A stretch of DNA of 64,000 nucleotides from Brachyhypopomus gauderio (taxonomy: Eukaryota; Chordata; Actinopteri; Gymnotiformes; Hypopomidae): the NCBI RefSeq assembly GCF_052324685.1, contig NW_027507041.1:62001-126000 (forward strand), given 5' to 3'. Numbering within the stretch: position 1 is the stretch's first letter; each line of letters begins with the position of its first letter. Made by a program: the position numbers and the translations under genes. The notes under the pieces were generated by a model. That model had not been told where the DNA came from and ran no database searches. It was given only the letters and a program-made list of their open reading frames with translations. Shown here piece after piece: positions 1-64,000 of this stretch.

Positions 1-535
1 CTCTTTCCTTATTCACTCGCATGCTGAGCACACCCCCTACCCTGAAAATAGTATTGGCACATGACTCTTACAGGTCATCCCTAGTTGATTCAAGCTGTGC
101 TTTTTCTTTTGTAAATTCGCGTGTACACAGCAAGTTGTGTTGCATCCAATTCAATTCTCTCCACTGACCGTTCAGTCAATACCTTGATGGCGTCTGTATT
201 GACACCTCTACTGAGACATCAAGCTGCCTCTTTGGAGCATGTTCGCTCCCAGATCAAATTGCAGTGTCGTGGTGCCAACACAGAATAATGGACCACGTCG
301 GACACTTTTCACTTTTGATTCTTTTTGATTCACTTTTGATGACACGCTTTTGAATACCTGATCACCTGGAATTGGTACCAGCTTGAAGTTAATAGTGAGT
401 AGACTTATGGAGATTCATTTATTTGAATTTTCTACTCAAGCCATTTGCAACTCAGAAGCAATGACACTTGTGCACTCATCATTGAGCTTGAGGAAGTCCA
501 AGGAATTGATCTCTATGTTACTCTCGCTCCTCCGA
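1..535. other. Met-to-Ser spacer (unit 1), no gene
   Basis: This stretch, recurring in every monomer as the ~580 bp between the Met and Ser genes, has no gene that I can see. It holds a short run of about three imperfect 11-bp repeats of the type TTCACTTTTGA at 308-345. Its last ~100 bp (from about 431) are similar to the flank of the decayed Ser relic further right, which marks it as the upstream part of an old duplication. Haplotype-diagnostic sites here include TTCGCTCC versus TTTGCTCC near 220 and GGTGCC versus GGAGCC near 270. Confidence 0.7.
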
Positions 536-617
536 ACTGCGATGGCCTAGAGGTTAAGGCGTTGGACTTGAAATCCAATGGGGTTTCCCCGCGCAGGTTC
601 GACTCCTGCTTGCAGCG
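536..617 (+). tRNA. tRNA-Ser-TGA: tRNA-Ser(TGA), unit 1, form A
   Basis: This is an 82-nt class II tRNA with a long variable arm. The anticodon TGA is at 569-571 in loop CTTGAAA, on stem TTGGA/TCCAA, and decodes UCA. The T-arm is GCAGG/CCTGC and the B box GGTTCGACTCC is perfect; the A box lies in TGGCCTAGAGG. The acceptor stem is ACTGCGA/TTGCAGC with discriminator G. Two bases define form A against form B: A instead of G at position 1, giving an A1:C72 mismatch, and T instead of G at position 13, which can pair with A22. The T13 change falls at a degenerate A-box site, so transcription should survive, but the acceptor end is weaker. The first T-run is 56 nt downstream. Confidence 0.93.
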
Positions 618-638
618 TGAGTGTCTTGTTGGGAGTGT

Positions 639-663
639 GGAAAGAGAGGGTGTGCTCTCTTCC
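639..663 (+). other. Hairpin in the long 3' trailer of tRNA-Ser
   Basis: GGAAAGAGAG can pair with CTCTCTTCC across a 6-nt loop, giving nine pairs with one bulged A. It lies between the Ser gene and its first T-run, so it would be part of the primary transcript's 3' trailer. The stem is unchanged in all 28 units; only the loop varies (G in unit 1, A elsewhere). A role in 3' processing or as a stable trailer fragment is a guess. Confidence 0.5.
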
Positions 664-673
664 TGCTAGCCAG

Positions 674-677
674 TTTT
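674..677 (+). terminator. Probable Pol III terminator for tRNA-Ser
   Basis: TTTT is the first run of four or more T after the Ser gene, 56 nt past its end. This is far for a tRNA gene; the Asp and Met genes of the same unit have theirs within 6-8 nt. It recurs at the same offset in every unit. Confidence 0.6.
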
Positions 678-771
678 AAATATGCTTCTCATGCCATTTG
701 CAACTTTGTGCTGCCAAACTTTAGCAGTCCTAACTGATCCTGAAATAGTCCCAGGAATTGAGTTACAAATG

Positions 772-827
772 GCTGCTTTGTCGTTACAATGTGTTGGCAT
801 GGAAATGCAGTGGGGTCTCTTGCAGCG
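772..827 (+). pseudogene. Decayed tRNA-Ser relic with T-arm lost (one per unit)
   Basis: The segment begins GCTGC and ends TTGCAGCG like the live Ser gene 236 bp upstream. Its middle, GTGTTGGCATGGAAATGCAG followed by TGGGGTCTC, aligns base for base with the anticodon arm and start of the variable arm of the gene. The T-arm, and so the B box, is missing entirely, and the D-arm is short and degraded. The loop would read ATGGAAA with the lower stem unpaired. The 5' flank matches too: CCATTTGCAACT and the block CCAGGAATTGAG match CCATTTGCAACT and CCAAGGAATTGAT upstream of the live gene, 54-55 bp apart in both. It recurs at starts 2749, 4726, 6704, 8680, 10657, 12634, 14611, 16587, 18564, 20542, 22521, 24498, 26475, 28452, 30429, 32406, 34383, 36360, 38337, 40314, 42291, 44268, 46244, 48220, 50196, 52173 and 54150. 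Confidence 0.75.
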
Positions 828-1011
828 TAGAGGATTAACTTGCCTCTCTAATGTGATTTGTGATGAGACCTTATGCCACCAGTGGGGAGAGCTTGCACTC
901 ACAGGTGCTTCATCCAAAGATCTTCATGCAACATAGCGATGTCTTGTTTCAGGTAAAAGAAAAAGTGCCACATTCTTTCATGGCTGGTCACTGGTTGCTC
1001 CGCCTTGCGCT

Positions 1012-1015
1012 AAAA
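1012..1015 (-). terminator. Pol III terminator for tRNA-Asp
   Basis: AAAA on + is TTTT on the Asp strand, 6 nt past the 3' end of the tRNA. The same spacing holds in all units. Confidence 0.85.
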
Positions 1016-1021
1016 GAGGGT

Positions 1022-1093
1022 CTCCCCGTCGGGGAATCGAACCCCGGTCTTCCGCGTGACAGGCGGAGATACTATCCACTATACTAACGAGGA
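1022..1093 (-). tRNA. tRNA-Asp-GTC: tRNA-Asp(GTC), unit 1, form C (canonical)
   Basis: This 72-nt gene lies on the minus strand. The acceptor TCCTCGT/ACGGGGA has the U4:G69 wobble that I recall from vertebrate tRNA-Asp, and the discriminator is G73. The anticodon stem is TCCGC/GCGGA around loop CTGTCAC, anticodon GTC at 34-36 and C38 present (the site of DNMT2 methylation in the family). The T-arm is CGGGG/CCCCG with B box GGTTCGATTCC; the A box is TTAGTATAGTGG. G34, U35, C36 and G73, the main AspRS identity bases, are all present. It is transcribed toward the Ser gene of the same unit. Confidence 0.96.
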
Positions 1094-1856
1094 CACGTGC
1101 TGTGTCTTGCAGTGATGCTGAGTCAGGTGACGTGCACTTGTCCCCTTGATTTTAAAGTACTCTGAATCATTGTGCCTGCAAGGAGGTGGTAAAAAGAACA
1201 CATTGTGGTGATATTGACTCACTGTTGCCATTCCTCTTTTACCATCGTCAGTTTGTGGACTTATGATAGGAAAAACTCAAAGAATCTTGGTGACCTACAG
1301 GTTTGATTCATCTGCCTTCCTAGTTAAGTCATGCAAACCATTTGCTGCAAAATTGGCTTTAGCTACATTGGCAATTCATTTTGTCTTTGTATTCCAGTGC
1401 ATTGTACCGAACTGCAATATCCATCTTAGATCAACTGAGATTTTGCATTTCTCTCTTTCCCACATGCAAGTTCTGAATTTCTTGGCACACATTACTGCTT
1501 TGCATCTACTAAAAGCACTCCAGAGAAAGCTTCACTTCATACCTTCATGAGGTAGGTGTCGTTTGTACTTGTATTTTGGTGGTATTTTTGTTTTTTTTTT
1601 TGTTTGTGTGCGTTGTTTGTCTACTCTTGGAACATCCTGTGATTGGTTAGGGTAGGATTAGAGTTTAATTACGTTGGCCTCAGATTCTGGTTAATTCCAG
1701 GCTTCTTGTGCTAACCTTGTTGTTTGTTAGCTGTTGTTGGCAGTAATTAGTTGCTGCAGGTGCACTTGCCGCCATGCTCCAAGGAGTGAATTGGGGGCGG
1801 ATACATTTTTTCTCCAGCTTTGTTAGTTCTTCCTCAGCCTCGCTTCTTCTTTCCTA
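1094..1856. other. Asp-to-Met spacer (unit 1), no functional gene
   Basis: No coding or RNA gene is convincing here. The stretch contains an old probable Ser relic near 1411, a length-variable T-run around 1590, and TGATTGG (an inverted CCAAT motif) near 1640, whose role is unknown. It is the longest gene-free part of the monomer and is as well conserved between units as the tRNA genes, which points to homogenisation rather than selection on it. Confidence 0.6.
1411..1488 (+). pseudogene. Possible older tRNA-Ser relic (one per unit, +875 from the Ser start)
   Basis: ACCGAACTGCAAT resembles the start of the form A Ser gene (CCGAACTGCGAT). About 45 bp on, TTTCCC followed by GCAAGTTC and then CTTGGCAC follows the order of the gene's variable arm, T-arm and 3' acceptor. 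Upstream, CCATTTGCTGCAAAA and CTTTAGC parallel the flank of the clearer relic at 772 (CCATTTGCAACT, GCTGCCAAACTTTAGC). The anticodon arm is not recognisable. This is a by-eye alignment and could be partly chance. Confidence 0.4.
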
Positions 1857-1929
1857 GCCTCGTTAGCGCAGTAGGTAGCGCGTCAGTCTCATAATCTGAA
1901 GGTCGTGAGTTCGACCCTCACACGGGGCA
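1857..1929 (+). tRNA. tRNA-Met-CAT: tRNA-Met(CAT), elongator, unit 1
   Basis: This 73-nt gene starts GCCTCGTTAGCGC and ends CACGGGGCA. The anticodon CAT is in loop CTCATAA on stem TCAGT/TCTGA (T·T at the closing pair, as in vertebrate elongator Met). The D-stem is GCGC/GCGC, the A box TAGCGCAGTAGG and the B box GTTCGACCC in GAGTTCGACCCTC. The body is the elongator type; the initiator begins AGCAGAGTGG in vertebrates, as I recall. It lies upstream of the next unit's Ser gene on the same strand. Confidence 0.96.
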
Positions 1930-1937
1930 GCAAAAGC

Positions 1938-1942
1938 TTTTT
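1938..1942 (+). terminator. Pol III terminator for tRNA-Met
   Basis: TTTTT lies 8 nt after the Met gene. The trailer reads AAAAGCTTTTT in some units (a small self-complementary stretch) and AGAAGCTTTTT in others. Confidence 0.88.
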
Positions 1943-2512
1943 GAAAAGATTGACGAGCCCCCAAAAGATGCTCAAACGCTCTTTCCTTATTCACTCGCAT
2001 GCTGAGCACACCCCCTACCTGAAAATAGTATTGGCACATGACTCTTACAGGTCATCCCTAGTTGATTCAAGCTGTGCTTTTTCTTTTGTAAATTCGCGTG
2101 TACACAGCAAGTTGTGTTGCATCCAATTCAATTCTCTCCACTGACCGTTCAGTCAATACCTTGATGGCGTCTGTATTGACACCTCTACTGAGACATCAAG
2201 CTGCCTCTTTGGAGCATGTTCGCTCCCAGATCAAATTGCAGTGTCGTGGTGCCAACACAGAATAATGGACCACGTCGGACACTTTTCACTTTTGATTCTT
2301 TTTGATTCACTTTTGATGACACGCTTTTGAATACCTGATCACCTGGAATTGGTACCAGCTTGAAGTTAATAGTGAGTAGACTTATGGAGATTCATTTATT
2401 TGAATTTTCTACTCAAGCCATTTGCAACTCAGAAGCAATGACACTTGTGCACTCATCATTGAGCTTGAGGAAGTCCAAGGAATTGATCTCTATGTTACTC
2501 TCGCTCCTCCGA

Positions 2513-2594
2513 ACTGCGATGGCCTAGAGGTTAAGGCGTTGGACTTGAAATCCAATGGGGTTTCCCCGCGCAGGTTCGACTCCTGCTTGCAGCG
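2513..2594 (+). tRNA. tRNA-Ser-TGA: tRNA-Ser(TGA), unit 2, form A
   Basis: Identical in body to the unit 1 copy, with A1:C72 and T13. Confidence 0.92.
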
Positions 2595-2998
2595 TGAGTG
2601 TCTTGTTGGGAGTGTGGAAAGAGAGAGTGTGCTCTCTTCCTGCTAGCCAGTTTTAAATATGCTTCTCATGCCATTTGCAACTTTGTGCTGCCAAACTTTA
2701 GCAGTCCTAACTGATCCTGAAATAGTCCCAGGAATTGAGTTACAAATGGCTGCTTTGTCGTTACAATGTGTTGGCATGGAAATGCAGTGGGGTCTCTTGC
2801 AGCGTAGAGGATTAACTTGCCTCTCTAATGTGATTTGTGATGAGACCTTATGCCACCAGTGGGGAGAGCTTGCACTCACAGGTGCTTCATCCAAAGATCT
2901 TCATGCAACATAGCGATGTCTTGTTTCAGGTAAAAGAAAAAGTGCCACATTCTTTCATGGCTGGTCACTGGTTGCTCCGCCTTGCGCTAAAAGAGGGT

Positions 2999-3070
2999 CT
3001 CCCCGTCTGGGAATCGAACCCCGGTCTTCCGCGTGACAGGCGGAGATACTATCCACTATACTAACGAGGA
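2999..3070 (-). tRNA. tRNA-Asp-GTC: tRNA-Asp(GTC), unit 2, form M
   Basis: Anticodon GTC. Form M has A instead of C at position 64 (CCCGTCTGGG on +), which breaks the G50:C64 pair of the T-stem. The B box itself is intact, so the gene should still be transcribed, but with a four-pair T-stem. Confidence 0.92.
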
Positions 3071-3833
3071 CACGTGCTGTGTCTTGCAGTGATGCTGAGT
3101 CAGGTGACGTGCACTTGTCCCCTTGATTTTAAAGTACTCTGAATCATTGTGCCTGCAAGGAGGTGGTAAAAAGAACACATTGTGGTGATATTGACTCACT
3201 GTTGCCATTCCTCTTTTACCATCGTCAGTTTGTGGACTTATGATAGGAAAAACTCAAAGAATCTTGGTGACCTACAGGTTTGATTCATCTGCCTTCCTAG
3301 TTAAGTCATGCAAACCATTTGCTGCAAAATTGGCTTTAGCTACATTGGCAATTCATTTTGTCTTTGTATTCCAGTGCATTGTACCGAACTGCAATATCCA
3401 TCTTAGATCAACTGAGATTTTGCATTTCTCTCTTTCCCACATGCAAGTTCTGAATTTCTTGGCACACATTACTGCTTTGCATCTACTAAAAGCACTCCAG
3501 AGAAAGCTTCACTTCATACCTTCATGAGGTAGGTGTCGTTTGTACTTGTATTTTGGTGGTATTTTTGTTTTTTTTTTTGTTTGTGTGCGTTGTTTGTCTA
3601 CTCTTGGAACATCCTGTGATTGGTTAGGGTAGGATTAGAGTTTAATTACGTTGGCCTCAGATTCTGGTTAATTCCAGGCTTCTTGTGCTAACCTTGTTGT
3701 TTGTTAGCTGTTGTTGGCAGTAATTAGTTGCTGCAGGTGCACTTGCCGCCATGCTCCAAGGAGTGAATTGGGGGCGGATACATTTTTTCTCCAGCTTTGT
3801 TAGTTCTTCCTCAGCCTCGCTTCTTCTTTCCTA

Positions 3834-3906
3834 GCCTCGTTAGCGCAGTAGGTAGCGCGTCAGTCTCATAATCTGAAGGTCGTGAGTTCGACCCTCACAC
3901 GGGGCA
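3834..3906 (+). tRNA. tRNA-Met-CAT: tRNA-Met(CAT), unit 2
   Basis: Body identical to unit 1. Confidence 0.95.
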
Positions 3907-4489
3907 GCAAAAGCTTTTTGAAAAGATTGACGAGCCCCCAAAAGATGCTCAAACGCTCTTTCCTTATTCACTCGCATGCTGAGCACACCCCCTACCTGAA
4001 AATAGTATTGGCACATGACTCTTACAGGTCATCCCTAGTTGATTCAAGCTGTGCTTTTTCTTTTGTAAATTCGCGTGTACACAGCAAGTTGTGTTGCATC
4101 CAATTCAATTCTCTCCACTGACCGTTCAGTCAATACCTTGATGGCGTCTGTATTGACACCTCTACTGAGACATCAAGCTGCCTCTTTGGAGCATGTTCGC
4201 TCCCAGATCAAATTGCAGTGTCGTGGTGCCAACACAGAATAATGGACCACGTCGGACACTTTTCACTTTTGATTCTTTTTGATTCACTTTTGATGACACG
4301 CTTTTGAATACCTGATCACCTGGAATTGGTACCAGCTTGAAGTTAATAGTGAGTAGACTTATGGAGATTCATTTATTTGAATTTTCTACTCAAGCCATTT
4401 GCAACTCAGAAGCAATGACACTTGTGCACTCATCATTGAGCTTGAGGAAGTCCAAGGAATTGATCTCTATGTTACTCTCGCTCCTCCGA

Positions 4490-4571
4490 ACTGCGATGGC
4501 CTAGAGGTTAAGGCGTTGGACTTGAAATCCAATGGGGTTTCCCCGCGCAGGTTCGACTCCTGCTTGCAGCG
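4490..4571 (+). tRNA. tRNA-Ser-TGA: tRNA-Ser(TGA), unit 3, form A
   Basis: Form A body; the relic after it has the CTTCGTCG variant shared with units 6 and most form B units. Confidence 0.92.
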
Positions 4572-4975
4572 TGAGTGTCTTGTTGGGAGTGTGGAAAGAG
4601 AGAGTGTGCTCTCTTCCTGCTAGCCAGTTTTAAATATGCTTCTCATGCCATTTGCAACTTTGTGCTGCCAAACTTTAGCAGTCCTAACTGATCCTGAAAT
4701 AGTCCCAGGAATTGAGTTACAAATGGCTGCTTCGTCGTTACAATGTGTTGGCATGGAAATGCAGTGGGGTCTCTTGCAGCGTAGAGGATTAACTTGCCTC
4801 TCTAATGTGATTTGTGATGAGACCTTATGCCACCAGTGGGGAGAGCTTGCACTCACAGGTGCTTCATCCAAAGATCTTCATGCAACATAGCGATGTCTTG
4901 TTTCAGGTAAAAGAAAAAGTGCCACATTCTTTCATGGCTGGTCACTGGTTGCTCCGCCTTGCGCTAAAAGAGGGT

Positions 4976-5047
4976 CTCCCCGTCTGGGAATCGAACCCCG
5001 GTCTTCCGCGTGACAGGCGGAGATACTATCCACTATACTAACGAGGA
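4976..5047 (-). tRNA. tRNA-Asp-GTC: tRNA-Asp(GTC), unit 3, form M
   Basis: GTC anticodon, G50:A64 mismatch. Confidence 0.92.
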
Positions 5048-5810
5048 CACGTGCTGTGTCTTGCAGTGATGCTGAGTCAGGTGACGTGCACTTGTCCCCT
5101 TGATTTTAAAGTACTCTGAATCATTGTGCCTGCAAGGAGGTGGTAAAAAGAACACATTGTGGTGATATTGACTCACTGTTGCCATTCCTCTTTTACCATC
5201 GTCAGTTTGTGGACTTATGATAGGAAAAACTCAAAGAATCTTGGTGACCTACAGGTTTGATTCATCTGCCTTCCTAGTTAAGTCATGCAAACCATTTGCT
5301 GCAAAATTGGCTTTAGCTACATTGGCAATTCATTTTGTCTTTGTATTCCAGTGCATTGTACCGAACTGCAATATCCATCTTAGATCAACTGAGATTTTGC
5401 ATTTCTCTCTTTCCCACATGCAAGTTCTGAATTTCTTGGCACACATTACTGCTTTGCATCTACTAAAAGCACTCCAGAGAAAGCTTCACTTCATACCTTC
5501 ATGAGGTAGGTGTCGTTTGTACTTGTATTTTGGTGGTATTTTTGTTTTTTTTTTTGTTTGTGTGCGTTGTTTGTCTACTCTTGGAACATCCTGTGATTGG
5601 TTAGGGTAGGATTAGAGTTTAATTACGTTGGCCTCAGATTCTGGTTAATTCCAGGCTTCTTGTGCTAACCTTGTTGTTTGTTAGCTGTTGTTGGCAGTAA
5701 TTAGTTGCTGCAGGTGCACTTGCCGCCATGCTCCAAGGAGTGAATTGGGGGCGGATACATTTTTTCTCCAGCTTTGTTAGTTCTTCCTCAGCCTCGCTTC
5801 TTCTTTCCTA

Positions 5811-5883
5811 GCCTCGTTAGCGCAGTAGGTAGCGCGTCAGTCTCATAATCTGAAGGTCGTGAGTTCGACCCTCACACGGGGCA
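5811..5883 (+). tRNA. tRNA-Met-CAT: tRNA-Met(CAT), unit 3
   Basis: Standard body; followed about 90 bp on by the one-base C insertion (CTACCCTG). Confidence 0.95.
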
Positions 5884-6467
5884 GCAGAAGCTTTTTGAAA
5901 AGATTGACGAGCCCCCAAAAGATGCTCAAACGCTCTTTCCTTATTCACTCGCATGCTGAGCACACCCCCTACCCTGAAAATAGTATTGGCACATGACTCT
6001 TACAGGTCATCCCTAGTTGATTCAAGCTGTGCTTTTTCTTTTGTAAATTCGCGTGTACACAGCAAGTTGTGTTGCATCCAATTCAATTCTCTCCACTGAC
6101 CGTTCAGTCAATACCTTGATGGCGTCTGTATTGACACCTCTACTGAGACATCAAGCTGCCTCTTTGGAGCATGTTTGCTCCCAGATCAAACTGCAGTGTC
6201 GTGGTGCCAACACAGAATAATGGACCACGTCGGACACTTTTCACTTTTGATTCTTTTTGATTCACTTTTGATGACACGCTTTTGAATACCTGATCACCTG
6301 GAATTGGTACCAGCTTGAAGTTAATAGTGAGTAGACTTATGGAGATTCATTTATTTGAATTTTCTTCTCAAGCCATTTGCAACTCAGAAGCAATGACACT
6401 TGTGCACTCATCATTGAGCTTGAGGAAGTCCAAGGAATTGATCTCTATGTTACTCTCGCTCCGCCGA

Positions 6468-6549
6468 GCTGCGATGGCCGAGAGGTTAAGGCGTTGGACT
6501 TGAAATCCAATGGGGTTTCCCCGCGCAGGTTCGACTCCTGCTTGCAGCG
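6468..6549 (+). tRNA. tRNA-Ser-TGA: tRNA-Ser(TGA), unit 4, form B
   Basis: First form B copy: G1 pairs with C72 and position 13 is G, so the acceptor GCTGCGA/TTGCAGC has seven pairs (one G:T). This is the better-formed version and likely ancestral. Confidence 0.96.
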
Positions 6550-6953
6550 TGAGTGTCTTGTTGGGCGTGTGGAAAGAGAGAGTGTGCTCTCTTCCTGCTA
6601 GCCAGTTTTAAATATGCTTCTCATGCCATTTGCAACTTTGTGCTGCCAAACTTTAGCAGTCCTAACTGATCCTGAAATAGTCCCAGGAATTGAGTTACAA
6701 ATGGCTGCTTTGTCGTTACAATGTGTTGGCATGGAAATGCAGTGGGGTCTCTTGCAGCGTAGAGGATTAACTTGCCTCTCTAATGTGATTTGTGATGAGA
6801 CCTTATGCCACCAGTGGGGAGAGCTTGCACTCACAGGTGCTTCATCCAAAGATCTTCATGCAACATAGCGATGTCTTGTTTCAGGTAAAAGAAAAAGTGC
6901 CACATTCTTTCATGGCTGGTCACTGGTTGCTCCGCCTTGCGCTAAAAGAGGGT

Positions 6954-7025
6954 CTCCCCGTCGGGGAATCGAACCCCGGTCTTCCGCGTGACAGGCGGAG
7001 ATACTATCCACTATACTAACGAGGA
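6954..7025 (-). tRNA. tRNA-Asp-GTC: tRNA-Asp(GTC), unit 4, form C
   Basis: Canonical body with intact CGGGG/CCCCG T-stem. Confidence 0.96.
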
Positions 7026-7787
7026 CACGTGCTGTGTCTTGCAGTGATGCTGAGTCAGGTGACGTGCACTTGTCCCCTTGATTTTAAAGTACTCTGAATC
7101 ATTGTGCCTGCAAGGAGGTGGTAAAAAGAACACATTGTGGTGATATTGACTCACTGTTGCCATTCCTCTTTTACCATCGTCAGTTTGTGGACTTATGATA
7201 GGAAAAACTCAAAGAATCTTGGTGACCTACAGGTTTGATTCATCTGCCTTCCTAGTTAAGTCATGCAAACCATTTGCTGCAAAATTGGCTTTAGCTACAT
7301 TGGCAATTCATTTTGTCTTTGTATTCCAGTGCATTGTACCGAACTGCAATATCCATCTTAGATCAACTGAGATTTTGCATTTCTCTCTTTCCCACATGCA
7401 AGTTCTGAATTTCTTGGCACACATTACTGCTTTGCATCTACTAAAAGCACTCCAGAGAAAGCTTCACTTCATACCTTCATGAGGTAGGTGTCGTTTGTAC
7501 TTGTATTTTGGTGGTATTTTTGTTTTTTTTTTGTTTGTGTGCGTTGTTTGTCTACTCTTGGAACATCCTGTGATTGGTTAGGGTAGGATTAGAGTTTAAT
7601 TACGTTGGCCTCAGATTCTGGTTAATTCCAGGCTTCTTGTGCTAACCTTGTTGTTTGTTAGCTGTTGTTGGCAGTAATTAGTTGCTGCAGGTGCACTTGC
7701 CGCCATGCTCCAAGGAGTGAATTGGGGGCGGATACATTTTTTCTCCAGCTTTGTTAGTTCTTCCTCAGCCTCGCTTCTTCTTTCCTA

Positions 7788-7860
7788 GCCTCGTTAGCGC
7801 AGTAGGTAGCGCGTCAGTCTCATAATCTGAAGGTCGTGAGTTCGACCCTCACACGGGGTA
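7788..7860 (+). tRNA. tRNA-Met-CAT: tRNA-Met(CAT), unit 4, T72 variant
   Basis: The 3' end reads GGGGTA, giving a G1:U72 wobble in place of G1:C72. Shared only with unit 23. Confidence 0.92.
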
Positions 7861-8443
7861 GCAGAAGCTTTTTGAAAAGATTGACGAGCCCCCAAAAGAT
7901 GCTCAAACGCTCTTTCCTTATTCACTCGCATGCTGAGCACACCCCCTACCTGAAAATAGTATTGGCACATGACTCTTACAGGTCATCCCTAGTTGATTCA
8001 AGCTGTGCTTTTTCTTTTGTAAATTCGCGTGTACACAGCAAGTTGTGTTGCATCCAATTCAATTCTCTCCACTGACCGTTCAGTCAATACCTTGATGGCG
8101 TCTGTATTGACACCTCTACTGAGACATCAAGCTGCCTCTTTGGAGCATGTTCGCTCCCAGATCAAACTGCAGTGTCGTGGTGCCAACACAGAATAATGGA
8201 CCACGTCGGACACTTTTCACTTTTGATTCTTTTTGATTCACTTTTGATGACACGCTTTTGAATACCTGATCACCTGGAATTGGTACCAGCTTGAAGTTAA
8301 TAGTGAGTAGACTTATGGAGATTCATTTATTTGAATTTTCTACTCAAGCCATTTGCAACTCAGAAGCAATGACACTTGTGCACTCATCATTGAGCTTGAG
8401 GAAGTCCAAGGAATTGATCTCTATGTTACTCTCGCTCCTCCGA

Positions 8444-8525
8444 ACTGCGATGGCCTAGAGGTTAAGGCGTTGGACTTGAAATCCAATGGGGTTTCCCCGC
8501 GCAGGTTCGACTCCTGCTTGCAGCG
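8444..8525 (+). tRNA. tRNA-Ser-TGA: tRNA-Ser(TGA), unit 5, form A
   Basis: Form A Ser followed by a form C Asp, a combination seen otherwise only in unit 1. Confidence 0.92.
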
Positions 8526-8929
8526 TGAGTGTCTTGTTGGGAGTGTGGAAAGAGAGAGTGTGCTCTCTTCCTGCTAGCCAGTTTTAAATATGCTTCTCAT
8601 GCCATTTGCAACTTTGTGCTGCCAAACTTTAGCAGTCCTAACTGATCCTGAAATAGTCCCAGGAATTGAGTTACAAATGGCTGCTTTGTCGTTACAATGT
8701 GTTGGCATGGAAATGCAGTGGGGTCTCTTGCAGCGTAGAGGATTAACTTGCCTCTCTAATGTGATTTGTGATGAGACCTTATGCCACCAGTGGGGAGAGC
8801 TTGCACTCACAGGTGCTTCATCCAAAGATCTTCATGCAACATAGCGATGTCTTGTTTCAGGTAAAAGAAAAAGTGCCACATTCTTTCATGGCTGGTCACT
8901 GGTTGCTCCGCCTTGCGCTAAAAGAGGGT

Positions 8930-9001
8930 CTCCCCGTCGGGGAATCGAACCCCGGTCTTCCGCGTGACAGGCGGAGATACTATCCACTATACTAACGAGG
9001 A
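8930..9001 (-). tRNA. tRNA-Asp-GTC: tRNA-Asp(GTC), unit 5, form C
   Basis: Canonical body. Confidence 0.96.
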
Positions 9002-9764
9002 CACGTGCTGTGTCTTGCAGTGATGCTGAGTCAGGTGACGTGCACTTGTCCCCTTGATTTTAAAGTACTCTGAATCATTGTGCCTGCAAGGAGGTGGTAA
9101 AAAGAACACATTGTGGTGATATTGACTCACTGTTGCCATTCCTCTTTTACCATCGTCAGTTTGTGGACTTATGATAGGAAAAACTCAAAGAATCTTGGTG
9201 ACCTACAGGTTTGATTCATCTGCCTTCCTAGTTAAGTCATGCAAACCATTTGCTGCAAAATTGGCTTTAGCTACATTGGCAATTCATTTTGTCTTTGTAT
9301 TCCAGTGCATTGTACCGAACTGCAATATCCATCTTAGATCAACTGAGATTTTGCATTTCTCTCTTTCCCACATGCAAGTTCTGAATTTCTTGGCACACAT
9401 TACTGCTTTGCATCTACTAAAAGCACTCCAGAGAAAGCTTCACTTCATACCTTCATGAGGTAGGTGTCGTTTGTACTTGTATTTTGGTGGTATTTTTGTT
9501 TTTTTTTTTGTTTGTGTGCGTTGTTTGTCTACTCTTGGAACATCCTGTGATTGGTTAGGGTAGGATTAGAGTTTAATTACGTTGGCCTCAGATTCTGGTT
9601 AATTCCAGGCTTCTTGTGCTAACCTTGTTGTTTGTTAGCTGTTGTTGGCAGTAATTAGTTGCTGCAGGTGCACTTGCCGCCATGCTCCAAGGAGTGAATT
9701 GGGGGCGGATACATTTTTTCTCCAGCTTTGTTAGTTCTTCCTCAGCCTCGCTTCTTCTTTCCTA

Positions 9765-9837
9765 GCCTCGTTAGCGCAGTAGGTAGCGCGTCAGTCTCAT
9801 AATCTGAAGGTCGTGAGTTCGACCCTCACACGGGGCA
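9765..9837 (+). tRNA. tRNA-Met-CAT: tRNA-Met(CAT), unit 5
   Basis: Standard body, AAAAGCTTTTT trailer. Confidence 0.95.
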
Positions 9838-10420
9838 GCAAAAGCTTTTTGAAAAGATTGACGAGCCCCCAAAAGATGCTCAAACGCTCTTTCCTTATTC
9901 ACTCGCATGCTGAGCACACCCCCTACCTGAAAATAGTATTGGCACATGACTCTTACAGGTCATCCCTAGTTGATTCAAGCTGTGCTTTTTCTTTTGTAAA
10001 TTCGCGTGTACACAGCAAGTTGTGTTGCATCCAATTCAATTCTCTCCACTGACCGTTCAGTCAATACCTTGATGGCGTCTGTATTGACACCTCTACTGAG
10101 ACATCAAGCTGCCTCTTTGGAGCATGTTCGCTCCCAGATCAAATTGCAGTGTCGTGGTGCCAACACAGAATAATGGACCACGTCGGACACTTTTCACTTT
10201 TGATTCTTTTTGATTCACTTTTGATGACACGCTTTTGAATACCTGATCACCTGGAATTGGTACCAGCTTGAAGTTAATAGTGAGTAGACTTATGGAGATT
10301 CATTTATTTGAATTTTCTACTCAAGCCATTTGCAACTCAGAAGCAATGACACTTGTGCACTCATCATTGAGCTTGAGGAAGTCCAAGGAATTGATCTCTA
10401 TGTTACTCTCGCTCCTCCGA

Positions 10421-10502
10421 ACTGCGATGGCCTAGAGGTTAAGGCGTTGGACTTGAAATCCAATGGGGTTTCCCCGCGCAGGTTCGACTCCTGCTTGCAG
10501 CG
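10421..10502 (+). tRNA. tRNA-Ser-TGA: tRNA-Ser(TGA), unit 6, form A
   Basis: Form A body. Confidence 0.92.
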
Positions 10503-10906
10503 TGAGTGTCTTGTTGGGAGTGTGGAAAGAGAGAGTGTGCTCTCTTCCTGCTAGCCAGTTTTAAATATGCTTCTCATGCCATTTGCAACTTTGTGCTGCC
10601 AAACTTTAGCAGTCCTAACTGATCCTGAAATAGTCCCAGGAATTGAGTTACAAATGGCTGCTTCGTCGTTACAATGTGTTGGCATGGAAATGCAGTGGGG
10701 TCTCTTGCAGCGTAGAGGATTAACTTGCCTCTCTAATGTGATTTGTGATGAGACCTTATGCCACCAGTGGGGAGAGCTTGCACTCACAGGTGCTTCATCC
10801 AAAGATCTTCATGCAACATAGCGATGTCTTGTTTCAGGTAAAAGAAAAAGTGCCACATTCTTTCATGGCTGGTCACTGGTTGCTCCGCCTTGCGCTAAAA
10901 GAGGGT

Positions 10907-10978
10907 CTCCCCGTCTGGGAATCGAACCCCGGTCTTCCGCGTGACAGGCGGAGATACTATCCACTATACTAACGAGGA
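10907..10978 (-). tRNA. tRNA-Asp-GTC: tRNA-Asp(GTC), unit 6, form M
   Basis: G50:A64 mismatch. Confidence 0.92.
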
Positions 10979-11741
10979 CACGTGCTGTGTCTTGCAGTGA
11001 TGCTGAGTCAGGTGACGTGCACTTGTCCCCTTGATTTTAAAGTACTCTGAATCATTGTGCCTGCAAGGAGGTGGTAAAAAGAACACATTGTGGTGATATT
11101 GACTCACTGTTGCCATTCCTCTTTTACCATCGTCAGTTTGTGGACTTATGATAGGAAAAACTCAAAGAATCTTGGTGACCTACAGGTTTGATTCATCTGC
11201 CTTCCTAGTTAAGTCATGCAAACCATTTGCTGCAAAATTGGCTTTAGCTACATTGGCAATTCATTTTGTCTTTGTATTCCAGTGCATTGTACCGAACTGC
11301 AATATCCATCTTAGATCAACTGAGATTTTGCATTTCTCTCTTTCCCACATGCAAGTTCTGAATTTCTTGGCACACATTACTGCTTTGCATCTACTAAAAG
11401 CACTCCAGAGAAAGCTTCACTTCATACCTTCATGAGGTAGGTGTCGTTTGTACTTGTATTTTGGTGGTATTTTTGTTTTTTTTTTTGTTTGTGTGCGTTG
11501 TTTGTCTACTCTTGGAACATCCTGTGATTGGTTAGGGTAGGATTAGAGTTTAATTACGTTGGCCTCAGATTCTGGTTAATTCCAGGCTTCTTGTGCTAAC
11601 CTTGTTGTTTGTTAGCTGTTGTTGGCAGTAATTAGTTGCTGCAGGTGCACTTGCCGCCATGCTCCAAGGAGTGAATTGGGGGCGGATACATTTTTTCTCC
11701 AGCTTTGTTAGTTCTTCCTCAGCCTCGCTTCTTCTTTCCTA

Positions 11742-11814
11742 GCCTCGTTAGCGCAGTAGGTAGCGCGTCAGTCTCATAATCTGAAGGTCGTGAGTTCGAC
11801 CCTCACACGGGGCA
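11742..11814 (+). tRNA. tRNA-Met-CAT: tRNA-Met(CAT), unit 6
   Basis: Standard body. Confidence 0.95.
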
Positions 11815-12397
11815 GCAAAAGCTTTTTGAAAAGATTGACGAGCCCCCAAAAGATGCTCAAACGCTCTTTCCTTATTCACTCGCATGCTGAGCACACCCCC
11901 TACCTGAAAATAGTATTGGCACATGACTCTTACAGGTCATCCCTAGTTGATTCAAGCTGTGCTTTTTCTTTTGTAAATTCGCGTGTACACAGCAAGTTGT
12001 GTTGCATCCAATTCAATTCTCTCCACTGACCGTTCAGTCAATACCTTGATGGCGTCTGTATTGACACCTCTACTGAGACATCAAGCTGCCTCTTTGGAGC
12101 ATGTTCGCTCCCAGATCAAATTGCAGTGTCGTGGTGCCAACACAGAATAATGGACCACGTCGGACACTTTTCACTTTTGATTCTTTTTGATTCACTTTTG
12201 ATGACACGCTTTTGAATACCTGATCACCTGGAATTGGTACCAGCTTGAAGTTAATAGTGAGTAGACTTATGGAGATTCATTTATTTGAATTTTCTACTCA
12301 AGCCATTTGCAACTCAGAAGCAATGACACTTGTGCACTCATCATTGAGCTTGAGGAAGTCCAAGGAATTGATCTCTATGTTACTCTCGCTCCTCCAA

Positions 12398-12479
12398 ACT
12401 GCGATGGCCTAGAGGTTAAGGCGTTGGACTTGAAATCCAATGGGGTTTCCCCGCGCAGGTTCGACTCCTGCTTGCAGCG
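12398..12479 (+). tRNA. tRNA-Ser-TGA: tRNA-Ser(TGA), unit 7, form A
   Basis: Form A body; one private substitution just upstream (TCCAAACTGC). Confidence 0.92.
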
Positions 12480-12883
12480 TGAGTGTCTTGTTGGGAGTGT
12501 GGAAAGAGAGAGTGTGCTCTCTTCCTGCTAGCCAGTTTTAAATATGCTTCTCATGCCATTTGCAACTTTGTGCTGCCAAACTTTAGCAGTCCTAACTGAT
12601 CCTGAAATAGTCCCAGGAATTGAGTTACAAATGGCTGCTTTGTCGTTACAATGTGTTGGCATGGAAATGCAGTGGGGTCTCTTGCAGCGTAGAGGATTAA
12701 CTTGCCTCTCTAATGTGATTTGTGATGAGACCTTATGCCACCAGTGGGGAGAGCTTGCACTCACAGGTGCTTCATCCAAAGATCTTCATGCAACATAGCG
12801 ATGTCTTGTTTCAGGTAAAAGAAAAAGTGCCACATTCTTTCATGGCTGGTCACTGGTTGCTCCGCCTTGCGCTAAAAGAGGGT

Positions 12884-12955
12884 CTCCCCGTCTGGGAATC
12901 GAACCCCGGTCTTCCGCGTGACAGGCGGAGATACTATCCACTATACTAACGAGGA
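12884..12955 (-). tRNA. tRNA-Asp-GTC: tRNA-Asp(GTC), unit 7, form M
   Basis: G50:A64 mismatch. Confidence 0.92.
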
Positions 12956-13718
12956 CACGTGCTGTGTCTTGCAGTGATGCTGAGTCAGGTGACGTGCACT
13001 TGTCCCCTTGATTTTAAAGTACTCTGAATCATTGTGCCTGCAAGGAGGTGGTAAAAAGAACACATTGTGGTGATATTGACTCACTGTTGCCATTCCTCTT
13101 TTACCATCGTCAGTTTGTGGACTTATGATAGGAAAAACTCAAAGAATCTTGGTGACCTACAGGTTTGATTCATCTGCCTTCCTAGTTAAGTCATGCAAAC
13201 CATTTGCTGCAAAATTGGCTTTAGCTACATTGGCAATTCATTTTGTCTTTGTATTCCAGTGCATTGTACCGAACTGCAATATCCATCTTAGATCAACTGA
13301 GATTTTGCATTTCTCTCTTTCCCACATGCAAGTTCTGAATTTCTTGGCACACATTACTGCTTTGCATCTACTAAAAGCACTCCAGAGAAAGCTTCACTTC
13401 ATACCTTCATGAGGTAGGTGTCGTTTGTACTTGTATTTTGGTGGTATTTTTGTTTTTTTTTTTGTTTGTGTGCGTTGTTTGTCTACTCTTGGAACATCCT
13501 GTGATTGGTTAGGGTAGGATTAGAGTTTAATTACGTTGGCCTCAGATTCTGGTTAATTCCAGGCTTCTTGTGCTAACCTTGTTGTTTGTTAGCTGTTGTT
13601 GGCAGTAATTAGTTGCTGCAGGTGCACTTGCCGCCATGCTCCAAGGAGTGAATTGGGGGCGGATACATTTTTTCTCCAGCTTTGTTAGTTCTTCCTCAGC
13701 CTCGCTTCTTCTTTCCTA

Positions 13719-13791
13719 GCCTCGTTAGCGCAGTAGGTAGCGCGTCAGTCTCATAATCTGAAGGTCGTGAGTTCGACCCTCACACGGGGCA
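13719..13791 (+). tRNA. tRNA-Met-CAT: tRNA-Met(CAT), unit 7
   Basis: Standard body. Confidence 0.95.
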
Positions 13792-14374
13792 GCAAAAGCT
13801 TTTTGAAAAGATTGACGAGCCCCCAAAAGATGCTCAAACGCTCTTTCCTTATTCACTCGCATGCTGAGCACACCCCCTACCTGAAAATAGTATTGGCACA
13901 TGACTCTTACAGGTCATCCCTAGTTGATTCAAGCTGTGCTTTTTCTTTTGTAAATTCGCGTGTACACAGCAAGTTGTGTTGCATCCAATTCAATTCTCTC
14001 CACTGACCGTTCAGTCAATACCTTGATGGCGTCTGTATTGACACCTCTACTGAGACATCAAGCTGCCTCTTTGGAGCATGTTCGCTCCCAGATCAAATTG
14101 CAGTGTCGTGGTGCCAACACAGAATAATGGACCACGTCGGACACTTTTCACTTTTGATTCTTTTTGATTCACTTTTGATGACACGCTTTTGAATACCTGA
14201 TCACCTGGAATTGGTACCAGCTTGAAGTTAATAGTGAGTAGACTTATGGAGATTCATTTATTTGAATTTTCTACTCAAGCCATTTGCAACTCAGAAGCAA
14301 TGACACTTGTGCACTCATCATTGAGCTTGAGGAAGTCCAAGGAATTGATCTCTATGTTACTCTCGCTCCTCCGA

Positions 14375-14456
14375 ACTGCGATGGCCTAGAGGTTAAGGCG
14401 TTGGACTTGAAATCCAATGGGGTTTCCCCGCGCAGGTTCGACTCCTGCTTGCAGCG
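14375..14456 (+). tRNA. tRNA-Ser-TGA: tRNA-Ser(TGA), unit 8, form A
   Basis: Form A body. Confidence 0.92.
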
Positions 14457-14860
14457 TGAGTGTCTTGTTGGGAGTGTGGAAAGAGAGAGTGTGCTCTCTT
14501 CCTGCTAGCCAGTTTTAAATATGCTTCTCATGCCATTTGCAACTTTGTGCTGCCAAACTTTAGCAGTCCTAACTGATCCTGAAATAGTCCCAGGAATTGA
14601 GTTACAAATGGCTGCTTTGTCGTTACAATGTGTTGGCATGGAAATGCAGTGGGGTCTCTTGCAGCGTAGAGGATTAACTTGCCTCTCTAATGTGATTTGT
14701 GATGAGACCTTATGCCACCAGTGGGGAGAGCTTGCACTCACAGGTGCTTCATCCAAAGATCTTCATGCAACATAGCGATGTCTTGTTTCAGGTAAAAGAA
14801 AAAGTGCCACATTCTTTCATGGCTGGTCACTGGTTGCTCCGCCTTGCGCTAAAAGAGGGT

Positions 14861-14932
14861 CTCCCCGTCTGGGAATCGAACCCCGGTCTTCCGCGTGACA
14901 GGCGGAGATACTATCCACTATACTAACGAGGA
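14861..14932 (-). tRNA. tRNA-Asp-GTC: tRNA-Asp(GTC), unit 8, form M
   Basis: G50:A64 mismatch. Confidence 0.92.
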
Positions 14933-15694
14933 CACGTGCTGTGTCTTGCAGTGATGCTGAGTCAGGTGACGTGCACTTGTCCCCTTGATTTTAAAGTACT
15001 CTGAATCATTGTGCCTGCAAGGAGGTGGTAAAAAGAACACATTGTGGTGATATTGACTCACTGTTGCCATTCCTCTTTTACCATCGTCAGTTTGTGGACT
15101 TATGATAGGAAAAACTCAAAGAATCTTGGTGACCTACAGGTTTGATTCATCTGCCTTCCTAGTTAAGTCATGCAAACCATTTGCTGCAAAATTGGCTTTA
15201 GCTACATTGGCAATTCATTTTGTCTTTGTATTCCAGTGCATTGTACCGAACTGCAATATCCATCTTAGATCAACTGAGATTTTGCATTTCTCTCTTTCCC
15301 ACATGCAAGTTCTGAATTTCTTGGCACACATTACTGCTTTGCATCTACTAAAAGCACTCCAGAGAAAGCTTCACTTCATACCTTCATGAGGTAGGTGTCG
15401 TTTGTACTTGTATTTTGGTGGTATTTTTGTTTTTTTTTTTTTTGTGTGCGTTGTTTGTCTACTCTTGGAACATCCTGTGATTGGTTAGGGTAGGATTAGA
15501 GTTTAATTACGTTGGCCTCAGATTCTGGTTAATTCCAGGCTTCTTGTGCTAACCTTGTTGTTTGTTAGCTGTTGTTGGCAGTAATTAGTTGCTGCAGGTG
15601 CACTTGCCGCCATGCTCCAAGGAGTGAATTGGGGGCGGATACATTTTTTCTCCAGCTTTGTTAGTTCTTCCTCAGCCTCGCTTCTTCTTTCCTA

Positions 15695-15767
15695 GCCTCG
15701 TTAGCGCAGTAGGTAGCGCGTCAGTCTCATAATCTGAAGGTCGTGAGTTCGACCCTCACACGGGGCA
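15695..15767 (+). tRNA. tRNA-Met-CAT: tRNA-Met(CAT), unit 8
   Basis: Standard body; the spacer T-run before it (near 15,430) has lost its usual internal G. Confidence 0.95.
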
Positions 15768-16350
15768 GCAGAAGCTTTTTGAAAAGATTGACGAGCCCCC
15801 AAAAGATGCTCAAACGCTCTTTCCTTATTCACTCGCATGCTGAGCACACCCCCTACCTGAAAATAGTATTGGCACATGACTCTTACAGGTCATCCCTAGT
15901 TGATTCAAGCTGTGCTTTTTCTTTTGTAAATTCGCGTGTGCACAGCAAGTTGTGTTGCATCCAATTCAATTCTCTCCACTGACCGTTCAGTCAATACCTT
16001 GATGGCGTCTGTATTGACACCTCTACTGAGACATCAAGCTGCCTCTTTGGAGCATGTTCGCTCCCAGATCAAACTGCAGTGTCGTGGTGCCAACACAGAA
16101 TAATGGACCACGTCGGACACTTTTCACTTTTGATTCTTTTTGATTCACTTTTGATGACACGCTTTTGAATACCTGATCACCTGGAATTGGTACCAGCTTG
16201 AAGTTAATAGTGAGTAGACTTATGGAGATTCATTTATTTGAATTTTCTACTCAAGCCATTTGCAACTCAGAAGCAATGACACTTGTGCACTCATCATTGA
16301 GCTTGAGGAAGTCCAAGGAATTGATCTCTATGTTACTCTCGCTCCTCCGA

Positions 16351-16432
16351 ACTGCGATGGCCTAGAGGTTAAGGCGTTGGACTTGAAATCCAATGGGGTT
16401 TCCCCGCGCAGGTTCGACTCCTGCTTGCAGCG
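16351..16432 (+). tRNA. tRNA-Ser-TGA: tRNA-Ser(TGA), unit 9, form A
   Basis: Form A body. Confidence 0.92.
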
Positions 16433-16836
16433 TGAGTGTCTTGTTGGGAGTGTGGAAAGAGAGAGTGTGCTCTCTTCCTGCTAGCCAGTTTTAAATATGC
16501 TTCTCATGCCATTTGCAACTTTGTGCTGCCAAACTTTAGCAGTCCTAACTGATCCTGAAATAGTCCCAGGAATTGAGTTACAAATGGCTGCTTTGTCGTT
16601 ACAATGTGTTGGCATGGAAATGCAGTGGGGTCTCTTGCAGCGTAGAGGATTAACTTGCCTCTCTAATGTGATTTGTGATGAGACCTTATGCCACCAGTGG
16701 GGAGAGCTTGCACTCACAGGTGCTTCATCCAAAGATCTTCATGCAACATAGCGATGTCTTGTTTCAGGTAAAAGAAAAAGTGCCACATTCTTTCATGGCT
16801 GGTCACTGGTTGCTCCGCCTTGCGCTAAAAGAGGGT

Positions 16837-16908
16837 CTCCCCGTCTGGGAATCGAACCCCGGTCTTCCGCGTGACAGGCGGAGATACTATCCACTATACT
16901 AACGAGGA
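16837..16908 (-). tRNA. tRNA-Asp-GTC: tRNA-Asp(GTC), unit 9, form M
   Basis: G50:A64 mismatch. Confidence 0.92.
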
Positions 16909-17671
16909 CACGTGCTGTGTCTTGCAGTGATGCTGAGTCAGGTGACGTGCACTTGTCCCCTTGATTTTAAAGTACTCTGAATCATTGTGCCTGCAAGGAG
17001 GTGGTAAAAAGAACACATTGTGGTGATATTGACTCACTGTTGCCATTCCTCTTTTACCATCGTCAGTTTGTGGACTTATGATAGGAAAAACTCAAAGAAT
17101 CTTGGTGACCTACAGGTTTGATTCATCTGCCTTCCTAGTTAAGTCATGCAAACCATTTGCTGCAAAATTGGCTTTAGCTACATTGGCAATTCATTTTGTC
17201 TTTGTATTCCAGTGCATTGTACCGAACTGCAATATCCATCTTAGATCAACTGAGATTTTGCATTTCTCTCTTTCCCACATGCAAGTTCTGAATTTCTTGG
17301 CACACATTACTGCTTTGCATCTACTAAAAGCACTCCAGAGAAAGCTTCACTTCATACCTTCATGAGGTAGGTGTCGTTTGTACTTGTATTTTGGTGGTAT
17401 TTTTGTTTTTTTTTTTGTTTGTGTGCGTTGTTTGTCTACTCTTGGAACATCCTGTGATTGGTTAGGGTAGGATTAGAGTTTAATTACGTTGGCCTCAGAT
17501 TCTGGTTAATTCCAGGCTTCTTGTGCTAACCTTGTTGTTTGTTAGCTGTTGTTGGCAGTAATTAGTTGCTGCAGGTGCACTTGCCGCCATGCTCCAAGGA
17601 GTGAATTGGGGGCGGATACATTTTTTCTCCAGCTTTGTTAGTTCTTCCTCAGCCTCGCTTCTTCTTTCCTA

Positions 17672-17744
17672 GCCTCGTTAGCGCAGTAGGTAGCGCGTCA
17701 GTCTCATAATCTGAAGGTCGTGAGTTCGACCCTCACACGGGGCA
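17672..17744 (+). tRNA. tRNA-Met-CAT: tRNA-Met(CAT), unit 9
   Basis: Standard body. Confidence 0.95.
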
Positions 17745-18327
17745 GCAGAAGCTTTTTGAAAAGATTGACGAGCCCCCAAAAGATGCTCAAACGCTCTTTC
17801 CTTATTCACTCGCATGCTGAGCACACCCCCTACCTGAAAATAGTATTGGCACATGACTCTTACAGGTCATCCCTAGTTGATTCAAGCTGTGCTTTTTCTT
17901 TTGTAAATTCGCGTGTGCACAGCAAGTTGTGTTGCATCCAATTCAATTCTCTCCACTGACCGTTCAGTCAATACCTTGATGGCGTCTGTATTGACACCTC
18001 TACTGAGACATCAAGCTGCCTCTTTGGAGCATGTTTGCTCCCAGATCAAACTGCAGTGTCGTGGAGCCAACACAGAATAATGGACCACGTCGGACACTTT
18101 TCACTTTTGATTCTTTTTGATTCACTTTTGATGACACGCTTTTGAATACCTGATCACCTGGAATTGGTACCAGCTTGAAGTTAATAGTGAGTAGACTTAT
18201 GGAGATTCATTTATTTGAATTTTCTTCTCAAGCCATTTGCAACTCAGAAGCAATGACACTTGTGCACTCATCATTGAGCTTGAGGAAGTCCAAGGAATTG
18301 ATCTCTATGTTACTCTCGCTCCGCCGA

Positions 18328-18409
18328 GCTGCGATGGCCGAGAGGTTAAGGCGTTGGACTTGAAATCCAATGGGGTTTCCCCGCGCAGGTTCGACTCCTG
18401 CTTGCAGCG
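18328..18409 (+). tRNA. tRNA-Ser-TGA: tRNA-Ser(TGA), unit 10, form B
   Basis: Form B body; first unit of the haplotype that carries the GTT anticodon gene. Confidence 0.96.
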
Positions 18410-18813
18410 TGAGTGTCTTGTTGGGCGTGTGGAAAGAGAGAGTGTGCTCTCTTCCTGCTAGCCAGTTTTAAATATGCTTCTCATGCCATTTGCAACTTTG
18501 TGCTGCCAAACTTTAGCAGTCCTAACTGATCCTGAAATAGTCCCAGGAATTGAGTTACAAATGGCTGCTTCGTCGTTACAATGTGTTGGCATGGAAATGC
18601 AGTGGGGTCTCTTGCAGCTTAGAGGATTAACTTGCCTCTCTAATGTGATTTGTGATGAGACCTTATGCCACCAGTGGGGAGAGCTTGCACTCACAGGTGC
18701 TTCATCCAAAGATTTTCATGCAACATAGCGATGTCTTGTTTCAGGTAAAAGAAAAAGTGCCACATTCTTTCATGGCCGGTCACTGGTTGCTCCGCCTTGC
18801 GCTAAAAGAGGGT

Positions 18814-18885
18814 CTCCTCGTCGGGGAATCGAACCCCGGTCTTCCACGTAACAGGCGGAGATACTATCCACTATACTAACGAGGA
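18814..18885 (-). tRNA. tRNA with Asp body and Asn anticodon (GTT), unit 10, form N
   Basis: The body is that of the neighbouring tRNA-Asp genes, but the loop reads CTGTTAC: anticodon GTT (bases 18,850-18,852 on +), which reads Asn codons AAU/AAC. Two further changes come with it: C40 to T, leaving a G30:U40 wobble, and G69 to A, turning the U4:G69 wobble of the acceptor into U4:A69. T-stem, A box, B box, G73 and the TTTT terminator are intact, so it should be made and fold. In eukaryotes AspRS depends on C36 and AsnRS reads GUU with G73, so charging with Asn is the likely outcome; mischarging with Asp cannot be excluded. A true vertebrate tRNA-Asn (starting GTCTCTGTGG) has a quite different body. 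Confidence 0.9.
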
Positions 18886-19648
18886 CACGTGCTGTGTCTC
18901 GCAGTGATGCTGAGTCAGGTGACGTGCACTTGTCCCCTTGATTTTAAAGTACTCTGAATCATTGTGCCTGCAAGGAGGTGGTAAAAAGAACACATTGTGG
19001 TGATATTGACTCACTGTTGCCACTCCTCTTTTACCATCGTCAGTTTGTGGACTTATGATTGGAAAAACTCAAAGAATCTTGGTGACCTACAGGTTTGATT
19101 CATCTGCCTTCCTAGTTAAGTCATGCGAACCATTTGCTGCAAAATTGGCTTTAGCTACATTGGCAATTCATTTTGTCTTCGTATTCCAGTGCATTGTAGC
19201 GAACTGCAATATCCATCTTAGATCAACTGAGATTTTGCATTTCTCTCTTTCCCACATGCAAGTTCTGAATTTCTTGGCACACATTACTGCTTTGCATCTA
19301 CTAAAAGCACTCCAGAGAAAGCTTCACTTCATACCTTCATGAGGTAGGTGTCGTTTGTACTTGTATTTTGGTGGTATTTTTGTTTTTTTTTTTGTTTGTG
19401 TGCGTTGTTTGTCTACTCTTGGAACATCCTGTGATTGGTTAGGGTAGGATTAGAGTTTAATTACGTTGGCCTCAGATTCTGGTTAATTCCAGGCTTCTTG
19501 TGCTAACCTTGTTGTTTGTTAGCTGTTGTTGGCAGTAATTAGTTGCTGCAGGTGCACTTGCCGCCATGCTCCAAGGAGTGAATTGGGGGCGGATACATTT
19601 TTTCTCCAGCTTTGTTAGTTCTTCCTCAGCCTCGCTTCTTCTTTCCTA

Positions 19649-19721
19649 GCCTCGTTAGCGCAGTAGGTAGCGCGTCAGTCTCATAATCTGAAGGTCGTGA
19701 GTTCGACCCTCACACGGGGCA
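19649..19721 (+). tRNA. tRNA-Met-CAT: tRNA-Met(CAT), unit 10
   Basis: Standard body; followed by the C insertion seen also in unit 3. Confidence 0.95.
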
Positions 19722-20305
19722 GCAGAAGCTTTTTGAAAAGATTGACGAGCCCCCAAAAGATGCTCAAACGCTCTTTCCTTATTCACTCGCATGCTGAGCA
19801 CACCCCCTACCCTGAAAATAGTATTGGCACATGACTCTTACAGGTCATCCCTAGTTGATTCAAGCTGTGCTTTTTCTTTTGTAAATTCGCGTGTACACAG
19901 CAAGTTGTGTTGCATCCAATTCAATTCTCTCCACTGACCGTTCAGTCAATACCTTGATGGCGTCTGTATTGACACCTCTACTGAGACATCAAGCTGCCTC
20001 TTTGGAGCATGTTCGCTCCCAGATCAAACTGCAGTGTCGTGGTGCCAACACAGAATAATGGACCACGTCGGACACTTTTCACTTTTGATTCTTTTTGATT
20101 CACTTTTGATGACACGCTTTTGAATACCTGATCACCTGGAATTGGTACCAGCTTGAAGTTAATAGTGAGTAGACTTATGGAGATTCATTTATTTGAATTT
20201 TCTACTCAAGCCATTTGCAACTCAGAAGCAATGACACTTGTGCACTCATCATTGAGCTTGAGGAAGTCCAAGGAATTGATCTCTATGTTACTCTCGCTCC
20301 TCCGA

Positions 20306-20387
20306 ACTGCGATGGCCTAGAGGTTAAGGCGTTGGACTTGAAATCCAATGGGGTTTCCCCGCGCAGGTTCGACTCCTGCTTGCAGCG
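20306..20387 (+). tRNA. tRNA-Ser-TGA: tRNA-Ser(TGA), unit 11, form A
   Basis: Form A body. Confidence 0.92.
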
Positions 20388-20791
20388 TGAGTGTCTTGTT
20401 GGGAGTGTGGAAAGAGAGAGTGTGCTCTCTTCCTGCTAGCCAGTTTTAAATATGCTTCTCATGCCATTTGCAACTTTGTGCTGCCAAACTTTAGCAGTCC
20501 TAACTGATCCTGAAATAGTCCCAGGAATTGAGTTACAAATGGCTGCTTTGTCGTTACAATGTGTTGGCATGGAAATGCAGTGGGGTCTCTTGCAGCGTAG
20601 AGGATTAACTTGCCTCTCTAATGTGATTTGTGATGAGACCTTATGCCACCAGTGGGGAGAGCTTGCACTCACAGGTGCTTCATCCAAAGATCTTCATGCA
20701 ACATAGCGATGTCTTGTTTCAGGTAAAAGAAAAAGTGCCACATTCTTTCATGGCTGGTCACTGGTTGCTCCGCCTTGCGCTAAAAGAGGGT

Positions 20792-20863
20792 CTCCCCGTC
20801 TGGGAATCGAACCCCAGTCTTCCGCGTGACAGGCGGAGATACTATCCACTATACTAACGAGGA
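20792..20863 (-). tRNA. tRNA-Asp-GTC: tRNA-Asp(GTC), unit 11, form M with extra T49
   Basis: It carries A64 like other form M copies plus C49 to T. In the normal register the T-stem then has T49:G65 and G50:A64; a one-base shift would give CTGGG/CCCAG with five Watson-Crick pairs but an oversized loop. The weakest-looking Asp copy. Confidence 0.85.
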
Positions 20864-21628
20864 CACGTGCTGTGTCTTGCAGTGATGCTGAGTCAGGTGA
20901 CGTGCACTTGTCCCCTTGATTTTAAAGTACTCTGAATCATTGTGCCTGCAAGGAGGTGGTAAAAAGAACACATTGTGGTGATATTGACTCACTGTTGCCA
21001 TTCCTCTTTTACCATCGTCAGTTTGTGGACTTATGATAGGAAAAACTCAAAGAATCTTGGTGACCTACAGGTTTGATTCATCTGCCTTCCTAGTTAAGTC
21101 ATGCAAACCATTTGCTGCAAAATTGGCTTTAGCTACATTGGCAATTCATTTTGTCTTTGTATTCCAGTGCATTGTACCGAACTGCAATATCCATCTTAGA
21201 TCAACTGAGATTTTGCATTTCTCTCTTTCCCACATGCAAGTTCTGAATTTCTTGGCACACATTACTGCTTTGCATCTACTAAAAGCACTCCAGAGAAAGC
21301 TTCACTTCATACCTTCATGAGGTAGGTGTCGTTTGTACTTGTATTTTGGTGGTATTTTTGTTTTTTTTTTTTTGTTTGTGTGCGTTGTTTGTCTACTCTT
21401 GGAACATCCTGTGATTGGTTAGGGTAGGATTAGAGTTTAATTACGTTGGCCTCAGATTCTGGTTAATTCCAGGCTTCTTGTGCTAACCTTGTTGTTTGTT
21501 AGCTGTTGTTGGCAGTAATTAGTTGCTGCAGGTGCACTTGCCGCCATGCTCCAAGGAGTGAATTGGGGGCGGATACATTTTTTCTCCAGCTTTGTTAGTT
21601 CTTCCTCAGCCTCGCTTCTTCTTTCCTA

Positions 21629-21701
21629 GCCTCGTTAGCGCAGTAGGTAGCGCGTCAGTCTCATAATCTGAAGGTCGTGAGTTCGACCCTCACACGGGGC
21701 A
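21629..21701 (+). tRNA. tRNA-Met-CAT: tRNA-Met(CAT), unit 11
   Basis: Standard body; the preceding T-run near 21,360 is the longest of the array. Confidence 0.95.
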
Positions 21702-22284
21702 GCAGAAGCTTTTTGAAAAGATTGACGAGCCCCCAAAAGATGCTCAAACGCTCTTTCCTTATTCACTCGCATGCTGAGCACACCCCCTACCTGAAAATAG
21801 TATTGGCACATGACTCTTACAGGTCATCCCTAGTTGATTCAAGCTGTGCTTTTTCTTTTGTAAATTCGCGTGTGCACAGCAAGTTGTGTTGCATCCAATT
21901 CAATTCTCTCCACTGACCGTTCAGTCAATACCTTGATGGCGTCTGTATTGACACCTCTACTGAGACATCAAGCTGCCTCTTTGGAGCATGTTTGCTCCCA
22001 GATCAAACTGCAGTGTCGTGGTGCCAACACAGAATAATGGACCACGTCGGACACTTTTCACTTTTGATTCTTTTTGATTCACTTTTGATGACACGCTTTT
22101 GAATACCTGATCACCTGGAATTGGTACCAGCTTGAAGTTAATAGTGAGTAGACTTATGGAGATTCATTTATTTGAATTTTCTTCTCAAGCCATTTGCAAC
22201 TCAGAAGCAATGACACTTGTGCACTCATCATTGAGCTTGAGGAAGTCCAAGGAATTGATCTCTATGTTACTCTCGCTCCGCCGA

Positions 22285-22366
22285 GCTGCGATGGCCGAGA
22301 GGTTAAGGCGTTGGACTTGAAATCCAATGGGGTTTCCCCGCGCAGGTTCGACTCCTGCTTGCAGTG
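22285..22366 (+). tRNA. tRNA-Ser-TGA: tRNA-Ser(TGA), unit 12, form B with T72
   Basis: The 3' end reads TTGCAGTG, giving G1:U72. Shared with units 16 and 19, marking the start of the higher-order block. Confidence 0.93.
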
Positions 22367-22770
22367 TGAGTGTCTTGTTGGGCGTGTGGAAAGAGAGAGT
22401 GTGCTCTCTTCCTGCTAGCCAGTTTTAAATATGCTTCTCATGCCATTTGCAACTTTGTGCTGCCAAACTTTAGCAGTCCTAACTGATCCTGAAATAGTCC
22501 CAGGAATTGAGTTACAAATGGCTGCTTCGTCGTTACAATGTGTTGGCATGGAAATGCAGTGGGGTCTCTTGCAGCTTAGAGGATTAACTTGCCTCTCTAA
22601 TGTGATTTGTGATGAGACCTTATGCCACCAGTGGGGAGAGCTTGCACTCACAGGTGCTTCATCCAAAGATCTTCATGCAACATAGTGATGTCTTGTTTCA
22701 GGTAAAAGAAAAAGTGCCACATTCTTTCATGGCCGGTCACTGGTTGCTCCGCCTTGCGCTAAAAGAGGGT

Positions 22771-22842
22771 CTCCCCGTCGGGGAATCGAACCCCGGTCTT
22801 CCGCGTGACAGGCGGAGATACTATCCACTATACTAACGAGGA
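22771..22842 (-). tRNA. tRNA-Asp-GTC: tRNA-Asp(GTC), unit 12, form C
   Basis: Canonical body. Confidence 0.96.
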
Positions 22843-23605
22843 CACGTGCTGTGTCTCGCAGTGATGCTGAGTCAGGTGACGTGCACTTGTCCCCTTGATT
22901 TTAAAGTACTCTGAATCATTGTGCCTGCAAGGAGGTGGTAAAAAGAACACATTGTGGTGATATTGACTCACTGTTGCCACTCCTCTTTTACCATCGTCAG
23001 TTTGTGGACTTATGATAGGAAAAACTCAAAGAATCTTGGTGACCTACAAGTTTGATTCATCTGCCTTCCTAGTTAAGTCATGCAAACCATTTGCTGCAAA
23101 ATTGGCTTTAGCTACATTGGCAATTCATTTTGTCTTCGTATTCCAGTGCATTGTACCGAACTGCAATATCCATCTTAGATCAACTGAGATTTTGCATTTC
23201 TCTCTTTCCCACATGCAAGTTCTGAATTTCTTGGCACACATTACTGCTTTGCATCTACTAAAAGCACTCCAGAGAAAGCTTCACTTCATACCTTCATGAG
23301 GTAGGTGTCGTTTGTACTTGTATTTTGGTGGTATTTTTGTTTTTTTTTTTGTTTGTGTGCGTTGTTTGTCTACTCTTGGAACATCCTGTGATTGGTTAGG
23401 GTAGGATTAGAGTTTAATTACGTTGGCCTCAGATTCTGGTTAATTCCAGGCTTCTTGTGCTAACCTTGTTGTTTGTTAGCTGTTGTTGGCAGTAATTAGT
23501 TGCTGCAGGTGCACTTGCCGCCATGCTCCAAGGAGTGAATTGGGGGCGGATAAATTTTTTCTCCAGCTTTGTTAGTTCTTCCTCAGCCTCGCTTCTTCTT
23601 TCCTA

Positions 23606-23678
23606 GCCTCGTTAGCGCAGTAGGTAGCGTGTCAGTCTCATAATCTGAAGGTCGTGAGTTCGACCCTCACACGGGGCA
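23606..23678 (+). tRNA. tRNA-Met-CAT: tRNA-Met(CAT), unit 12, T25 variant
   Basis: GTAGCGTGTC in place of GTAGCGCGTC: C25 to T gives a G10:U25 wobble in the D-stem. Shared with units 16 and 19. Confidence 0.93.
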
Positions 23679-24261
23679 GCAAAAGCTTTTTGAAAAGATT
23701 GACGAGCCCCCAAAAGATGCTCAAACGCTCTTTCCTTATTCACTCGCATGCTGAGCACACCCCCTACCTGAAAATAGTATTGGCACATGACTCTTACAGG
23801 TCATCCCTAGTTGATTCAAGCTGTGCTTTTTCTTTTGTAAATTCGCGTGTACACAGCAAGTTGTGTTGCATCCAATTCAATTCTCTCCACTGACCGTTCA
23901 GTCAATACCTTGATGGCGTCTGTATTGACACCTCTACTGAGACATCAAGCTGCCTCTTTGGAGCATGTTCGCTCCCAGATCAAATTGCAGTGTCGTGGTG
24001 CCAACACAGAATAATGGACCACGTCGGACACTTTTCACTTTTGATTCTTTTTGATTCACTTTTGATGACACGCTTTTGAATACCTGATCACCTGGAATTG
24101 GTACCAGCTTGAAGTTAATAGTGAGTAGACTTATGGAGATTCATTTATTTGAATTTTCTACTCAAGCCATTTGCAACTCAGAAGCAATGACACTTGTGCA
24201 CTCATCATTGAGCTTGAGGAAGTCCAAGGAATTGATCTCTATGTTACTCTCGCTCCTCCGA

Positions 24262-24343
24262 ACTGCGATGGCCTAGAGGTTAAGGCGTTGGACTTGAAAT
24301 CCAATGGGGTTTCCCCGCGCAGGTTCGACTCCTGCTTGCAGCG
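24262..24343 (+). tRNA. tRNA-Ser-TGA: tRNA-Ser(TGA), unit 13, form A
   Basis: Form A body. Confidence 0.92.
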
Positions 24344-24747
24344 TGAGTGTCTTGTTGGGAGTGTGGAAAGAGAGAGTGTGCTCTCTTCCTGCTAGCCAGT
24401 TTTAAATATGCTTCTCATGCCATTTGCAACTTTGTGCTGCCAAACTTTAGCAGTCCTAACTGATCCTGAAATAGTCCCAGGAATTGAGTTACAAATGGCT
24501 GCTTTGTCGTTACAATGTGTTGGCATGGAAATGCAGTGGGGTCTCTTGCAGCGTAGAGGATTAACTTGCCTCTCTAATGTGATTTGTGATGAGACCTTAT
24601 GCCACCAGTGGGGAGAGCTTGCACTCACAGGTGCTTCATCCAAAGATCTTCATGCAACATAGCGATGTCTTGTTTCAGGTAAAAGAAAAAGTGCCACATT
24701 CTTTCATGGCTGGTCACTGGTTGCTCCGCCTTGCGCTAAAAGAGGGT

Positions 24748-24819
24748 CTCCCCGTCTGGGAATCGAACCCCGGTCTTCCGCGTGACAGGCGGAGATACTA
24801 TCCACTATACTAACGAGGA
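24748..24819 (-). tRNA. tRNA-Asp-GTC: tRNA-Asp(GTC), unit 13, form M
   Basis: G50:A64 mismatch. Confidence 0.92.
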
Positions 24820-25582
24820 CACGTGCTGTGTCTTGCAGTGATGCTGAGTCAGGTGACGTGCACTTGTCCCCTTGATTTTAAAGTACTCTGAATCATTGTG
24901 CCTGCAAGGAGGTGGTAAAAAGAACACATTGTGGTGATATTGACTCACTGTTGCCATTCCTCTTTTACCATCATCAGTTTGTGGACTTATGATAGGAAAA
25001 ACTCAAAGAATCTTGGTGACCTACAGGTTTGATTCATCTGCCTTCCTAGTTAAGTCATGCAAACCATTTGCTGCAAAATTGGCTTTAGCTACATTGGCAA
25101 TTCATTTTGTCTTTGTATTCCAGTGCATTGTACCGAACTGCAATATCCATCTTAGATCAACTGAGATTTTGCATTTCTCTCTTTCCCACATGCAAGTTCT
25201 GAATTTCTTGGCACACATTACTGCTTTGCATCTACTAAAAGCACTCCAGAGAAAGCTTCACTTCATACCTTCATGAGGTAGGTGTCGTTTGTACTTGTAT
25301 TTTGGTGGTATTTTTGTTTTTTTTTTTGTTTGTGTGCGTTGTTTGTCTACTCTTGGAACATCCTGTGATTGGTTAGGGTAGGATTAGAGTTTAATTACGT
25401 TGGCCTCAGATTCTGGTTAATTCCAGGCTTCTTGTGCTAACCTTGTTGTTTGTTAGCTGTTGTTGGCAGTAATTAGTTGCTGCAGGTGCACTTGCCGCCA
25501 TGCTCCAAGGAGTGAATTGGGGGCGGATACATTTTTTCTCCAGCTTTGTTAGTTCTTCCTCAGCCTCGCTTCTTCTTTCCTA

Positions 25583-25655
25583 GCCTCGTTAGCGCAGTAG
25601 GTAGCGCGTCAGTCTCATAATCTGAAGGTCGTGAGTTCGACCCTCACACGGGGCA
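25583..25655 (+). tRNA. tRNA-Met-CAT: tRNA-Met(CAT), unit 13
   Basis: Standard body. Confidence 0.95.
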
Positions 25656-26238
25656 GCAGAAGCTTTTTGAAAAGATTGACGAGCCCCCAAAAGATGCTCA
25701 AACGCTCTTTCCTTATTCACTCGCATGCTGAGCACACCCCCTACCTGAAAATAGTATTGGCACATGACTCTTACAGGTCATCCCTAGTTGATTCAAGCTG
25801 TGCTTTTTCTTTTGTAAATTCGCGTGTGCACAGCAAGTTGTGTTGCATCCAATTCAATTCTCTCCACTGACCGTTCAGTCAATACCTTGATGGCGTCTGT
25901 ATTGACACCTCTACTGAGACATCAAGCTGCCTCTTTGGAGCATGTTTGCTCCCAGATCAAACTGCAGTGTCGTGGAGCCAACACAGAATAATGGACCACG
26001 TCGGACACTTTTCACTTTTGATTCTTTTTGATTCACTTTTGATGACACGCTTTTGAATACCTGATCACCTGGAATTGGTACCAGCTTGAAGTTAATAGTG
26101 AGTAGACTTATGGAGATTCATTTATTTGAATTTTCTTCTCAAGCCATTTGCAACTCAGAAGCAATGACACTTGTGCACTCATCATTGAGCTTGAGGAAGT
26201 CCAAGGAATTGATCTCTATGTTACTCTCGCTCCGCCGA

Positions 26239-26320
26239 GCTGCGATGGCCGAGAGGTTAAGGCGTTGGACTTGAAATCCAATGGGGTTTCCCCGCGCAGG
26301 TTCGACTCCTGCTTGCAGCG
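26239..26320 (+). tRNA. tRNA-Ser-TGA: tRNA-Ser(TGA), unit 14, form B
   Basis: Form B body. Confidence 0.96.
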
Positions 26321-26724
26321 TGAGTGTCTTGTTGGGCGTGTGGAAAGAGAGAGTGTGCTCTCTTCCTGCTAGCCAGTTTTAAATATGCTTCTCATGCCAT
26401 TTGCAACTTTGTGCTGCCAAACTTTAGCAGTCCTAACTGATCCTGAAATAGTCCCAGGAATTGAGTTACAAATGGCTGCTTCGTCGTTACAATGTGTTGG
26501 CATGGAAATGCAGTGGGGTCTCTTGCAGCTTAGAGGATTAACTTGCCTCTCTAATGTGATTTGTGATGAGACCTTATGCCACCAGTGGGGAGAGCTTGCA
26601 CTCACAGGTGCTTCATCCAAAGATTTTCATGCAACATAGCGATGTCTTGTTTCAGGTAAAAGAAAAAGTGCCACATTCTTTCATGGCCGGTCACTGGTTG
26701 CTCCGCCTTGCGCTAAAAGAGGGT

Positions 26725-26796
26725 CTCCTCGTCGGGGAATCGAACCCCGGTCTTCCACGTAACAGGCGGAGATACTATCCACTATACTAACGAGGA
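26725..26796 (-). tRNA. tRNA with Asp body and Asn anticodon (GTT), unit 14, form N
   Basis: Same three changes as unit 10 (T36, T40, A69); anticodon at 26,761-26,763. Confidence 0.9.
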
Positions 26797-27559
26797 CACG
26801 TGCTGTGTCTCGCAGTGATGCTGAGTCAGGTGACGTGCACTTGTCCCCTTGATTTTAAAGTACTCTGAATCATTGTGCCTGCAAGGAGGTGGTAAAAAGA
26901 ACACATTGTGGTGATATTGACTCACTGTTGCCACTCCTCTTTTACCATCGTCAGTTTGTGGACTTATGATTGGAAAAACTCAAAGAATCTTGGTGACCTA
27001 CAGGTTTGATTCATCTGCCTTCCTAGTTAAGTCATGCGAACCATTTGCTGCAAAATTGGCTTTAGCTACATTGGCAATTCATTTTGTCTTCGTATTCCAG
27101 TGCATTGTAGCGAACTGCAATATCCATCTTAGATCAACTGAGATTTTGCATTTCTCTCTTTCCCACATGCAAGTTCTGAATTTCTTGGCACACATTACTG
27201 CTTTGCATCTACTAAAAGCACTCCAGAGAAAGCTTCACTTCATACCTTCATGAGGTAGGTGTCGTTTGTACTTGTATTTTGGTGGTATTTTTGTTTTTTT
27301 TTTTGTTTGTGTGCGTTGTTTGTCTACTCTTGGAACATCCTGTGATTGGTTAGGGTAGGATTAGAGTTTAATTACGTTGGCCTCAGATTCTGGTTAATTC
27401 CAGGCTTCTTGTGCTAACCTTGTTGTTTGTTAGCTGTTGTTGGCAGTAATTAGTTGCTGCAGGTGCACTTGCCGCCATGCTCCAAGGAGTGAATTGGGGG
27501 CGGATACATTTTTTCTCCAGCTTTGTTAGTTCTTCCTCAGCCTCGCTTCTTCTTTCCTA

Positions 27560-27632
27560 GCCTCGTTAGCGCAGTAGGTAGCGCGTCAGTCTCATAATCT
27601 GAAGGTCGTGAGTTCGACCCTCACACGGGGCA
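27560..27632 (+). tRNA. tRNA-Met-CAT: tRNA-Met(CAT), unit 14
   Basis: Standard body. Confidence 0.95.
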
Positions 27633-28215
27633 GCAGAAGCTTTTTGAAAAGATTGACGAGCCCCCAAAAGATGCTCAAACGCTCTTTCCTTATTCACTCG
27701 CATGCTGAGCACACCCCCTACCTGAAAATAGTATTGGCACATGACTCTTACAGGTCATCCCTAGTTGATTCAAGCTGTGCTTTTTCTTTTGTAAATTCGC
27801 GTGTACACAGCAAGTTGTGTTGCATCCAATTCAATTCTCTCCACTGACCGTTCAGTCAATACCTTGATGGCGTCTGTATTGACACCTCTACTGAGACATC
27901 AAGCTGCCTCTTTGGAGCATGTTTGCTCCCAGATCAAACTGCAGTGTCGTGGAGCCAACACAGAATAATGGACCACGTCGGACACTTTTCACTTTTGATT
28001 CTTTTTGATTCACTTTTGATGACACGCTTTTGAATACCTGATCACCTGGAATTGGTACCAGCTTGAAGTTAATAGTGAGTAGACTTATGGAGATTCATTT
28101 ATTTGAATTTTCTTCTCAAGCCATTTGCAACTCAGAAGCAATGACACTTGTGCACTCATCATTGAGCTTGAGGAAGTCCAAGGAATTGATCTCTATGTTA
28201 CTCTCGCTCCGCCGA

Positions 28216-28297
28216 GCTGCGATGGCCGAGAGGTTAAGGCGTTGGACTTGAAATCCAATGGGGTTTCCCCGCGCAGGTTCGACTCCTGCTTGCAGCG
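28216..28297 (+). tRNA. tRNA-Ser-TGA: tRNA-Ser(TGA), unit 15, form B
   Basis: Form B body. Confidence 0.96.
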
Positions 28298-28701
28298 TGA
28301 GTGTCTTGTTGGGCGTGTGGAAAGAGAGAGTGTGCTCTCTTCCTGCTAGCCAGTTTTAAATATGCTTCTCATGCCATTTGCAACTTTGTGCTGCCAAACT
28401 TTAGCAGTCCTAACTGATCCTGAAATAGTCCCAGGAATTGAGTTACAAATGGCTGCTTCGTCGTTACAATGTGTTGGCATGGAAATGCAGTGGGGTCTCT
28501 TGCAGCTTAGAGGATTAACTTGCCTCTCTAATGTGATTTGTGATGAGACCTTATGCCACCAGTGGGGAGAGCTTGCACTCACAGGTGCTTCATCCAAAGA
28601 TTTTCATGCAACATAGCGATGTCTTGTTTCAGGTAAAAGAAAAAGTGCCACATTCTTTCATGGCCGGTCACTGGTTGCTCCGCCTTGCGCTAAAAGAGGG
28701 T

Positions 28702-28773
28702 CTCCTCGTCGGGGAATCGAACCCCGGTCTTCCACGTAACAGGCGGAGATACTATCCACTATACTAACGAGGA
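28702..28773 (-). tRNA. tRNA with Asp body and Asn anticodon (GTT), unit 15, form N
   Basis: Anticodon at 28,738-28,740; adjacent to another form N unit, so the pair 14-15 is a local duplication. Confidence 0.9.
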
Positions 28774-29536
28774 CACGTGCTGTGTCTCGCAGTGATGCTG
28801 AGTCAGGTGACGTGCACTTGTCCCCTTGATTTTAAAGTACTCTGAATCATTGTGCCTGCAAGGAGGTGGTAAAAAGAACACATTGTGGTGATATTGACTC
28901 ACTGTTGCCACTCCTCTTTTACCATCGTCAGTTTGTGGACTTATGATTGGAAAAACTCAAAGAATCTTGGTGACCTACAGGTTTGATTCATCTGCCTTCC
29001 TAGTTAAGTCATGCGAACCATTTGCTGCAAAATTGGCTTTAGCTACATTGGCAATTCATTTTGTCTTCGTATTCCAGTGCATTGTAGCGAACTGCAATAT
29101 CCATCTTAGATCAACTGAGATTTTGCATTTCTCTCTTTCCCACATGCAAGTTCTGAATTTCTTGGCACACATTACTGCTTTGCATCTACTAAAAGCACTC
29201 CAGAGAAAGCTTCACTTCATACCTTCATGAGGTAGGTGTCGTTTGTACTTGTATTTTGGTGGTATTTTTGTTTTTTTTTTTGTTTGTGTGCGTTGTTTGT
29301 CTACTCTTGGAACATCCTGTGATTGGTTAGGGTAGGATTAGAGTTTAATTACGTTGGCCTCAGATTCTGGTTAATTCCAGGCTTCTTGTGCTAACCTTGT
29401 TGTTTGTTAGCTGTTGTTGGCAGTAATTAGTTGCTGCAGGTGCACTTGCCGCCATGCTCCAAGGAGTGAATTGGGGGCGGATACATTTTTTCTCCAGCTT
29501 TGTTAGTTCTTCCTCAGCCTCGCTTCTTCTTTCCTA

Positions 29537-29609
29537 GCCTCGTTAGCGCAGTAGGTAGCGCGTCAGTCTCATAATCTGAAGGTCGTGAGTTCGACCCTCA
29601 CACGGGGCA
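29537..29609 (+). tRNA. tRNA-Met-CAT: tRNA-Met(CAT), unit 15
   Basis: Standard body. Confidence 0.95.
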
Positions 29610-30192
29610 GCAGAAGCTTTTTGAAAAGATTGACGAGCCCCCAAAAGATGCTCAAACGCTCTTTCCTTATTCACTCGCATGCTGAGCACACCCCCTACCT
29701 GAAAATAGTATTGGCACATGACTCTTACAGGTCATCCCTAGTTGATTCAAGCTGTGCTTTTTCTTTTGTAAATTCGCGTGTACACAGCAAGTTGTGTTGC
29801 ATCCAATTCAATTCTCTCCACTGACCGTTCAGTCAATACCTTGATGGCGTCTGTATTGACACCTCTACTGAGACATCAAGCTGCCTCTTTGGAGCATGTT
29901 CGCTCCCAGATCAAACTGCAGTGTCGTGGTGCCAACACAGAATAATGGACCACGTCGGACACTTTTCACTTTTGATTCTTTTTGATTCACTTTTGATGAC
30001 ACGCTTTTGAATACCTGATCACCTGGAATTGGTACCAGCTTGAAGTTAATAGTGAGTAGACTTATGGAGATTCATTTATTTGAATTTTCTTCTCAAGCCA
30101 TTTGCAACTCAGAAGCAATGACACTTGTGCACTCATCATTGAGCTTGAGGAAGTCCAAGGAATTGATCTCTATGTTACTCTCGCTCCGCCGA

Positions 30193-30274
30193 GCTGCGAT
30201 GGCCGAGAGGTTAAGGCGTTGGACTTGAAATCCAATGGGGTTTCCCCGCGCAGGTTCGACTCCTGCTTGCAGTG
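30193..30274 (+). tRNA. tRNA-Ser-TGA: tRNA-Ser(TGA), unit 16, form B with T72
   Basis: G1:U72 as in unit 12. Confidence 0.93.
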
Positions 30275-30678
30275 TGAGTGTCTTGTTGGGCGTGTGGAAA
30301 GAGAGAGTGTGCTCTCTTCCTGCTAGCCAGTTTTAAATATGCTTCTCATGCCATTTGCAACTTTGTGCTGCCAAACTTTAGCAGTCCTAACTGATCCTGA
30401 AATAGTCCCAGGAATTGAGTTACAAATGGCTGCTTCGTCGTTACAATGTGTTGGCATGGAAATGCAGTGGGGTCTCTTGCAGCTTAGAGGATTAACTTGC
30501 CTCTCTAATGTGATTTGTGATGAGACCTTATGCCACCAGTGGGGAGAGCTTGCACTCACAGGTGCTTCATCCAAAGATCTTCATGCAACATAGTGATGTC
30601 TTGTTTCAGGTAAAAGAAAAAGTGCCACATTCTTTCATGGCCGGTCACTGGTTGCTCCGCCTTGCGCTAAAAGAGGGT

Positions 30679-30750
30679 CTCCCCGTCGGGGAATCGAACC
30701 CCGGTCTTCCGCGTGACAGGCGGAGATACTATCCACTATACTAACGAGGA
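30679..30750 (-). tRNA. tRNA-Asp-GTC: tRNA-Asp(GTC), unit 16, form C
   Basis: Canonical body. Confidence 0.96.
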
Positions 30751-31513
30751 CACGTGCTGTGTCTCGCAGTGATGCTGAGTCAGGTGACGTGCACTTGTCC
30801 CCTTGATTTTAAAGTACTCTGAATCATTGTGCCTGCAAGGAGGTGGTAAAAAGAACACATTGTGGTGATATTGACTCACTGTTGCCACTCCTCTTTTACC
30901 ATCGTCAGTTTGTGGACTTATGATAGGAAAAACTCAAAGAATCTTGGTGACCTACAAGTTTGATTCATCTGCCTTCCTAGTTAAGTCATGCAAACCATTT
31001 GCTGCAAAATTGGCTTTAGCTACATTGGCAATTCATTTTGTCTTCGTATTCCAGTGCATTGTACCGAACTGCAATATCCATCTTAGATCAACTGAGATTT
31101 TGCATTTCTCTCTTTCCCACATGCAAGTTCTGAATTTCTTGGCACACATTACTGCTTTGCATCTACTAAAAGCACTCCAGAGAAAGCTTCACTTCATACC
31201 TTCATGAGGTAGGTGTCGTTTGTACTTGTATTTTGGTGGTATTTTTGTTTTTTTTTTTGTTTGTGTGCGTTGTTTGTCTACTCTTGGAACATCCTGTGAT
31301 TGGTTAGGGTAGGATTAGAGTTTAATTACGTTGGCCTCAGATTCTGGTTAATTCCAGGCTTCTTGTGCTAACCTTGTTGTTTGTTAGCTGTTGTTGGCAG
31401 TAATTAGTTGCTGCAGGTGCACTTGCCGCCATGCTCCAAGGAGTGAATTGGGGGCGGATAAATTTTTTCTCCAGCTTTGTTAGTTCTTCCTCAGCCTCGC
31501 TTCTTCTTTCCTA

Positions 31514-31586
31514 GCCTCGTTAGCGCAGTAGGTAGCGTGTCAGTCTCATAATCTGAAGGTCGTGAGTTCGACCCTCACACGGGGCA
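31514..31586 (+). tRNA. tRNA-Met-CAT: tRNA-Met(CAT), unit 16, T25 variant
   Basis: G10:U25 wobble as in unit 12. Confidence 0.93.
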
Positions 31587-32169
31587 GCAAAAGCTTTTTG
31601 AAAAGATTGACGAGCCCCCAAAAGATGCTCAAACGCTCTTTCCTTATTCACTCGCATGCTGAGCACACCCCCTACCTGAAAATAGTATTGGCACATGACT
31701 CTTACAGGTCATCCCTAGTTGATTCAAGCTGTGCTTTTTCTTTTGTAAATTCGCGTGTACACAGCAAGTTGTGTTGCATCCAATTCAATTCTCTCCACTG
31801 ACCGTTCAGTCAATACCTTGATGGCGTCTGTATTGACACCTCTACTGAGACATCAAGCTGCCTCTTTGGAGCATGTTCGCTCCCAGATCAAATTGCAGTG
31901 TCGTGGTGCCAACACAGAATAATGGACCACGTCGGACACTTTTCACTTTTGATTCTTTTTGATTCACTTTTGATGACACGCTTTTAAATACCTGATCACC
32001 TGGAATTGGTACCAGCTTGAAGTTAATAGTGAGTAGACTTATGGAGATTCATTTATTTGAATTTTCTACTCAAGCCATTTGCAACTCAGAAGCAATGACA
32101 CTTGTGCACTCATCATTGAGCTTGAGGAAGTCCAAGGAATTGATCTCTATGTTACTCTCGCTCCTCCGA

Positions 32170-32251
32170 ACTGCGATGGCCTAGAGGTTAAGGCGTTGGA
32201 CTTGAAATCCAATGGGGTTTCCCCGCGCAGGTTCGACTCCTGCTTGCAGCG
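32170..32251 (+). tRNA. tRNA-Ser-TGA: tRNA-Ser(TGA), unit 17, form A
   Basis: Form A body; the spacer before it has the private TTTTAAATACC variant (31,982) shared only with unit 20. Confidence 0.92.
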
Positions 32252-32655
32252 TGAGTGTCTTGTTGGGAGTGTGGAAAGAGAGAGTGTGCTCTCTTCCTGC
32301 TAGCCAGTTTTAAATATGCTTCTCATGCCATTTGCAACTTTGTGCTGCCAAACTTTAGCAGTCCTAACTGATCCTGAAATAGTCCCAGGAATTGAGTTAC
32401 AAATGGCTGCTTTGTCGTTACAATGTGTTGGCATGGAAATGCAGTGGGGTCTCTTGCAGCGTAGAGGATTAACTTGCCTCTCTAATGTGATTTGTGATGA
32501 GACCTTATGCCACCAGTGGGGAGAGCTTGCACTCACAGGTGCTTCATCCAAAGATCTTCATGCAACATAGCGATGTCTTGTTTCAGGTAAAAGAAAAAGT
32601 GCCACATTCTTTCATGGCTGGTCACTGGTTGCTCCGCCTTGCGCTAAAAGAGGGT

Positions 32656-32727
32656 CTCCCCGTCTGGGAATCGAACCCCGGTCTTCCGCGTGACAGGCGG
32701 AGATACTATCCACTATACTAACGAGGA
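32656..32727 (-). tRNA. tRNA-Asp-GTC: tRNA-Asp(GTC), unit 17, form M
   Basis: G50:A64 mismatch. Confidence 0.92.
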
Positions 32728-33490
32728 CACGTGCTGTGTCTTGCAGTGATGCTGAGTCAGGTGACGTGCACTTGTCCCCTTGATTTTAAAGTACTCTGAA
32801 TCATTGTGCCTGCAAGGAGGTGGTAAAAAGAACACATTGTGGTGATATTGACTCACTGTTGCCATTCCTCTTTTACCATCGTCAGTTTGTGGACTTATGA
32901 TAGGAAAAACTCAAAGAATCTTGGTGACCTACAGGTTTGATTCATCTGCCTTCCTAGTTAAGTCATGCAAACCATTTGCTGCAAAATTGGCTTTAGCTAC
33001 ATTGGCAATTCATTTTGTCTTTGTATTCCAGTGCATTGTACCGAACTGCAATATCCATCTTAGATCAACTGAGATTTTGCATTTCTCTCTTTCCCACATG
33101 CAAGTTCTGAATTTCTTGGCACACATTACTGCTTTGCATCTACTAAAAGCACTCCAGAGAAAGCTTCACTTCATACCTTCATGAGGTAGGTGTCGTTTGT
33201 ACTTGTATTTTGGTGGTATTTTTGTTTTTTTTTTTGTTTGTGTGCGTTGTTTGTCTACTCTTGGAACATCCTGTGATTGGTTAGGGTAGGATTAGAGTTT
33301 AATTACGTTGGCCTCAGATTCTGGTTAATTCCAGGCTTCTTGTGCTAACCTTGTTGTTTGTTAGCTGTTGTTGGCAGTAATTAGTTGCTGCAGGTGCACT
33401 TGCCGCCATGCTCCAAGGAGTGAATTGGGGGCGGATACATTTTTTCTCCAGCTTTGTTAGTTCTTCCTCAGCCTCGCTTCTTCTTTCCTA

Positions 33491-33563
33491 GCCTCGTTAG
33501 CGCAGTAGGTAGCGCGTCAGTCTCATAATCTGAAGGTCGTGAGTTCGACCCTCACACGGGGCA
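33491..33563 (+). tRNA. tRNA-Met-CAT: tRNA-Met(CAT), unit 17
   Basis: Standard body. Confidence 0.95.
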
Positions 33564-34146
33564 GCAGAAGCTTTTTGAAAAGATTGACGAGCCCCCAAAA
33601 GATGCTCAAACGCTCTTTCCTTATTCACTCGCATGCTGAGCACACCCCCTACCTGAAAATAGTATTGGCACATGACTCTTACAGGTCATCCCTAGTTGAT
33701 TCAAGCTGTGCTTTTTCTTTTGTAAATTCGCGTGTGCACAGCAAGTTGTGTTGCATCCAATTCAATTCTCTCCACTGACCGTTCAGTCAATACCTTGATG
33801 GCGTCTGTATTGACACCTCTACTGAGACATCAAGCTGCCTCTTTGGAGCATGTTTGCTCCCAGATCAAACTGCAGTGTCGTGGAGCCAACACAGAATAAT
33901 GGACCACGTCGGACACTTTTCACTTTTGATTCTTTTTGATTCACTTTTGATGACACGCTTTTGAATACCTGATCACCTGGAATTGGTACCAGCTTGAAGT
34001 TAATAGTGAGTAGACTTATGGAGATTCATTTATTTGAATTTTCTTCTCAAGCCATTTGCAACTCAGAAGCAATGACACTTGTGCACTCATCATTGAGCTT
34101 GAGGAAGTCCAAGGAATTGATCTCTATGTTACTCTCGCTCCGCCGA

Positions 34147-34228
34147 GCTGCGATGGCCGAGAGGTTAAGGCGTTGGACTTGAAATCCAATGGGGTTTCCC
34201 CGCGCAGGTTCGACTCCTGCTTGCAGCG
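34147..34228 (+). tRNA. tRNA-Ser-TGA: tRNA-Ser(TGA), unit 18, form B
   Basis: Form B body. Confidence 0.96.
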
Positions 34229-34632
34229 TGAGTGTCTTGTTGGGCGTGTGGAAAGAGAGAGTGTGCTCTCTTCCTGCTAGCCAGTTTTAAATATGCTTCT
34301 CATGCCATTTGCAACTTTGTGCTGCCAAACTTTAGCAGTCCTAACTGATCCTGAAATAGTCCCAGGAATTGAGTTACAAATGGCTGCTTCGTCGTTACAA
34401 TGTGTTGGCATGGAAATGCAGTGGGGTCTCTTGCAGCTTAGAGGATTAACTTGCCTCTCTAATGTGATTTGTGATGAGACCTTATGCCACCAGTGGGGAG
34501 AGCTTGCACTCACAGGTGCTTCATCCAAAGATTTTCATGCAACATAGCGATGTCTTGTTTCAGGTAAAAGAAAAAGTGCCACATTCTTTCATGGCCGGTC
34601 ACTGGTTGCTCCGCCTTGCGCTAAAAGAGGGT

Positions 34633-34704
34633 CTCCTCGTCGGGGAATCGAACCCCGGTCTTCCACGTAACAGGCGGAGATACTATCCACTATACTAACG
34701 AGGA
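34633..34704 (-). tRNA. tRNA with Asp body and Asn anticodon (GTT), unit 18, form N
   Basis: Anticodon at 34,669-34,671; T36, T40 and A69 all present. Confidence 0.9.
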
Positions 34705-35467
34705 CACGTGCTGTGTCTCGCAGTGATGCTGAGTCAGGTGACGTGCACTTGTCCCCTTGATTTTAAAGTACTCTGAATCATTGTGCCTGCAAGGAGGTGG
34801 TAAAAAGAACACATTGTGGTGATATTGACTCACTGTTGCCACTCCTCTTTTACCATCGTCAGTTTGTGGACTTATGATTGGAAAAACTCAAAGAATCTTG
34901 GTGACCTACAGGTTTGATTCATCTGCCTTCCTAGTTAAGTCATGCGAACCATTTGCTGCAAAATTGGCTTTAGCTACATTGGCAATTCATTTTGTCTTCG
35001 TATTCCAGTGCATTGTAGCGAACTGCAATATCCATCTTAGATCAACTGAGATTTTGCATTTCTCTCTTTCCCACATGCAAGTTCTGAATTTCTTGGCACA
35101 CATTACTGCTTTGCATCTACTAAAAGCACTCCAGAGAAAGCTTCACTTCATACCTTCATGAGGTAGGTGTCGTTTGTACTTGTATTTTGGTGGTATTTTT
35201 GTTTTTTTTTTTGTTTGTGTGCGTTGTTTGTCTACTCTTGGAACATCCTGTGATTGGTTAGGGTAGGATTAGAGTTTAATTACGTTGGCCTCAGATTCTG
35301 GTTAATTCCAGGCTTCTTGTGCTAACCTTGTTGTTTGTTAGCTGTTGTTGGCAGTAATTAGTTGCTGCAGGTGCACTTGCCGCCATGCTCCAAGGAGTGA
35401 ATTGGGGGCGGATACATTTTTTCTCCAGCTTTGTTAGTTCTTCCTCAGCCTCGCTTCTTCTTTCCTA

Positions 35468-35540
35468 GCCTCGTTAGCGCAGTAGGTAGCGCGTCAGTCT
35501 CATAATCTGAAGGTCGTGAGTTCGACCCTCACACGGGGCA
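35468..35540 (+). tRNA. tRNA-Met-CAT: tRNA-Met(CAT), unit 18
   Basis: Standard body. Confidence 0.95.
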
Positions 35541-36123
35541 GCAGAAGCTTTTTGAAAAGATTGACGAGCCCCCAAAAGATGCTCAAACGCTCTTTCCTTA
35601 TTCACTCGCATGCTGAGCACACCCCCTACCTGAAAATAGTATTGGCACATGACTCTTACAGGTCATCCCTAGTTGATTCAAGCTGTGCTTTTTCTTTTGT
35701 AAATTCGCGTGTACACAGCAAGTTGTGTTGCATCCAATTCAATTCTCTCCACTGACCGTTCAGTCAATACCTTGATGGCGTCTGTATTGACACCTCTACT
35801 GAGACATCAAGCTGCCTCTTTGGAGCATGTTCGCTCCCAGATCAAACTGCAGTGTCGTGGTGCCAACACAGAATAATGGACCACGTCGGACACTTTTCAC
35901 TTTTGATTCTTTTTGATTCACTTTTGATGACACGCTTTTGAATACCTGATCACCTGGAATTGGTACCAGCTTGAAGTTAATAGTGAGTAGACTTATGGAG
36001 ATTCATTTATTTGAATTTTCTTCTCAAGCCATTTGCAACTCAGAAGCAATGACACTTGTGCACTCATCATTGAGCTTGAGGAAGTCCAAGGAATTGATCT
36101 CTATGTTACTCTCGCTCCGCCGA

Positions 36124-36205
36124 GCTGCGATGGCCGAGAGGTTAAGGCGTTGGACTTGAAATCCAATGGGGTTTCCCCGCGCAGGTTCGACTCCTGCTTG
36201 CAGTG
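36124..36205 (+). tRNA. tRNA-Ser-TGA: tRNA-Ser(TGA), unit 19, form B with T72
   Basis: G1:U72, exactly 5,931 bp after its unit 16 counterpart. Confidence 0.93.
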
Positions 36206-36609
36206 TGAGTGTCTTGTTGGGCGTGTGGAAAGAGAGAGTGTGCTCTCTTCCTGCTAGCCAGTTTTAAATATGCTTCTCATGCCATTTGCAACTTTGTGCT
36301 GCCAAACTTTAGCAGTCCTAACTGATCCTGAAATAGTCCCAGGAATTGAGTTACAAATGGCTGCTTCGTCGTTACAATGTGTTGGCATGGAAATGCAGTG
36401 GGGTCTCTTGCAGCTTAGAGGATTAACTTGCCTCTCTAATGTGATTTGTGATGAGACCTTATGCCACCAGTGGGGAGAGCTTGCACTCACAGGTGCTTCA
36501 TCCAAAGATCTTCATGCAACATAGTGATGTCTTGTTTCAGGTAAAAGAAAAAGTGCCACATTCTTTCATGGCCGGTCACTGGTTGCTCCGCCTTGCGCTA
36601 AAAGAGGGT

Positions 36610-36681
36610 CTCCCCGTCGGGGAATCGAACCCCGGTCTTCCGCGTGACAGGCGGAGATACTATCCACTATACTAACGAGGA
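36610..36681 (-). tRNA. tRNA-Asp-GTC: tRNA-Asp(GTC), unit 19, form C
   Basis: Canonical body. Confidence 0.96.
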
Positions 36682-37444
36682 CACGTGCTGTGTCTCGCAG
36701 TGATGCTGAGTCAGGTGACGTGCACTTGTCCCCTTGATTTTAAAGTACTCTGAATCATTGTGCCTGCAAGGAGGTGGTAAAAAGAACACATTGTGGTGAT
36801 ATTGACTCACTGTTGCCACTCCTCTTTTACCATCGTCAGTTTGTGGACTTATGATAGGAAAAACTCAAAGAATCTTGGTGACCTACAAGTTTGATTCATC
36901 TGCCTTCCTAGTTAAGTCATGCAAACCATTTGCTGCAAAATTGGCTTTAGCTACATTGGCAATTCATTTTGTCTTCGTATTCCAGTGCATTGTACCGAAC
37001 TGCAATATCCATCTTAGATCAACTGAGATTTTGCATTTCTCTCTTTCCCACATGCAAGTTCTGAATTTCTTGGCACACATTACTGCTTTGCATCTACTAA
37101 AAGCACTCCAGAGAAAGCTTCACTTCATACCTTCATGAGGTAGGTGTCGTTTGTACTTGTATTTTGGTGGTATTTTTGTTTTTTTTTTTGTTTGTGTGCG
37201 TTGTTTGTCTACTCTTGGAACATCCTGTGATTGGTTAGGGTAGGATTAGAGTTTAATTACGTTGGCCTCAGATTCTGGTTAATTCCAGGCTTCTTGTGCT
37301 AACCTTGTTGTTTGTTAGCTGTTGTTGGCAGTAATTAGTTGCTGCAGGTGCACTTGCCGCCATGCTCCAAGGAGTGAATTGGGGGCGGATAAATTTTTTC
37401 TCCAGCTTTGTTAGTTCTTCCTCAGCCTCGCTTCTTCTTTCCTA

Positions 37445-37517
37445 GCCTCGTTAGCGCAGTAGGTAGCGTGTCAGTCTCATAATCTGAAGGTCGTGAGTTC
37501 GACCCTCACACGGGGCA
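37445..37517 (+). tRNA. tRNA-Met-CAT: tRNA-Met(CAT), unit 19, T25 variant
   Basis: G10:U25 wobble. Confidence 0.93.
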
Positions 37518-38100
37518 GCAAAAGCTTTTTGAAAAGATTGACGAGCCCCCAAAAGATGCTCAAACGCTCTTTCCTTATTCACTCGCATGCTGAGCACACC
37601 CCCTACCTGAAAATAGTATTGGCACATGACTCTTACAGGTCATCCCTAGTTGATTCAAGCTGTGCTTTTTCTTTTGTAAATTCGCGTGTACACAGCAAGT
37701 TGTGTTGCATCCAATTCAATTCTCTCCACTGACCGTTCAGTCAATACCTTGATGGCGTCTGTATTGACACCTCTACTGAGACATCAAGCTGCCTCTTTGG
37801 AGCATGTTCGCTCCCAGATCAAATTGCAGTGTCGTGGTGCCAACACAGAATAATGGACCACGTCGGACACTTTTCACTTTTGATTCTTTTTGATTCACTT
37901 TTGATGACACGCTTTTAAATACCTGATCACCTGGAATTGGTACCAGCTTGAAGTTAATAGTGAGTAGACTTATGGAGATTCATTTATTTGAATTTTCTAC
38001 TCAAGCCATTTGCAACTCAGAAGCAATGACACTTGTGCACTCATCATTGAGCTTGAGGAAGTCCAAGGAATTGATCTCTATGTTACTCTCGCTCCTCCGA

Positions 38101-38182
38101 ACTGCGATGGCCTAGAGGTTAAGGCGTTGGACTTGAAATCCAATGGGGTTTCCCCGCGCAGGTTCGACTCCTGCTTGCAGCG
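38101..38182 (+). tRNA. tRNA-Ser-TGA: tRNA-Ser(TGA), unit 20, form A
   Basis: Form A body, with the TTTTAAATACC spacer marker at about 37,913. Confidence 0.92.
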
Positions 38183-38586
38183 TGAGTGTCTTGTTGGGAG
38201 TGTGGAAAGAGAGAGTGTGCTCTCTTCCTGCTAGCCAGTTTTAAATATGCTTCTCATGCCATTTGCAACTTTGTGCTGCCAAACTTTAGCAGTCCTAACT
38301 GATCCTGAAATAGTCCCAGGAATTGAGTTACAAATGGCTGCTTTGTCGTTACAATGTGTTGGCATGGAAATGCAGTGGGGTCTCTTGCAGCGTAGAGGAT
38401 TAACTTGCCTCTCTAATGTGATTTGTGATGAGACCTTATGCCACCAGTGGGGAGAGCTTGCACTCACAGGTGCTTCATCCAAAGATCTTCATGCAACATA
38501 GCGATGTCTTGTTTCAGGTAAAAGAAAAAGTGCCACATTCTTTCATGGCTGGTCACTGGTTGCTCCGCCTTGCGCTAAAAGAGGGT

Positions 38587-38658
38587 CTCCCCGTCTGGGA
38601 ATCGAACCCCGGTCTTCCGCGTGACAGGCGGAGATACTATCCACTATACTAACGAGGA
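38587..38658 (-). tRNA. tRNA-Asp-GTC: tRNA-Asp(GTC), unit 20, form M
   Basis: G50:A64 mismatch. Confidence 0.92.
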
Positions 38659-39421
38659 CACGTGCTGTGTCTTGCAGTGATGCTGAGTCAGGTGACGTGC
38701 ACTTGTCCCCTTGATTTTAAAGTACTCTGAATCATTGTGCCTGCAAGGAGGTGGTAAAAAGAACACATTGTGGTGATATTGACTCACTGTTGCCATTCCT
38801 CTTTTACCATCGTCAGTTTGTGGACTTATGATAGGAAAAACTCAAAGAATCTTGGTGACCTACAGGTTTGATTCATCTGCCTTCCTAGTTAAGTCATGCA
38901 AACCATTTGCTGCAAAATTGGCTTTAGCTACATTGGCAATTCATTTTGTCTTTGTATTCCAGTGCATTGTACCGAACTGCAATATCCATCTTAGATCAAC
39001 TGAGATTTTGCATTTCTCTCTTTCCCACATGCAAGTTCTGAATTTCTTGGCACACATTACTGCTTTGCATCTACTAAAAGCACTCCAGAGAAAGCTTCAC
39101 TTCATACCTTCATGAGGTAGGTGTCGTTTGTACTTGTATTTTGGTGGTATTTTTGTTTTTTTTTTTGTTTGTGTGCGTTGTTTGTCTACTCTTGGAACAT
39201 CCTGTGATTGGTTAGGGTAGGATTAGAGTTTAATTACGTTGGCCTCAGATTCTGGTTAATTCCAGGCTTCTTGTGCTAACCTTGTTGTTTGTTAGCTGTT
39301 GTTGGCAGTAATTAGTTGCTGCAGGTGCACTTGCCGCCATGCTCCAAGGAGTGAATTGGGGGCGGATACATTTTTTCTCCAGCTTTGTTAGTTCTTCCTC
39401 AGCCTCGCTTCTTCTTTCCTA

Positions 39422-39494
39422 GCCTCGTTAGCGCAGTAGGTAGCGCGTCAGTCTCATAATCTGAAGGTCGTGAGTTCGACCCTCACACGGGGCA
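39422..39494 (+). tRNA. tRNA-Met-CAT: tRNA-Met(CAT), unit 20
   Basis: Standard body. Confidence 0.95.
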
Positions 39495-40077
39495 GCAGAA
39501 GCTTTTTGAAAAGATTGACGAGCCCCCAAAAGATGCTCAAACGCTCTTTCCTTATTCACTCGCATGCTGAGCACACCCCCTACCTGAAAATAGTATTGGC
39601 ACATGACTCTTACAGGTCATCCCTAGTTGATTCAAGCTGTGCTTTTTCTTTTGTAAATTCGCGTGTGCACAGCAAGTTGTGTTGCATCCAATTCAATTCT
39701 CTCCACTGACCGTTCAGTCAATACCTTGATGGCGTCTGTATTGACACCTCTACTGAGACATCAAGCTGCCTCTTTGGAGCATGTTTGCTCCCAGATCAAA
39801 CTGCAGTGTCGTGGAGCCAACACAGAATAATGGACCACGTCGGACACTTTTCACTTTTGATTCTTTTTGATTCACTTTTGATGACACGCTTTTGAATACC
39901 TGATCACCTGGAATTGGTACCAGCTTGAAGTTAATAGTGAGTAGACTTATGGAGATTCATTTATTTGAATTTTCTTCTCAAGCCATTTGCAACTCAGAAG
40001 CAATGACACTTGTGCACTCATCATTGAGCTTGAGGAAGTCCAAGGAATTGATCTCTATGTTACTCTCGCTCCGCCGA

Positions 40078-40159
40078 GCTGCGATGGCCGAGAGGTTAAG
40101 GCGTTGGACTTGAAATCCAATGGGGTTTCCCCGCGCAGGTTCGACTCCTGCTTGCAGCG
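40078..40159 (+). tRNA. tRNA-Ser-TGA: tRNA-Ser(TGA), unit 21, form B
   Basis: Form B body. Confidence 0.96.
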
Positions 40160-40563
40160 TGAGTGTCTTGTTGGGCGTGTGGAAAGAGAGAGTGTGCTCT
40201 CTTCCTGCTAGCCAGTTTTAAATATGCTTCTCATGCCATTTGCAACTTTGTGCTGCCAAACTTTAGCAGTCCTAACTGATCCTGAAATAGTCCCAGGAAT
40301 TGAGTTACAAATGGCTGCTTCGTCGTTACAATGTGTTGGCATGGAAATGCAGTGGGGTCTCTTGCAGCTTAGAGGATTAACTTGCCTCTCTAATGTGATT
40401 TGTGATGAGACCTTATGCCACCAGTGGGGAGAGCTTGCACTCACAGGTGCTTCATCCAAAGATTTTCATGCAACATAGCGATGTCTTGTTTCAGGTAAAA
40501 GAAAAAGTGCCACATTCTTTCATGGCCGGTCACTGGTTGCTCCGCCTTGCGCTAAAAGAGGGT

Positions 40564-40635
40564 CTCCTCGTCGGGGAATCGAACCCCGGTCTTCCACGTA
40601 ACAGGCGGAGATACTATCCACTATACTAACGAGGA
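40564..40635 (-). tRNA. tRNA with Asp body and Asn anticodon (GTT), unit 21, form N
   Basis: Anticodon at 40,600-40,602. Confidence 0.9.
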
Positions 40636-41398
40636 CACGTGCTGTGTCTCGCAGTGATGCTGAGTCAGGTGACGTGCACTTGTCCCCTTGATTTTAAAGT
40701 ACTCTGAATCATTGTGCCTGCAAGGAGGTGGTAAAAAGAACACATTGTGGTGATATTGACTCACTGTTGCCACTCCTCTTTTACCATCGTCAGTTTGTGG
40801 ACTTATGATTGGAAAAACTCAAAGAATCTTGGTGACCTACAGGTTTGATTCATCTGCCTTCCTAGTTAAGTCATGCGAACCATTTGCTGCAAAATTGGCT
40901 TTAGCTACATTGGCAATTCATTTTGTCTTCGTATTCCAGTGCATTGTAGCGAACTGCAATATCCATCTTAGATCAACTGAGATTTTGCATTTCTCTCTTT
41001 CCCACATGCAAGTTCTGAATTTCTTGGCACACATTACTGCTTTGCATCTACTAAAAGCACTCCAGAGAAAGCTTCACTTCATACCTTCATGAGGTAGGTG
41101 TCGTTTGTACTTGTATTTTGGTGGTATTTTTGTTTTTTTTTTTGTTTGTGTGCGTTGTTTGTCTACTCTTGGAACATCCTGTGATTGGTTAGGGTAGGAT
41201 TAGAGTTTAATTACGTTGGCCTCAGATTCTGGTTAATTCCAGGCTTCTTGTGCTAACCTTGTTGTTTGTTAGCTGTTGTTGGCAGTAATTAGTTGCTGCA
41301 GGTGCACTTGCCGCCATGCTCCAAGGAGTGAATTGGGGGCGGATACATTTTTTCTCCAGCTTTGTTAGTTCTTCCTCAGCCTCGCTTCTTCTTTCCTA

Positions 41399-41471
41399 GC
41401 CTCGTTAGCGCAGTAGGTAGCGCGTCAGTCTCATAATCTGAAGGTCGTGAGTTCGACCCTCACACGGGGCA
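41399..41471 (+). tRNA. tRNA-Met-CAT: tRNA-Met(CAT), unit 21
   Basis: Standard body. Confidence 0.95.
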
Positions 41472-42054
41472 GCAGAAGCTTTTTGAAAAGATTGACGAGC
41501 CCCCAAAAGATGCTCAAACGCTCTTTCCTTATTCACTCGCATGCTGAGCACACCCCCTACCTGAAAATAGTATTGGCACATGACTCTTACAGGTCATCCC
41601 TAGTTGATTCAAGCTGTGCTTTTTCTTTTGTAAATTCGCGTGTACACAGCAAGTTGTGTTGCATCCAATTCAATTCTCTCCACTGACCGTTCAGTCAATA
41701 CCTTGATGGCGTCTGTATTGACACCTCTACTGAGACATCAAGCTGCCTCTTTGGAGCATGTTTGCTCCCAGATCAAACTGCAGTGTCGTGGAGCCAACAC
41801 AGAATAATGGACCACGTCGGACACTTTTCACTTTTGATTCTTTTTGATTCACTTTTGATGACACGCTTTTGAATACCTGATCACCTGGAATTGGTACCAG
41901 CTTGAAGTTAATAGTGAGTAGACTTATGGAGATTCATTTATTTGAATTTTCTTCTCAAGCCATTTGCAACTCAGAAGCAATGACACTTGTGCACTCATCA
42001 TTGAGCTTGAGGAAGTCCAAGGAATTGATCTCTATGTTACTCTCGCTCCGCCGA

Positions 42055-42136
42055 GCTGCGATGGCCGAGAGGTTAAGGCGTTGGACTTGAAATCCAATGG
42101 GGTTTCCCCGCGCAGGTTCGACTCCTGCTTGCAGCG
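42055..42136 (+). tRNA. tRNA-Ser-TGA: tRNA-Ser(TGA), unit 22, form B
   Basis: Form B body. Confidence 0.96.
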
Positions 42137-42540
42137 TGAGTGTCTTGTTGGGCGTGTGGAAAGAGAGAGTGTGCTCTCTTCCTGCTAGCCAGTTTTAAAT
42201 ATGCTTCTCATGCCATTTGCAACTTTGTGCTGCCAAACTTTAGCAGTCCTAACTGATCCTGAAATAGTCCCAGGAATTGAGTTACAAATGGCTGCTTCGT
42301 CGTTACAATGTGTTGGCATGGAAATGCAGTGGGGTCTCTTGCAGCTTAGAGGATTAACTTGCCTCTCTAATGTGATTTGTGATGAGACCTTATGCCACCA
42401 GTGGGGAGAGCTTGCACTCACAGGTGCTTCATCCAAAGATTTTCATGCAACATAGCGATGTCTTGTTTCAGGTAAAAGAAAAAGTGCCACATTCTTTCAT
42501 GGCCGGTCACTGGTTGCTCCGCCTTGCGCTAAAAGAGGGT

Positions 42541-42612
42541 CTCCTCGTCGGGGAATCGAACCCCGGTCTTCCACGTAACAGGCGGAGATACTATCCACTA
42601 TACTAACGAGGA
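42541..42612 (-). tRNA. tRNA with Asp body and Asn anticodon (GTT), unit 22, form N
   Basis: Anticodon at 42,577-42,579; last form N copy before the array switches to form C. Confidence 0.9.
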
Positions 42613-43375
42613 CACGTGCTGTGTCTCGCAGTGATGCTGAGTCAGGTGACGTGCACTTGTCCCCTTGATTTTAAAGTACTCTGAATCATTGTGCCTGCAA
42701 GGAGGTGGTAAAAAGAACACATTGTGGTGATATTGACTCACTGTTGCCACTCCTCTTTTACCATCGTCAGTTTGTGGACTTATGATTGGAAAAACTCAAA
42801 GAATCTTGGTGACCTACAGGTTTGATTCATCTGCCTTCCTAGTTAAGTCATGCGAACCATTTGCTGCAAAATTGGCTTTAGCTACATTGGCAATTCATTT
42901 TGTCTTCGTATTCCAGTGCATTGTAGCGAACTGCAATATCCATCTTAGATCAACTGAGATTTTGCATTTCTCTCTTTCCCACATGCAAGTTCTGAATTTC
43001 TTGGCACACATTACTGCTTTGCATCTACTAAAAGCACTCCAGAGAAAGCTTCACTTCATACCTTCATGAGGTAGGTGTCGTTTGTACTTGTATTTTGGTG
43101 GTATTTTTGTTTTTTTTTTTGTTTGTGTGCGTTGTTTGTCTACTCTTGGAACATCCTGTGATTGGTTAGGGTAGGATTAGAGTTTAATTACGTTGGCCTC
43201 AGATTCTGGTTAATTCCAGGCTTCTTGTGCTAACCTTGTTGTTTGTTAGCTGTTGTTGGCAGTAATTAGTTGCTGCAGGTGCACTTGCCGCCATGCTCCA
43301 AGGAGTGAATTGGGGGCGGATACATTTTTTCTCCAGCTTTGTTAGTTCTTCCTCAGCCTCGCTTCTTCTTTCCTA

Positions 43376-43448
43376 GCCTCGTTAGCGCAGTAGGTAGCGC
43401 GTCAGTCTCATAATCTGAAGGTCGTGAGTTCGACCCTCACACGGGGCA
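43376..43448 (+). tRNA. tRNA-Met-CAT: tRNA-Met(CAT), unit 22
   Basis: Standard body. Confidence 0.95.
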
Positions 43449-44031
43449 GCAGAAGCTTTTTGAAAAGATTGACGAGCCCCCAAAAGATGCTCAAACGCTC
43501 TTTCCTTATTCACTCGCATGCTGAGCACACCCCCTACCTGAAAATAGTATTGGCACATGACTCTTACAGGTCATCCCTAGTTGATTCAAGCTGTGCTTTT
43601 TCTTTTGTAAATTCGCGTGTACACAGCAAGTTGTGTTGCATCCAATTCAATTCTCTCCACTGACCGTTCAGTCAATACCTTGATGGCGTCTGTATTGACA
43701 CCTCTACTGAGACATCAAGCTGCCTCTTTGGAGCATGTTCGCTCCCAGATCAAACTGCAGTGTCGTGGTGCCAACACAGAATAATGGACCACGTCGGACA
43801 CTTTTCACTTTTGATTCTTTTTGATTCACTTTTGATGACACGCTTTTGAATACCTGATCACCTGGAATTGGTACCAGCTTGAAGTTAATAGTGAGTAGAC
43901 TTATGGAGATTCATTTATTTGAATTTTCTTCTCAAGCCATTTGCAACTCAGAAGCAATGACACTTGTGCACTCATCATTGAGCTTGAGGAAGTCCAAGGA
44001 ATTGATCTCTATGTTACTCTCGCTCCGCCGA

Positions 44032-44113
44032 GCTGCGATGGCCGAGAGGTTAAGGCGTTGGACTTGAAATCCAATGGGGTTTCCCCGCGCAGGTTCGACT
44101 CCTGCTTGCAGCG
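44032..44113 (+). tRNA. tRNA-Ser-TGA: tRNA-Ser(TGA), unit 23, form B
   Basis: Form B; starts the uniform block of units 23-27 marked by GAGCTCGC between the Ser relic and Asp gene. Confidence 0.96.
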
Positions 44114-44517
44114 TGAGTGTCTTGTTGGGCGTGTGGAAAGAGAGAGTGTGCTCTCTTCCTGCTAGCCAGTTTTAAATATGCTTCTCATGCCATTTGCAAC
44201 TTTGTGCTGCCAAACTTTAGCAGTCCTAACTGATCCTGAAATAGTCCCAGGAATTGAGTTACAAATGGCTGCTTCGTCGTTACAATGTGTTGGCATGGAA
44301 ATGCAGTGGGGTCTCTTGCAGCGTAGAGGATTAACTTGCCTCTCTAATGTGATTTGTGATGAGACCTTATGCCACCAGTGGGGAGAGCTCGCACTCACAG
44401 GTGCTTCATCCAAAGATCTTCATGCAACATAGCGATGTCTTGTTTCAGGTAAAAGAAAAAGTGCCACATTCTTTCATGGCCGGTCACTGGTTGCTCCGCC
44501 TTGCGCTAAAAGAGGGT

Positions 44518-44589
44518 CTCCCCGTCGGGGAATCGAACCCCGGTCTTCCGCGTGACAGGCGGAGATACTATCCACTATACTAACGAGGA
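44518..44589 (-). tRNA. tRNA-Asp-GTC: tRNA-Asp(GTC), unit 23, form C
   Basis: Canonical body. Confidence 0.96.
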
Positions 44590-45351
44590 CACGTGCTGTG
44601 TCTCGCAGTGATGCTGAGTCAGGTGACGTGCACTTGTCCCCTTGATTTTAAAGTCCTCTGAATCATTGTGCCTGCAAGGAGATGGTAAAAAGAACACATT
44701 GTGGTGATATTGACTCACTGTTGCCACTCCTCTTTTACCATCGTCAGTTTGTGGACTTATGATAGGAAAAACTCAAAGAATCTTGGTGACCTACAGGTTT
44801 GATTCATCTGCCTTCCTAGTTAAGTCATGCGAACCATTTGCTGCAAAATTGGCTTTAGCTACATTGGCAATTCATTTTGTCTTCGTATTCCAGTGCATTG
44901 TACCGAACTGCAATATCCATCTTAGATCAACTGAGATTTTGCATTTCTCTCTTTCCCACATGCAAGTTCTGAATTTCTTGGCACACATTACTGCTTTGCA
45001 TCTACTAAAAGCACTCCAGAGAAAGCTTCACTTCATACCTTCATGAGGTAGGTGTCGTTTGTACTTGTATTTTGGTGGTATTTTTGTTTTTTTTTTGTTT
45101 GTGTGCGTTGTTTGTCTACTCTTGGAACATCCTGTGATTGGTTAGGGTAGGATTAGAGTTTAATTACGTTGGCCTCAGATTCTGGTTAATTCCAGGCTTC
45201 TTGTGCTAACCTTGTTGTTTGTTAGCTGTTGTTGGCAGTAATTAGTTGCTGCAGGTGCACTTGCCGCCATGCTCCAAGGAGTGAATTGGGGGCGGATACA
45301 TTTTTTCTCCAGCTTTGTTAGTTCTTCCTCAGCCTCGCTTCTTCTTTCCTA

Positions 45352-45424
45352 GCCTCGTTAGCGCAGTAGGTAGCGCGTCAGTCTCATAATCTGAAGGTCG
45401 TGAGTTCGACCCTCACACGGGGTA
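45352..45424 (+). tRNA. tRNA-Met-CAT: tRNA-Met(CAT), unit 23, T72 variant
   Basis: G1:U72 wobble, as in unit 4 almost 38 kb away. Confidence 0.92.
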
Positions 45425-46007
45425 GCAGAAGCTTTTTGAAAAGATTGACGAGCCCCCAAAAGATGCTCAAACGCTCTTTCCTTATTCACTCGCATGCTGA
45501 GCACACCCCCTACCTGAAAATAGTATTGGCACATGACTCTTACAGGTCATCCCTAGTTGATTCAAGCTGTGCTTTTTCTTTTGTAAATTCGCGTGTACAC
45601 AGCAAGTTGTGTTGCATCCAATTCAATTCTCTCCACTGACCGTTCAGTCAATACCTTGATGGCGTCTGTATTGACACCTCTACTGAGACATCAAGCTGCC
45701 TCTTTGGAGCATGTTCGCTCCCAGATCAAACTGCAGTGTCGTGGTGCCAACACAGAATAATGGACCACGTCGGACACTTTTCACTTTTGATTCTTTTTGA
45801 TTCACTTTTGATGACACGCTTTTGAATACCTGATCACCTGGAATTGGTACCAGCTTGAAGTTAATAGTGAGTAGACTTATGGAGATTCATTTATTTGAAT
45901 TTTCTTCTCAAGCCATTTGCAACTCAGAAGCAATGACACTTGTGCACTCATCATTGAGCTTGAGGAAGTCCAAGGAATTGATCTCTATGTTACTCTCGCT
46001 CCCCCGA

Positions 46008-46089
46008 GCTGCGATGGCCGAGAGGTTAAGGCGTTGGACTTGAAATCCAATGGGGTTTCCCCGCGCAGGTTCGACTCCTGCTTGCAGCG
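46008..46089 (+). tRNA. tRNA-Ser-TGA: tRNA-Ser(TGA), unit 24, form B
   Basis: Form B body; one private upstream substitution (CTCCCCCGAG). Confidence 0.96.
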
Positions 46090-46493
46090 TGAGTGTCTTG
46101 TTGGGCGTGTGGAAAGAGAGAGTGTGCTCTCTTCCTGCTAGCCAGTTTTAAATATGCTTCTCATGCCATTTGCAACTTTGTGCTGCCAAACTTTAGCAGT
46201 CCTAACTGATCCTGAAATAGTCCCAGGAATTGAGTTACAAATGGCTGCTTCGTCGTTACAATGTGTTGGCATGGAAATGCAGTGGGGTCTCTTGCAGCGT
46301 AGAGGATTAACTTGCCTCTCTAATGTGATTTGTGATGAGACCTTATGCCACCAGTGGGGAGAGCTCGCACTCACAGGTGCTTCATCCAAAGATCTTCATG
46401 CAACATAGCGATGTCTTGTTTCAGGTAAAAGAAAAAGTGCCACATTCTTTCATGGCCGGTCACTGGTTGCTCCGCCTTGCGCTAAAAGAGGGT

Positions 46494-46565
46494 CTCCCCG
46501 TCGGGGAATCGAACCCCGGTCTTCCGCGTGACAGGCGGAGATACTATCCACTATACTAACGAGGA
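46494..46565 (-). tRNA. tRNA-Asp-GTC: tRNA-Asp(GTC), unit 24, form C
   Basis: Canonical body. Confidence 0.96.
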
Positions 46566-47327
46566 CACGTGCTGTGTCTTGCAGTGATGCTGAGTCAGGT
46601 GACGTGCACTTGTCCCCTTGATTTTAAAGTACTCTGAATCATTGTGCCTGCAAGGAGGTGGTAAAAAGAACACATTGTGGTGATATTGACTCACTGTTGC
46701 CACTCCTCTTTTACCATCGTCAGTTTGTGGACTTATGATAGGAAAAACTCAAAGAATCTTGGTGACCTACAGGTTTGATTCATCTGCCTTCCTAGTTAAG
46801 TCATGCGAACCATTTGCTGCAAAATTGGCTTTAGCTACATTGGCAATTCATTTTGTCTTCGTATTCCAGTGCATTGTACCGAACTGCAATATCCATCTTA
46901 GATCAACTGAGATTTTGCATTTCTCTCTTTCCCACATGCAAGTTCTGAATTTCTTGGCACACATTACTGCTTTGCATCTACTAAAAGCACTCCAGAGAAA
47001 GCTTCACTTCATACCTTCATGAGGTAGGTGTCGTTTGTACTTGTATTTTGGTGGTATTTTTGTTTTTTTTTTGTTTGTGTGCGTTGTTTGTCTACTCTTG
47101 GAACATCCTGTGATTGGTTAGGGTAGGATTAGAGTTTAATTACGTTGGCCTCAGATTCTGGTTAATTCCAGGCTTCTTGTGCTAACCTTGTTGTTTGTTA
47201 GCTGTTGTTGGCAGTAATTAGTTGCTGCAGGTGCACTTGCCGCCATGCTCCAAGGAGTGAATTGGGGGTGGATACATTTTTTCTCCAGCTTTGTTAGTTC
47301 TTCCTCAGCCTCGCTTCTTCTTTCCTA

Positions 47328-47400
47328 GCCTCGTTAGCGCAGTAGGTAGCGCGTCAGTCTCATAATCTGAAGGTCGTGAGTTCGACCCTCACACGGGGCA
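47328..47400 (+). tRNA. tRNA-Met-CAT: tRNA-Met(CAT), unit 24
   Basis: Standard body. Confidence 0.95.
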
Positions 47401-47983
47401 GCAGAAGCTTTTTGAAAAGATTGACGAGCCCCCAAAAGATGCTCAAACGCTCTTTCCTTATTCACTCGCATGCTGAGCACACCCCCTACCTGAAAATAGT
47501 ATTGGCACATGACTCTTACAGGTCATCCCTAGTTGATTCAAGCTGTGCTTTTTCTTTTGTAAATTCGCGTGTACACAGCAAGTTGTGTTGCATCCAATTC
47601 AATTCTCTCCACTGACCGTTCAGTCAATACCTTGATGGCGTCTGTATTGACACCTCTACTGAGACATCAAGCTGCCTCTTTGGAGCATGTTCGCTCCCAG
47701 ATCAAACTGCAGTGTCGTGGTGCCAACACAGAATAATGGACCACGTCGGACACTTTTCACTTTTGATTCTTTTTGATTCACTTTTGATGACACGCTTTTG
47801 AATACCTGATCACCTGGAATTGGTACCAGCTTGAAGTTAATAGTGAGTAGACTTATGGAGATTCATTTATTTGAATTTTCTTCTCAAGCCATTTGCAACT
47901 CAGAAGCAATGACACTTGTGCACTCATCATTGAGCTTGAGGAAGTCCAAGGAATTGATCTCTATGTTACTCTCGCTCCGCCGA

Positions 47984-48065
47984 GCTGCGATGGCCGAGAG
48001 GTTAAGGCGTTGGACTTGAAATCCAATGGGGTTTCCCCGCGCAGGTTCGACTCCTGCTTGCAGCG
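47984..48065 (+). tRNA. tRNA-Ser-TGA: tRNA-Ser(TGA), unit 25, form B
   Basis: Form B body. Confidence 0.96.
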
Positions 48066-48469
48066 TGAGTGTCTTGTTGGGCGTGTGGAAAGAGAGAGTG
48101 TGCTCTCTTCCTGCTAGCCAGTTTTAAATATGCTTCTCATGCCATTTGCAACTTTGTGCTGCCAAACTTTAGCAGTCCTAACTGATCCTGAAATAGTCCC
48201 AGGAATTGAGTTACAAATGGCTGCTTCGTCGTTACAATGTGTTGGCATGGAAATGCAGTGGGGTCTCTTGCAGCGTAGAGGATTAACTTGCCTCTCTAAT
48301 GTGATTTGTGATGAGACCTTATGCCACCAGTGGGGAGAGCTCGCACTCACAGGTGCTTCATCCAAAGATCTTCATGCAACATAGCGATGTCTTGTTTCAG
48401 GTAAAAGAAAAAGTGCCACATTCTTTCATGGCCGGTCACTGGTTGCTCCGCCTTGCGCTAAAAGAGGGT

Positions 48470-48541
48470 CTCCCCGTCGGGGAATCGAACCCCGGTCTTC
48501 CGCGTGACAGGCGGAGATACTATCCACTATACTAACGAGGA
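48470..48541 (-). tRNA. tRNA-Asp-GTC: tRNA-Asp(GTC), unit 25, form C
   Basis: Canonical body. Confidence 0.96.
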
Positions 48542-49303
48542 CACGTGCTGTGTCTCGCAGTGATGCTGAGTCAGGTGACGTGCACTTGTCCCCTTGATTT
48601 TAAAGTACTCTGAATCATTGTGCCTGCAAGGAGGTGGTAAAAAGAACACATTGTGGTGATATTGACTCACTGTTGCCACTCCTCTTTTACCATCGTCAGT
48701 TTGTGGACTTATGATAGGAAAAACTCAAAGAATCTTGGTGACCTACAGGTTTGATTCATCTGCCTTCCTAGTTAAGTCATGCAAACCATTTGCTGCAAAA
48801 TTGGCTTTAGCTACATTGGCAATTCATTTTGTCTTTGTATTCCAGTGCATTGTACCGAACTGCAATATCCATCTTAGATCAACTGAGATTTTGCATTTCT
48901 CTCTTTCCCACATGCAAGTTCTGAATTTCTTGGCACACATTACTGCTTTGCATCTACTAAAAGCACTCCAGAGAAAGCTTCACTTCATACCTTCATGAGG
49001 TAGGTGTCGTTTGTACTTGTATTTTGGTGGTATTTTTGTTTTTTTTTTGTTTGTGTGCGTTGTTTGTCTACTCTTGGAACATCCTGTGATTGGTTAGGGT
49101 AGGATTAGAGTTTAATTACGTTGGCCTCAGATTCTGGTTAATTCCAGGCTTCTTGTGCTAACCTTGTTGTTTGTTAGCTGTTGTTGGCAGTAATTAGTTG
49201 CTGCAGGTGCACTTGCCGCCATGCTCCAAGGAGTGAATTGGGGGCGGATACATTTTTTCTCCAGCTTTGTTAGTTCTTCCTCAGCCTCGCTTCTTCTTTC
49301 CTA

Positions 49304-49376
49304 GCCTCGTTAGCGCAGTAGGTAGCGCGTCAGTCTCATAATCTGAAGGTCGTGAGTTCGACCCTCACACGGGGCA
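49304..49376 (+). tRNA. tRNA-Met-CAT: tRNA-Met(CAT), unit 25
   Basis: Standard body. Confidence 0.95.
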
Positions 49377-49959
49377 GCAGAAGCTTTTTGAAAAGATTGA
49401 CGAGCCCCCAAAAGATGCTCAAACGCTCTTTCCTTATTCACTCGCATGCTGAGCACACCCCCTACCTGAAAATAGTATTGGCACATGACTCTTACAGGTC
49501 ATCCCTAGTTGATTCAAGCTGTGCTTTTTCTTTTGTAAATTCGCGTGTACACAGCAAGTTGTGTTGCATCCAATTCAATTCTCTCCACTGACCGTTCAGT
49601 CAATACCTTGATGACGTCTGTATTGACACCTCTACTGAGACATCAAGCTGCCTCTTTGGAGCATGTTTGCTCCCAGATCAAACTGCAGTGTCGTGGTGCC
49701 AACACAGAATAATGGACCACGTCGGACACTTTTCACTTTTGATTCTTTTTGATTCACTTTTGATGACACGCTTTTGAATACCTGATCACTTGGAATTGGT
49801 ACCAGCTTGAAGTTAATAGTGAGTAGACTTATGGAGATTCATTTATTTGAATTTTCTTCTCAAGCCATTTGCAACTCAGAAGCAATGACACTTGTGCACT
49901 CATCATTGAGCTTGAGGAAGTCCAAGGAATTGATCTCTATGTTACTCTCGCTCCGCCGA

Positions 49960-50041
49960 GCTGCGATGGCCGAGAGGTTAAGGCGTTGGACTTGAAATCC
50001 AATGGGGTTTCCCCGCGCAGGTTCGACTCCTGCTTGCAGCG
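49960..50041 (+). tRNA. tRNA-Ser-TGA: tRNA-Ser(TGA), unit 26, form B
   Basis: Form B body. Confidence 0.96.
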
Positions 50042-50445
50042 TGAGTGTCTTGTTGGGCGTGTGGAAAGAGAGAGTGTGCTCTCTTCCTGCTAGCCAGTTT
50101 TAAATATGCTTCTCATGCCATTTGCAACTTTGTGCTGCCAAACTTTAGCAGTCCTAACTGATCCTGAAATAGTCCCAGGAATTGAGTTACAAATGGCTGC
50201 TTCGTCGTTACAATGTGTTGGCATGGAAATGCAGTGGGGTCTCTTGCAGCGTAGAGGATTAACTTGCCTCTCTAATGTGATTTGTGATGAGACCTTATGC
50301 CACCAGTGGGGAGAGCTCGCACTCACAGGTGCTTCATCCAAAGATCTTCATGCAACATAGCGATGTCTTGTTTCAGGTAAAAGAAAAAGTGCCACATTCT
50401 TTCATGGCCGGTCACTGGTTGCTCCGCCTTGCGCTAAAAGAGGGT

Positions 50446-50517
50446 CTCCCCGTCGGGGAATCGAACCCCGGTCTTCCGCGTGACAGGCGGAGATACTATC
50501 CACTATACTAACGAGGA
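50446..50517 (-). tRNA. tRNA-Asp-GTC: tRNA-Asp(GTC), unit 26, form C
   Basis: Canonical body. Confidence 0.96.
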
Positions 50518-51280
50518 CACGTGCTGTGTCTCGCAGTGATGCTGAGTCAGGTGACGTGCACTTGTCCCCTTGATTTTAAAGTACTCTGAATCATTGTGCC
50601 TGCAAGGAGATGGTAAAAAGAACACATTGTGGTGATATTGACTCACTGTTGCCACTCCTCTTTTACCATCGTCAGTTTGTGGACTTATGATAGGAAAAAC
50701 TCAAAGAATCTTGGTGACCTACAGGTTTGATTCATCTGCCTTCCTAGTTAAGTCATGCGAACCATTTGCTGCAAAATTGGCTTTAGCTACATTGGCAATT
50801 CATTTTGTCTTCGTATTCCAGTGCATTGTACCGAACTGCAATATCCATCTTAGATCAACTGAGATTTTGCATTTCTCTCTTTCCCACATGCAAGTTCTGA
50901 ATTTCTTGGCACACATTACTGCTTTGCATCTACTAAAAGCACTCCAGAGAAAGCTTCACTTCATACCTTCATGAGGTAGGTGTCGTTTGTACTTGTATTT
51001 TGGTGGTATTTTTGTTTTTTTTTTTGTTTGTGTGCGTTGTTTGTCTACTCTTGGAACATCCTGTGATTGGTTAGGGTAGGATTAGAGTTTAATTACGTTG
51101 GCCTCAGATTCTGGTTAATTCCAGGCTTCTTGTGCTAACCTTGTTGTTTGTTAGCTGTTGTTGGCAGTAATTAGTTGCTGCAGGTGCACTTGCCGCCATG
51201 CTCCAAGGAGTGAATTGGGGGCGGATACATTTTTTCTCCAGCTTTGTTAGTTCTTCCTCAGCCTCGCTTCTTCTTTCCTA

Positions 51281-51353
51281 GCCTCGTTAGCGCAGTAGAT
51301 AGCGCGTCAGTCTCATAATCTGAAGGTCGTGAGTTCGACCCTCACACGGGGCA
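51281..51353 (+). tRNA. tRNA-Met-CAT: tRNA-Met(CAT), unit 26, G19A variant
   Basis: The D-loop reads GTAGATAGC: the invariant G19 is A (51,299). This removes the G19:C56 tertiary pair that joins the D- and T-loops and the last G of the A box, so both transcription and folding should suffer. The single clearly damaged Met copy. Confidence 0.88.
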
Positions 51354-51936
51354 GCAGAAGCTTTTTGAAAAGATTGACGAGCCCCCAAAAGATGCTCAAA
51401 CGCTCTTTCCTTATTCACTCGCATGCTGAGCACACCCCCTACCTGAAAATAGTATTGGCACATGACTCTTACAGGTCATCCCTAGTTGATTCAAGCTGTG
51501 CTTTTTCTTTTGTAAATTCGCGTGTACACAGCAAGTTGTGTTGCATCCAATTCAATTCTCTCCACTGACCGTTCAGTCAATACCTTGATGGCGTCTGTAT
51601 TGACACCTCTACTGAGACATCAAGCTGCCTCTTTGGAGCATGTTCGCTCCCAGATCAAACTGCAGTGTCGTGGTGCCAACACAGAATAATGGACCACGTC
51701 GGACACTTTTCACTTTTGATTCTTTTTGATTCACTTTTGATGACACGCTTTTGAATACCTGATCACCTGGAATTGGTACCAGCTTGAAGTTAATAGTGAG
51801 TAGACTTATGGAGATTCATTTATTTGAATTTTCTTCTCAAGCCATTTGCAACTCAGAAGCAATGACACTTGTGCACTCATCATTGAGCTTGAGGAAGTCC
51901 AAGGAATTGATCTCTATGTTACTCTCGCTCCGCCGA

Positions 51937-52018
51937 GCTGCGATGGCCGAGAGGTTAAGGCGTTGGACTTGAAATCCAATGGGGTTTCCCCGCGCAGGTT
52001 CGACTCCTGCTTGCAGCG
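51937..52018 (+). tRNA. tRNA-Ser-TGA: tRNA-Ser(TGA), unit 27, form B
   Basis: Form B body. Confidence 0.96.
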
Positions 52019-52422
52019 TGAGTGTCTTGTTGGGCGTGTGGAAAGAGAGAGTGTGCTCTCTTCCTGCTAGCCAGTTTTAAATATGCTTCTCATGCCATTT
52101 GCAACTTTGTGCTGCCAAACTTTAGCAGTCCTAACTGATCCTGAAATAGTCCCAGGAATTGAGTTACAAATGGCTGCTTCGTCGTTACAATGTGTTGGCA
52201 TGGAAATGCAGTGGGGTCTCTTGCAGCGTAGAGGATTAACTTGCCTCTCTAATGTGATTTGTGATGAGACCTTATGCCACCAGTGGGGAGAGCTCGCACT
52301 CACAGGTGCTTCATCCAAAGATCTTCATGCAACATAGCGATGTCTTGTTTCAGGTAAAAGAAAAAGTGCCACATTCTTTCATGGCCGGTCACTGGTTGCT
52401 CCGCCTTGCGCTAAAAGAGGGT

Positions 52423-52494
52423 CTCCCCGTCGGGGAATCGAACCCCGGTCTTCCGCGTGACAGGCGGAGATACTATCCACTATACTAACGAGGA
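52423..52494 (-). tRNA. tRNA-Asp-GTC: tRNA-Asp(GTC), unit 27, form C
   Basis: Canonical body. Confidence 0.96.
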
Positions 52495-53257
52495 CACGTG
52501 CTGTGTCTCGCAGTGATGCTGAGTCAGGTGACGTGCACTTGTCCCCTTGATTTTAAAGTACTCTGAATCATTGTGCCTGCAAGGAGGTGGTAAAAAGAAC
52601 ACATTGTGGTGATATTGACTCACTGTTGCCACTCCTCTTTTACCATCGTCAGTTTGTGGACTTATGATAGGAAAAACTCAAAGAATCTTGGTGACCTACA
52701 GGTTTGATTCATCTGCCTTCCTAGTTAAGTCATGCAAACCATTTGCTGCAAAATTGGCTTTAGCTACATTGGCAATTCATTTTGTCTTCGTATTCCAGTG
52801 CATTGTACCGAACTGCAATATCCATCTTAGATCAACTGAGATTTTGCATTTCTCTCTTTCCCACATGCAAGTTCTGAATTTCTTGGCACACATTACTGCT
52901 TTGCATCTACTAAAAGCACTCCAGAGAAAGCTTCACTTCATACCTTCATGAGGTAGGTGTCGTTTGTACTTGTATTTTGGTGGTATTTTTGTTTTTTTTT
53001 TTGTTTGTGTGCGTTGTTTGTCTACTCTTGGAACATCCTGTGATTGGTTAGGGTAGGATTAGAGTTTAATTACGTTGGCCTCAGATTCTGGTTAATTCCA
53101 GGCTTCTTGTGCTAACCTTGTTGTTTGTTAGCTGTTGTTGGCAGTAATTAGTTGCTGCAGGTGCACTTGCCGCCATGCTCCAAGGAGTGAATTGGGGGCG
53201 GATACATTTTTTCTCCAGCTTTGTTAGTTCTTCCTCAGCCTCGCTTCTTCTTTCCTA

Positions 53258-53330
53258 GCCTCGTTAGCGCAGTAGGTAGCGCGTCAGTCTCATAATCTGA
53301 AGGTCGTGAGTTCGACCCTCACACGGGGCA
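53258..53330 (+). tRNA. tRNA-Met-CAT: tRNA-Met(CAT), unit 27
   Basis: Standard body. Confidence 0.95.
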
Positions 53331-53913
53331 GCAGAAGCTTTTTGAAAAGATTGACGAGCCCCCAAAAGATGCTCAAACGCTCTTTCCTTATTCACTCGCA
53401 TGCTGAGCACACCCCCTACCTGAAAATAGTATTGGCACATGACTCTTACAGGTCATCCCTAGTTGATTCAAGCTGTGCTTTTTCTTTTGTAAATTCGCGT
53501 GTGCACAGCAAGTTGTGTTGCATCCAATTCAATTCTCTCCACTGACCGTTCAGTCAATACCTTGATGGCGTCTGTATTGACACCTCTACTGAGACATCAA
53601 GCTGCCTCTTTGGAGCATGTTTGCTCCCAGATCAAACTGCAGTGTCGTGGTGCCAACACAGAATAATGGACCACGTCGGACACTTTTCACTTTTGATTCT
53701 TTTTGATTCACTTTTGATGACACGCTTTTGAATACCTGATCACCTGGAATTGGTACCAGCTTGAAGTTAATAGTGAGTAGACTTATGGAGATTCATTTAT
53801 TTGAATTTTCTTCTCAAGCCATTTGCAACTCAGAAGCAATGACACTTGTGCACTCATCATTGAGCTTGAGGAAGTCCAAGGAATTGATCTCTATGTTACT
53901 CTCGCTCCGCCGA

Positions 53914-53995
53914 GCTGCGATGGCCGAGAGGTTAAGGCGTTGGACTTGAAATCCAATGGGGTTTCCCCGCGCAGGTTCGACTCCTGCTTGCAGCG
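53914..53995 (+). tRNA. tRNA-Ser-TGA: tRNA-Ser(TGA), unit 28, form B
   Basis: Form B Ser in a unit whose Asp is form M, the only such combination; the last Ser gene of the array. Confidence 0.96.
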
Positions 53996-54399
53996 TGAGT
54001 GTCTTGTTGGGCGTGTGGAAAGAGAGAGTGTGCTCTCTTCCTGCTAGCCAGTTTTAAATATGCTTCTCATGCCATTTGCAACTTTGTGCTGCCAAACTTT
54101 AGCAGTCCTAACTGATCCTGAAATAGTCCCAGGAATTGAGTTACAAATGGCTGCTTTGTCGTTACAATGTGTTGGCATGGAAATGCAGTGGGGTCTCTTG
54201 CAGCGTAGAGGATTAACTTGCCTCTCTAATGTGATTTGTGATGAGACCTTATGCCACCAGTGGGGAGAGCTCGCACTCACAGGTGCTTCATCCAAAGATC
54301 TTCATGCAACATAGCGATGTCTTGTTTCAGGTAAAAGAAAAAGTGCCACATTCTTTCATGGCTGGTCACTGGTTGCTCCGCCTTGCGCTAAAAGAGGGT

Positions 54400-54471
54400 C
54401 TCCCCGTCTGGGAATCGAACCCCGGTCTTCCGCGTGACAGGCGGAGATACTATCCACTATACTAACGAGGA
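54400..54471 (-). tRNA. tRNA-Asp-GTC: tRNA-Asp(GTC), unit 28, form M
   Basis: G50:A64 mismatch. Confidence 0.92.
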
Positions 54472-55234
54472 CACGTGCTGTGTCTTGCAGTGATGCTGAG
54501 TCAGGTGACGTGCACTTGTCCCCTTGATTTTAAAGTACTCTGAATCATTGTGCCTGCAAGGAGGTGGTAAAAAGAACACATTGTGGTGATATTGACTCAC
54601 TGTTGCCATTCCTCTTTTACCATCGTCAGTTTGTGGACTTATGATAGGAAAAACTCAAAGAATCTTGGTGACCTACAGGTTTGATTCATCTGCCTTCCTA
54701 GTTAAGTCATGCAAACCATTTGCTGCAAAATTGGCTTTAGCTACATTGGCAATTCATTTTGTCTTTGTATTCCAGTGCATTGTACCGAACTGCAATATCC
54801 ATCTTAGATCAACTGAGATTTTGCATTTCTCTCTTTCCCACATGCAAGTTCTGAATTTCTTGGCACACATTACTGCTTTGCATCTACTAAAAGCACTCCA
54901 GAGAAAGCTTCACTTCATACCTTCATGAGGTAGGTGTCGTTTGTACTTGTATTTTGGTGGTATTTTTGTTTTTTTTTTTGTTTGTGTGCGTTGTTTGTCT
55001 ACTCTTGGAACATCCTGTGATTGGTTAGGGTAGGATTAGAGTTTAATTACGTTGGCCTCAGATTCTGGTTAATTCCAGGCTTCTTGTGCTAACCTTGTTG
55101 TTTGTTAGCTGTTGTTGGCAGTAATTAGTTGCTGCAGGTGCACTTGCCGCCATGCTCCAAGGAGTGAATTGGGGGCGGATACATTTTTTCTCCAGCTTTG
55201 TTAGTTCTTCCTCAGCCTCGCTTCTTCTTTCCTA

Positions 55235-55307
55235 GCCTCGTTAGCGCAGTAGGTAGCGCGTCAGTCTCATAATCTGAAGGTCGTGAGTTCGACCCTCACA
55301 CGGGGCA
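55235..55307 (+). tRNA. tRNA-Met-CAT: tRNA-Met(CAT), unit 28
   Basis: Standard body; last tRNA gene of the window. Confidence 0.95.
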
Positions 55308-55843
55308 GCAGAAGCTTTTTGAAAAGATTGACGAGCCCCCAAAAGATGCTCAAACGCTCTTTCCTTATTCACTCGCATGCTGAGCACACCCCCTACCTGA
55401 AAATAGTATTGGCACATGACTCTTACAGGTCATCCCTAGTTGATTCAAGCTGTGCTTTTTCTTTTGTAAATTCGCGTGTGCACAGCAAGTTGTGTTGCAT
55501 CCAATTCAATTCTCTCCACTGACCGTTCAGTCAATACCTTGATGGCGTCTGTATTGACACCTCTACTGAGACATCAAGCTGCCTCTTTGGAGCATGTTTG
55601 CTCCCAGATCAAACTGCAGTGTCGTGGTGCCAACACAGAATAATGGACCACGTCGGACACTTTTCACTTTTGATTCTTTTTGATTCACTTTTGATGACAC
55701 GCTTTTGAATACCTGATCACCTGGAATTGGTACCAGCTTGAAGTTAATAGTGAGTAGACTTATGGAGATTCATTTATTTGAATTTTCTACTCAAGCCATT
55801 TGCAACTCAGAAGCAATGACACTTGTGCACTCATCATTGAGCT
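55308..55843. repeat. Truncated last monomer
   Basis: Spacer identical to other units up to CATTGAGCT at 55,843, then diverging (AGAGTAAGTAAACG against TGAGGAAGTCCAAG). The break lies about 50 bp before the tRNA-Ser start. A few further matches after the break (GAG.AAGT) suggest either a short shared stretch or chance. Confidence 0.85.
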
Positions 55844-56135
55844 AGAGTAAGTAAACGTAGTGGGCTTTTGGGATTTTGATGAACTAAATAAATTGCCATT
55901 GTACGCAATAGTGGGGCAATGGGATTGTAACCCGAATTTGGATCCCAATTGCCGTTTAACTAAATTGCCGAATGGACACCTTTGTGATTTCCTTACTGAC
56001 CACACTGGTAAGTCAATAGGGGCTTCGTGGACGCCTGTAGGGGCGCCCTCGCGCTGTCCGTGGACCACGCCCGATACCGGCCACTGATCCGAAGTCAGTT
56101 TTAAGTCGTGGCACGTGGCATAATGGGCAAGCTGG
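55844..56135. other. Transition DNA next to the array, no gene seen
   Basis: About 290 bp with no recognisable gene or repeat of its own. Short open frames on both strands overlap here, but none has a recognisable domain and they run into the array or into repeats. It separates tRNA array from satellite DNA. Confidence 0.5.
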
Positions 56136-56141
56136 CAAGGG

Positions 56142-56293
56142 ATCCCACTTCCAATTTATTCAATGTGTTGGCATGCTATTCAAATAGATTGCAAGTGGGA
56201 GGTTTCAACACACCTCCCCCAAACCCCACCCACATCCCATTTCTAGTTTATACCATGTGTTTGCTTGGTATTGAAATAGATTGCAATTGGGAT
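56142..56293. repeat. Two diverged hairpin motifs related to the far-right minisatellite
   Basis: ATCCCACTTCCAATTTATT (56,142) pairs with AAATAGATTGCAAGTGGGA (to 56,200), and ATCCCATTTCTAGTTTA (56,234) pairs with ATAGATTGCAATTGGGAT (to 56,293), each over a ~20-bp loop. These are diverged forms of the inverted motif that fills 60,924-64,000. Confidence 0.65.
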
Positions 56294-57989
56294 GTTGGCC
56301 ACCACCCACCCCAGGTGGGCGTGTACAAGTTCAGGAATTGGGCGTAGGGGCACAGGAAGAGAACCGAATGTCGTAGGGGTCCGAAACTTGGTGGGGGGGT
56401 AGTGTGGGACCCCCTAAACAACATATTGAAGCCCCGCCCCCAAAAGTGGGCGTGGCCGGAAGTAGGTGTTCCCATAGGCCGATCGGCTTGAGACTTGGTA
56501 GGGGAGTAGTGTGGGACCCCTAAAACAACATATTTAAGCCCCGCCCCAAAAAGTGGGCGTGGCCGGAAGTTGTAGTTCCCATGGGCCAATCGGCTCGAAA
56601 CTTTGCAGGGTAGTTCTGTTAGGGACCACAAACAACATATTAAAAGCTCGTGTCCGTAGGTGGTCGGGAAGTCGAAAAACGAACCAGGAAGTGGAACAGG
56701 AAGTGACTTTCCCGAGGTCGTAGGGTCATGAAATTTCATAGGGGATGTCTGAGAGGGCTCCGGCACAACATACTGTAAGCCCGAGTCCGAACGCCAAGCG
56801 GAATTTTCACACCGCCCAACCAAATCCTTACTAACCCTTTCGCATCCCAATTCCAATTTATCTCACATAGTGCTCATAGATGGTTCGTGGACACAAATCC
56901 TATTCACCTAGTCCATTGAAAATAATTTTCAGGAATATTTTTTTCTGATTTTTTTACAAGGCTCTGGAAGGGCCTAGACATGCGGTTTTCGGATATGTGG
57001 TCGAGGGCCCCGGGACGAACCAGCATTCGACGCCCCGACTTCGAAGCTCCTCCCTAAACCCTGATTGGCCGCATCCCAATTCCAATTTATCTCACATAGT
57101 GCTCATAGATGGTTTGTGGACACAAATCCTATTCACCTAGTCCATTGAAAATAATTTTCAGGAATATTTTTTTCTGATTTTTTTACAAGGCTCTGGAAGG
57201 GCCTAGACATGCGGTTTTCGGATATGTGGTCGAGGGCCCCGGGACGAACCAGCATTCGACGCCCCGACTTCGAAGCTCCTCCCTAAACCCTGATTGGCCG
57301 CATCCCAATCCCAATCTATTTCCATTCATTTTTCGTGGACACATTGAAAAAGCAATTACCTGTTGGCATGCTTAAATAGATGGCAAGTGGGATGGTTAGA
57401 CACACAATAGATTGCAATTGGGATGTTGGCCACCACCCACCCCAGGTGGGCGTGTACAAAGTTCAGAATTAGAGTTAAGAGCACAGGAAGAGAACCGAAT
57501 ATCGTAGGGGCCCGAAACTTGATAGGGGGGTAGTGTGGGACCCCTAAAACAACATATTGAAGCCCCGCCCCCAAAAAGTGGGCGTGGCCGGAAGTAGGTG
57601 TTCCCATAGGCCGATCGGCTTGAGACTTCATAGGGGAGTAGTGTGGGGCCCCTAAAACAACATATTTAAGCCCCGCCCCCAAAAGTGGGCGTGGCCGGAA
57701 GTAGGTGTTCCCATGGGCCAATCGGCTCGAAACTTTGCAGGGGAGTTATGTTAGGGACCACAAACAACATACTAAAAGCTCGTGTCCGTAAGTGGGCGGG
57801 AAGTCGAAAAACAAACCAGGAAGTGGAACAGGAAGTGACTTTCCCGAGGTCGTAGGGTCATGAAATTTCATAGGGGATGTCTGGGAGGGCTTTGGAACAA
57901 CATACTGTAAGCACGGAGCCCTAGGTCATACCGTTTGGGCGTGGCTAAGTTTTGAAGGTGTTTTTTTTCTAACACAGAGCAGTCACAAG
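56291..57989. repeat. Duplicated GC-rich blocks with GGGCGTGGC motif
   Basis: A segment beginning GATGTTGGCCACCACCCACC at 56,291 recurs at 57,422 (offset 1,131 bp) and stays similar for about 470 bp. Within each copy a ~107-bp subrepeat carries GTGGGCGTGGCCGGAAGT (56,446 and 56,553; 57,578 and 57,685) followed by a CGATCGGCT or CAATCGGCT stretch. The 121- and 202-codon open frames on the minus strand here follow the repeats and show no recognisable domain, so I do not call them genes. Confidence 0.75.
56842..57299. repeat. 229-bp tandem duplication
   Basis: Two near-identical copies begin GCATCCCAATTCCAATTTAT at 56,842 and 57,071. A third start (GCATCCCAATCCCAATC, 57,300) matches only briefly. 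They lie between the two blocks of the 1,131-bp duplication. Confidence 0.85.
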
Positions 57990-58387
57990 CATACATTTGG
58001 GGCCGCTGAGGGGCCAAAATTTGACGTAGAGGTCCCAAAATCGGTCGGGGTCATGTATGTGATGGCCTAAAAGAGTATCCCAAGGCCCAAGTTTGTAGCT
58101 CGAAGCGTTGGCGTATGGCAGCAAAAAAGCTATTGCGCTGTAGTCGTAGGCCTAAAGGTCAAACAGAAATGTACATACATTTGGGGCCGCTGAGGGCCCA
58201 AAATTTAACCTAGGGGTCCCAAAATCGGTCGAGGTTGTCTCTGTGATGGCCCGATGGAGGATCCCAAGTTGCAAGTCCGTAGCTCAAAGCGTTGGCGTAT
58301 GGCAGCCATTAATCTATTGCGCTGTAGTCGTACACCTAAAGGTCAAACACAAATGTGCACACACTTGTGGCTCCTGAGAGTCTAAAC
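57990..58387. repeat. 184-bp satellite, two diverged outlying copies
   Basis: Copies start CATACATTTGGGGCC at 57,990 and 58,174, with the AAAATCGGTCG and GTTGGCGTATGGCAGC landmarks of the main array to the right but more substitutions. The next period (about 58,358) turns into the 187-bp family. Confidence 0.8.
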
Positions 58388-59345
58388 CTGCACGTATCCA
58401 CACATGCCTGCAGAGTGTTATTAGACCCAACAAATTGATAAAGATAGTGCATGCACAGACTCATAGGTCATATGGTTTGGGTGTGGCTATCATTTGAATT
58501 TGCACTTTTAGGCAGAATCTCCTCTAACACTTAAAGCACAAGACCATGTGTGCGGGGCCCCTGAAGGACCAAACCTGCACGTATCCACACGTGCCTGCAG
58601 AGTGTTATTAGACCCAACAAATTGATAAAGATAGTGCATGCACAGACTCATAGGTCATATGGTTTGGGTGTGGCTATCATTTGAATTTGCACTTTTAGGC
58701 AGAATCTCCTCTAACACTTAAAGCACAAGACCATGTGTGCGGGGCCCCTGAAGGACCAAACCTGCACGTATCCACACGTGCCTGCAGAGTGTAATTAGAC
58801 CCAACAAATTGATAAAGATAGTGCATGCACAGACTCATAGGTCATATGGTTTGGGTGTGGCTATCATTTGAATTTGCACTTTTAGGCAGAATCTCCTCTA
58901 ACACTTAAAGCACAAGACCATGTGTGCGGGGCCCCTGAAGGACCAAACCTGCACGTATCCACACGTGCCTGCAGAGTGTAATTAGACCCAACAAATTGAT
59001 AAAGATAGTGCATGCACAGACTCATAGGTCATATGGTTTGGGTGTGGCTATCATTTGAATTTGCACTTTTAGGCAGAATCTCCTCTAACACTTAAAGCAC
59101 AAGACCATGTGTGCGGGGCCCCTGAAGGACCAAACCTGCACGTATCCACACGTGCCTGCAGAGTGTTATTAGACCCAACAAATTGATAAAGATAGTGCAT
59201 GCACAGACTCATAGGTCATATGGTTTGGGTGTGGCTATCATTTGAATTTGCACTTTTAGGCAGAATCTCCTCTAACACTTAAAGCACAAGACCATGTGTG
59301 TGGGGCCCCTGAAGGACCAAACCTGCACGTATCCACACGTGCTTC
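58388..59345. repeat. 187-bp satellite, five copies plus a partial
   Basis: Starts CTGCACGTATCCACACGTG at 58,388, 58,575, 58,762, 58,949, 59,136 and 59,323, exactly 187 bp apart and nearly identical. Each has GGTCATATGGTTTGGGTGTG and GGGGCCCCTGAAGG, which resemble landmarks of the 184-bp family and its edges, so the two are probably sisters. Confidence 0.93.
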
Positions 59346-59466
59346 CAGAGTGTTAATATACCCCACCCACTGAGGAAGATACTCCGAGCACAGACCCTTA
59401 GGTCATACGGATTGGGCGTGGCTAACTTTTGAAAGTGATTTTTTTCTAACACAGAGAGGTCACGAG

Positions 59467-60923
59467 CATACATTTGGGGATGCTGAGGGGCCAAAATTTG
59501 ACGTAGAGGTCCCAAAATCGGTCGAGGTCGTCTCTGTGATGGCCCGATGGACCATCCCAAGTTGCAAGTCCGTAGCTCGAAGCGTTGGCGTATGGCAGCC
59601 ATTAATCTATTGCGCTGTAGTCGTAGGCCTTAAGGTCAAACACAAATTTTCATACATTTGGGGCCCCTGAGGGGCCAAAATTTGACGTAGAGGTCCCAAA
59701 ATCGGTCGAGGTCGTCTCTGTGATGGCCCGATGGACCATCCCAAGTTGCAAGTCCGTAGCTCGAAGCGTTGGCGTATGGCAGCCATTAATCTATGGCGCT
59801 GTAGTCGTAGGCCTTAAGGTCAAATACAAATTTTCATACATTTGGGGCCCCTGAGGGGCCAAAATTTGACGTAGAGGTCCCAAAATCGGTCGAGGTCATC
59901 TGTGTGATGGCCCGATGGATCATCCCAAGTTGCAAGTCCGTAGCTCGAAGCGTTGGCGTATGGCAGCCATTAATCTATTGCGCTGTAGTCGTAGGCCTTA
60001 AGGTCAAATACAAATTTTCATACATTTGGGGCCCCTGAGGGGCCAAAATTTGACGTAGAGGTCCCAAAATCGGTCGAGGTCGTCTCTGTGATGGCCCGAT
60101 GGAACAACCCGAGTTGCAAGTCCGTAGCTCGAAGCGTTGGCGTATGGCAGCCATTAATCTATTGCGCTGTAGTCGTAGGCCTTAAGGTCAAACACAAATT
60201 TTCATACATTTGGGGCCCCTGAGGGGCCAAAATTTGACGTAGAGGTCCCAAAATCGGTCGAGGTCGTCTGTGTGATGGCCCGATGGACCATCCCAAGTTG
60301 CAAGTCCGTAGCTCGAAGCGTTGGCGTATGGCAGCCATTAATCTATTGCGCTGTAGTCGTAGGCCTTAAGGTCAAACCCAAATTTTCATACATTTGGGGC
60401 CCCTGAGGGGCCAAAATTTGACGTAGAGGTCCCAAAATCGGTCTAGGTCGTCTCTGTGATGGCCCGATGGACCATCCCAAGTTGCAAGTCCGTAGCTCGA
60501 AGCGTTGGCGTATGGCAGCCATTAATCTATTGCGCTGTAGTCGTAGGCCTTAAGGTCAAACCCAAATTTTCATACATTTGGGGCCCCTGAGGGGCCAAAA
60601 TTTGACGTAGAGGTCCCAAAATCGGTCGAGGTCGTCTCTGTGATGGCCCGATGGACCATCCCAAGTTGCAAGTCCGTAGCTCGAAGCGTTGGCGTATGGC
60701 AGCCATTAATCTATTGCGCTGTAGTCGTAGGCCTTAAGGTCAAACCCAAATTTTCATACATTTGGGGCCCCTGAGGGGCCAAAATTTGACGTAGAGGTCC
60801 CAAAATCGGTCGAGGTCGTCTCTGTGATGGCCCGATGGACCATCCCAAGTTGCAAGTCCGTAGCTCGAAGCGTTGGCGTATGGCAGCCATTAATCTATTG
60901 CGCTGTAGTCGTAGGCCTTAAGG
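59467..60923. repeat. 184-bp satellite, eight copies
   Basis: Starts CATACATTTGGGG at 59,467, 59,651, 59,835, 60,019, 60,203, 60,387, 60,571 and 60,755, all exactly 184 bp apart. Each contains GGGGCCCCTGAGGGGCC, a palindromic GC-rich core, and GTAGCTCGAAGCGTTGGCG. The last copy is cut at 60,923, where the hairpin minisatellite begins. Confidence 0.95.
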
Positions 60924-61490
60924 ACCCCATTCAAATAGATTGGAATTGGACGATTTGTACTTACCGATCCCAATTCCAATCTATTTGAATGGCATCCCAA
61001 TTCCAATTTATTTGACTGATGGAAATAAATTGGAATTGGGATCCCATTCAAATAGATTGGAAGTGGGATCGGTAAGTACAAATTGTCCAATTCCAATTTA
61101 TTTGAATGGGGTCCCATTGAAATAGATTGGAATTGGGATCGGTAAGTACAAATCGTCCAATTCCAATTTATTTGAATGGGGTCCCATTGAAATAGATTGG
61201 AATTGGGATCGGTAAGTACAAATCGTCCAATTCCAATTTATTTGAATGGGGTCCCATTGAAATAGATTGGAATTGGGATCGGTAAGTACAAATTGTCCAA
61301 TTCCAATTTATTTGAATGGCATCCCAATTCCAACTTATTTAAGTGATGGAAATAAATTGGAATTGGGATCCCATTCAAATAGATTGGAATTGGGATCGGT
61401 AAGTACAAATCGTCCAATTCCAATTTATTTGAATGGCATCCCAATTCCAATCTATTTAACACATGGAAATAAATTGGAATTGGGATGCAG
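60924..61490. repeat. Hairpin minisatellite, 70-bp period
   Basis: CCAATTCCAATTTATTTGAA and its near reverse complement alternate throughout. The clear 70-bp units start GTCCCATTGA at 61,111, 61,181 and 61,251. In each, a ~24-bp stem meets almost without a loop at TGGGGTCCCA, and the linker GATCGGTAAGTACAAAT is asymmetric. The open frames on both strands here simply translate the repeat. Confidence 0.92.
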
Positions 61491-62095
61491 TAAAATGAGG
61501 TTATAAGTTATTTTACAAAACACTTATTTTAAGCTTAAAAAACCATTTATCCATACTCCCCATGTCTGTCTGATGCAAACTGAGTGGTCAGAGTTTTGAA
61601 ATTCCACTGTCCAATACCCCACTATTTTGATGACTTGAATAAATTGGAAGTGGGATCTCTATATCTCAGCTTCAGAATGACATAGCTTGAAAATTTCAAC
61701 ACTCAGCACTAAGTTTAGGTGTGCCTGACTCACTGTGTGAGTTTGGAGAAGATTGCAGAAAGTCAAAATTTTGGCTCAAAAAAACTCTAAGGGGTTAGTG
61801 TGTGTGTTTTTTTGAAGCAAAATTTTGACTTTCTGCAAACTTCACCAAACTCACACAGTGAGTTAGGAGGACTCAAACTTAGAGAGGAGTGGTAAAAGAA
61901 TCGTGCTATCATATTCCAAAGCTGAGATCTGGAGATCCCACTTCCAATTTATTCAAGTCATCAAAATAGTGGGGTTTTGGACACCACAGTCTGACAACTC
62001 TGAACACCCAGCTTGCATAAACCAGACATGGGGAGCATGGATAAATGGTTTTTGAAGTGTTTTAGTGATAAGAAAAAAAAACTTAGAAATCAATG
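61491..62095. repeat. Long imperfect palindrome (foldback core), copy 1
   Basis: The left arm (CCATTTATCCATACTCCCC near 61,541; GCAGAAAGTCAAAATTTTG at 61,755) is answered in reverse complement by the right arm (CAAAATTTTGACTTTCTGC ending 61,836; GGGGAGCATGGATAAATGG near 62,045). The centre is about 61,796 and arms reach at least 260 bp each side, with moderate divergence between arms. Hairpin minisatellite flanks both ends. I see no transposase frame; it resembles a foldback-type non-autonomous element whose terminal arms are built of subrepeats. Confidence 0.85.
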
Positions 62096-63280
62096 TATTT
62101 GAATGGCATCCCAATTCCAATTTATTTGACTGATGGAAATAAATTGGAATTGGGATCCCATTCAAATAGATTGGAATTGGGATCGGTAAGTACAAATTGT
62201 CCAATTCCAATTTATTTGAATGGGGTCCCATTGAAATAGATTGGAATTGGGATCGGTAAGTACAAATTGTCCAATTCCAATTTATTTGAATGGGGTCCCA
62301 TTGAAATAGATTGGAATTGGGATTGGTAAGTACAAATCGTCCAATTCCAATTTATTTGAATGGGGTCCCATTGAAATAGATTGGAATTGGGATCGGTAAG
62401 TACAAATTGTCCAATTCCAATTTATTTGAATGGCATCCCAATTCCAATTTATTTAAGTGATGGAAATAAATTGGAATTGGGATCCCATTGAAATAGATTG
62501 GAATTGGGATCGGTAAGTACAAATTGTCCAATTCCAATTTATTTGAATGGCATCCCAATTCCAATTTATTTAAGTGATGGAAATAAATTGGAATTGGGAT
62601 CCCATTGAAATAGATTGGAATTGGGATCGGTAAGTACAAATTGTCCAATTCCAATTTATTTGAATGGCATCCCAATTCCAATTTATTTAAGTGATGGAAA
62701 TAAATTGGAATTGGGATCCCATTGAAATAGTTTGGAATTGGGATCGGTAAGTACAATATGTCCAATTCCAATTTATTTGAATGGGGTCCCATTGAAATAG
62801 ATTGGAATTGGGATCGGTAAGTACAAATTGTCCAATTCCAATTTATTTGAATGGGGTCCCATTGAAATAGATTGGAATTGGGATTGGTAAGTACAAATCG
62901 TCCAATTCCAATTTATTTGAATGGGGTCCCATTGAAATAGATTGGAATTGGGATCGGTAAGTACAAATTGTCCAATTCCAATTTATTTGAATGGCATCCC
63001 AATTCCAATTTATTTAAGTGATGGAAATAAATTGGAATTGGGATCCCATTGAAATAGATTGGAATTGGGATCGGTAAGTACAAATTGTCCAATTCCAATT
63101 TATTTGAATGGCATCCCAATTCCAATTTATTTAAGTGATGGAAATAAATTGGAATTGGGATCCCATTGAAATAGATTGGAATTGGGATCGGTAAGTACAA
63201 ATTGTCCAATTCCAATTTATTTGAATGGCATCCCAATTCCAATTTATTTAACTGATGGAAATAAATTGGAATTGGGATGC
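62096..63280. repeat. Hairpin minisatellite, mixed 70- and 117-bp periods
   Basis: Same motif as at 60,924. Longer 117-bp units with two nested hairpins start GGCATCCCAATTCC at 62,432, 62,549 and 62,666 and recur near 62,993, while 70-bp units fill the rest. The group of 70-bp then 117-bp units is itself repeated (about 62,350-62,750 and 62,910-63,260). Confidence 0.9.
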
Positions 63281-63888
63281 AGTAAAATGAGGTTATAAGT
63301 TATTTTACAAAACACTTATTTTAAGCTTAGAAAACCATTTATCCATACTCCCCATGTCTGTCTGATGCAAACTGAGTGGTCAGAGTTTTGAAATTCCACT
63401 GTCCAATACCCCACTATTTTGATGACTTGAATAAATTGGAAGTGGGATCTCTATATCTCAGCTTCAGAATGACCTAGCTTGAAAATTTCAACGCTCAGCA
63501 CTAAGTTTAGGTGTGCCTGACTCACTGTGTGAGTTTGGAGAAGATTGCAGAAAGTCAAAATTTTGGCTCAAAAAAACTCTAAGGGGTTAGTGTGTGAGTT
63601 TTTTTGGGGCAAAATTTTGACTTTCTGCAAACTTCACCAAACTCACACAGTGAGTTAGGAGGACTCAAACTTAGAGAGGAGTGGTAAAAGAATCGTGCTA
63701 TCATATTCCAAAGCTGAGATCTGGAGATCCCACTTCCAATTTATTCAAGTCATCAAAATAGTGGGGTTTTGGACACCACAGTCTGACAACTCTGAACACC
63801 CAGCTTGCATAAACCAGACATGGGGAGCATGGATAAATGGTTTTTGAAGTGTTTTAGTGATAAGAAAAAAAAACTTAGAAATCAATGT
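63281..63888. repeat. Long imperfect palindrome (foldback core), copy 2
   Basis: Nearly identical to copy 1 at an offset of 1,792 bp (TGGGATGCAG at 61,481 and 63,273). Centre about 63,588. Confidence 0.87.
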
Positions 63889-64000
63889 ATTTGAATGGCA
63901 TCCCAATTCCAATTTATTTGACTGATGGAAATAAATTGGAATTGGGATCCCATTGAAATAGATTGGAATTGGGATCGGTAAGTACAAATTGTCCAATTCC
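63889..64000. repeat. Hairpin minisatellite, continuing past the window
   Basis: The same ATCCCAATTCCAATTTATT / AATAAATTGGAATTGGGAT pair resumes after the second palindrome, so the block very likely continues to the right. Confidence 0.88.

Follow-up and report, generated by a model that had tools for sequence, protein, structure and literature searches.

Tandemly repeated tRNA genes with an Asp body and a GTT anticodon in Brachyhypopomus gauderio

ARAGORN calls and unit comparison over a window of 64,000 nucleotides within contig C197 of B. gauderio (NW_027507041.1, positions 62,001 to 126,000; positions below are those of the window unless a contig is named) revealed a tandem tRNA array with genes on both strands, which spans 1..55854 and has a unit of ~1,977 bp. 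The unit carries a tRNA-Ser(TGA) gene and a tRNA-Met(CAT) gene on the plus strand and a tRNA-Asp gene on the minus strand. The window holds 28 full units plus a partial 29th, and the array starts upstream of it, at about C197:27691. Whole-unit copying was found in units 14-22 (25704..43496, unstranded), where units 16-17-18 equal units 19-20-21 and units 14-15 equal units 21-22 with 0 differences. In the window only tRNAs reached an Rfam gathering score (29 for the tRNA family); the other Rfam matches, in the right flank, are probably chance matches to palindromic repeats. A search of IMG/VR with the array Asp signature gave no match, and GTGGTRAGTATCCCCGCC was absent from the genome assembly.

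Six Asp-bodied genes, all on the minus strand, carry the anticodon GTT and are called tRNA-Asn(gtt) by ARAGORN, in agreement with the earlier note; they lie in units 10 (18814..18885), 14 (26725..26796), 15 (28702..28773), 18 (34633..34704), 21 (40564..40635) and 22 (42541..42612). All six genes have the same sequence, which only the changes C36T, C40T and G69A set apart from the main GTC form. Sequence comparison confirmed that C40T and G69A accompany every GTT anticodon, with the pairs kept as G30:U40 and U4:A69. An intact T-stem, G73 and terminator had also been claimed, and across the 12 GTT copies of the genome, which lie on two contigs, no cloverleaf pair is broken (0/12) and a TTTT terminator is always present (12/12; at 18804..18807, minus strand, downstream of the unit 10 gene). 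Broken stems and a lost promoter or terminator, which would mark pseudogenes, were thus not found in these copies. A C64T sub-variant with the pair still formed occurs in 3 of the 12, and the 5' leader has one form in 11 copies and another in 1, both of which also accompany GTC copies. That the changes at paired sites keep the pairing in all 12 copies runs counter to neutrality, weakly, as the copies share descent. Half of the 22 GTC copies of the window (11) are intact, and the other 11 have a C64A mismatch in the T-stem; the copy of unit 11 has C64A plus C49T.

The Rfam tRNA scores were 56.4 bits for the GTT form, 57.5 for the intact GTC form, 51.0 for GTC with C64A and 47.8 for the unit 11 copy. 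The cloverleaf fold energy was -23.5 kcal/mol for GTT vs -24.5 kcal/mol for GTC, with standard pairs, and for both unmodified molecules the lowest-energy fold differs slightly from the cloverleaf, by 0.5 kcal/mol. Judged from these features, the GTT gene could make a tRNA, the Pol III and folding requirements being kept. Its body is identical to the array GTC Asp gene at 69/72 positions and to the canonical Asn gene of the genome at 44 over 74; it is therefore nearer Asp than Asn and retains a stable tRNA structure, as in an alloacceptor shift, the comparison being made here among paralogous units.

The exact GTT and GTC patterns, for which controls gave 0 matches, were searched for in the whole assembly (796.5 Mb) and yielded 12 GTT copies, 6 on C197 and 6 on C134, vs 575 GTC copies. 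The GTT share of the Asp-bodied genes counted is ~2% genome-wide, while locally it is 6/45 on the examined part of C197 and 6/74 on the fetched part of C134. The earlier figure of 6 of 28 copies thus describes the window but not the genome. The canonical Asn anticodon-arm pattern gave 334 genome matches at <=2 mismatches (reversed-pattern control, 1). With 334 such matches vs 12 GTT copies the Asn supply hardly needs the GTT genes, and the suggestion that they provide a meaningful share of it is not supported. A special amplification of the GTT form was not borne out either, since pair-breaking alleles of the array units are commoner; among 117 units, Ser A1/T13 was found in 43 and Asp A64 in 38, and GTT in 12. 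The part of the original proposal that finds support is an intact anticodon-shifted gene, most likely of one origin and copied several times.

Alignment of the units indicated that the six GTT units of the window differ at 0-2 sites over the whole unit. Against the consensus of the 117 units, all 12 GTT units share seven non-consensus states in columns 243-1057, so that at least about 815 bp are common to them, while the GTT units show mixed states at column 124 and beyond column 1107. Three of the seven states were found in no other unit (the private fixed sites of the 117-unit set, columns 921, 1025 and 1057) and a fourth, C40T, in one other. With a single haplotype common to all 12 over columns 243-1057, the GTT form most likely had one origin and then spread by unequal exchange or conversion. 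The lone C40T unit was considered as a first step to the GTT form and rejected; it shares 4/12 of the listed GTT-type states (826, 1053, 1334 and 1387), column 1053 being C40T itself, and by these states an independent CpG change appears likelier.

The GTT-carrying units on the two contigs differ at up to 10 sites, which makes a single-site error unlikely. Near-identical repeats are hard to assemble and the exact block repeats could be assembly duplications, but the recurrence of three linked changes on both contigs, among units with this many differences and with the C64T sub-variant in three of them, leaves an assembly or sequencing artefact hardly credible.

Substitutions private to the GTT units of the window fall inside the 72-bp gene in 3/7 cases, with P=0.0015 in a post hoc test; when any 33-bp place was allowed, the same 3/7 gave P=0.026. 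This clustering of private changes in the gene is an observation that sits badly with neutrality. Selection as its cause was set aside, as the P value weakens from 0.0015 to 0.026 and the private fixed sites come down to three in the 117-unit set. The 33-bp clustering seen in the window set would also be accounted for if the three changes had arrived together by conversion from a diverged Asp-like gene rather than by mutation in place. However, a search with the GTT gene showed no donor among the 18 matches listed, in which the GTT form occurs only on C134 and C197, as does the exact pattern, and the Asp genes called by ARAGORN in four short loci elsewhere are all GTC (4 on C119 and C9, 1 on C3); at the C5 locus ARAGORN found no Asp gene. 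Recurrent CpG mutation would, moreover, produce C40T by itself, as is seen in one unit of different background, and such an import is decidedly improbable.

In the array, variable sites numbered 26/227 in tRNA genes vs 72/1,750 in spacers (P=2e-5). At CpG sites the counts were 17/44 vs 18/66 (P=0.22) and at non-CpG sites 9/183 vs 54/1,684 (P=0.28); a faster evolution or hypermutation of the tRNA genes was consequently not retained, no significant excess being left once CpG sites were separated. Nor is any stronger conservation visible in the array tRNA genes than in the spacers. This test is a poor guide to function because the canonical Asn/Lys array also varies inside its genes (8 units; substitutions at 4 sites of its two genes and at 6 of the spacer). 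Given 26 variable tRNA sites, the probability of at least one anticodon change is about 0.65.

We consider it probable that the GTT copies represent one young, structurally intact Asp-to-Asn anticodon-shift allele that is neutral and drifts in a redundant array. The observations under this reading are the sequence itself, the kept pairing, the copy numbers, the shared haplotype and the block copying. C36T, C40T and G69A would have come to lie on one haplotype in an allele that arose once, and the turnover of the array by unequal exchange and gene conversion would have carried it to 12 copies. Neutrality is most likely because the form makes up ~2% of the Asp genes, canonical Asn genes are far commoner and the array tolerates damaged alleles more often; we infer that expression is low or nil.

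As to charging, C36 is an Asp determinant, while the GUU anticodon with G73 is the Asn identity set in bacteria and, by the text, also in yeast (PMC9976931, in whose table the eukaryotic Asn entry is empty). The premise that AspRS relies on C36 and AsnRS on GUU is accordingly supported for Asp, and for Asn in bacteria and yeast only in the passages cited. The GTT form has both the GUU anticodon and G73. Its anticodon loop reads CTGTTAC vs CTGTTAA in canonical Asn genes, and with C38 kept the loop ends in U36-A37-C38, whereas the t6A determinant is given as U36-A37-A38 (PMC9654439, PMC3814370, PMC7102964). If expressed, the GTT tRNA would thus be a hybrid, with an Asn anticodon and G73 but C38 for A38. 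In yeast tRNA-Asn, t6A37 is counted among the antideterminants against AspRS (PMC9976931), and with C38 kept the GTT form could therefore be accepted by AspRS more readily than a true tRNA-Asn would be. A38 is required for t6A in Xenopus oocytes according to PMC3814370, and no other base can stand in for it in human mitochondrial tRNA-Thr (PMC7102964); the latter also states that, besides A37, only U36 is absolutely required in Xenopus oocytes. As the two accounts of the oocyte experiments diverge, t6A may still form with C38. For a C40 context in DNMT2 substrates, the literature passages on it held neither support nor contradiction.

A working Asn isoacceptor, transcribed, charged by AsnRS, reading AAC/AAU and adding to the egg-stage or another pool, would agree with the GUU anticodon, G73, C32 and the kept pairing, leader and terminator. 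The genome also contains a cytosolic-type AsnRS exon, which agrees with the cytoplasmic AsnRS chain 8tc7 at 59/68 residues, and zebrafish egg tRNAs stem from repetitive arrays (PMC11417395). This is nevertheless unlikely in view of the 334 canonical Asn arm matches vs 12, of C38 in place of A38 and of the lack of any sign of preferential spread among the 117 units. Charging by AspRS, which would place Asp at some Asn codons, is quite improbable. The determinants G73, G34, U35, C38 and G10:U25 (list in PMC9976931) are kept, t6A37, the yeast antideterminant, is probably absent given the U36-A37-A38 determinant (PMC9654439) and the accounts of a need for A38 (PMC3814370, PMC7102964), and for Drosophila shifts with unchanged bodies the authors suggested charging with the ancestral amino acid (PMC7919458). 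Against this, the main determinant C36 is lost, AsnRS would compete, and the differing oocyte account in PMC7102964 means that C38 may leave t6A intact. Under the preferred reading of a neutral allele, any transcript would be charged in part by AsnRS through GUU and G73, with weak t6A37 owing to C38 and residual access for AspRS.

The spacer CpG observed/expected ratio of the array is 0.41, which would fit germline methylation, and in zebrafish early embryos the tRNA genes of large clusters are nearly fully CpG-methylated (PMC11574265). The genes behind zebrafish egg tRNAs lie in highly repetitive regions (PMC11417395), a published observation that points away from silence of such genes, and by analogy oocytes may transcribe an array like the present one. 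That the present array is an egg-stage tRNA source, in which a GTT hybrid without t6A is charged by both AsnRS and AspRS and gives low-level Asp at Asn codons in oocytes or early embryos, is a very doubtful extension.

Among known systems, the zebrafish tRNA clusters are likewise very large and repetitive (PMC11417395, PMC11574265). The Asp genes on C9 and C119 contain the exact complement of the published Asp-GUC-2 probe (GGACAGTATCTCCGC), which the array Asp copies match at 14/15 bases; of the zebrafish Asp-GTC-1/-2 isodecoders the available text does not state which is maternal, nor does it mention a GTT form. The alloacceptor shifts of Rogers and Griffiths-Jones (2014; PMC3923123), 31 after filtering, also combine a single-base anticodon change with a body of another identity, often with extra changes; the GTT case, in contrast, lies among tandem paralogues (12 places) and not orthologues, and the text available names no Asp-Asn pair. 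The Drosophila cluster shifts (PMC7919458) and an Asn-to-Lys shift (PMC7884595) resemble it in a derived anticodon on an ancestral body with the structure retained, but they are few and concern single genes, the latter with another amino-acid pair and the former with no Asp/Asn named in the passages available. The Arabidopsis SYY cluster (PMC12308677) consists of tandem tRNA units that are mostly silent yet functional as a transgene, but it is a plant cluster of Ser/Tyr genes, with no anticodon shift in the text available. Titles and abstract openings on Asp/Asn mistranslation or isotype mismatch in fish held no Asp-bodied GTT tRNA, a statement confined to those sources, and the literature search found no papers on fish tRNA expansions.

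The GTT genes offer a natural test of tRNA identity change, in which one anticodon base is altered, nearly the whole Asp body is kept and the array supplies internal controls. If expressed, the GTT form would reveal if the choice between AspRS and AsnRS depends on C38 and t6A37 in an animal. A silent form would be a good example of tandem arrays gathering anticodon variants and a warning against reading gene copies as tRNA supply.

Analysis of the window with ARAGORN revealed a tandem array of roughly 1,977-bp units, extending from position 1 to about 55,854 and containing 84 tRNA genes (3 x 28 units); each unit carries tRNA-Ser(TGA), tRNA-Met(CAT) and, on the opposite strand, tRNA-Asp. Six mutually identical Asp genes, on the minus strand of units 10, 14, 15, 18, 21 and 22, have the anticodon GTT. 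They were recovered where the earlier note had placed them (18814 to 42612), and all six differ from the main GTC gene by the linked changes that it had described, C36T, C40T and G69A. Its structural statements also held: the pairs G30:U40 and U4:A69 are preserved, and a TTTT terminator lies 3' of these genes as of every one of the 12 GTT copies analysed, whose leaders are leader forms of GTC copies. Scores with the Rfam tRNA model were 56.4 bits for GTT, 57.5 for intact GTC, 51.0 for GTC with C64A and 47.8 for unit 11, and cloverleaf energies were -23.5 for GTT, -24.5 for GTC and -18.3 for C64A. An alternative fold was predicted 0.5 kcal/mol lower for GTT and GTC alike, so this prediction on unmodified RNA does not tell the two apart. 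The GTT form is a real, structurally intact Asp-to-Asn anticodon shift, of a kind already described in PMC3923123. The right flank of the array (56142-63278) is rich in minisatellites with periods of 70, 92, 107, 117, 184, 187 and 229 bp, and shows in places sub-threshold matches to microRNA families, probably because these repeats are palindromic.

The units of the window were compared with those in 160 kb of contig C134 and 40 kb more of contig C197, of which the window covers positions 62001-126000; 119 units were cut out and 117 compared, two gappy rows being left out. Six further GTT copies were found on C134, three of them with an extra C64T that keeps pairing. Whole-unit differences among the six window copies amount to 0-2 sites, and exact block repeats (units 16-17-18 equal 19-20-21, and 14-15 equal 21-22) show whole-unit copying. 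All 12 GTT copies have in common non-consensus states at alignment columns 243, 272, 826, 921, 1025, 1053 and 1057. Among the 117 units, the GTT-type states at columns 921, 1025 (G69A) and 1057 (C36T) are absent from all others, while that at 1053 (C40T) is present in one non-GTT unit; at column 124, and at ten substitution columns from 1107 onward, the GTT copies carry differing states. The simplest reading is that the GTT form, apparently young, would have had a single origin, with recombination around a common segment at least about 815 bp long. Other tRNA-Asp loop changes in the C134 and C197 units were C38T (one unit), C40T alone (one) and T55G (two). An insertion of about 4.5 kb (C134:100876-105426; L009:876-5426 in the fetched locus) interrupts the tRNA-Ser gene in a single array unit; the unit coordinates overlap by 5 bp, resembling a target-site duplication, and the insertion has a longest open frame of 336 aa and internal direct repeats of 137 bp and 123 bp.

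Across the whole assembly (796.5 Mb, 840 contigs), exact patterns detected at least 12 GTT genes, only on C197 and C134, and at least 575 GTC genes, both being lower bounds since exact patterns miss copies changed inside the pattern. Among the matches listed, the GTC pattern fell entirely at C3:41.67-41.90 Mb, close to the end of this 41.98-Mb contig; at C3:41666500-41899545 the listed Asp genes, which belong to this array type, show two spacings, near 1,977 and 1,660 bp. The Asn anticodon-arm pattern, allowing up to 2 mismatches, gave 334 pattern matches against 1 for the reversed control, those listed being on C1 and C136. Gene content, read at eight of them on C1 (L033-L040, about 1.725-1.737 Mb), was a tandem array of Asn(GTT) and Lys(CTT) genes with a unit near 1,387 bp. 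Two Asn forms occur there, in 18/23 and 5/23 gene calls, some genes being counted twice in overlapping loci; the rarer has one T-loop change and an altered base beside the discriminator. The 6 of 28 share of GTT genes given in the earlier note is thus true for the window but is a local ratio, set against 12 GTT and 575 GTC genes and 334 Asn-arm matches genome-wide.

Three of the seven private changes of the window GTT units fall within the gene (P=0.0015; by scan, P=0.026), which favours something special about the GTT gene. Broken alleles are nevertheless commoner than GTT (12/117), namely Ser G1A+G13T (43/117, over two contigs) and Asp C64A (38/117). The former, with an A1:C72 mismatch, occurs in window units 1-3, 5-9, 11, 13, 17 and 20. 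Variation is higher at tRNA than at spacer sites, the difference being non-significant after CpG sites are separated. Given 26 variable tRNA sites, the probability of a change at one or more of nine anticodon bases is 0.65, and a chance anticodon change is likely. The canonical Asn/Lys array varies inside its genes too (8 units), so the site-variation test cannot call the array non-functional; it indicates no more than that single copies look dispensable.

Asp determinants are listed as G73, G34, U35, C36 and C38, those of Asn in bacteria as GUU and G73, and t6A37 of yeast tRNA-Asn as an AspRS antideterminant (PMC9976931). U36-A37-A38 is given as a universal determinant of t6A (PMC9654439); in Xenopus oocytes U36 and A38 are reported as needed besides A37 (PMC3814370), or U36 only as absolutely needed (PMC7102964), and A38 is needed in human mitochondrial tRNA-Thr (PMC7102964). 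The GTT loop has U36-A37-C38, against U36-A37-A38 in the canonical Asn of this genome. These determinants and this loop suggest that the GTT form, if transcribed, would be a hybrid tRNA. A cytosolic-type AsnRS exon was found on C28, with 59/68 residues identical to the cytoplasmic AsnRS chain 8tc7. On C6 near 33.02 Mb (L049:1-2514), one open frame (1,307 aa in the genome search, 837 aa inside the locus) joins Asparaginase_2, HIT and class II synthetase domains, the last also matched by the AsnRS model.

Spacer CpG observed/expected is 0.41, which suggests germline methylation of the array. According to PMC11574265, large-cluster tRNA genes are nearly fully methylated in early zebrafish embryos, although PMC11417395 gives genes of highly repetitive regions as the source of zebrafish egg tRNAs. 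The zebrafish Asp-GUC-2 probe target is exact in Asp genes of C9 and C119, and array copies match 14/15 bases. Together with the AsnRS exon, these probe matches are consistent with a fish genome. The GTT form is most likely neutral, and there is a small chance that it has a role in eggs.
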